Of a DNA stretch of 38,386 bases, positions 1 to 38,386 are shown in pieces. Below the pieces are notes generated by a model that saw only the letters and a program-made list of their open reading frames with translations, was not told the DNA's origin and did no database searches. How positions within the stretch are numbered: position 1 is the first letter of the stretch; each line of letters begins with the position of its first letter. The position numbers and the translations under genes are program-made. The DNA comes from Novosphingobium sp. ST904 (GTDB lineage: Bacteria > Pseudomonadota > Alphaproteobacteria > Sphingomonadales > Sphingomonadaceae): assembly GCF_001298105.1 (NCBI RefSeq), contig NZ_LGJH01000117.1, positions 1 to 38,386 on the forward strand, written 5' to 3'.

Positions 1-2
1 AC

Positions 3-670
3 CCCGGCCACGGCCATGCCGATTTCCTCGCCGTCGAAGTCGACGTCGAAGGCGAGCGGCTGTTCGTCGATCCGGGCACATCCCAATACTCGACGGCCCG
101 CGCCGGACTCACGAACGGTCGGCCGCCAGCCACAACGGTCCCTGCTTCGAGGGCGCCGAGCCGGTCGAGTACCTCGGCTGCTTCAAGGTCGGCCGCCACG
201 CCGCCGCCGAAGCGATCGCGCCGGACGACCTGCGCGACTGTCCCGGCGAGGCGATGGGAGGCCGCCTGACGACGGCAGCGGGGACCGTCAGGCGCATCGT
301 CTCGGCCTTTGCCGAAGGCGGCGTGGTGATCGCGGACAGTTGGGCGGGACGAACAGGAGAAGCCCGCGCACGCTTCCTGATCCCGGCGGAATGGCAACTG
401 GCCCCCAAGGGAGACACGCTCATCCGCCTGACCAAAGGCGGCACCGAGGTTTGGCTGGATGCGCTCGAAGGGCATTTCCGGCTTGCGGAAAGCGACAGCT
501 GGTGCCGCCGCTACATGGCGCCCGAGCCTGCCCATGTCCTCGATCTCGTGCCCGCCGCCGGAGGGGACAGGTACACCTCGGCCCTGCGCCTCTCGCAAAA
601 GCCGCCGGGAACCGCGGACCGGATCGAAATCCTCGCCGGCCCGGGCACGTTCTTCAGGAGCGCCCCGTGA
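3..670 (+). CDS. Heparinase II/III-like protein, C-terminal fragment (frameshifted)
   Basis: Only the C-terminal part lies in the window. The opening frame reads GHGHADFLAVEVDVEG followed by RLFVDPGTSQYS, which resembles the His-rich beta-sheet domain of the heparinase II/III and alginate lyase superfamily. Near position 91 the reading must switch frame to continue as GPRRTHERSAASHNG, the matching conserved stretch with its SHN motif, and then runs to the TGA at 668-670. Such proteins often sit in exopolysaccharide clusters, where they may trim or degrade the polymer, probably in the periplasm. Its stop overlaps the GTG start of the next gene, so it belongs to the same transcription unit as the sugar genes that follow. 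Family assignment rests on these motifs only. Polymer specificity cannot be read from the fragment. Confidence 0.6.
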   Translation, partial: RPRPCRFPRRRSRRRRRAAVRRSGHIPILDGPRRTHERSAASHNGPCFEGAEPVEYLGCFKVGRHAAAEAIAPDDLRDCPGEAMGGRLTTAAGTVRRIVSAFAEGGVVIADSWAGRTGEARARFLIPAEWQLAPKGDTLIRLTKGGTEVWLDALEGHFRLAESDSWCRRYMAPEPAHVLDLVPAAGGDRYTSALRLSQKPPGTADRIEILAGPGTFFRSAP

Positions 671-1032
671 TCGCCGGTATCGCCATGGCCTGGTCGGCCG
701 CAAAAGTCTGGCTGGAACGCGGCACCGGGATCGCCCCGGACGCGCTTCATGCCTTTGCGGGCGTCCTGCTTTTCGCCGCCATCCACCTGCTGGTCAGGCC
801 TGCCTCGCTGCGCATGGCATGGCTGGGCGTGTTCATCGCCGAATGCCTCAACGAGGCGCTCGACATGGCGCGCCCCGCCGGTGCCGAAAGCGACTGGCGG
901 TCCTCGCTCCATGACCTTCTCATCACGATGTTTCTGCCGACGATCCTGCTTGTCCTGTGGCCCGCGCTGACGCGGGCGGCGGCGAGACAGGCACCGGACG
1001 ACGCCGCAAGCAAGGAAAGTGCCCTGCCATGA
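667..1032 (+). CDS. Small membrane protein of unknown function
   Basis: A 121-residue protein with two or three hydrophobic segments: one around FAGVLLFAAIHLLV, one around MAWLGVFIAECLNEAL, and one near the C-terminus around LLITMFLPTILLVLW. The spaced residues NEALD, W, D and P between the last two helices look like a conserved pattern seen in single-domain VanZ-like membrane proteins, but I cannot name a family with confidence. The GTG start at 667 overlaps the upstream stop; ATG at 685 is the alternative. The stop TGA at 1030-1032 overlaps the ATG of manC (ATGA), so the gene is translationally coupled within the exopolysaccharide operon. A role in polymer export or anchoring is only a guess from context. 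Confidence 0.6.
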   Translation: MIAGIAMAWSAAKVWLERGTGIAPDALHAFAGVLLFAAIHLLVRPASLRMAWLGVFIAECLNEALDMARPAGAESDWRSSLHDLLITMFLPTILLVLWPALTRAAARQAPDDAASKESALP

Positions 1033-2087
1033 CTGAAGCGCGCAAGATCATACCCGTCATCCTTTCCGGTGGCTCTGGCACCCGGCTCTGGCCGCTTTCC
1101 CGCCCCGACCGGCCCAAGCAGTTCCTGCCGCTGCTTTCGGAACGCACGATGCTGCAGATGACGGCGGACTACGTACGCGACCGCAGTGTCTTCGCGCCGC
1201 CCATCGTCATCGGCGGCGCGACCTTCGGGGCCGAGACGGTGCAGCAGATGAACGATGCCGGCGTGCAGGATTTCCGCGTCGTGCTGGAACCCCAGGCCCG
1301 CAATACCGCCCCCGCCATCGCCCTGGCCGCCGCGATGGCCGAACGGGGCGACGACCTGCTGCTGATCATGCCCAGCGATCACGCCATCCGCCGCCCGGAA
1401 GCGCTGATGGCGCATATTGCGCAGGCCGCGCCGCTGGCCCGCGAAGGCTGGCTCTGCACTTTCGGGATCGAGCCGGATTCCCCTCATACCGGCTACGGCT
1501 ACATCCGCGCCGCCGAACCGCTCGCAGCCGGTGTCTGGCAGGTCGGCAGCTTCGTCGAGAAACCCGATCCGGCGCGGGCGCGGGCGATGCTGGAGGAAGG
1601 CGGCTATCACTGGAACGCGGGCATCTTCCTGTTCCGCGCCGATGCGATCATGGCCGCTCTCGACACGCACCAGCCCGCCGTGGCCGCCAGCGTCCGGGAC
1701 GCCATGGCCGGCGCCGACCGCACGGCCCAGACCGTGCATCCCCTGCCCGCAGCCTTTGCGGCAAGCCCTTCGATCTCGATCGACCACGGGGTGCTCGAAC
1801 ATCATGACCGGGTGGCCGTAGTGCCCGCCGCGCTGGGCTGGTCGGACGTGGGAAGCTGGGACGCGCTCTACGACGTGCTCGACCGCGACGATCAGGGCAA
1901 CAACGCACGCGGCCCGGTATTCTGGCGCGATGCCCGCGATTGCCTGGTGCAAAGCGACGGGCAGCGCGTTGCCCTGCTGGGCGTGCAGGACCTGATCGTC
2001 GTCGTCTCGGGAGACGATATCCTGGTGATGTCGCGCGGACGGTCGCAGGAAGTCCGGGATCTGGGCACGGCGGTACAGGAAGCATGA
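1029..2087 (+). CDS. manC: Mannose-1-phosphate guanylyltransferase
   Basis: The enzyme makes GDP-mannose from mannose-1-phosphate and GTP, supplying mannose (or derived fucose/rhamnose) for exopolysaccharide in the cytoplasm. The 352-residue protein begins with the nucleotidyltransferase signature LSGGSGTRLWPLSR at residues 12-25, followed by RPKQFLPL. Other matching segments are the PSDHAI motif, GYGYI, FVEKPD, WNAGIF and DVGSWDALYD. It ends at the short C-terminal beta domain and lacks the mannose-6-phosphate isomerase cupin domain of bifunctional AlgA/ManC proteins (about 470-480 residues), so it should be a monofunctional guanylyltransferase. The ATG at 1029 overlaps the previous stop. 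The frame is intact and no key residue appears missing. Confidence 0.93.
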   Translation: MTEARKIIPVILSGGSGTRLWPLSRPDRPKQFLPLLSERTMLQMTADYVRDRSVFAPPIVIGGATFGAETVQQMNDAGVQDFRVVLEPQARNTAPAIALAAAMAERGDDLLLIMPSDHAIRRPEALMAHIAQAAPLAREGWLCTFGIEPDSPHTGYGYIRAAEPLAAGVWQVGSFVEKPDPARARAMLEEGGYHWNAGIFLFRADAIMAALDTHQPAVAASVRDAMAGADRTAQTVHPLPAAFAASPSISIDHGVLEHHDRVAVVPAALGWSDVGSWDALYDVLDRDDQGNNARGPVFWRDARDCLVQSDGQRVALLGVQDLIVVVSGDDILVMSRGRSQEVRDLGTAVQEA

Positions 2088-2686
2088 TCCCCTCGGCCCT
2101 CGAACGCCGCGGCACGCCGGGAAACGGCGCCTTCCCGGCAAAGCCGCGATTTGAGTGCGAGTTCGGCCCGGACCTCGCCTCGAAACGCCATGCGCTGGCC
2201 CATTCGCTGCTCGAACTGGCCGACCAGAACCTTGCGCAGGCGCGGCTGATGAAGTCGGTGGCGCTGGACCTGATGTACCACGGCGCGGCCGGAGAGGCGC
2301 GCCGCCTCGGCTCGCTGGAGGTGGACGAGATCCGCCAGCGCCTCGACCTGCGCTACCGGGGAAGCGCCATGCTCCTGATCGAGCTGCTCGCGACACCGGG
2401 CTGCCCGCGCGGGGACCATGAACTGGCATCCATCGTCTGCCTGCGCAAGCACAGCGTATCGGCCCTGCGCGTCTTCGTTCACGACCTGCGGACCGCGCTG
2501 GCGCGGGCCGGTTACCGGGACGTGATCAAGTGCAAGATGCGGCGAGGCTACTTCCTCACCCCGACCATGCCCCGCAGGTCCTTGCCCTGGTGGGCTGACC
2601 GCCGGGCACTCCCCACAAGACAAGACATTCATACAAAGGCAGTCCAATCATGCGTTCAATCACGGAAAAGCCCGCCGTACTGGTGA
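2084..2686 (+). CDS. Winged-helix DNA-binding protein without receiver domain
   Basis: About 170-200 residues. The N-terminal half is helical, with a segment around LLELADQNLAQARLMKSVAL and no recognisable receiver domain. The C-terminal half resembles the OmpR/PhoB winged helix: LLIELLATPG, then SVSALRVFVHDLRTAL, then MRRGYFLT, matching the usual recognition-helix pattern and the final RGY hairpin. It is therefore probably a local transcription regulator of the exopolysaccharide genes. The start ATG at 2084 overlaps the manC stop. The frame as written runs to 2686 and overlaps galE by 37 bases. A one-base indel near 2560 would instead end the protein at TGA 2596-2598, just after the RGY hairpin, which I think is the true end. 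Confidence 0.65.
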   Translation: MIPSALERRGTPGNGAFPAKPRFECEFGPDLASKRHALAHSLLELADQNLAQARLMKSVALDLMYHGAAGEARRLGSLEVDEIRQRLDLRYRGSAMLLIELLATPGCPRGDHELASIVCLRKHSVSALRVFVHDLRTALARAGYRDVIKCKMRRGYFLTPTMPRRSLPWWADRRALPTRQDIHTKAVQSCVQSRKSPPYW

Positions 2687-3661
2687 CGGGCGGAGCCGGA
2701 TACATAGGCAGCCACGCGGTCCTCGCGCTGCGCGATGCCGGATGGCCGGTCGTGGTGATAGACAATCTCTCCACCGGCTTTCGCTGGGCGGTCCCGCAGG
2801 ACGTTCCCTTCGTCCAGGGCGACATCGCCGACCAGCCGCTGGTCGAGGCGGCGATGCGGGAGCACGGGATCGGCGCGGTGATGCACTTCGCGGGGTCGGT
2901 CGTCGTGCCGGAATCGGTCCGCGATCCGCTGGGCTACTATCGCAACAACACCGTCCGCAGCCGCGCGCTGATCGAAATCGCCGTTACGTGCGGGGTGCGC
3001 CATTTCATCTTCTCCTCCACCGCGGCGGTATACGGAATCCCCGAAATCGTGCCGATCGTGGAGGACTCCGGCAAGGCGCCGATCAATCCCTACGGCATGT
3101 CCAAGCTGATGACCGAACAGATGCTGCGCGATGTCGCTGCCGCTCATCCGATGAACTTCTGCGCCCTGCGTTACTTCAACGTCGCCGGGGCGGACCCTGA
3201 AAACCGGGCCGCAATCGACGCTGGGCGCCACTCACCTCATCAAGGTCGCCGTCGAGGCGGCACTGGGCAAGCGCGAGGCGGTGTCGGTCTACGGGACCGA
3301 CTTCGACACGCCAGACGGCACCGGAGTGCGCGACTATATCCATGTGTCGGACCTTGCCGACGCGCACGTCCTCGCGCTTGGCGCGCTGATCGCCGATCCG
3401 GCGGCCAGCCACACCTTCAATTGCGGCTACGGGCGCGGCTTCTCGGTGCTGGAAGTGCTCGATGCGGTGGACCGCGTGACCAACCGCCCGATAGTTCGCT
3501 GCCTCGAAGGGCGCAGGGCAGGCGATCCCGACGCCCTCGTGGCGGACAACGGCAGGATCACCGCCGCCCTGCCCTGGCGCCCCGCGCACGAGGACCTCGA
3601 CACGATCGTGCGCCATGCGCTGGCCTGGGAACGGCATCTGGCGGAGCGCACCGCACCATGA
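2650..3661 (+). CDS. galE: UDP-glucose 4-epimerase (frameshifted)
   Basis: This NAD-dependent short-chain dehydrogenase interconverts UDP-glucose and UDP-galactose for polymer synthesis. The Rossmann motif TGGAGYIGSH lies at residues 13-22. The YxxxK catalytic pair is Tyr148 and Lys152 in NPYGMSK. The LRYFNVAGADPE segment follows. At about 3210 the reading must change frame to continue as GATHLIKVAVEAALGKRE, then the conserved DGTGVRDYIHVSDLADAH segment and RRAGDPDALVAD, ending at TGA 3659-3661. The joined protein is about 337 residues, the normal GalE length. Since both halves are fully conserved, the break is probably a sequencing indel. Start ATG 2650. The stop overlaps an ATG at 3658, consistent with an operon. 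Confidence 0.9.
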
Positions 3662-3704
3662 CCGCACCCGGCTCCTCCGCCCGCCATCGCCGGGCCTGCG
3701 CGCC

Positions 3705-4942
3705 ATGAGGCTCGCGTCCACTTTCGTGCTGCACGGCTTCCAGATCGGCTATCCCGCGTTCATCACTGGCTGGCCGCCGCGATGGCCAGCCAGGTGATCG
3801 GGTCCGAAGTGGTGTTCTACCTCGGCGCGGGCTCGCTCGTGCTGGTGGGGCTGGAATACGGTTTCCGGTACTCCGGCGCCCGCGAAATCTCGCTGGCGCT
3901 GGAGAACCCCGCGCGGATCGCCGAAGTCATCGGCGCGATCATGCTCGTCCAGACCGGGTTCTTCTTCGCCGCGCTGCTCGCCGCCTTCGTCGCGATCGGC
4001 ATTGCCGGACCTTCGATCGGCGTGGCCACGGCGCTGTGCGTGCTGGTGTTCATGGTGCTGAACGGGATCATCCCCACCTGGATCTTCATCGCACTGTCTC
4101 TGCAGAGGGAGTTCCTGCTGCTGACCGCGCCGGTGCGGCTGGCGGGACTGGGCGTGGCGCTGGTGGCTTACCATTTCCACAGCATCGACGGCCTGTTCCT
4201 GTCCCAGTGCGGCGCGATCCTGGCGATCCATCTCTCGGGCCTGCTGCTCCTGCACCGCAAGGGCTACTTCGCGCTGAGCTTCAGGCCGAAACTGGCCGCA
4301 TCGCTCCTGCGCGAAGGGCGGGACATCTTCGTGATGAAGCTCGGCGTGTTTTCCTACACCAGCGCCGGCGTGCTGATCCTGGGCATCGTCCAGTCCCCCG
4401 AGATCGTCGGCGCGTTCGGCCTGTGCCAGCGGCTGGTGACGGCGATGCAGCAGGGCTCGGCACCGCTGTTCATGACCGCCTATCCGCTGAGCGTGCGCTA
4501 TGCCTCGGGCGAGCGGGAGCTGGCCACCCGGCTGCTGCGCCTGAACGGCACGGCCCTGCTCTTCTCGGTGGGCATGTCGCTGGCCATCGCGCTGGGCGGA
4601 CCGGCGCTGCTGACCGCCATCGGGCTCGACCATTACGAGGGCATCACCCGCTGCATCCTCATCATGGCGCCGCTGCCCGCGCTGGTCGGCCTTTCCACCC
4701 TGCTCGTCAACAATGCGGTACTGGCGGCCAAGCGCGACACCATCGTGCGGCACGTAACCCTCACCACCGGCGCGATCGGCATTCCCGCCTATTTCGCGAT
4801 GACCCGCCTGATGGGCCTGTTCGGCGCCGCGGCAACCCTGACGATCATCGAGGCCTGCGTTGCGCTCGCCTACCTCACCATCTGCATCCGCGAGAATCTG
4901 CTGTCCTCGCTCTTCTATTGGAGAAGCGCCCATGAAAGTTAG
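3705..4942 (+). CDS. Wzx-type polysaccharide flippase (N-terminal frameshift)
   Basis: A multi-spanning membrane protein of the MOP/PST exporter superfamily that would flip lipid-linked repeat units across the inner membrane. From 3782 an intact frame encodes 386 mostly hydrophobic residues with about ten to twelve helices, among them LGAGSLVLVGLEYGFRYSGA near the start and LVGLSTLLVNNAVLAAKRD late, both typical of this family. The N-terminus MRLASTFVLHGFQIGYPAFIT lies in another frame starting at ATG 3705. It joins the main frame if one base is missing near 3768. An ATG at 3658 overlapping the galE stop might be the true coupled start, but would need a further indel. The gene ends at 4942 and overlaps the next ATG at 4932. 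Confidence 0.78.
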
Positions 4943-5849
4943 CATCGTTACCCCGACACTCGCCCTGGACGATTTCCTCGCGGAAGCCAGGCAGTCCGTC
5001 GCGCGGCAGGATTCCGGCATCGAGATAGAGCACCTGATCGTGGTGGACGACAGGCAGGCCGTGCTGCCGGCCGACGACAGGCACGGCAATGTCGCCACCC
5101 TTTTTCCTGCACAACGGCCAGGAAAAGGGACCGGGCGGGGCAAGGAACACCGCGCTGGACCGGGCCACCGGCGACTTCGTGTTCTTCCTCGATGCCGATG
5201 ACGTGTGGGACCCCGATCACCTGCGCCGCGCGGTCGGCGTCTACCAGGGCAATCCGCAGGTGGACTGCATCTCCATCGCCGGGCTGAGCTTCGGGCAAAG
5301 CGTCAGGCATGTCCGCATGACCATCCCGGACCTGCCCCAGGGCATCATTCCGCGCCATTCCGTCGCCTGGAACCCGATCGGCGGCCCCACCGGGTTCAGC
5401 TACCGCCGCAGCGCGAAGACCGCCGCCGTCCGCTTCAAGGATGCGCTCTATTTCGCGGATATCATCTTCTACCTCGAACTGCTCCATCTCGGCGCGACCT
5501 TCTGGCGCGAGAACAGCGTGCGCTACTGGTACCGGCGCTCCCCCGGCCAGCTCATCTCGATCGCGCGATCGACAAGATCCGCACTTCGGAAGCGCGCGTC
5601 CATCAGGAGATCGCCGCATGGAAGGATTCCGGCCTGTCTGCGCGCGAAGCCCGGCTCGCCTCGGTGCAGATCCGGCGCCTCAGCGCCAACCGGCAACGGC
5701 GGCCGTCCTACCGCAACACGCTGCTTCTCGCCGCCATCGCCCCGCGCTGGGCAGCCTCGCAGGTCATGCGGCAGGTGGAGAACGTGAAGATCAGGCGCAC
5801 CGCGCCCCGGCGGCCGGACGCCGCGCCCGGCCTCCCGGCGGCCGAATGA
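4932..5849 (+). CDS. Family 2 glycosyltransferase (two frameshifts)
   Basis: A GT-A fold glycosyltransferase of family GT2, predicted to add one sugar to the exopolysaccharide repeat unit at the cytoplasmic face. It begins MKVSIVTPTLALDDFL with the nucleotide-binding IVVDD at about residues 36-40. Around 5100, in a T-rich stretch, the frame changes and continues GPGGARNTALDRATGDFVFF and LDADDVWDPDHL, which carries the metal-binding DxD-type motif. A second change near 5565 leads into IDKIRTSEARVHQEIAAW and the basic C-terminus ending at 5849. The joined length is about 306 residues, normal for a single-domain GT2 enzyme. Donor and acceptor cannot be told from sequence. The start overlaps the flippase stop. 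Confidence 0.8.
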
Positions 5850-5913
5850 ACCACCGGCCATCGCGCATCGACCAGAACCGGCAATCCATCAATATCATTC
5901 ACGGAACAGGGAC

Positions 5914-6510
5914 ATGAACAACACGCTGAACATCATACTCATCGACGATGACAACGAACGCAAGAAGTACGTCACCTCGATCCTCAAGCAGGTCGACGAT
6001 ATTTTTAATATTCAATATTCGTGCGAATTCACCGATCTTTCGGCACGCCACCCCACGATCGCTCTTATTGGCGACAACGACAACGTGCTGGACGATTTCC
6101 TCGTGAAATCGATCAATGCCCAGCGCATTCCCGTCGTGATATACAGCCTCGTCGTCAATGTGCGGCGGATCGTGGAACTGATATCGAAAGGCGCGGCCGA
6201 TTACGTGATCCCGACCAAGGACATGGCGGAACTGCGCGATATCCTCACCCGGGCGGCAAGCACGGCCGATGTGCCGGGGCGTTATCACCCGCGCGAATCC
6301 GCCGCCGCCTCGCTGATCTCGCGCCTGACCAAGCGCGAACACGAAGTGCTGATCGGCGTGGCGAAAGGCCAGTCGAACCGCCTCATCGGCAAGGAACTGT
6401 CGATCAGCCCGAGGACGGTCGAGATCCACCGCGCCAACATGATCGCCAGGCTCGGTGCCAAGAACACGATGGAGGCGATCCGCATCGCCATCGAGGCAGG
6501 CAAGGCCTGA
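5914..6510 (+). CDS. LuxR/FixJ-type response regulator with divergent receiver
   Basis: A 198-residue regulator. The N-terminus IILIDDDNERKKY (residues 7-19) looks like the acidic pocket of a receiver domain. The usual phospho-acceptor segment is replaced by TIALIGDND, with Asp54 the only candidate, and the conserved lysine region reads DYVIPTKD, so the receiver is atypical and may not be phosphorylated normally. The C-terminal LuxR helix-turn-helix is clear: LTKREHEVLIGVAKGQSN then ISPRTVEIHRANMIARLG. An RBS-like GGAACAGGGAC precedes the ATG. The gene is last in the exopolysaccharide block, 64 bases after the glycosyltransferase, and probably regulates polymer synthesis. The receiver-coding part near 6000-6020 is unusually AT-rich. 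Confidence 0.85.
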   Translation: MNNTLNIILIDDDNERKKYVTSILKQVDDIFNIQYSCEFTDLSARHPTIALIGDNDNVLDDFLVKSINAQRIPVVIYSLVVNVRRIVELISKGAADYVIPTKDMAELRDILTRAASTADVPGRYHPRESAAASLISRLTKREHEVLIGVAKGQSNRLIGKELSISPRTVEIHRANMIARLGAKNTMEAIRIAIEAGKA

Positions 6511-6513
6511 AAA

Positions 6514-6529
6514 CGGCGCTTCGGCGCCG
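6514..6529. terminator. UUCG hairpin, probable bidirectional terminator
   Basis: A perfect 6-bp GC stem CGGCGC/GCGCCG closes a TTCG loop immediately after the LuxR-type gene stop. On the minus strand the stem is followed by TTTT, giving a classic intrinsic terminator for the glycosidase operon that ends at 6555. On the plus strand only a weak pyrimidine tract follows. It marks the border between the two convergent blocks. Confidence 0.7.
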
Positions 6530-6554
6530 CCCTTCAGCCCTGCCTGCGCCGAAT

Positions 6555-8489
6555 TCAGGTCCTGCCGGTAAAGGCGCCCAGCCCCGCGATGGCGAGCATA
6601 CCGGCGGGAAGCGCCGTGGCCTCGAAGGTCAGGCGCAGATAGCGTGCCTTTACCGGAGCGGGGAAGGCGATGCGCTGGGTGGCGAGCGCATAAGCGATGT
6701 TCCCGAATTCCCCGGCCGCACTGCGCTTCCAGGTCTTGCCGTCAAGGCTGGTCTCGGCGACGTAGCCCCGGGGCGGCGCGGAATCGGCCATGACCTGCCG
6801 GGACGGCGTCAGCGTGAAACCGCCCAGCGCTTCGGCCCGGCCAAGGTCCACCGTCACGCGCGCGGGTTTGCCCGGCTGGGGGGCGGGCTGCTTCCAGATC
6901 GTCGCCGCATCATTGTCCAGCAGCCGTTCCGCGCCCGGCGCGCTGGCGGCAACGATGGTCCACTTGGTGGAATCCAGCACGCTGGGATCGGTCGAGACGA
7001 TCGCCGGCACATCGACAGGCGCCACCGAGGCGAACAACGCGAATTCCGAGATCGCCGGCGCCGCGCTGCCTTCGAGGACGACCAGCCGCACCCGGCGCGG
7101 CGCGATCGGCTGCGGCAGGCGGATGATGCGCTGCGCGCCGATGCATTCCTTCTCGGCAAGGCGCTGCCACTGGCCGTCGATCTCCGCTTCCACCGCGAAG
7201 CGGGTCACGCGGATTCCCAGCGGCAGGTATTCCCGCAGGCGCACCACGTCGAAGCGCGTGCCCGGCGCGAGGTCGAGCGTCAGCGTCGGGGTCAGCACGG
7301 CGTCGGGCGCGGACCAGTAGGTCTCGCGCTGGCCGTCCAGCACCTGCGCGGGCGCGAAGCGGCCCCCGCGCGAGGCGCTGGCATGGGCAACGCTGCCCTG
7401 CGCCAGATCCTTCGCGAAGGTCGCGCGGATCGCATCGCCGAACGACTTGAGGATCTTCACGTCCTGATCGGCGATCCGGCCCCGCCGGTCAGGCGGCAGG
7501 TTCAGGTTGAGATTGGTGCCCCGGCCCACGGATTCGTCATAGAGGCGGATCAGGCGCGCCGGGCTCTTGACCTTGGAATCCTCGTCGGCGTGATAGAACC
7601 AGCCGGGCCGGATCGAAACGTCGGTTTCCGCCGGCCACCAGATCTCGCCCCCGCGCAGGCCCGCATTGCCCACGTCCTGCTCATAGGGAACGTTCGGCAT
7701 CGTCGGCCAGCAGGGATCGCCCGCCACGCCGTCCTCATTGCCGACCCAGCGCACATCGGCGCCAAGCGGATCGAACGTGCAGGCATCGGGCTGAAGTTCG
7801 TGGACCAGCTTTACGATCGAGGGCCAGTTGTAATACTTCGGCGCATCGATCTTGCGCGCCTCGCGCGCGCCGCCGTAGTAACCGTCGCCGCCGTTGGCGC
7901 CGTCGAACCAGACTTCGAACAGCTTGCCGTAGCGGGTGCACAGTTCGGTCAACTGCTTGCGGTAATAGTCGATATAGGCCGGGCGGCCGTACTCCGCGTG
8001 GTTGCGGTCCCACGGCGAGAGATAGAGCCCGAACAGCATGTCCGCCTTGCGGCACGCTTCCGACATTTCCGCAACGATATCGCCCTTGCCCGCCTTGTAG
8101 GGGCTGTTGCGGATCGAATGCTCGGTAAGCTGGGTCTGCCAGAGGCAGAAGCCGTCATGGTGCTTGGCGGTCAGGATGACGCCGCGCATTCCCGCAACCT
8201 TGGCCGCCGCAACGATCTGGTCGGCATTGAAATCCGTCGGGTTGAACCACTTGGGGTCCTCGTCGCCGTAGCCCCATTCCTTGTCGGTGAAGGTGTTCAT
8301 GGCGAAGTGCACGAAAGCGTACATTTCGTGCGCGTGCCAGTTCCACTGCCGCGCCGAGGGAACCGCGCCCGAGGGCAGCGGCGCGGCGGCATCACCGGCG
8401 GCGCGGCGCGCGGCCTGCGCGGCGTCGGCGCCAAGCGCAGTCGCCGCGACGGCGGAAGTGGCGAGGAAACGGCGGCGGGAAAAGTCCAT
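6555..8489 (-). CDS. GH29 alpha-L-fucosidase, Tat-exported, C-terminal F5/8-type domain
   Basis: Predicted to remove terminal alpha-linked fucose with retention. The 644-residue protein starts with a twin-arginine signal, SRRRFLATSAVAATALGADA. The catalytic barrel shows AKHHDGFCLW (residues 108-117), GLYLSPWDRN and EVWFDGANG, where Asp196 is the expected nucleophile. Further conserved parts are the LNLNLPPDRRGRI segment and NGWFYH-like RPGWFYHAD. The architecture, with a discoidin-like C-terminal module from about residue 490 (DNDAATIWKQ, then TVDLGRAEALGG), fits the subfamily acting on alpha-1,3/1,4-fucosides, though linkage is inference. The ATG at 8489 is preceded by a good RBS, AAGGACTGACG. 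It is the last gene of the five-gene operon, 30 bases after GH125. The frame is intact. Confidence 0.93.
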   Translation of the reverse strand: MDFSRRRFLATSAVAATALGADAAQAARRAAGDAAAPLPSGAVPSARQWNWHAHEMYAFVHFAMNTFTDKEWGYGDEDPKWFNPTDFNADQIVAAAKVAGMRGVILTAKHHDGFCLWQTQLTEHSIRNSPYKAGKGDIVAEMSEACRKADMLFGLYLSPWDRNHAEYGRPAYIDYYRKQLTELCTRYGKLFEVWFDGANGGDGYYGGAREARKIDAPKYYNWPSIVKLVHELQPDACTFDPLGADVRWVGNEDGVAGDPCWPTMPNVPYEQDVGNAGLRGGEIWWPAETDVSIRPGWFYHADEDSKVKSPARLIRLYDESVGRGTNLNLNLPPDRRGRIADQDVKILKSFGDAIRATFAKDLAQGSVAHASASRGGRFAPAQVLDGQRETYWSAPDAVLTPTLTLDLAPGTRFDVVRLREYLPLGIRVTRFAVEAEIDGQWQRLAEKECIGAQRIIRLPQPIAPRRVRLVVLEGSAAPAISEFALFASVAPVDVPAIVSTDPSVLDSTKWTIVAASAPGAERLLDNDAATIWKQPAPQPGKPARVTVDLGRAEALGGFTLTPSRQVMADSAPPRGYVAETSLDGKTWKRSAAGEFGNIAYALATQRIAFPAPVKARYLRLTFEATALPAGMLAIAGLGAFTGRT

Positions 8490-8519
8490 CGTCAGTCCTT
8501 TGGTAAAGGCAGGCGCGTG

Positions 8520-9976
8520 TCAGAGCGGCGCGGAAAGCAGTTCGGGCCGGGTATCGGCCAGCTTGACCAGCAGTTCCCCGAAGAGCCCGTTGGCCCAGGC
8601 GAACCAGTCACGCGTGAATTTGGCAGGATCGTTGCTGTCCACCGCCTCGTGGATGAAGCCGGTGCCCGCGTCGGTATCGCGCAGCATCCGCAGCATCGCG
8701 CGGATCACCAGCGGATCGCTGCTCGACAGCGCGCGCACGATCAGGCTCATCGGCCAGACCTGCCCAAGCCCGACATGCGGCCCGCCGATGCCCTCGATCC
8801 TCGATCCCCGGAAGAAGTAGGGGTTCGCGTCCGACCAGCAGGCCTCCGCCGTGGCTTTCCAGAGCGGATCGGCGGCGTCCACGCATTCGAGGAAGGCAAG
8901 ACCCAGCAGCGAGGGGACGTTGGCATCGTCCATGAACATCGCGTTGCCGAAGCCGTCCACTTCGTAGGCCCAGACCCGGCGGCCGTCCGGCAGCAGCATC
9001 GTGCCCCACTGGCGCAGCGCCGCTTCCACCTCGCTTGCCAGCGCGCGGGCATCGGCGGCCAGCGCGGTGTCGCCGCGGGCCTGCTCGGCCACGGTGGCCA
9101 TCTCGCGCAGCGATGTCACCGCGAAGAGGTTGGCCGGGATCAGGAACGGATACGTGCAGGAATCGTCCGAGGGGCGGAAACCGCAGTGGATCAGCCCGAC
9201 CGCACGGCTCGGCGCGCCCCAGCCATCGAGTTGCATGGTCTCGGTCGGCCGGTTGCTGGTGCGCAGGAAGCGATAGGGTCCGGGCGATCCCTTGCGCTGC
9301 TGTTCGCGCAAGGTGCGCACGCAGGCGCGCGAGGCTTCGGCCCAGGTCTCGTCAAAGGGCAGCTTGTCCCGCGTCTGGCGCCAGTAGCGGAAGCCGAGCG
9401 CATCGCATAGCAGAGCGAATCGATCTCCCATTTGCGCTCGGCCACGCCGGGCTTCATCTCGGTCTGGTCCTTCAGCGCCCACGACAGATTGGTCTTCGCA
9501 GACGGATCGCGCATGAAGGCATTGGCGTAAGGATCGATCAGGATCGAGCGCGACTGGCGGGCGATCAGCCCCCGGAACAGCGCGGTCAGCGCCGGGTCCT
9601 TGTTCACCAGATGGAGGTAGGGCAGGACCTGCGCCGTGCTGTCGCGCAGCCAGAGGCAGGGAATATCGCCGGTGATGACGAAAGCGTCCGGGCGGCCGTC
9701 CACGCTGGCCATGAAAACGGTAGTGTCGAGCGTGTTGGGATAGCAGCCCACGAACATCGCGCGCAGCTTGGGATCGGCGATCTTGCGCGATACGCGGTCG
9801 ATCTCCGCCTCCACCGCGCGGCTGACGTAGCGCCGCTCGAACACCGGCGGACGGCCGCCGCCTTGCGGCATGGGTATCGTCGCCGCATGGGCCGAGGCAG
9901 GCAGCGCGAGCGCCGCTGCACCCGCCATCGCGCCTGCCAGCGCGCTGCGGCGGTCGAGGTTCGTGGTATCGCTCAT
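8520..9976 (-). CDS. GH125 exo-alpha-1,6-mannosidase (frameshifted)
   Basis: Family GH125 enzymes are metal-independent inverting exo-alpha-1,6-mannosidases that trim N-glycan mannose. The start is ATG 9976, in a TGATG overlap with the GH3 stop, giving an N-terminal Tat-like signal with [20 protein letters not shown]. Family motifs are [27 protein letters not shown] (containing the conserved acid), DPYANAFM and [11 protein letters not shown]. Near 9403 the frame must change, after EIDSLCYA, to continue [11 protein letters not shown] and then [47 protein letters not shown] and [16 protein letters not shown]. The joined length is about 485 residues, normal for the family. The break is probably a sequencing indel because conservation holds on both sides. 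Confidence 0.9.
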
Positions 9977-12564
9977 CACTTCGGCAGCTCCTGCGCCTGT
10001 CCGGTCAGGGTGAAGGAAACCCATGCGCCCGCGCCGTCACCCGGCTGTCCGCCGCCGATCCACACCTTGTAGTCCCCCGGCACGACCTTGCGCGTGCCCC
10101 GCCGGTCCACGACCGAGAGGCTGCGCGGATCGATGGTGAGCGTAACTTCGCGCGACTTGCCCGCCGCCAGCGGAACGCGCGTGAAGGCGGCAAGCTGGCG
10201 CTGCAAGACACCCTGCGTCATGATCGGGCGCGGCTCGATCACCGGCGGCACGACATAGGCCTGCACCACTTCCTCGCCCGCCATGGCGCCAAGATTGCGC
10301 AAGGTGGCCGTGACCGTGACCGGCTGGCCGAGAGCGGGTGCGGAGACCTTGGCCCCTTCGTAGCCGTAAGTCGTATAGCTCAGGCCATGGCCGAAGCCCC
10401 AGAGCGGCTTGCCGGTGAAGTAGCGATAGGTCCGCTCCTTCATCGAATAGTCGACGAAGGCGGGCAGATCGCTGGTGGACTTGTAGAAGGTCACCGGCAG
10501 GCGGCCCGAGGGGTTGTTGGTCCCGGCGAGCGTCTCGGCAATGGCGGTGCCGCCCGCCTCGCCCGGATACCATGCGGTCATCACTGCATCGGCCATGGCC
10601 GGATCGATCGAGACCGCGCTGCCGTTCGTCAGCACGACGATCACCGGCTTGCCGGTGGCACGGAGCGCCGCCAGCAGCTCTGCCTGCGGCTCGGGCAGCC
10701 CGATATCGCTGCGGTCGCCGCCGACGAAGCCCGGCACCTGCACCTGCAGCGCCTCGCCTTCGAGATCGGGCGAAAGGCCGAGCACGGCAACGATGGCGTC
10801 GGCCTGCGAAGCGGCCTTCACGGCCTCGGCGCGCTGGGCGTCTGCGGGTGGCAGCCACATGAGGCGCAGGCCCTCGTCCTCGCCGTAATGGTCGAGTTCG
10901 AGGCTGATCGGCTGCGGCGAGCCATCGGATGCGATGTCGAATTCGACCCGCTGCTTGCCGAGCACGCCGCTGTGCAGTTCCTTGCCGCCGATGCTCAGGC
11001 GCACGTCGTCATGGCGGGTGCAGTCCTTCCAGCAGGCCGGAATGTCGAGCGCGAGGCGATAGGTTCCCGCTCCCGGCGGCACCAGCGATCCGCTCCAGCG
11101 CACCTTGAAGCCCTTGGCGTCCAGCCCCTTGGGCGCGGTGCGGGTGAGGTTGAAGTCCACGCGGCGATCCTGCCGCACGAACACGCGCTTGCCCGACATG
11201 TCGAGATATTCGGCGCGAAGACCGGGCTTGCCATCCGCGACGAGCGCGGTTTCCGGCACGACCACGGGCGCACCCTCGGCCAGCACCGAGCCTTGCGCAT
11301 AAGCGACGTTGGCCGCGCCGAACTGACGGCGGATGCCTTCCAGCGGCGTTACCGGATCGGCGGCGGTGCCGTGGTAATTGGCCTCGATCACCGAAAGGTC
11401 GTCGGCATTGGTGCCGATCACGGCGAGGCGGGTTCCGGCCTTCAGCGGCAGGCGGCCGTTCTCGTTCTGGAGCAGGACCACCGACTTGCGCGCGGCTTCC
11501 AGCGCGAGGGCGCGGTGGGCGGGGGAGTTGACCTCGCCCGGCTTGATCTTGCCCCACGGGTTGCTCGCCCCGAAGGCGATGCCCAGCTTGTAGCGGGCTC
11601 CAGCGAGCGGGCACGCGCGGTCGACCTCGGCCTCGGTGAGCAGGCCGCGCGCCACCGACTGGGTGAGCGCGGCGTAAGTCGTGCCGCAGTCGAAGTCGGT
11701 GCCCGCCTTGATCGCCGCGGCCGAAGCCTCGGCGGCGTCGTAGCGGTAATTGTGGAACATCCAGATGTTCGCCACCGCATCGCAGTCCGACACGACGAAG
11801 CCCTTGAAGCCCCAGTCGCGGCGCAGAGTGCCGTTCAGCAGCGCATCGTCGGCGCAGACCGGCACCCCGTGGGTGGAGTTATAGGCGCACATCAGCGAGA
11901 GCGGCTTGGCCTCGGTCACGGCCTTGCGGAAGGCGGGCAGGTAAGTCGCCTCGCGGTCCTGCGGGCTGACATCCACGTCGAAACTGTCGCGCCCGGCCTC
12001 GGGGCCGGAGTGGACGGCGAGGTGCTTGGGCGTCGCGATCACGCGCGGATGGAGCGGATCGGGGCCTTGCAGACCCTTGATGAAGCCCACCGCCAGCGAG
12101 CCGGTGAGGAACGGGTCCTCGCCGTAAGTCTCCTGACCCCGGCCCCAGCGCGGGTCGCGGAAGATGTTGATGTTGGGCGACCAGATCGTCAGGCCCTCGT
12201 AGATGCGCCGGTCGGCATCCACGGGCTTGGCATTGAACCTGGCGCGCGCCTCGGTGGAGACGACGGTGCCGACTTTCTCCATAAGCGCCGGATCGAAGGT
12301 CGCGGCAAGGCCGACCGCCTGTGGGAACACCGTGGCCACGCCGTTGCGGGCAAGGCCGTGGAGGCCCTCGTTCCACCAGTCATAGGCGGGCAGGCCCATG
12401 GCCTTCGCGGCAGGTGCGGTGCTCTGGAGCTGGTCCGCCTTCTCGGCCAGATCGGCCTTGGCGATGGCGGCGAGCACGGCGGGATCGGCCTCGCCCGACA
12501 GGTCCTGAGCGGCGGCAGGCGCCGCCAGAACCATGGCGAGGGTGATCGGGAACAGCGCCCTCAT
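9976..12564 (-). CDS. GH3 glycosidase of beta-xylosidase type with PA14 insert
   Basis: A periplasmic GH3 hydrolase of about 862 residues with a Sec signal peptide ([17 protein letters not shown]). The start is ATG 12564, overlapping the beta-mannosidase stop as TGATG; GTG at 12567 is an alternative. The catalytic domain carries [30 protein letters not shown], the KH pair at about 180-181 and [14 protein letters not shown]. The nucleophile is in [10 protein letters not shown] (Asp about residue 260). The SDCDAV form resembles beta-xylosidase/arabinosidase GH3 enzymes rather than the SDW form of beta-glucosidases. A PA14 domain (about residues 440-570) interrupts the C-terminal alpha/beta domain, and a fibronectin III-like domain ends the protein. 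In this setting it likely removes the core beta-1,2-xylose of plant N-glycans, which is inference. The frame is intact. Confidence 0.88.
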
Positions 12565-15180
12565 CACCCTTCTCCCGCCAATGTGCGCAGCACCAGCGCC
12601 TTGCGCAGCGCCGCCGCATCGGCCTTCGAGGTGATCTCGATCCGCACGCTCTCACCCGGCAGCAGGTCGAAGCCGTTGTCCGAAGCCTGCGCATCCACTG
12701 CGCCGAAATCGAGCATGACCGCGCGGGCCAGCGCCCTGGCGGTGATCGTCACCGCCTTGCCGTCCCAGCTCGCGGCAAGGCCGGGCGCGGGATAGGCCAT
12801 GGCCTTTGGCAAGGCACGCTCGACGATCTGGCGCGAGACGGTCTTGCCGCCGATCACCAGTTCCGCCACCGCATAGCTCGCCTCTACCGGGGCGTTCGCG
12901 AAGACCGCAGCGTCCGACACATCGGGAACGGAAGTGGCGGTCGTCGGAGCCAGCGTCACCGCCCCGCCCGCTTCGCCCAGCTTCGTGCCGTCCATCCCGT
13001 AGCCGGTCAGGCGCCACTCCGCCGCGACCGGGCTGGTGGCGTCCGACGCGAAGCTGACCCTGGTCACGCCCTGCTTGTGCTCGGCCACCACCGCCTGCGG
13101 GGCGAAGAAGCGCCGCGCGGCGTAGTGCAGCAGCTTCCAGCGCCCCTCATAGTCCACGCTCGCCCACGAGATCGAGGGCCAGACGTCGTTGAGCTGCCAG
13201 TAGAGCGAACCCAGCGTCACCGGCGCACAGCGCGGTGGTGGCGCGCGGCCATATCGATCGCCTGCGCCTGGTTGACTTGCGTGAGGTAAACGAAGTCCGC
13301 CAGATCCTTTGCCGGGCGCAGCCTTGCGTCAAGGTAGAACTTCAGGCGCTCGTTGCCCTCGCCTGCGAGGAACTTCTGGTGCGCCTTCATCACCGGGCTG
13401 TCCGGCGCTGCGCCGCATCGCCCGCGAAACCGCGGATCGTCGCCATGACCGGCATCGCCTGGAAGCCATATTCCGACATGAAGCGCGGGCAGGAAAGCGT
13501 ATAGTTCTCGACCGGCTTGGAACCCGACCAAACATCCCAGAAGTGGCGGTCGCCCGCGGCATCGGTATCGACCGGGCCTTCGTAATCGGTCGAAGGGGAA
13601 CCCGGCCAGTAGGGCGTGGTCGGCGAATGATCCGTCACGGCGCCGCGCAGCACGCGGTCGAACAGCACGGTCATCGAAGTCGCCATGCGCTCGTGTTCCT
13701 CGGCGCCGACGGCCTTCTTCCAGGCCTTGCGGTCGCTCCAGGTTTCCCAGCCGGAGATAACCTCGTTGCCGCCCGCCCAGATCACGATCGAGGGGTGCGA
13801 GCCGAGCCGCTCGACCTGCTGGTCCGCCTCGATCCGCACGTTCTCGCGGTAGCCGACGTCGGCAGGCGGCACCGCGCCGCCGAACATGAAGTCCTGCCAG
13901 ACCATCAGGCCCATGCGGTCCGCCATGTCGTAGAAGCTGTCCGGCAGATAGTAGCCGCCGCCCCAGACGCGGATCATGTTCATGTTGGCCGCGCGGGAAT
14001 CCTCCAGCAGCGACTGCATCTTCGCGTCGGTAACGCGCGAGGGGAACATGTCGAAGGGAATGAGGTTCGCGCCCTTGGCGAAGACCGTCACGCCGTTCAC
14101 CCGGAAGCCGAAAGCGCCGCCCCCGCGCACGAGTTCGACCTCGCGCAGACCGATATTGCGCGCCGCCTTGGCTCCGGCGCCCGCGCCGGAAGCGATCTCG
14201 CCCGAAACCTTGTAGAGCGGCTGATCGCCGTAGCCGACCGGCCACCAGCGCTTCGGCGCGGCGACCGTCAGCGGCACGGTGACCACGCTTTCGCCCGCAT
14301 CGAACGAAGCCTCGCGCGAGACCGGGGCGAGCGCTTGCCCGTCCGGTCCGGTCACGCGGGCGGCGAACTGCGCCTTGCCCGGCTTGTCCGCGAAAACGCG
14401 GAACTTCGCCACCAGCCGCGCCTCGTCCTTGCCGAGCGCTTCCTGCACGACCTCGAAGGCGCCGAGCCGTGCCTCGTCCCAGGCTTCCAGGCGCACCGGC
14501 CCGGAAATGCCCTGGTTGACGATGCGCGGGCCCCAGTCCCAGCCGTAATGGTACTTGGCCTTACGGATATAGGCGGAAGTCTGCTTGCCCTTGGGCTCAT
14601 CCCCGAAGGCGGAATCGTATTCGCCGGGCAGCGGATGCGCCTCGGCCAGGACCATCGGCTGCAAGGTGCGGATCGGCGAGGCGAAGCGCACGAGGATTTC
14701 GTTGCGGCCCTGCTTGAGGAATGCCTTGGCGGCGACGCGCCACTGCCGGTGGCCGTTATCGGCCTTGAGCACCTGCCTGCCGTTGATGAACACGGTTGCG
14801 AAAGTATCCAGCCCGCCGAACACGAGGTCGAGATGCTCGCGGCCCATGGCTTCGGCGCTCACGTCCAGCGTGCGGCGCAGTTCCCAGTCGGTCAGCCCGG
14901 CCCACTGGATCGCCGCCTCGTTGGTGCCAAGGAACGGATCGGGCACCTGCCGCGTGGCGATCAGGTCCTGCTGCACGGTGCCCGGCACTTGCGCGCGGAA
15001 CCAGCGCGCGGCCTTGGGATGGGCCTTTACGGCAGCTGTATCGCCCGGCGCGATGCGGGCCTGCCAGCCCTCGTCAAGCGCGGTCTGCGTGGGCGGGGCC
15101 GCCAGCGCGGCCCCCGAAACGCCCGCCAGCCAGAGGGCCAGCGCCCCGCTTGCGAATGGACCTGCAAGCCTGCCCGCCAT
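12564..15180 (-). CDS. GH2 beta-mannosidase (two frameshifts)
   Basis: Predicted to remove the beta-1,4-mannose of the N-glycan core. About 872 residues when joined, the usual beta-mannosidase length. A Sec-type signal ends near GVSGAALAAPP. Diagnostic parts are RKAKYHYGWDWGPRI, VFAKGANLIPFDMFPSR and MIRVWGGGYYLPDSFYD. The acid/base Glu is about residue 473 in WAGGNEVISGW and the nucleophile Glu about 570 in FMSEYGFQAMP. The frame changes near 13415, resuming AAPDSPVMKAHQKFL, and again near 13228, resuming TLGSLYWQLNDVWPSISWAS. The immunoglobulin-like C-terminus runs to TGA 12566-12564. The ATG at 15180 lies two bases after the GH20 stop; GTG 15186 is an alternative. Both breaks look like sequencing indels. 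Confidence 0.9.
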
Positions 15181-15182
15181 CC

Positions 15183-17612
15183 TCACTTCGCCTTCTCCCC
15201 GTAGACCACCTTCTCTACCGCGTAGAACGGATCGGAAAGCGGCGAGGTGAACTGGAAGCAGACGTCGGCCTCGTCCTTGAGCTCCGGCCGGTCAGGCAGG
15301 TTCGCGGTGAACGTGTACTGCTGCGGCGAAGCGTCGGGATCGGGCAGCGCGAACGTGGCCAGCACCGTTGCGCCGGGCATCGGCGCATGTTCCTTCTGCT
15401 TGCGATTTGCGGCCTTTTCCGCCGCGCGGCAGCCCGCGCTGATGACGAGTTCCCCGTGCGTGGTCACCGCGAAGTGTTCGATCAGCGCCGATGCCTCATG
15501 CGCAAGGCCATAGTTGCGCGGCAGCCGCGCGACCGAGACGGTGATCGTCTTCGCATGGGCCAGCGGCGCATGGTCGTCGGCCTGGCAGGTGTCGAAGATG
15601 TTGACGTTGTAGGCCGGGCCGTTCGCCGTCGCATCGGCGGTGAGCGGCACGCGCAGGCCCTGCGCCCCGCGCGGGCAGGCAACCAGCGTGGAGGCGGTGG
15701 AGGTCAGCAGCGTCTCGCGCGCGGTATCGTAGCGGCGCGGGGCGGAAAGCTGCGTGCCGTCCGGCGCGAAGCTGGCGGCGGTGACGACCGTGCCCGGCTT
15801 CACGACAAGCGCCTTGGCATAAGCGGGCGATTTCGCCGCCGGCGCCTTGCCGTCCAGCGTGTAGCGGATCGTGCCGTAGGAGGCCTGGTTCGCCAGCGCC
15901 ACGCCGATGCTCTTCGCATCGAGCTGGGCTGCGCGGGTCTGGGTGGGCGTGAAGGCCACGCCGAAGGCGCTGTCCGACACTTCGAACCCGCCCTGCTTCC
16001 AGCGCTGGATCTGCGGCGTCAGCCGCGCGAGGAAGCCGGGATAGTCCTTCTCTCCGGTGACCACGGGCGACCATGCGGTCTCGGCCAGCGCCCCCACGCG
16101 CGGGAACAGCTTGTGCTGCAACTGCCAGGGGGTGACGATATATTCGCTCCAGGCATTGCCCTGCACGCCCAGCACATGCTTGGCCTTGGCGGCATCGATG
16201 CCCTTGGGCATCGGGTCGTAGCGATAGACCGCTTCCATCGTCTGGATCGAAATGCGCCCCGGCGCTTCGTCCGGCAGGGTCGATTCAAGATTGTCGAGAT
16301 AGAGGTTGGGCGCTGGCGTCAGCACCACGTCGTGCCCGGCGTTGGCCGCGTCCACCGCGCCCTGCTCTCCGCGCCAGCTCATCACCGATGCCGAAGCGGG
16401 CAGGCCGCCTTCGAGGATCTCGTCCCAGCCGATCAGGCGGCGGCCATGCTGCGCCAGATATTCGCCGAACCGGTCGATCATCCAGCTCTGCATCTCGTTC
16501 TCGGTCTTGATGCCCAGCTTGCGCATCTGCGACTGGACTTCGGGCGAACGCTCCCACTGGTCCTTCACCGCCTCGTCGCCGCCGATATGGATGAACTGCG
16601 AGGGGAAGACCTCCATCAGTTCGTCCAGCACGTTGCGCACGAAAGTCATGCCCGCGTCATTCGGGTTGAACAGCCAGGGATTGACCCCCCAGTCATGCGA
16701 AACGGCAGGCCGGTCGCCCAGCACGCCCACTTCGGGGTAGGACGCGACGAGCGCCTGCGCATGGCCCGGCAGGTCGATCTCGGGCACCACGGTGATGCCG
16801 CGCTCCGCCGCATAGGCCACCAGCGCCTTGAGCTGCTCCTGCGTATAGAACCCGCCCGACCGGGGGCCGATGGCGCCGCCGGTGTCCGGCGGCAGGCGCC
16901 ATGCGCCGATGCGGGTGAGTTCGGGATAGCGCTTGACCTCGAAGCGCCAGCCCTGATCGTCGGAAAGGTGGAAGTGCAGGGTGTTGAGCTTCACTTCCAC
17001 CATGCGGTCGACGATGGCGTAGACCGATTCCATCGGCTGGAAGTGCCGCGAGGGATCGACCATCACCCCGCGCCACGAAAAGCGCGGCGAATCCTGGATG
17101 GTGAGCACGGGAACCGAGGCGCTCTTGCCCGCAGAGCCGGCATCGGCCGTCAGCAGCTGCAACAGCGTCATCGCGCCGTAGATGAAGCCGGACTTGCCCG
17201 ATGCCGAGATCACCGCGCCGCCGGACGTCACCGTCAGCCGGTAGGCCTCGGCGCCGGAAATCGCGGCATCGCGCTCGAAGCGGATGGGTGCTGCGCCGGA
17301 AGAACCGGCCCCAGAACCGCCCCCAGAACCGGCCGAAGAACCGGCGTCGAGCACAAGACCGCTCGCGCGTTTCACATGGTCTGCAAGGAGCCGCGCCGCT
17401 TCCGCCGCGTCCGCATCGCCCGCGGGCACGGCAATGACCGAACCGGATGCGACCAGCAGCTTGCCGCTGCCCTGCTCGACGGAAGCGGGCCACGGCGTAA
17501 GCGCCAGAGGCGCGGCCTGCGCGGGAGCCGAAAAAGCCAGTGCCGCAAGGATCGAGGCGGTGACCACGCCTCCGGTCCGCAGCTGCCGATATCCCTTTGC
17601 CGTCGTGCCCAT
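15183..17612 (-). CDS. GH20 beta-N-acetylhexosaminidase
   Basis: Releases terminal beta-linked GlcNAc (or GalNAc) through a substrate-assisted mechanism, probably in the periplasm. I chose ATG 17612, giving 809 residues, because GAGGGGCAGGT just upstream is a good RBS; the longer reading from 17657 lacks one. After a signal peptide (TASILAALAFSAPAQA) comes the GH20b domain, broken by a Gly/Ser-rich insert. The barrel follows: FSWRGVMVDPSRHF, LHFHLSDDQGWRFE, PEIDLPGHAQA and FIHIGGDEAV, with the catalytic Asp346-Glu347 pair. Other parts are GWDEILEGG, LGVQGNAWSEYI and the WSP tail. Beyond the barrel lie a chitobiase C-terminal type segment (RYTLDGKAPAAKSPAY) and about 180 further residues I cannot assign. 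It is the first gene of the five-gene glycosidase operon. Confidence 0.93.
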   Translation of the reverse strand: MGTTAKGYRQLRTGGVVTASILAALAFSAPAQAAPLALTPWPASVEQGSGKLLVASGSVIAVPAGDADAAEAARLLADHVKRASGLVLDAGSSAGSGGGSGAGSSGAAPIRFERDAAISGAEAYRLTVTSGGAVISASGKSGFIYGAMTLLQLLTADAGSAGKSASVPVLTIQDSPRFSWRGVMVDPSRHFQPMESVYAIVDRMVEVKLNTLHFHLSDDQGWRFEVKRYPELTRIGAWRLPPDTGGAIGPRSGGFYTQEQLKALVAYAAERGITVVPEIDLPGHAQALVASYPEVGVLGDRPAVSHDWGVNPWLFNPNDAGMTFVRNVLDELMEVFPSQFIHIGGDEAVKDQWERSPEVQSQMRKLGIKTENEMQSWMIDRFGEYLAQHGRRLIGWDEILEGGLPASASVMSWRGEQGAVDAANAGHDVVLTPAPNLYLDNLESTLPDEAPGRISIQTMEAVYRYDPMPKGIDAAKAKHVLGVQGNAWSEYIVTPWQLQHKLFPRVGALAETAWSPVVTGEKDYPGFLARLTPQIQRWKQGGFEVSDSAFGVAFTPTQTRAAQLDAKSIGVALANQASYGTIRYTLDGKAPAAKSPAYAKALVVKPGTVVTAASFAPDGTQLSAPRRYDTARETLLTSTASTLVACPRGAQGLRVPLTADATANGPAYNVNIFDTCQADDHAPLAHAKTITVSVARLPRNYGLAHEASALIEHFAVTTHGELVISAGCRAAEKAANRKQKEHAPMPGATVLATFALPDPDASPQQYTFTANLPDRPELKDEADVCFQFTSPLSDPFYAVEKVVYGEKAK
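17301..17348. repeat. Four 12-bp tandem repeats inside the GH20 gene
   Basis: Units with consensus AGAACCGGCCCC begin at 17301, 17313, 17325 and 17337, an exact 12-base period. Read on the minus strand they encode four in-frame four-residue units (GSSA, GSGG, GSGA, GSSG), a flexible linker within the N-terminal GH20b domain. The length multiple of three means copy-number change would not break the frame. Confidence 0.85.
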
Positions 17613-17791
17613 ACCTGCCCCTCGTTTTCTTGTGACCAGAGCAGGCAACGTAACCAAAATATATCCTTTCCCGCAATAGGTCTTATTCTATTCCTGCGAA
17701 TTGGGCTTGAACTGCGACCATTTGCTGCGATTGTCAGCGCGACATGACCAATGTAAAGCCATTCGCAGAGAATGGACCGAAGGGGGATCGA
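17613..17791. promoter_or_regulatory. Divergent promoter region between the glycosidase operon and the GntR gene
   Basis: This 179-base AT-richer gap must hold the promoters for the minus-strand glycosidase operon and the plus-strand regulator. On the minus strand TATTTTGGT occurs at 17661-17653, 41 bases before the GH20 start. The same 9-mer lies before the TonB receptor at 30049-30057, and a similar TATATTGGT lies before the deaminase at 28962-28970. These may be operator half-sites for the adjacent GntR protein. AAGGGGGATCGA is the RBS of the regulator. I could not fix convincing -35/-10 boxes. Confidence 0.5.
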
Positions 17792-18532
17792 ATGTCATTT
17801 TCCGACCGGATCGGTCGCCTGCGGGAAGACAATGCTGCGCCGCTGTACATCCAGCTCCAGCAGCTCATCCGCGATGCGATATCCGAAGGCGTGCTGGACC
17901 AGAACGAAGCGATTCCGCCCGAACGCAATCTTGCGATCGAGTATGACGTTTCGCGTATCACCGTGCGAAAGGCGATCGCCGGTCTGGTCGAGGAAGGCCT
18001 GCTGACGCGGCGGCGCGGCGCCGGAACTTTCGTGGCGTCCCGCGTGGAAAAGAGCTTCTCGAAGCTGACCTCGTTCAGCGAGGACATGGAAGCGCGCGGC
18101 AAGCGGGCCTCCAGCGCCTGGGTCTCGCGCATGACCGGGCCGGTCAACCCAGAGGAATCGATGGCGCTGGGCCTGGCGCCGGGCAGCACCGTCCTGCGTT
18201 TCACCCGCATCCGCTATGCCGACGACGAGCCGCTCGCGCTCGAAATCTCGACGATCGCGGGGTACTGCCTCGCCAGCCTCGATGTCGTCGGGGATTCGCT
18301 TTACGCCGCGCTGGAAAAGAGCGGCAACCGCCCGGTTCGCGCACTCCAGCGCCTGCGCGCGGTGCCTTTCGGGGCCGAGCACGCGCGGATGCTCGGCGTG
18401 GAATCCGGCCATGCCGGCCTCCTGATCGAGCGTCACGGCTTCCTGCGCGACGGCCGCACCGTCGAATTCACCCGCTCCTACTATCGCGGCGACTCCTACG
18501 ACTTTGTCGCCGAGCTGATCGAGGGTTCATGA
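17792..18532 (+). CDS. GntR/HutC-family transcription regulator (UTRA domain)
   Basis: A 246-residue regulator with an N-terminal GntR winged helix and a C-terminal UTRA ligand-binding domain. The DNA-binding part reads PLYIQLQQLIRDAISEG, IPPERNLAIEYDVSRITVRK and LLTRRRGAGTFVA. The UTRA domain begins with LTSFSEDMEARG and ends RSYYRGDSYDFVAEL. This layout matches NagR/DasR/NagQ-type regulators that respond to amino-sugar phosphates, so it probably controls the GlcNAc and N-glycan genes here. I chose ATG 17792 because AAGGGGG lies at RBS distance; an upstream in-frame ATG at 17744 lacks one. It is divergent from the glycosidase operon, and its TGA overlaps the ATG of the beta-galactosidase. 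The ligand and regulon are inferred. Confidence 0.88.
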   Translation: MSFSDRIGRLREDNAAPLYIQLQQLIRDAISEGVLDQNEAIPPERNLAIEYDVSRITVRKAIAGLVEEGLLTRRRGAGTFVASRVEKSFSKLTSFSEDMEARGKRASSAWVSRMTGPVNPEESMALGLAPGSTVLRFTRIRYADDEPLALEISTIAGYCLASLDVVGDSLYAALEKSGNRPVRALQRLRAVPFGAEHARMLGVESGHAGLLIERHGFLRDGRTVEFTRSYYRGDSYDFVAELIEGS

Positions 18533-21452
18533 AACGCCGAGAATTGCTGCTGCGCGGCGCCTCCACGGGCGCCGTCGCCACCCTTCTGCCCGCCTTTTCG
18601 CCTTCGACCCTTGCCGCTCCCGCCCCGGCCTTCGGACCGGGCATGGCCGACGGGCTGCCGATGCCGGCCCCGCTTCCCGGCCCCTCGCCCCGCCTGCCCG
18701 AAACAGACCCCTCGCGCACCCTGCTCGAACGCGGCTGGCGCTTCCACGAGGGCGAGGTGCCGGTACCCGAACCCACCGACCACAACGCCACCTACCTCTC
18801 GGTCAAGGCCGGCAATGCGCGCGGCGCGGCGGCGCTGGCCTTCGACGATTCCGACTGGCAGACGGTAGACCTCCCGCATGACTGGGCCATTGCGCAGGAC
18901 GTGAGCGAAAACGCCAATGTCTCGCAAGGCTACCGCCCGCGCGGGATCGGCTGGTATCGCCGCCTGCTGCGGCTGGACGAAAGCCAGAAAGGCCGCCGCC
19001 TCGAACTCCATTTCGACGGTATCGCCACCCATGCCACGATATGGATCAACGGCAGCGAAGTGGCCCACTCCTGGTCGGGCTACAGCAGCGTCACGTCGAC
19101 CTCACCCCCTTCGCCCGCTTCGGCGACGAGGTGAACTGGATCGCCGTGCGCGTCGATGCCGCCGCGCGAGAGGGCTGGTGGTACGAAGGCGCGGGGCTTT
19201 ACCGCCATGTCTGGCTGGTCAGCCGCCCTGCCCTGTCGATCGAGACGGACGGGCTCTATTGCGATCCGGTCCATCAGGACGACGGCACCTGGCACGTGCC
19301 GGTGGAAGTCAGCCTGTCGAACGTCGGCGAAGACACCGGACAGGCCGAGATCGCCGCCCGTCTGCTCGATCCCGAAGGCCGCGAAATCCACCGCACGCGC
19401 GGCAGCGCCGCGGTCGCGCCGCTGGAACAGGCAAAAGTCACCGCCCAGCTCGCGCCCGGCGCGGTGAAGCTCTGGTCGCCCGACAGCCCGGTGCTCTACA
19501 GCGTCGAGGTGGACCTGCTGCACGAAGGCCAGGTCGTGGATACGCGGCGCCAGTTCATCGGCTTCCGCACGGTGCGCTTCGATCCCGCGCGGGGCATGGT
19601 GCTCAACGGCGTGGAGACCAAGCTCAAGGGCGTGTGCATCCACCAGGACCATACCGGCGTCGGCACCGCCATCCCCGACGCGCTGGCGCTCTGGCGGTTG
19701 CAGCGGCTGAAGGCGATGGGCTGCAACGCCATCCGCATGTCGCACAATGCCCCCGCCAAGGAAGTGCTGGACTGGTGCGACCGGCTGGGCTTCGTGGTCA
19801 TGGGCGAGAACCGCCTTTTCAACCCCGCGCCGGACTATCTGGCGCAGCTCGAATGGATGGTCCGCCGCGATCGCAACCATGCCTCGATCGTGCTCTGGTC
19901 GGTGTTCAACGAGGAGCCGATGCAGGGCACCCATGCGGGCGTGGAAATGGTGCGCCGGATGCGCAAGGCCGTGCACAGGCTGGATACGCAGCGCCCCGTC
20001 ACGGCGGCGATGAACGGTTCGTTCTACAATCCCGAGAACGTCTCCACCGTCGTCGACGTCATGGGCTTCAACTATTACCAGGGCGACTACGACAAGTTCC
20101 ATGCCCTTCACCCGGACAAGCCGATCACCAGTTCAGAGGACACCAGCGCCTACGAAACGCGCGGCGCCTTCGAGAGCATCCCGGCGCAGCAGGTCATCAC
20201 CTCGTTCGACAAGGAGGCAGCCTCCTGGGGCGCGACCCACCGCGAGACGTGGAAGATGATCGCCGAGCGCCCCTTCGTGGCGGGCGGCTTCGTCTGGACC
20301 GGCTTCGATTATCACGGCGAGCCGACGCCTTATGCCTGGCCTTCGACCAGCAGCTTCTTCGGCATCATGGACCTTTGCGGCTTCCCCAAGACCGCCTTCG
20401 GCATCCATTCCGCCCACTGGCGCGACGATGCCCCGGTGATCTGGCTGGCGCCGCACTGGACCTGGCCCGAATACGAGCGACCGGGCCGCGAAGGGCAGAC
20501 GCTGGAGGTCTTCGCGATCACCAATGCCGAGGCCATCGAACTGCGGCTGAACGGCGAAGTGATCGAGCGCGTGCCCGCCGCCCACCGGATCATGGGCCAC
20601 ACCTTCCAGGTGCCCTACCGCCCCGGCCGGATCGAGGCGCTGGCGCTGCGCGGCGGCAAGGTCGTGGCCCGCGCCGTCCACGAAACCGTGGGCGCGCCGG
20701 TTGCCCTGCGCCTGACGCCCGCCGGCAGGCGCTGGCCAGCGACGGCGAGGACGTGCAGGCGATCACCGTGGACTGCGTGGATGCACGCGGACGCCATGTT
20801 CCCACCGCCAACCTGCCGGTGGAGTTCGCTATTTCAGGCGGGCACATCATTGGCCTCGGCAACGGCAACCCCAACGACCATGCAAGCGAAAAGGGCAGCA
20901 AGCGCGCCCTGTTCAACGGTCTTGCACAGGTCATCGTCCAAGGCGATGCCAGCGGCAGCGGCTCACGCTGGAAGCAAGCGCAGGCGGCCTGCGTTCCGCG
21001 CGTCTCAGCCCTCGCCGCGCGCGCAACCGCGCGCGCAAGTCCCGGTCGTCCCGGCGGAAATGGCGATCACCGACTGGCGCCGCTCGGCCCTGTTCCCGCA
21101 GAAGCCCGATCCGGCGCTGGCCCCGGTGGACGGCGACAACAACTCGTGGGACTTCGTGCGCCCGGGCGTGGCCGCGCCTGCGGGAAGCGCCGGATGGCGC
21201 AGTTATCGCACCCGCTTCACGCCGTGGAAGAAGGTCGCCGCAGAAGGCGGCACCTTGCACTTTGCCGGGATAGCGGGAGCCGCCGAAATCTGGCTCGACG
21301 GCAAACTGGCCGCGCGCAAGACCGATGCGGCACCTGCCGCACTGACGGCGGCGATCCCTCCAGGCCCGGGGCCGCGCACGCTGGCCGTGCTGGTGGCGGC
21401 GACCGAGGGCAACCCGAGCGGACTGGTGGGGCGCGTCTACGTCACCCCCTGA
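18529..21452 (+). CDS. GH2 beta-galactosidase-like enzyme, Tat signal (three frameshifts)
   Basis: A GH2 enzyme predicted to remove terminal beta-galactose. The start ATG 18529 overlaps the regulator stop (ATGA). The N-terminus KRRELLLRGASTGAVATLLP is twin-arginine-like. The sugar-binding domain shows VDLPHDWAI and PRGIGWYRR. The frame changes near 19090 to reach DLTPFARFGDEVNWIAVRVD, WWYEGAGLYRHVWL and KLKGVCIHQDHTGVG. Catalytic residues are the acid/base Glu at codon 19911 in WSVFNEEP and the nucleophile Glu at codon 20136 in ITSSEDTSAYETRG. Another change near 20725 gives DGEDVQAITVDCVDARGR and FAISGGHIIGLGNGNPNDH. A third near 21000 returns to the first frame for a galactose-binding-like C-terminal domain. 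Joined length is about 974 residues. Galactose specificity is inferred from motif style and context. Confidence 0.82.
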
Positions 21453-21483
21453 GCGACTTGAAAAAGAGAGCGGATGCAGTAAC

Positions 21484-21502
21484 TTCCCTTTCGTAAAGGG
21501 GA
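21484..21502 (+). promoter_or_regulatory. Hairpin covering a ribosome binding site
   Basis: TTCCCTTT (21484-21491), a CGT loop, and AAAGGGGA (21495-21502) form a near-perfect stem. Its right arm contains the AAAGGGG that should serve as RBS for the ATG at 21509. The structure could damp translation of the downstream gene or act as a weak stop for the beta-galactosidase transcript. Confidence 0.5.
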
Positions 21503-21508
21503 ACTGGC

Positions 21509-22349
21509 ATGAACATCGTTTCCGGCTGCCTTTGGGCAGTCGCCGCTCTCGTTCCGGCCACGGCTTGCGCCGCGACCGACGCCAGGGAATCCGCCCACCG
21601 CTTCGTCGCGCAAATGGCCATCCCGGCCCAAAGCGACGAGCCGCTGGCCCGGTTCACATACCCGCTTTGCGTCGGCAGCGCCGGACTGCCTGCGGAGGCG
21701 GGCGAGGTCGTGATCGACCGGATTGCCGAAGTGGCCGCATCGGCAGGCTTGCCCGTCGCAGCGGCAGGTTGCGCACCGAACCTGATGGTGGTTTTCGTGG
21801 AGGATAGCCGGGCGGCAGTGCAGAGGCTGTCCCACGGGCGATCCGGTGCCATGATCGGGCAATTGCGCGCCGATATCCGCCGCATTCTCGAACAACCCGG
21901 CCCCGTCCGGGCCTGGATCAAGGCCGCAATCCGCAGCCGCGACGGTGACCGTCCCAGCTATTCGCCAACCGGCGTGACGACCTTGAAGACGGAGACGTCA
22001 ACGCACCTGTCGTCAACCACGCGCCGCGATATCGTCAGTTCCGTCGTTCTGATCGACCGCGAAGCCATGGCCGACCGCGACTTGCGGCAAGTGGCGGACT
22101 ATGCGGCAATTCGCGGTCTCACCGGCGCGCATCTGGGCGAAATCCGCGCGGAAGGGCCGCCAACGATCCTGACGCTGTTCACGTCGCAGGGAGATGCCGA
22201 TGCACCGCCCGGCCTGACTGCCGCGGACCGGGCCTTCCTCAGCGCCTTCTACACCGTTCGCGCCGATATGGCCGAGCCGCTGCAGCGCCAGCGCATTGCG
22301 GACCATATGGCCCGCACGCCGCCCCGCCGAATGGGACGGGGCGCGTTAG
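21509..22349 (+). CDS. Secreted protein of unknown function, sphingomonad type
   Basis: About 270 residues. A signal peptide (GCLWAVAALVPATACAATDA) is followed by a domain with PLCVGSAGLPAEAGEVVIDR, the second cysteine in GCAPNLMVVFVEDSR, LEQPGPVRAWIKA, RRDIVSSVVLIDREA and DYAAIRGLTGA. I recognise the pattern as a secreted protein common in sphingomonads but know no function, and nothing ties it to sugars. The literal open frame continues to 22735, but from about 22321 it runs through a hairpin and then antisense to nagE. The natural end is therefore probably near 22320-22349 (TAG at 22347-22349 is one base out of frame), so an indel near the 3-prime end is likely. It lies 56 bases after the beta-galactosidase. 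Confidence 0.65.
22321..22342. terminator. GC hairpin between convergent genes
   Basis: GCCCCG (22321-22326) and CGGGGC (22337-22342) form a 6-bp stem around a ten-base loop. It lies 15 bases beyond the nagE stop and at the presumed end of the secreted-protein gene, where a terminator for both strands is expected. No T-tract follows on either strand, so it may act weakly. Confidence 0.4.
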
Positions 22350-22357
22350 GGCAGGTG

Positions 22358-24082
22358 TCAGGCTGCCATCCGGTCCAGATCGGCGGCGGCAAACAGCAAG
22401 TGGATGGCCGGGCCTTCCGTCGCGCCCACGCCGCGTACTCCAGCAGCGACCAGCGCCGCATCGTCGATCATTTCCGGATCGCCAAGCTCGACCCTGAGGC
22501 GGTTGCCATAGCGCGCCGCGCCGCGCAAATTCCCCTCGCCGCCAAGGGCCTGTGCAAGGTTCGCCGGAAGCTGGAGCTGCGCGGCGGCTTCGGTGACTGC
22601 CGGGGCCGTCACCGGCTTCGACAGCGGGGCAGGTCCCGCCGCGATGGCCTCGCGGATCTCGACCGAGACGATATCGGCAACCGGGCCGAGGATCACCTGC
22701 AGCGCCTTGTCCGAAGGGCGCACGATCCCGCGTGAACCCAGCGCCTTCAGCCGCGCCTCGTCCACCGCGCCGTGATCGGCGATGATGAGGCGCAGGCGCG
22801 TGGTGCAGGCGGAAACCTCCAGGAGGTTGCCGCTGCCGCCCAGCGCCGCAAGATAGGCGTGCCCGCGCGTCTGCTCTGCCGAAGCCTCGCTCGCGGCGGG
22901 CGCAGCGGCATCCTCTTCCTCGCGGCCGGGGGTCTTGAGGTCCAGCTTGCGGATCGCGAAAGCGAAGACACCGTAATAGACCGCGAAGTAGACGAGGCCC
23001 ACCGGCAGCAGCAGCAGCGGGCGTGTCGCCTTGCCGAAGTTCAGCACATAGTCGAACAGTCCTGCCGAAAATCCGAAGCCCAGATGCATGCCCAGCGCAT
23101 CGGTGAGCCACATCGAAATGCCGGTGAGCACCGCGTGGATGGCGTAGAGCACCGGGGCGAGGAACATGAAGCTGAACTCGATCGGCTCGGTCACACCGGT
23201 CAGCAGCGAGGTCAGCGCGAGGCTGAAGAACATGCCGCCCACCGCCTTGCGCCGCTCGGGCCGGGCCGCGCGGTACATCGCGAGACAGGCGGCTGGCAGG
23301 CCGAACATCATGACCGGGAAGAAGCCGGTCATGAAGCTTCCGGCGGTGGGATCGCCCGCGAAGAAGCGGCGGATATCGCCGTGGGCGCCGTCGAAATCGC
23401 CGAAGACGAACCAGAACAGGTTGTTGAAGACATGGTGCAGCCCGGTCACCAGCAGGAGCCGGTTGATGAGGCCGAACAGGAACAGTCCGAAGCCGCCCAG
23501 CCCGGTGATGCCGTGGCTCACCCCGTCGATCCCGGTGACGATGGGCTGGAATCCAAGGCCGACAAGGCTGGCGATGACCAGTCCGGCCACGCCCGAAACG
23601 ATCGGAACAAACCGGCGCCCACCGAAGAAGGCCAGGTATTCGGGCAGCTTCATGGCCGAGAACCGGTTGTAGAACAGCCCGCCGACCAGGCCGGAGACGA
23701 TGCCGATCGGCACGTCGAGCCGCCCGATGGCCTGGCTCTTCGCCGCCGCCACCGCTGCCGCGAAAGCCTCTTTCGAAAGCGCGGGATCGATGCCCGGCGG
23801 CACCGGCATCAGCACCTTGGCGCCTTCGGTGGCGACGAGGAAGCAGACAATGCCGGCAAGGCAGGCCGCGCCGTTGCCGTCGCGCGCATAGCCGGTGGCG
23901 ACGCCGATGGAGAACAGCAGCCCGAGGTGCGAAAACAGCGCATCGCCCGCCGCGCTCAGCAGCGCAATGTCGAGCAGGTCCGGCTGGCCCAGCCGCAGCA
24001 GCAGCCCCGCAACCGGAAGCACCGCGATCGGCAGCATGAGCGCACGGCCCAGCGGCTGCAACGTTTCGAGAACCCGCCTCAT
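22358..24082 (-). CDS. nagE: GlcNAc-specific PTS permease EIIC-EIIB, second EIIB degenerate
   Basis: An inner-membrane PTS permease that imports and phosphorylates N-acetylglucosamine. 574 residues. The EIIC domain begins LQPLGRALMLPIAVLPVAGL (residues 8-27) and contains GLHHVFNNLFWF, GFFPVMMFGLPAA and the GVTEPIEFSFMFLAP signature (residues 296-310). The EIIB domain at about 408-480 has the phosphorylated Cys426 in SACTTRLRL and the DKALQVILGP motif. A second EIIB-like repeat at about 505-574 keeps the fold pattern (LGGEGNL, GNRLRVEL) but has Tyr525 in place of the cysteine. The ATG at 24082 overlaps the stop of the EI fusion (ATGA), so the two are coupled. There is no EIIA domain here; it is on the neighbour. 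The frame is intact. Confidence 0.93.
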   Translation of the reverse strand: MRRVLETLQPLGRALMLPIAVLPVAGLLLRLGQPDLLDIALLSAAGDALFSHLGLLFSIGVATGYARDGNGAACLAGIVCFLVATEGAKVLMPVPPGIDPALSKEAFAAAVAAAKSQAIGRLDVPIGIVSGLVGGLFYNRFSAMKLPEYLAFFGGRRFVPIVSGVAGLVIASLVGLGFQPIVTGIDGVSHGITGLGGFGLFLFGLINRLLLVTGLHHVFNNLFWFVFGDFDGAHGDIRRFFAGDPTAGSFMTGFFPVMMFGLPAACLAMYRAARPERRKAVGGMFFSLALTSLLTGVTEPIEFSFMFLAPVLYAIHAVLTGISMWLTDALGMHLGFGFSAGLFDYVLNFGKATRPLLLLPVGLVYFAVYYGVFAFAIRKLDLKTPGREEEDAAAPAASEASAEQTRGHAYLAALGGSGNLLEVSACTTRLRLIIADHGAVDEARLKALGSRGIVRPSDKALQVILGPVADIVSVEIREAIAAGPAPLSKPVTAPAVTEAAAQLQLPANLAQALGGEGNLRGAARYGNRLRVELGDPEMIDDAALVAAGVRGVGATEGPAIHLLFAAADLDRMAA

Positions 24083-26673
24083 GCCCCCTGCTCCTTCAGA
24101 AATTCGCGTACAAGCGCACGCACTTCGCCCGCCGAGCCGCATTCCAGCGCACGCGCGGCCAGCGCGCGGCAGCGTTCCATGTCGAGCCCGGTCACCAGCG
24201 CCTTGATATCGGGCACTTGCGCGGGCGTTGCCGAAAGCTCGCCCACGCCGAGGCCCAGCAGCAGCGGCACCGCCAGCGGGTCCGACGCCAGCGAGCCGCA
24301 GACGCCGGTCCAGCGGCCATGCCGCGCCCCTCCCTCGCAAGTGAGCGCGATCAGGCGCAGCACCGCCGGGTGGAGCCCGTCGATGGCCGAAGCCACCGCC
24401 GCATTGCCCCGGTCCATCGCCAGCGCATACTGGGTGAGATCGTTCGTCCCCACCGAGAGGAAATCGGCCTCCCGCGCAAGGATGTCCGCGGTTGCGGCGG
24501 CGGCGGGAGTCTCCACCATGATGCCCAGCGACACGGGCCCGGCAAGGCCAAGGCGCGCCGCCACGCCGTCCACCACACCGCGCACGGCGCGCAGTTCGGA
24601 CAGGCTGGCCACCATCGGCACCATGATCCGGCATTGCCCGGCAGGACGCACGCTGAGGATCGCCTCGACCTGCGCTTCCAGCAATTCGGGATAGGCAAGG
24701 CCGACGCGAATGCCGCGCAGGCCCAGCGCCGGGTTTTCCTCGGCCGGCATCGGCAGGAACGGCGCGGGCTTGTCGCCGCCGATATCGAGCAGGCGCACAA
24801 TCAGCGGACGGCCCTCCAGCGCATCGGCAATGGCCTGGTACGTCTCCAACTGCTCACCGGCGCCCGGCGCCTGCGCTCGCTCCACGAAGAGGAACTCGCT
24901 GCGCAGCAGGCCGCAGCCTTCCGCGCCGTTCGCCATCGCCTGCCGCGCATCGGCCAGCGAGCCGAGGTTGGCGAAGACCTCGATCCGCGTGCCGTCCGCG
25001 GTGTGGCACGGCCCCCGCGCTTCGAGCGCGGCGGCGCGGCGAGCGGCCTGCAGGGCAAGCTGATCGCGAACCCCGGCGATCCGCTCCGCCGAGGCGCCGG
25101 TTTCGAGCCGCGCGGCGGCGGCATCGACCACCAGAACCGCGCCCTCGGCGATATCGTCCAGCGCGCTGCCCATCGCCACCAGCATCGGCACGCCGAGCCC
25201 GGCCGCAAGGATCGCGACATGCGACGTCGGCCCGCCGTTGACGAGGCAGATCGCCGCCAGCCGCTCGGGATCGAGCGCCATGAGCTGGGAGGGCAGCAGA
25301 TCCTCGGCGATCAGCACGGCATCCTGCGGCAGCGCGAAGCCGGCGGCATCGCCGCCGATCAGCGCGCAAAGCACCTGCCGTTCCAGATCGCGCATGTCGT
25401 CCACGCGCTCGGCAAGGCGCGCATCGCCCGAACGCAGCAGGAGATCGACTTGCGTGCCGATGGCGAGCCGCCAGCCCGCGCCCGCGCTGTCGCCTTTCGC
25501 GATGGCCTCATGCGCGGCGGCGAGCAGGTCCTCGTCCTCCAGCATCACCGCATGGGCGGCGAGGATCGACGCGGCATGGGGCGGCGCGCCTTCGCTTTCC
25601 TGCGCGATCTTCGCGCGCAGCGCCGCCAGCGTTTCATCCAGCAGGCCGCGCTCGGTCGCGGGATCGCCGGAACCTTCGGAAACCTCCACCTCGCCGAGGC
25701 GATAGCGAACCGCCTCGCCCACGGCCACGCCCGGCGCGGCAACCACGCCTGTCAGGGTGCCGTCGGGCGCGATCTGCGTAACCCGGCGCTGCGCCGCCGC
25801 CGGAGCCGCCACGCGCACCGGCTGTGCGGGGGGCTGCTCGTCGGCGTGGGCCAGTTCGCCCATGCCGCTGGCGATCAGGGCCTCCAGCGCGTCGAGCACT
25901 TCGCCCGCCTGCCTGCCGCGCGCGTGAAGCGAGATGCGGTCTCCCAGGCTGACGCCAAGCGCCAGCACGCCAACCGGGCTGCGCAGGCTTGCGGACTTGC
26001 CCGCGATCTCCATGCGGACCACCGCCTCGAACGACGTCGCCACCTGCCGCAGGCGCGCGGCCGGGCGGGCGTGAATGCCGTGGCGCAGCGGAACCGGCAG
26101 TTCGCGCACCAGTTCCTCGTCCGGCGATCCGGCAGCCTCGCCCATGGCAGCGCCGGTCCCCGAAACGCGGCGCAGCGCCATCACCACATCGCCCACCTTG
26201 ACCGGGCCGGGATCGCGCTTCGATTCCAGCGTCCATTCCTCACCGGCGAGCAGGAGCACCGGCGTCATCGCGCTGGCCGCGCCGGTCACCACGGCATCGA
26301 GATCGAACCGCACCAGCGGATCGCCCGCCGCCACGACCTGATCCTGCGCCACCAGCGGCGTGAAACCGCGACCGCCCATCGCCACGGTATCGACACCGAG
26401 ATGGAGCAGCAGTTCCGCCCCGCCTTCAAGGCGCAGGGTCACGGCATGGCCGGTCGCCGCAAGCGAGGCCACCGTTCCGGCGCAAGGTGCGTGAAGCATG
26501 CCGCCGGTGGGATCGATGGCCACGCCGTCGCCCAGCATCCCCCCGGCGAAGACCGGATCGGGAATTTCGGCCAGCGGCGCCAGCCAGCCCTCCAGCGGAG
26601 CCGTGACGACGATGGTGTGCCCGGCGGGAGTCATGGCCCGCTCGGCAGTCATGGAAGAAACGGAGGCAGTCAT
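24079..26673 (-). CDS. PTS multiphosphoryl transfer protein EIIA-HPr-EI
   Basis: One 864-residue cytoplasmic protein carries the whole soluble phosphorelay from phosphoenolpyruvate to NagE. EIIA of the glucose type is at about residues 20-165, with His91 in LLLHLGVDTV. HPr is at about 190-275, with His201 in GIHARPAARL. Enzyme I is at about 305-864, with the phosphorylated His485 in GGPTSHVAILA, RSEFLF, the GTNDLTQYALAMDR signature (742-755) and Cys792 in TGVCGSLASDPLA. All catalytic residues are present. The arrangement corresponds to the protein called NagF in Caulobacter. The start ATG 26673 has only a weak RBS; ATG codons at 26652 and 26634 are alternatives. It lies 28 bases after nagA and overlaps nagE. 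Confidence 0.95.
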   Translation of the reverse strand: MTASVSSMTAERAMTPAGHTIVVTAPLEGWLAPLAEIPDPVFAGGMLGDGVAIDPTGGMLHAPCAGTVASLAATGHAVTLRLEGGAELLLHLGVDTVAMGGRGFTPLVAQDQVVAAGDPLVRFDLDAVVTGAASAMTPVLLLAGEEWTLESKRDPGPVKVGDVVMALRRVSGTGAAMGEAAGSPDEELVRELPVPLRHGIHARPAARLRQVATSFEAVVRMEIAGKSASLRSPVGVLALGVSLGDRISLHARGRQAGEVLDALEALIASGMGELAHADEQPPAQPVRVAAPAAAQRRVTQIAPDGTLTGVVAAPGVAVGEAVRYRLGEVEVSEGSGDPATERGLLDETLAALRAKIAQESEGAPPHAASILAAHAVMLEDEDLLAAAHEAIAKGDSAGAGWRLAIGTQVDLLLRSGDARLAERVDDMRDLERQVLCALIGGDAAGFALPQDAVLIAEDLLPSQLMALDPERLAAICLVNGGPTSHVAILAAGLGVPMLVAMGSALDDIAEGAVLVVDAAAARLETGASAERIAGVRDQLALQAARRAAALEARGPCHTADGTRIEVFANLGSLADARQAMANGAEGCGLLRSEFLFVERAQAPGAGEQLETYQAIADALEGRPLIVRLLDIGGDKPAPFLPMPAEENPALGLRGIRVGLAYPELLEAQVEAILSVRPAGQCRIMVPMVASLSELRAVRGVVDGVAARLGLAGPVSLGIMVETPAAAATADILAREADFLSVGTNDLTQYALAMDRGNAAVASAIDGLHPAVLRLIALTCEGGARHGRWTGVCGSLASDPLAVPLLLGLGVGELSATPAQVPDIKALVTGLDMERCRALAARALECGSAGEVRALVREFLKEQGA

Positions 26674-26701
26674 AGTTTTGGCTTGTCTCCAGAAATCGAT
26701 A

Positions 26702-27830
26702 TCAGAATGCCCGTTCGCCGGCGATCCATGTCGCCTGCGGCGCCATGGCGCGATCGAGATGGACGAAATCGGCGGTATATCCGGCGGCGATTACGCCCCG
26801 TTCCGCACCGAGGCCCAGAAATTCCGCCGGCTGCACGCTGGCCATGTCGACCGCCTGCGCCACCGAAAGCCCCGCCATGTCCACGGCATTGCGCACGGCG
26901 CCGGCCATGTCGAGCGACGCGCCCGCCAGCGTGCGTCCGCGCCCACGCAGCGCCCTTCCGCCACGGTGATCTCGCGGCCGTCCAGTTCGAAGCTGGCAAG
27001 GTCCGATCCCACGCAGGGCATCGCGTCCGTCACCAGCATGAAGCGGTCGAGCGGGCGGCTCGCCAGCGCCACGCGCATCGCGGCGGGATGGACATGGTAG
27101 CCGTCGGCGATCAGCCCGCACCAGGCCGTGCGGTTCTCCAGCGCCGCGCCCACCATGCCGGGGTTGCGGTGATGAAGCGCGACATGGCATTGAACAAGTG
27201 AGTGACCCCGGTAACGCCCATGTCGAAGGCGGCACGCGCGGTTTCGTAATCGGCGTCGGAATGCCCCATCGCGAGCACCACCCCGGCGCCGGTCAGCGCA
27301 CGGGCCTGATCGGCGTGAAGATATTCGGGCGCGATGGTGAACAGTACCTTGCCGGCGCGGGGGCGGGTCAACAGGTCCACCATGGCATCGTCCAGCCGGC
27401 GCAAGTTGCCCTCGGTATGGATGCCGCGACGCTTCGCGTTGAGCACCGGCCCTTCGACGTGAATGCCGATGCAACCGGGCACCCCGGCCGAAATCGCCTC
27501 GTCCGTCGCGTCCAGCGCCGCCGCGATCACGTCAGGCGTGGCGCTGATGAGCGTGGGCAGCATGGCGGTCGTCCCGAACCGCGCATGGGCGGCGGCGATC
27601 GCGGCGATTCCCGCCACGGTCGGCACATCGTTGAGCAGCACGCCGCCGCCGCCGTTCACCTGCACGTCGATGAAGCCCGGCACCAGCCAGCCACCGTCGA
27701 GATCGACGATTTCGTCGGCTTCCGTCCCGCGCTGCGCGGCCAGGATGCGCCCCTGCTCCACCGTCACCAAGGCATCGCGCGCCCAGGCGCGATCCAGATA
27801 GACGTTGCCGTTGACGAAGGCGGTTTTCAT
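26702..27830 (-). CDS. nagA: N-acetylglucosamine-6-phosphate deacetylase (two frameshifts)
   Basis: Removes acetate from GlcNAc-6-phosphate in the cytoplasm. The start ATG 27830 overlaps the deaminase stop as TGATG. The first frame shows LVPGFIDVQVNGGGGVLLND, the metal-binding HVEGPVLNAKRRGIH segment, LAMGHSDADYETA and VTHLFNAMS. The frame changes near 27180 to continue HRNPGMVGAALENR, CGLIADGYHVHP and FMLVTDAMPCVGS, which carries the catalytic Asp. It changes again near 26945 to give LDMAGAVRNAVDMAGLS, ASVQPAEFLGL and GYTADFVHLD, ending at 26702. The joined length is about 376 residues, the usual NagA size, and every family motif is present, so the breaks are probably sequence errors. Confidence 0.92.
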
Positions 27831-28876
27831 CACAGGGTCTCGGTTACCTTGCGCAAGTGGGCCGGATTGTCCGGGTCCAGCCCGCGCGCCAGCGAAAGTG
27901 CGTTCACTTGCGGGTAGAAGGACTGGATCATCAGCAGCGGTTCCAGCGCCGCATGGCCCGCAAGCGCGGCCAGCGTGCTTTCCCCGAAGGGTGCCTCGGC
28001 ATCGAGCAGCGCGACTTGCGCACCGCGCCCGGCAAATTCGCGCGCGGCATCGCGCACGCTTTCGCCGCTGGCGTCGGACGTGGCGAAGGCCACGATGGGG
28101 AAGCCTTCGTTGATGATCGTCATCGGGCCGTGGCGCACTTCGGCGGCGCTATAGGCTTCGGCATGAAGACCGCAGGTTTCCTTGAGCTTCAGCGCGCCTT
28201 CCTGGGCGATGCCGAAGCCGTATCCGCGCGCGATCACGAAAAGGTTCGTCGCTGCGGAAAGCCGTTCGACCAGATCGAACGGCGCGGTGCCGGCGGCAAT
28301 GGCCAGCGCATCGGGAAGCCTGCCGAGCGCCTCCGTCAGCGCGGCGTCGCCGGTCCACTGCGCGACGATGGCGGCGACCCCGGCAAGCGAGGCGATGTAG
28401 GACTTGGTGGCCGCAACCGACTTCTCCGGCCCGGCGTGAAGCGGCAGCACCCACTGCGCCAGATCGGCAAGCGGGGCGGTCTCGTCATTCACCAGCGCGA
28501 CGACGCGGGCACCCGCACGGCGATGCGCCTCGACCGCCGCGAGCAGGTCGGGGCTACGGCCACTTTGCGAAATGGCGATCACGAGCACGCGGCCCGGCTG
28601 CATCTCGGCGCCGAACACCGACGAAACGCTGAGCGCGGAAGAGGACACCGGCACACCGGCCAGCGTCTCGATCAGGTACTTGGCGTAAGTCGCCGCGTTG
28701 TCGGACGACCCGCGCGCGCAGGTCACCACCACCGAAGGCGGGCTGCCGCGCAGGTCCTGCGCAAGCGATGCGAGAGTGTCCTGGTTGCGGGCCAGGAACG
28801 CGCGGACGGCCTGCGGCGCCTCGGCGGTCTCGCGGGCCATGAGCGACTGGGACGGATGAGCAACTTCGGATTGCAT
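27830..28876 (-). CDS. SIS-domain glucosamine-6-phosphate deaminase (NagB-II type)
   Basis: Predicted to convert glucosamine-6-phosphate to fructose-6-phosphate and ammonia, replacing the unrelated NagB. The 348-residue protein consists of two SIS domains resembling the isomerase half of GlmS, without the glutamine amidotransferase domain. Phosphosugar-binding motifs are CARGSSDNAATYAKYL (residues 53-68), AISQSGRSPD (101-110) and EKSVAATKSY (151-160). The second domain has EGALKLKETCGLHAEAY and AEVRHGPM (245-252). It has a strong RBS, AAGGAGA, nine bases before ATG 28876. It is the first gene of the nag operon and overlaps nagA. It could also be annotated as a generic SIS isomerase, but its position next to nagA supports the deaminase role. 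Confidence 0.88.
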   Translation of the reverse strand: MQSEVAHPSQSLMARETAEAPQAVRAFLARNQDTLASLAQDLRGSPPSVVVTCARGSSDNAATYAKYLIETLAGVPVSSSALSVSSVFGAEMQPGRVLVIAISQSGRSPDLLAAVEAHRRAGARVVALVNDETAPLADLAQWVLPLHAGPEKSVAATKSYIASLAGVAAIVAQWTGDAALTEALGRLPDALAIAAGTAPFDLVERLSAATNLFVIARGYGFGIAQEGALKLKETCGLHAEAYSAAEVRHGPMTIINEGFPIVAFATSDASGESVRDAAREFAGRGAQVALLDAEAPFGESTLAALAGHAALEPLLMIQSFYPQVNALSLARGLDPDNPAHLRKVTETL

Positions 28877-28940
28877 TGCGGCGAAATCTCCTTCGCACCG
28901 CCCCCGGTCGGCGGAAAAGCGCCAGACGGGAGCGCCTGCT

Positions 28941-28971
28941 TACCAATATCTACATAAGTTCTATATTGGTA
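28941..28971. promoter_or_regulatory. Inverted repeat, candidate operator of the nag operon
   Basis: TACCAATAT (28941-28949) and ATATTGGTA (28963-28971) form a perfect 9-bp inverted repeat with a 13-base spacer, 65 bases upstream of the deaminase start in an AT-rich pocket. The right arm extends to ATTGGTATTCCCCAA, which resembles the DasR/NagR operator type (TGGT...ACCA palindromes). It is a strong candidate site for the GntR regulator. Confidence 0.6.
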
Positions 28972-29002
28972 TTCCCCAACTGCAGGCGATGCGCAATTGG
29001 TT

Positions 29003-29045
29003 TCGCGAGGGCAAGCGCGTTTTTCTTCCGGCACTACCCTCGCGA
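29003..29045. repeat. 9-bp inverted repeat between cutC and the nag operon
   Basis: TCGCGAGGG (29003-29011) and CCCTCGCGA (29037-29045) are perfect inverted arms with a 25-base spacer. It lies 29 bases after the cutC stop on the minus strand. No T-tract follows, so it may be a weak terminator for cutC or an upstream regulatory element for the nag operon. Confidence 0.45.
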
Positions 29046-29073
29046 GCGGTCGCTGCGTGTCGCTCTACCCCTT

Positions 29074-29852
29074 TTAGGTGTCGTTCAACCCGCCTTGCCC
29101 ACGCGCGAAGGCAGCCTGCAGCCGGGCCACCTCGGCAGCGTCCGTCACCGGCCGGATTCCCTTCTGGAAGCCCAGTTCTTCCAGCCGCCCCGATGCCGCT
29201 GTCGCCGTGCCGGGGGTGCGGCAGGAGGCGTGAAACTCCTCGATTCCGGCGCGCGCAGAGCCGGCACCGCCTCGGCCGAGACCCCCGATCCGGCCAGAAT
29301 CACGATGCGCCCGGCGGCCAGTTCATGGAGATGCGCAAGCATCCGCACCCCCTCGGGCGCCCGCACCGCGCCGCCGGACGTCAGAATCCGGTCAAACCCC
29401 ATCGCCACCGCCTGCTCCAGTCCGTTTTCCATGTCGTCCAGCACGTCGAAAACGCGGTGGAGGGTCAGCGAAAGCCGGGCCCCGCGCGCCGCTCCCGCGT
29501 GCCGGGCATGATCGAGCCAGGTGCCGAGAACCGCCAGGTCAAGTCCGCCCGCAGCGCCCGCCCCGATGACGATTCCCGCCAGCCCCGCTTCCGCGGCCAG
29601 ATCGATATCGTCGCAGACTTGCGCGGTTTCCTGCGGCCCGTAGACGAAATCGCCCTCTCGCGGGCGGCAGAGCATATGGACGGGAATCGGCGCCTGCGCC
29701 GCCAGCCGGACCAGCGAACGCGGCGGCGTCAGCCCGCCCAGCGCCAGCGCGCTGCAAAGCTCCACCCGGCCGCCACCCCCGGCGACAGCGGCAGCAAGAC
29801 CGGCGGCATCTTCGACACAGATTTCGAGCACTTCGCCCCTTCCAAAAGACAT
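29074..29852 (-). CDS. cutC: CutC family TIM-barrel protein (C-terminal frameshift)
   Basis: CutC proteins are small cytoplasmic TIM barrels named for copper homeostasis, though their true biochemical role is uncertain. The N-terminal part reads LEICVEDAAGLAAAVAGG, GRVELCSALALGGLTP, VHMLCRPREGDFVYG, TLHRVFDVLDD and FDRILTSGGA, all typical. The frame then degenerates after VPALRA near 29257. Changing frame restores GIEEFHASCRTPG, EELGFQKGIRPVTDAAEVAR and a TAA stop at 29076-29074, giving about 259 residues, normal for CutC. ATG 29852 is the first start; GTG 29831 has the better RBS (AAGGGGCGAA). It is divergent from the TonB receptor. The reason for its presence in a sugar locus is unknown. 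Confidence 0.87.
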
Positions 29853-30174
29853 CCGGCCCCGTCACGGCCGGCGATTCGCACTGTCGGAAATTGGACATAC
29901 TTTGGCCCGACGCGCCATCCCGTTCCACCGCAAAGCCAATGCCGCCAACAGCCAGCCCAGCCGCCGCAACCTCCCATTTTCCCACCATTCCCGCCAATTT
30001 TCGACCACCTCGGCACGCAAGAAGAAATTTACGGTGGACAGGAGGATCTATTTTGGTGACATTGAATTAGGACATTGGCTTTGTATTGGCATTGTCCGCA
30101 GGAAGTTATCGGGCACGCATTTCCGCAAACATAACGTCACGGCGCGCTCACGGGTTCGGGTCATGAGGAAAACT
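29853..30174. promoter_or_regulatory. Intergenic region between cutC and the first TonB receptor
   Basis: These 322 bases hold no convincing gene; the receptor frame stays open through them only by chance. TATTTTGGT at 30049-30057 repeats the 9-mer found upstream of the GH20 gene and may be an operator. A run of ATTG elements follows at 30061-30095, in the most AT-rich part, where the receptor promoter probably lies. An AGGAGG at 30040-30045 has no sizeable frame behind it. Confidence 0.45.
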
Positions 30175-32859
30175 ATGATGAAACTAGCACGCGCGATGCT
30201 GCTGGCGACGAGCGCCACCATGGGCTTCGCCGCCCCCGCCTTTGCACAGGAAGCCCCGCAGGACCAGAACGACCAGGACGCGATCGTGGTCAGCGGAATC
30301 CGCGGCGCACTGACGAACGCGATCAACGTGAAGCGCAATGCGGACGCCGTGGTCGATGTCATTACCGCTGAAGGCATCGGCAAGTTTCCTGACCGCAACG
30401 TCGCGGAATCGCTGTCCCACATCCCCGGCGTCAGCGTGGACCGCCAGTTCGGCATCGGCGAGCGCGTCTCCATCCAGGGCACCGACCCGGCGCTCAACCG
30501 CGTCCTGATCGACGGGCACACCATCGCCTCGGCAGACTGGGGCGGCAATTCCGGCGACGTGACCGGCCGTACCTTCAACTACTCGTTGCTGGCGCCGGAA
30601 ATCGTCTCGCAGATCGAGGTGTTCAAGTCCCCCGAACCGCGGATCGACGAAGGTTCGCTGGGCGGCACCGTGATCGTGCGCACGCGCAAGCCGCTCGATC
30701 TCGACAAGAACACCATCAACGGCTCGATCGGCTACGGCTACAACGATCGCTCCGAAATCGGCAATCCGCGAGGCTCGCTGCTCTACAGCTGGAAGAACGA
30801 CAGCGCGACCTTCGGCATCCTGGTGGCGGGCACTTACGACAGGGATTCGCTGGCCCGTGCAGGCGTCGAGTACTTCGGCTACAACAGCGGCTCGGACTTC
30901 ACGTCCACCGATGCCGACGGCAACGTCACGCTGAACAACCCGAACGCAGTGCTGACCGGCGGGACCGCCGAAGACCTGGCCAACGCCCGTTATCCCTACG
31001 GCATCAACCACGCCTATTTCAAGCAGACGCGCGAGCGCATCGGCGGCCAGTTCGCCGTGCAGTGGGCGCCCAGCGACCGCCTCGAATTCAACCTGACCGG
31101 CCTTCACATCGAAGGCACCTACAACAACTTCAGCCAGTCGCAGTACGTGGTTCCGACCTGGGCCGCCGGCGCGCTGGAATCGGCAACGATCTCCAACGGG
31201 CTCGTCACGGACGCATCCTTCGGCGCGACCAACCTGCCCTCCACCAGTTCGCAGCTGGACATGAACTACCGCAAGACCAAGGTGCGGACCGACAGCTACA
31301 ATCTCGACACCACGTGGAAGGCAACCGATCGCCTGACGCTGTCGGGCAACGTGGGCTGGACCAAGGCCACGGGCGGCACCAACCCCGAATACCTGATGAA
31401 CCTCCAGTCCAACATGCCCTTCAGCTACAGCTACGGGCAGAACCAGACTTCGGTGACGTTCTCCACCCCGCCGACCGACCCCACCGCGTTCTTCCGCTCG
31501 GACCTGCGCGATGTCACGCTGCCGGACGGCAGCACCATCCAGGCATACCAGATCGGCGGCATCGCCACCTCGCGCCAGCGCGACAAGGAGCATTACGGCC
31601 AGTTCGACGCCAAGCTGGACGTGGACGACGGCTTCTTCAAGTCCGTGCGCATGGGCGTGAAGGCATCGGATCACGTCAACAGCCTGCGCGCCACCGGATC
31701 GCAGGTCTACCTGACCGATCCGATCAGCCTTGCCGACTACGACTACACCCTGACGCCCTCCGGGCTGTTCAGCGGCCTGGGCTCCGGCGGCAACGCCAAC
31801 CAGTTCGCGACGCTGCACAGCGGCGACGTCATCGACACGCTGAACAACGGCATCTACGTCGATACCGGCCTCGACGAAGGAACCTCGTTCAAGGTCCGTG
31901 AGAAATCGGCCGCCGCCTATGTGCAGCTCGACTTCGAAACCGGCCCGATCCGCGGCAACGTGGGTTACCGGGCGGTCTATACCCAGGACGTTTCGGACTA
32001 TTACCTCTACACCGCCGAAAACGACACCTACACGCCGACCCGCGCCACGAACGATTATCTGAAGGGCCTTCCCAGCATCAACGTGAGTTGGGAAGTGAAC
32101 GACCAGCTCAAGCTGCGCGGCTCGATCGCCAAGGTCATCGCCCGTCCGCGCTACGGCCAGCTTGCCGGCGCCTTCAGCCGCAACGACACGCAGCTGACGG
32201 CAGCCGGCGGCAACCCCGACCTCAAGCCTTACGCCTCCACCAACTACGAGCTTTCAGCCGAATGGTACTTCGGACACAGCGCGCTGCTTTCGGCCGAGTA
32301 TTTCCGCCGCGAAATCTCGTCCTACATCGTGACCACCACGAGCCAGCAGGTGCTGTTCAACAACCTGACCCAGCAGAACGAGACCTATATCGTCTCCAGC
32401 CCGGTCAATGCCTCGAACGCCACCGTCAACGGCGTGTCACTGGGCTTCCAGACCCCGATCTGGGGCGGCTTCGGCATCCTGACGAACTACACGTTCGCCG
32501 ACGCGAAGGGCGGCCGGGACGCCGACGGAAACGTGCTCAACCTGCCCTACCTCTCGAAGCACACCATCAACGTGATCCCCTACTTCGAAAAGGGTCCGTT
32601 CCAGGCACGCGTGAGCTGGAACTGGCGCAGCCACTACTTCACCGGCATCGGCCGCCTGAATTCGGTGGATTCGACCGACGGCTATCACCAGCTTGACGCA
32701 TCGATCTCCTACAAGATCAACGAGCACTTCACGGTTCAGGCCAATGCCCAGAACCTGCTGGATTCGACGTATTACTCGTACAGCGGCACCAAGTCGGCGC
32801 CGACCGCCTTCTACAAGAACGGGCGCGTCTTCGCGGCGACTGCCCAGTTCAGCTTCTAA
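30175..32859 (+). CDS. TonB-dependent outer membrane receptor
   Basis: An outer-membrane beta-barrel receptor of the Xanthomonas/Caulobacter TonB-dependent class, many of which import oligosaccharides. I chose ATG 30175 (894 residues) because GAGGAAAA precedes it; ATG 30163 and 30178 are close alternatives. A signal peptide ends at APAFA before QEAP. A likely TonB box is DAIVVSGIR. The plug domain shows GKFPDRNVAESLSHIPGVSV, ERVSIQGTDPALNRVLIDGH and QIEVFKSPEPRIDEGSLGGT. The barrel ends with NAQNLLDSTYYSYSG and the terminal aromatic QFSF, so the frame is complete. Next to GH92 and glycosylasparaginase, its likely cargo is an N-glycan or glycopeptide, which is inference from context. Confidence 0.93.
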   Translation: MMKLARAMLLATSATMGFAAPAFAQEAPQDQNDQDAIVVSGIRGALTNAINVKRNADAVVDVITAEGIGKFPDRNVAESLSHIPGVSVDRQFGIGERVSIQGTDPALNRVLIDGHTIASADWGGNSGDVTGRTFNYSLLAPEIVSQIEVFKSPEPRIDEGSLGGTVIVRTRKPLDLDKNTINGSIGYGYNDRSEIGNPRGSLLYSWKNDSATFGILVAGTYDRDSLARAGVEYFGYNSGSDFTSTDADGNVTLNNPNAVLTGGTAEDLANARYPYGINHAYFKQTRERIGGQFAVQWAPSDRLEFNLTGLHIEGTYNNFSQSQYVVPTWAAGALESATISNGLVTDASFGATNLPSTSSQLDMNYRKTKVRTDSYNLDTTWKATDRLTLSGNVGWTKATGGTNPEYLMNLQSNMPFSYSYGQNQTSVTFSTPPTDPTAFFRSDLRDVTLPDGSTIQAYQIGGIATSRQRDKEHYGQFDAKLDVDDGFFKSVRMGVKASDHVNSLRATGSQVYLTDPISLADYDYTLTPSGLFSGLGSGGNANQFATLHSGDVIDTLNNGIYVDTGLDEGTSFKVREKSAAAYVQLDFETGPIRGNVGYRAVYTQDVSDYYLYTAENDTYTPTRATNDYLKGLPSINVSWEVNDQLKLRGSIAKVIARPRYGQLAGAFSRNDTQLTAAGGNPDLKPYASTNYELSAEWYFGHSALLSAEYFRREISSYIVTTTSQQVLFNNLTQQNETYIVSSPVNASNATVNGVSLGFQTPIWGGFGILTNYTFADAKGGRDADGNVLNLPYLSKHTINVIPYFEKGPFQARVSWNWRSHYFTGIGRLNSVDSTDGYHQLDASISYKINEHFTVQANAQNLLDSTYYSYSGTKSAPTAFYKNGRVFAATAQFSF

Positions 32860-32925
32860 GTCCCGTGCAAAAGCGTGTAGGTCCTCCTCCTCCTCACTAA
32901 GATCTGCATGCACACGGGCCGGCGC

Positions 32926-32964
32926 CTGTCCGGGGCTTCCTGCCTGCGGACAGCGCGTCCTTTT
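32926..32964 (+). terminator. Hairpin after the TonB receptor
   Basis: CTGTCCG (32926-32932) and CGGACAG (32947-32953) form a 7-bp stem with a 14-base loop. TTTT follows at 32961-32964, seven bases beyond the stem. It lies in the 145-base gap before the GH92 gene and could partly terminate the receptor transcript or process the polycistronic RNA. Confidence 0.45.
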
Positions 32965-33004
32965 ATGAAACAGGCCTTGTAGAACGGGGCCTCATAGACT
33001 GGGG

Positions 33005-35353
33005 ATGCCAGACATGACTGCCTTGAGTCGCCGCCACCTGATGTCCGGCTCCTGCCGCCTTGCGCTGCTGGCCGCCGCCGTTCCTGCCGGCGCGACCCGC
33101 GCTCTTGCAGCGGAAGCGCGCCGGCCGGAACCGGGACTGATGCCGTGGCCGATCCCTTCATCGGCACCGGCGGCGACGGCCACACTTTCCCGGGCGCCAC
33201 CCTGCCCTTCGGCATGGTCCAGCTCAGCCCGGATACCGACACTGCGCGCTGGGACACCTGCTCCGGCTATCACCACGGCGACGCCTCGCTGCTCGGCTTC
33301 TCGCATACCCACCTTTCGGGCACCGGCATCGGCGACATGCTGGACGTGCTGGTCGTGCCCTGCCGGGGCGAGGTCCGCCTAAAGCCGGGACCGCTCGACC
33401 GGCCGGACGAAGGTTATCGCCTGCGCTACGGCAACGAGGCGGCGGAACCCGGCTACTACCGGGTCCAGCTTGAAAACGGCGTGTCCAGCGAACTGACCAC
33501 GACGCTGCGCACCGGCATCCAGCGCCACAGCTATCCTGCTGGAGAAGCCGGCCACCTGCTGATCGATCTCTCGCATCTCGTGCTCGATTCCTCGGACAAG
33601 TATCCGCTGATCGACGATGCGGAAATGGCACTCGACGCGGACGGCACTCTCACCGGCCAGCGCCGGGTTTTCCGCTGGGCCAAGGGCCGGCACATCTACT
33701 TCGCGATGCAGTTTTCCCGCCCGCCGAGCCGGGTGGAATTCTTCGGTGACGAAGACAGCCCCCAGCCTGCCGGCAGCAAGCTGGTCAAGGGTCGCCGCCT
33801 GAAGGCCGCCATCCACTTCGACGATGCCGGAAGCGCGCCGCTGGTGGTGCGAACCGCCGTTTCGGCCGTGGACATCGCCGGTGCCCGCGCGAACCTCGCG
33901 GCGGAGGCGACGCACTTCGACTTCGACATCTATCGCCAGGCCGCTGCCCGCGCATGGGCGGAGGAACTTCGCATATCGGAGTGACCGGCGGCAGCGCCGA
34001 ACAGCGCACGATCATGGCAACCGCGCTCTATCACGCTGCGATCGGCCCCACGCTGTTCTCCGACGTCGATGGCCGCACCATGGGGCTCGACCGCAAGGTG
34101 CACCAACTCGCGCCGGGCCAGAAAGCCTATAGCGCCTATTCGCTCTGGGATACCTACCGCGCCTTCCACCCCCTGCAGACGCTCATCCGGCCCGCGCGGT
34201 CGAGGAGTTCGTTTCCGATCTTATACGCCAGACCCAGCAGAGCCCTTATGGCCCGCCGGTCTGGCCGCTGCAGGGCGTGGAGACCGGCTGCATGATGGGC
34301 TGGCATTCGGTGCCGGTCCTTGCCGAGGCCATGGCCAAGGGCATCCCCGGCGATTACGCGGCCGCCTGGCCCAATATCCGCCGCCGCTCGTTCGACTTCA
34401 CGATGCCCGTGCTCGACAATGCCCGCGGCATTCCGGAATATGACGCCAAGGGCTACGTCCCTGCAGACAAGGTCTTCGAAAGCGTCAGCCGCACGCTCGA
34501 ATATGCCTATGACGACTATGCCGCCGCAAGGATCGCCGGCGCCGCAGGTGCTGCAGACGACGCCGCGCGGCTGAAAGCACGTTCGGGCAACTGGAAGAAC
34601 GTGTTCGACACGCAAACCGGATTTGCCCGGCCGCGTCTCGACGACGGTTCCTGGACCGAGCCCTACGATCCGGTCGAACTCGGCCATTCGGACAAGTGGC
34701 GCGATTTTACCGAGAGCAACGGCTGGCAGGCGACGTTCCTCAACCAGCACGACGTCCATGGCCTGGCCGAGGCGATGGGCGGCCCGGCCGGGCTCGAAGC
34801 CAAGCTGGATGCCTTCTTCAACGCGCCTTCGACCCTGCCGAAGAACGCACCGCCGGACATCAGCGGCATGGTGGGGCAGTATGCGCACGGCAACGAGCCC
34901 TCGCACCACGTTGCCTATCTCTACGCCTGGACCGGTGCGCACTGGAAGACGCAGGCCATGGTTCGCCGCCTGCTGGCGCTGATGTACCGTGCCAGGCCGG
35001 CAGGCGTGATCGGCAACGACGATTGCGGCCAGATGAGCGCCTGGTACGTGCTTTCGGCTCTGGGTTTCTACCCGGTCGATCCCGTCAGCGGCATCTACAT
35101 CTTCGGCAGTCCGCTGTTCGAGGAAGCGCGGGTCAGGCTGGGCAATGGCCGCGAACTGATCGTCAGCGCACCGGGCAACCGATCCGACCGCCCCTACTAC
35201 GGCCGCGTGGAATGGAACGGAAAAGCACATGACCGCTGCTGGATCGGCCACGAAGAGCTCATGAAGGGCGGCAGGCTCACCTTCCACATGCAGAACGTGC
35301 CTGAATTGGGCTTCGCCCGCGACCCGCACGGCCGCCCGCCAAGGCAGGCCTGA
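33005..35353 (+). CDS. GH92 exo-alpha-mannosidase, Tat signal (three frameshifts)
   Basis: GH92 enzymes are calcium-dependent inverting exo-alpha-mannosidases (alpha-1,2, -1,3 or others) central to N-glycan trimming. The start ATG 33005 (or 33014) gives SRRHLMSGSCRLALLAAAVP, a twin-arginine signal. The frame changes near 33137 to give DPFIGTGGDGHTFPGATLPF, GFSHTHLSGTGIGDMLD and YRVQLENGVSSELTTTLRTG. A change near 33977 gives GSAEQRTIMATALYHA and SLWDTYRAFHPLQTLI. A change near 34197 gives GPPVWPLQGVETGCMMGWHS. The rest is intact: YAHGNEPSHHVAYLYAW and GNDDCGQMSAWYVLSALGFYP, the family hallmarks. The joined length is about 783 residues, a normal GH92 size. Linkage preference cannot be set from sequence alone. 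Confidence 0.9.
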
Positions 35354-35566
35354 GACGGAATCACGCGACCTTTCCGCGATGAGGTGAGACCAATTAGCGA
35401 CATATTCCGTCAAAAATCGGAAAAATCTAATGCCAATCTGAATTTTGGAATTGAATTTATTTAATACCTATGACAGCTTTGTTGCAAGGCAGGCTTCGGG
35501 AAGGGCGTGCCGTTCCGTAACTAACGAAAAATCGAGGTGGCCATCTCTGGCCGGGGGACAGTGGGC
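35354..35566 (+). promoter_or_regulatory. AT-rich region upstream of the glycosylasparaginase
   Basis: A 213-base gap with a markedly AT-rich core at 35395-35475, unlike the rest of the window, suggesting a promoter. TTGGAA (35445-35450) and TATGAC (35469-35474) with an 18-base spacer could serve as -35 and -10 boxes. TGGAATT (35446-35452) and AATACCT (35463-35469) look like a degenerate inverted copy of the TGGTATT half-sites seen elsewhere. No gene is evident. Confidence 0.4.
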
Positions 35567-36562
35567 ATGGGATTCTCGCGTCGCAACACCTTGGGACTTG
35601 CCCTGGCCGGATCGGTCGCGGCAGGAACGGCACGCGCTGCCGGCACCACGAAGAATGCCGTCGATGCCGCGCTCGTGGTGTCGACATGGGATTTCGGCGC
35701 GGCGGCGAATGCCGCTGCCTATGCTCGCTGGAAAGCCGGCGGAACACTGATCGACGCGGTCGAAGCCGGTGCGCAGGTGCCGGAAGCGGATCTTGCCAAT
35801 CACTCCGTCGGGCTGGGCGGATACCCTGACCGCGATGGCCACGTCACGCTGGACGCGATCATCATGGACGACCGCGGCCATGCCGGCGCGGTCGCCGCGC
35901 TCGAAGGCTACGTTCATGCGATCTCCGTCGCGCGGCGCGTCATGGAACGCACGCCGCACACCATGCTGGTCGGCGACGGCGCGGCGCAGTTCGCACGCGA
36001 ACAAGGCTTCGCAGCGCAGGAACTGCTGACGCCCGAGGCAGAGGCGGCGTGGAAGGAATGGCTCAAGAAGGCCGAATACAAGCCGGTGGCCAATATCGAG
36101 AACCAGCGTGGGTCGGCGCTCGACCATGACACGATCGGCATTCTCGCGCGCAGCCCCGACGGGCGCCTCGCCGGCGCCTGCACGACTTCGGGCATGGCTT
36201 TCAAGCTTCGCGGCCGCGTCGGCGATTCCCCGCAGTCGGGCTGCGGGCTGCTGGTCGAACCCGGCGTCGGCGCAGCCACGGCAACCGGCGTGGGCGAGGA
36301 AGTGACGCGCATTGCCGGTGCCGCAAGAGTGGTCGGCTCGATGCGCATGGGCATGTCGGCCATGGCCGCCTGCCGCGAAGCGGTAGAGCATATCGTTGCC
36401 TTGCGCGGAGACGCCGTGAAGGACGCCCAGGTCGCATTCCTCGCAATCGACAGGAACGGCCAGGTCGGAGCCTTCGCGATCCAGCCCGGCTTCACTTACG
36501 CGGTAACGGACCAGACCGGCCGGACCGTCATCCGTCCTTCGGAAAGCCTCCGCCGAGCCTGA
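35567..36562 (+). CDS. N4-(beta-N-acetylglucosaminyl)-L-asparaginase (glycosylasparaginase)
   Basis: Cleaves the bond between GlcNAc and asparagine, the last step in dismantling an N-glycopeptide. It is an Ntn-hydrolase made as a precursor that cuts itself before a catalytic threonine. The 331-residue protein starts at ATG 35567, with GGGGACAG as RBS, and carries a twin-arginine signal, SRRNTLGLALAGSVAAG, so it should act in the periplasm. The cleavage site is LDHDTIGILA, with Thr189 becoming the new N-terminus. Downstream, ACTTSGMAFKLRGRVGDSP matches the substrate-binding stretch of Flavobacterium and human aspartylglucosaminidase, which separates it from plant-type isoaspartyl asparaginases. 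The frame is intact. It follows GH92 but has its own AT-rich upstream region. Confidence 0.93.
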   Translation: MGFSRRNTLGLALAGSVAAGTARAAGTTKNAVDAALVVSTWDFGAAANAAAYARWKAGGTLIDAVEAGAQVPEADLANHSVGLGGYPDRDGHVTLDAIIMDDRGHAGAVAALEGYVHAISVARRVMERTPHTMLVGDGAAQFAREQGFAAQELLTPEAEAAWKEWLKKAEYKPVANIENQRGSALDHDTIGILARSPDGRLAGACTTSGMAFKLRGRVGDSPQSGCGLLVEPGVGAATATGVGEEVTRIAGAARVVGSMRMGMSAMAACREAVEHIVALRGDAVKDAQVAFLAIDRNGQVGAFAIQPGFTYAVTDQTGRTVIRPSESLRRA

Positions 36563-36563
36563 C

Positions 36564-36637
36564 CGCGCCCCGAGGCGCGAGCGAGCCGAGCGATTGCCCG
36601 ACGTCCCCGCGCCGGAAGCCGGGCGCGTGCACCCGGC
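36564..36637 (+). terminator. Two GC hairpins after the glycosylasparaginase
   Basis: CGCGCC/GGCGCG with a CCGA loop (36564-36579) starts two bases after the stop. GCCGGG/CCCGGC with an eight-base loop lies at 36618-36637. Neither has a T-tract, so they may be factor-dependent stop or pause elements. They sit between the enzyme gene and the next receptor. Confidence 0.4.
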
Positions 36638-36648
36638 AGAACCAGATT

Positions 36649-36673
36649 AATACCAGGCAATATCAATACCAGG
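36649..36673. promoter_or_regulatory. Direct repeat AATACCAGG, candidate operator of the second receptor
   Basis: AATACCAGG occurs at 36649-36657 and again at 36665-36673, a 16-base period, ending 18 bases before the receptor start. On the other strand each reads CCTGGTATT, sharing TGGTATT with the inverted repeat upstream of the nag operon. The position is right for a repressor site overlapping the promoter or transcript start. Confidence 0.55.
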
Positions 36674-36691
36674 GAAGAAAAGGGGTAACGA

Positions 36692-38292
36692 ATGAGGAAG
36701 ATCACGAGACTATTGTTGGCGACGACCTGCATCACGGGTCTCGCTACCCCGGCGCTGGCGCAGAGCAATGCGCCCGACGATGCCGCCTCCGACAGCACGG
36801 CCAATTCCGCCGCAAGTGCCATCGTCGTGACCGGCTCGCGCATCAATCGTCCGAACTCGGCAGCGGCAGCGCCGATCACCTCGGTGACCAACGATGCGAT
36901 CCGCGCACAGGCCGCCGTCAACATCGAGGAAGTTCTCAACCGCATTCCGCAGATTTCGCCGGACAGCCAGCAGAACTACCAGGATTCCGACGGTCGCCAG
37001 CGCATCAAGCTGCGCAACCTCGGCTTCGAACGTACCCTCACGCTGATCGACGGCAAGCGCGTGGGCACCATGAACGGCGTCGACGCCAACATGATCCCGA
37101 CCTCGCTCATCAAGCGCGTTGACGTGCTGACTGGCGGCGCCTCGGCGGTCTACGGCTCGGATGCGATTGCCGGTGTCGTCAACTTCGTCATGGATGACGA
37201 TTTCGAGGGCCTCCAGCTCAACGGCAACTACAACTTCTACCTCCACAAGAACAAGCGCACGCTGATCTCGGACGTTGCCAGCCAGTATGGGTTCGACCAG
37301 CCCGCCAGCGGCACGACCACGGACGGCGGCCGCGCGGACCTTTCGCTGACCTTCGGCAAGAAGCGGTTCGATGACCGGTTCCACATCAGCGGCTACGTCA
37401 ATTACCGCGAAGCGCGCTCGTGCCCTATTCCTCGCGCGAGACTTCGGGCTGCCAGCTGACCGAAGCGGTGAAGGATGGCCCGCTCAGCTGCACGGTATCG
37501 ACCTACACACCCTACGGCTACATCTCGCCCCGCACCGGCGCGGCCAGCGGCGAACAATACGTCAACAATCCCGACGGTTCGCGCACCTTCGTGCCCTATA
37601 GCACCGCGCTCGCCGCCAACCCCTATGACGGCTATTCCTTCCAACGCGAGGACAAGCGCTGGAACGCCGGCGGCTTCACCTCGTTCGAAATCTCGGACGC
37701 GGCTGAACTCTATGGCAGCGCGATGTGGTTCCGCGACCGTTCGACCAACCCCTACCCGGCGCGCGTCTACAGCCCGACTGCCTATGGCGACGGCTCCTCG
37801 CCCTACTACGTCAATTGCAACAATCCGCTGATGTCGGCCTCGCAGGCGCAGACGGTCTGCGGCAGCTCGGCAGGCACCTCCGACCTCGTGCCGATCGAAC
37901 TGCGCTACCGGTTCAACAACGTGAAGGACATCGAGGACGTCTATCTCAACAAGGGCCTGCGCGCGACCGCAGGCGTGCGCGGCCAGTTCGCGCAAGGCTG
38001 GAGCTACGACGTGGGCGGCGTTTATGCCCGCAATCGTCAGGACATCACCTGGGGCCAGCCTGACTACGACCGCGTCAACAACGCGCTCAACGTGGTCAGC
38101 GTCAACGGGCAGCTCCAGTGCGCCTCCGGCACCACGGATGGCTGCGTTCCCTTCGACGCCTTCAGCGCCAATTCCACCCTCAACACCCAGGCGCTCTACG
38201 ACTACCTGACCGAGGGCAGCTTCGGCACCTCCACCACGATCAACACGCTCTACGACATGGTCGCCACCGTGCAGGGCGATCTTGGCACTTAG
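36692..38292 (+). pseudogene. Second TonB-dependent receptor, truncated by an insertion
   Basis: An outer-membrane receptor of a TonB-dependent class distinct from the first. A signal peptide (LLLATTCITGLATPALAQ) is followed by the TonB box-like AIVVTGSRINRPN, then the plug: NIEEVLNRIPQISPD, RIKLRNLGFERTLTLIDGKR and LTGGASAVYGSDAIAGVVNF. Near 37410 the frame changes, resuming ALVPYSSRETSGCQL, probably a sequencing indel. The barrel then runs to TVQGDLGT and hits TAG at 38290-38292. About 530 residues are present, whereas such receptors are usually around 900 or more and the C-terminal barrel strands are missing. The stop is formed exactly where the IS-like sequence begins, so the receptor appears inactivated by insertion in this copy. 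ATG 36692 has AAAAGGGGTAACGA as RBS. Confidence 0.82.
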
Positions 38293-38386
38293 AGCCCGCC
38301 CCGAAAGTTGTTGAGCAATACCAGCCATTTATGATTCACGCCGTCCTGCGAGAGATGGAGTGATCAATGGCATGGACTGGTATTGC
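38292..38386 (+). mobile_element. Left end of a probable IS5-family insertion sequence
   Basis: The sequence beginning GAGCCCGCCCCGAAAGTTG resembles IS5-family terminal inverted repeats. It is preceded by TTA (38289-38291), which fits a TNA target duplication. An open frame starts at ATG 38367 with GGAG as RBS six bases upstream, reading MAWTGIA before the window ends; IS5-family transposases often begin MAWT. The element interrupts the receptor gene. An inverted repeat GCAATACCAG/CTGGTATTGC (38315-38324, 38377-38386) lies inside it. Only 95 bases are visible, so the exact family is uncertain. Confidence 0.6.

Follow-up and report, generated by a model that had tools for sequence, protein, structure and literature searches.

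The nix cluster of Xanthomonas (nixD to nixL), accompanied by nag genes, encodes a fucosidase, a hexosaminidase, a β-mannosidase, NixI, NixJ, the NixK mannosidase, a galactosidase and a TonB receptor, according to PMC5700972 and PMC6718126, which also place an asparaginase (PMC5700972) and cutC (PMC6718126) in its neighbourhood. In Bacteroides massiliensis (PMC9522356), GH29, GH3 β-1,2-xylosidase, GH92, GH2 β-1,3-galactosidase and GH20 enzymes carry out such steps on plant N-glycans, a PNGase takes part and the genes are distributed over several loci. The alf-2 cluster of Lactobacillus casei combines a fucosidase and a GntR-family regulator with a glycosylasparaginase that acts last, and handles fucosyl-GlcNAc-Asn inside the cell via an MFS permease (PMC6960285).

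We analysed a stretch of 38,386 nucleotides from Novosphingobium sp. ST904, hereafter the window, which carries an N-glycan island of about 32 kb (6555–38386). Taken as a whole, with its cutC gene, this island is predicted with fairly high confidence to serve the use of plant-type N-glycopeptides by an exo-only route. It comprises two TonB receptors, seven enzymes of exo-glycosidase families, one glycosylasparaginase-family enzyme and a GlcNAc phosphotransferase (PTS) pathway (Table 1). An initial annotation made from the sequence alone had named GH20, GH2 β-mannosidase, GH3, GH125, GH29, GH2 β-galactosidase, GH92, glycosylasparaginase, TonB receptors, a GntR regulator and the GlcNAc PTS pathway together in a 30-kb region. 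Profile scans of the window ORFs with Pfam and NCBIfam returned matches for all of these, every named family being present by Pfam. The gene set is thus where it was placed, but the island continues past 36562 to a second TonB receptor at the contig end, and cutC, the broken frames of seven genes and the recurrence of the core in relatives had been overlooked. A tRNA scan and an Rfam scan of the window gave zero matches each.

Table 1 Features of the island, with counterparts in the MAG Novosphingobium sp. BIN1, the nearest named relative
Feature	Coordinates	Strand	Evidence and state
GH29 α-L-fucosidase, F5/8C domains, twin-arginine motif	6555–8489	-	PF01120; single open frame
GH125 exo-α-mannosidase	8520–10024	-	PF06824 in two pieces; 2 frames here; BIN1 counterpart open, 501 aa
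GH3 β-xylosidase-type enzyme	9976–12567	-	PF00933/PF01915; single open frame
GH2 β-mannosidase	12564–15186	-	Ig_mannosidase, Mannosidase_ig, Glyco_hydro_2_N2; 3 frames here; BIN1 counterpart open, 866 aa
GH20 β-hexosaminidase	15183–17657	-	PF00728, 374 bits; GGDE motif; single open frame
GntR/UTRA regulator	17744–18532	+	PF00392, PF07702
GH2 β-galactosidase	18529–21452	+	PF02836, DUF4982; 2 frames here; BIN1 counterpart open, 971 aa
PTS EIICB (NagE-type)	22358–24082	-	PF02378, PF00367; ACTTRL motif; open
Fused EIIA-HPr-EI	24079–26673	-	PF00358, PF00381, PF05524, PF00391, PF02896; open
NagA GlcNAc-6-P deacetylase	26702–27833	-	PF01979 on N-terminal piece; 3 frames here; aligns with open BIN1 gene
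NagB-II glucosamine-6-phosphate deaminase (SIS)	27830–28876	-	NCBIfam NagB_SO3506, 340 bits (cut-off 430); open
CutC	29101–29852	-	PF03932; frame broken near C-terminus
TonB-dependent receptor 1	29902–32859	+	TIGR01782, 673 bits
GH92 α-mannosidase, twin-arginine motif	33005–35353	+	PF17678, PF07971; frames broken here; BIN1 counterpart open, 781 aa
Glycosylasparaginase, twin-arginine motif, HDTIG self-cleavage site	35537–36562	+	PF01112; open
TonB-dependent receptor 2	36692–38386	+	PF07715; frame broken, cut by contig end; aligns with 1002-aa BIN1 receptor

The enzyme set of the nix type (fucosidase, hexosaminidase, β-mannosidase, GH3, GH125, GH92 and galactosidase) forms a single cluster here, together with a TonB receptor. 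The scanned window ORFs contained no counterpart of NixF (COG3858), presumably a GH18-like protein, and the ST904 genome no GH18 match; we therefore regard the locus as one that works like nix, without filing it as nix. In its PTS import and GntR/UTRA regulator it also probably differs from the Xanthomonas system. Its galactosidase is of family GH2, whereas NixL belongs to COG1874 (PMC5700972). The parallel with nix drawn in the initial annotation is upheld by the shared enzyme set and receptor; its assertion that the asparaginase sets the two apart is contradicted by the asparaginase in the nix neighbourhood. The roles of the B. massiliensis enzymes are predicted to recur here, but GH125, β-mannosidase and glycosylasparaginase join them in one island, and neither PNGase nor SusD was seen. 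With the L. casei cluster the island has in common a fucosidase, a GntR-family regulator and the terminal glycosylasparaginase; mannosidase, xylosidase and galactosidase are missing from the alf-2 genes listed in PMC6960285.

No endoglycosidase or PNGase was visible among the island genes, and searches of the ST904 genome for GH18 and PNGase A returned no match; the search for PNGase F lacked a positive control. A Pfam scan of 30 ORFs in the window (ORFs of at least 198 aa, which is not every overlapping ORF) identified no member of the SusD family, so that within these ORFs the SusD-like lipoprotein beside the receptor that marks a SusC/D-type PUL was absent.

Several enzymes could be assigned more closely. 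Among PDB structures, the GH29 protein matched 8ayr best (552 bits) and the α-1,3/4-fucosidase 3ues with 334.5 bits, and it carries the motifs SRRRFL and WFDGA. The GH3 enzyme scored 726 bits against NCBIfam Xyl3A (under its cut-off of 1250) versus 345 against BglX, with the xylosidase 7vc7 as its top PDB match. The larger piece of the GH2 β-galactosidase reached 756 bits against GalA (cut-off 900). The product of 35537–36562 matched solved glycosylasparaginases with 311 bits but isoaspartyl peptidases with only 97, and the latter identity is rejected; its HDTIG motif, beginning at residue 197, contains the catalytic Thr at the self-cleavage site, and solved β-chains align from residue 199. 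Motif reading found catalytic motifs in the island enzymes, and export was judged by signal motifs alone, using regular expressions and inspection by eye instead of a trained predictor. The glycosylasparaginase scores and the lack of GH18 and PNGase A matches support the earlier reading of an exo-only N-glycan route ending in an amidase. The initial annotation drew the substrate no more narrowly than a complex N-glycan, although a GH29 of the α-1,3/4 kind and a GH3 of the xylosidase kind make the enzyme set one that fits plant complex N-glycans.

To assess conservation, we compared the gene order across relatives, counting genes with at least 50% identity to BIN1 proteins. Of the 80 named GH125 loci, 52 preserve both order and strand for GH2 β-mannosidase, GH3 and GH125, and 44 possess GH29 and GH20 in addition. 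The core order is therefore kept more than by chance, and a locus unique to this genome is rejected. In Sphingomonas sp. Leaf230, a single stretch contains GH29-GH92-GH125-GH3-GH2man-GH20, GntR-GH2gal, EIICB-EIIAHI-NagA-NagB-II-CutC-AGA (AGA, glycosylasparaginase) and a TonB receptor. The four adjoining PTS and nag genes, all on one strand, keep their order in BIN1, Leaf230 and Rr 2-17. TonB receptor 1 is missing at the equivalent BIN1 position, where the alignment has a gap; in both Rr 2-17 and N. capsulatum it is found next to GH92 and CutC. By title, several of the named records are leaf isolates.

We further searched 50 genomes, picked largely for cluster visibility: those of 49 of the 80 named loci (locus L019 was left out) and the ST904 genome itself. 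EIIC lies on the same contig as, and at most 40 kb from, the glycosylasparaginase gene in 33 of the 50, and this glycosylasparaginase type is missing in nine. Counted as such were PF01112 matches of about 180–206 bits starting near profile position 29–33, plus one of two fragments in genome G048; matches above 250 bits, paired half matches in G066 and G073, the small G048 piece and one match with E of 4e-4 were set aside as another asparaginase type or fragments. Collectively, the locus belongs to a known kind of system, of which it represents a form conserved among sphingomonads, and, as the initial annotation had supposed, the literature that we searched contained no description of a sphingomonad version.

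Together, these assignments suggest a pathway, whose substrate, cleavage order, compartments and regulation are inferred. The TonB receptors would import N-glycan-Asn or short glycopeptides, and enzymes of periplasmic appearance would remove antennary fucose (GH29), then galactose (GH2), GlcNAc (GH20) and α-1,3-mannose (GH92), followed by β-1,2-xylose (GH3), core fucose (GH29), α-1,6-mannose (GH125), β-mannose (GH2) and the outer chitobiose GlcNAc (GH20). The one GH29 enzyme would have to handle both fucose linkages. Because glycosylasparaginases require free Asn (PMC6960285), proteolysis must come before the last cut; proteases encoded elsewhere would free the Asn, and the glycosylasparaginase would then cleave GlcNAc-Asn. 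GlcNAc would enter via EIICB and EIIA-HPr-EI and be converted by NagA and NagB-II to fructose-6-phosphate. The GntR protein is probably a repressor of the locus; palindromic NagR/DasR-like operators numbered zero in the window and zero in BIN1, and no operator common to the island promoters was found.

The CutC gene scored 174.6 bits against PF03932, over the cut-off, and 110 bits against NCBIfam CutC, under its cut-off of 311. Solved members of the family are human (3iwp) and from Shigella (1x8c, 1x7i, 1twd); the members described here are tied to N-glycan loci. CutC was found in all 50 genomes, a figure that is not an unbiased rate given how the set was picked; in a control of 199 evenly drawn family genomes, ST904 included, it exceeded the cut-off in five, with six matches at E ≤ 0.001. 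In 19 of the 50 genomes no more than 300 bp separate CutC from AGA, and in 10 of 18 further, phylum-wide loci the two lie within about 3 kb of each other; in the other eight, none was present in the DNA read around AGA, extended DNA having been read at 8 of the 18. The two are neighbours in 7 of 10 genera, with differing orders and strands (the chance estimates for this take no account of relatedness), and G375 and G428 have the pair by itself, the other enzymes being missing from the stretches read. Conversely, CutC occurs at L096, L099 and L107 with no AGA in the DNA read.

CutC could be a mere passenger, or a genuine copper protein that sits in these loci by chance, a reading to which we give somewhat less than even weight. 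Consistent with it, two loci have copper-type genes near CutC: a multicopper oxidase in L141 and, downstream, a heavy-metal P-type ATPase in L142. The control genomes of E. coli, Caulobacter and Lactococcus all have CutC, GH125 being matched in Lactococcus only. We know of no copper test of members from N-glycan loci. The gene is filed under copper metabolism in PMC6718126, but according to PMC6338753 E. coli that overexpresses cutC owes its copper tolerance to the sigma-E response; in PMC11419382 and PMC10316084 CutC is merely an author name in the reference lists. Against that reading stand the repeated placement near glycosylasparaginase across genera and the rarity of CutC elsewhere in the family. 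A relative that shares 93% identity with the window CutC across 91% of the latter has a TIM-barrel fold whose neighbours, CutC itself aside, are mostly barrels for phosphorylated substrates, and the window protein has no visible signal peptide. CutC is thus a conserved neighbour whose likely substrate is a sugar, free or phosphorylated, of the N-glycan pathway, and not copper. A more specific role, as a cytosolic phosphosugar enzyme and not a copper protein, clearing the glycosylamine left by the glycosylasparaginase (for example, 1-amino-GlcNAc-6-phosphate after PTS uptake), is a speculative suggestion that we think improbable.

For the locus as a whole, foreign endoglycosidases or PNGases might instead release the glycans, leaving the glycosylasparaginase merely to recycle left-over GlcNAc-Asn. 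The lack of a visible endoglycosidase in the locus and the need for prior proteolysis agree with such a division of labour, but glycan-Asn would be an equally possible substrate for the enzymes of core fucose, xylose and mannose, and in Leaf230 the amidase gene is in line with the PTS genes; we consider it possible but unlikely. It is less probable still, and by some way, that the target is some other polymer containing mannose, fucose or xylose (fungal glycans, for instance, or an exopolysaccharide), with the glycosylasparaginase as a side gene. Polysaccharide-synthesis genes do lie at the left end of the window, but blastn found no match to them in the BIN1 stretch, whose island has different flanking genes; and although GH92-GH125-GH92 groups without the rest in other family members (L098, L101–L103) may point to mannan use, the set here corresponds linkage by linkage to a complex N-glycan of plants, and its last enzyme is of a type that is specific for GlcNAc-Asn.

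Frame breaks affect 7 of the 15 genes shared with BIN1 (GH125, GH2 mannosidase, GH2 galactosidase, NagA, CutC, GH92 and TonB receptor 2). BIN1 has open versions of all 15, and dN/dS against it is 0.035–0.24 throughout, for broken and whole genes alike (0.035 for GntR/UTRA), indicating purifying selection and making assembly error likelier than decay. Overlapping same-strand ORF pairs occur at 1.65 per 10 kb in 7 other stretches of this assembly (one with 0; the three shortest of 10 were left out) versus 0.41 in 10 BIN1 stretches, so that the breaks look assembly-wide, although the mean ORF lengths of 330 aa in those stretches and 349 aa in BIN1 show that the assembly is not grossly fragmented. 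Decay specific to a non-functional locus in ST904, to which the seven broken genes and the near-normal ORF length might point, is thus rejected as the least probable of the readings considered.

If the role suggested for CutC were true, a family whose members range from bacteria to humans would fill a step believed to be spontaneous; its link to these loci already makes the long-standing puzzle of a conserved protein whose copper label is doubtful directly testable by genetics and biochemistry. The locus would also offer a set of enzymes suited to one another for work on plant-made proteins. Leaves and roots commonly harbour sphingomonads, and a conserved plant N-glycan locus built from exo-enzymes only would give them both carbon and nitrogen from plant glycoproteins.

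The initial annotation had placed an N-glycopeptide utilisation locus here, and every enzyme and receptor family that it named was recovered in the window with Pfam and NCBIfam models. The glycosylasparaginase scored 311 bits against solved bacterial enzymes compared with 97 bits against isoaspartyl peptidases, and it has the HDTIG site. The GH29 protein scored 552 bits with 8ayr and ~335 bits with alpha-1,3/4-fucosidases, and the GH3 protein scored 726 bits with the Xyl3A xylosidase model (below the model cut-off of 1250) versus 345 with BglX, its top PDB match also being a xylosidase. Core xylose and core alpha-1,3-fucose are hallmarks of plant N-glycans. According to PMC9522356, B. massiliensis processes plant N-glycans with GH29, GH3, GH92, GH2 and GH20 enzymes, for which it gives a likely order of action, and the review PMC10154615 ascribes alpha-1,6 specificity to GH125. 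Together, these matches and cited family roles suggest that the enzyme set would span a plant complex N-glycan down to its last GlcNAc, a substrate predicted from sequence.

The endo-acting and amidase families searched genome-wide, in 18 genomes, were GH18, PNGase A and PNGase F. GH18 had no match in the source genome or in the metagenome-assembled genome Novosphingobium sp. BIN1, and one or two matches in each of 12 of the 18, in open frames of ~1110-1200 aa taken to be putative fusion proteins. PNGase A (control positive in Sulfolobus only) and the PNGase F C-terminal domain (searched without a positive control) were found in 0 of 18 genomes. In G411 (locus L147), from the same phylum, a GH85 gene (an endoglycosidase family) lies between CutC and glycosylasparaginase, surrounded by GH2 mannosidase and GH92 genes.

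Of 199 family members sampled evenly, six carried GH125, counting the source genome and one weak fragment. The gene order proposed as a check in the initial annotation proved to have a recurrent core: GH2 mannosidase-GH3-GH125, in a single order and strand, was present in 52 of 80 named GH125 loci drawn from genome contigs, and 44 of the 80 additionally had GH29 and GH20. This core was accompanied by a GntR gene in 29 loci, within the DNA examined for each. Most loci belong to Sphingomonas and Novosphingobium, and the GH core also occurs in Azospirillum sp. RU38E and Niveispirillum irakense (L010, L013). Glycosylasparaginase was present in 41 of 50 examined genomes, and lay within 40 kb of EIIC on the same contig in 33. 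Sphingomonas sp. Leaf230 carries the set in one stretch, with NagA, NagB-II, CutC and glycosylasparaginase in a row with the PTS genes. Four loci (L098, L101, L102, L103) held GH92-GH125-GH92 and a TonB receptor, with the remaining N-glycan enzymes missing from the DNA examined; such groups may act on mannan or on the N-glycan core. Sphingomonad-like GH125 genes also appeared in records titled Bacillus sp. 2B10 (L043), Microvirga sp. SRT01 (L052) and Arthrobacter sp. TPD3018 (L053), which are perhaps misnamed.

Among the named relatives whose loci were found, BIN1 stands closest to the source genome (6.27 Mb, 165 contigs, 96.3% complete), with nucleotide identity of ~90% across window 6601-21441 and ~84-85% across 22358-29921 and 32843-38291. 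All 15 shared genes are single open frames in BIN1, and seven are broken in the window.

Features of the window, with lengths of the shared genes in BIN1
Feature	Window position (strand)	Length in BIN1 (aa)	Frame in BIN1	Frame in window
GH29		643	open	intact
GH125		501	open	broken
GH3		861	open	intact
GH2 mannosidase		866	open	broken
GH20		799	open	intact
GntR		246	open	intact
GH2 galactosidase		971	open	broken
EIICB		575	open	intact
EIIA-HPr-EI		859	open	intact
NagA		380	open	broken
NagB-II		348	open	intact
CutC	29101-29852 (-)	278	open	broken
GH92		781	open	broken
Glycosylasparaginase	35537-36562 (+)	350	open	intact
TonB receptor 2 (first 530 residues compared, to contig end)		1002	open	broken
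TonB receptor 1	29902-32859 (+)
ORF without Pfam or NCBIfam match	21509-22735
Polysaccharide-synthesis genes	957-5787

Assembly error is the likelier cause of these breaks, because dN/dS against BIN1 was 0.035-0.24 over aligned codons in all 15 genes, broken or whole, and overlapping same-strand ORFs, a crude proxy for split genes, were more frequent in this assembly: 2.08 per 10 kb in the window and 1.65 in seven other stretches (one with 0), versus 0.41 for ten stretches of BIN1 and 0.19 for its locus. ORFs averaged nearly the same length in the two (330 aa versus 349 aa in BIN1). The genes for polysaccharide synthesis (ManC-like, epimerase, flippase, GT2) for the most part gave incomplete family matches and likewise look as if frame-broken. 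TonB receptor 1 is an insertion relative to BIN1, but in both Rr 2-17 and N. capsulatum its neighbours are GH92 and CutC. The unmatched ORF is missing at the same place in BIN1, with ~500 bp 67% alike to a BIN1 gene ~25 kb away. Read by eye, the BIN1 genes on either side of the island look unrelated to it: presumably a LysR-type regulator on one side and, further out on the other, arginine-catabolism-like genes.

According to PMC6960285, glycosylasparaginase directly releases 1-amino-GlcNAc, a compound that cannot be metabolised and that breaks down at acid pH. An enzyme acting on it, or on the 6-phosphate that PTS uptake would yield, would be of use here, and CutC is our guess at a candidate; a weakness is that the amidase appears exported and CutC does not. 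In the region around 5955-15574 of L096, which lacks glycosylasparaginase, CutC has an MFS sugar transporter and a GH127 beta-L-arabinofuranosidase in its vicinity. In G599 (L137, L162), from the same class, glycosylasparaginase and CutC form a convergent pair, and nag PTS, GntR, NagA, SIS and GH92 genes lie ~14-22 kb away.

In the literature searched, where subscription papers fell mostly outside the scope, we found no publication on CutC together with glycosylasparaginase and no sphingomonad N-glycan utilisation locus with TonB-dependent uptake; Sphingomonas and Novosphingobium combined with N-glycan returned only papers off topic by title. For CutC with N-glycan, PMC5700972 and PMC6718126 were on topic among the matches listed, while PMC11419382 and PMC10316084 matched through a cited author's name alone. 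The locus is genuine and conserved, a sphingomonad version of a plant N-glycan locus that we did not find described earlier in that literature. It is ordinary in kind and stands out by its completeness, its spread and its link to CutC.
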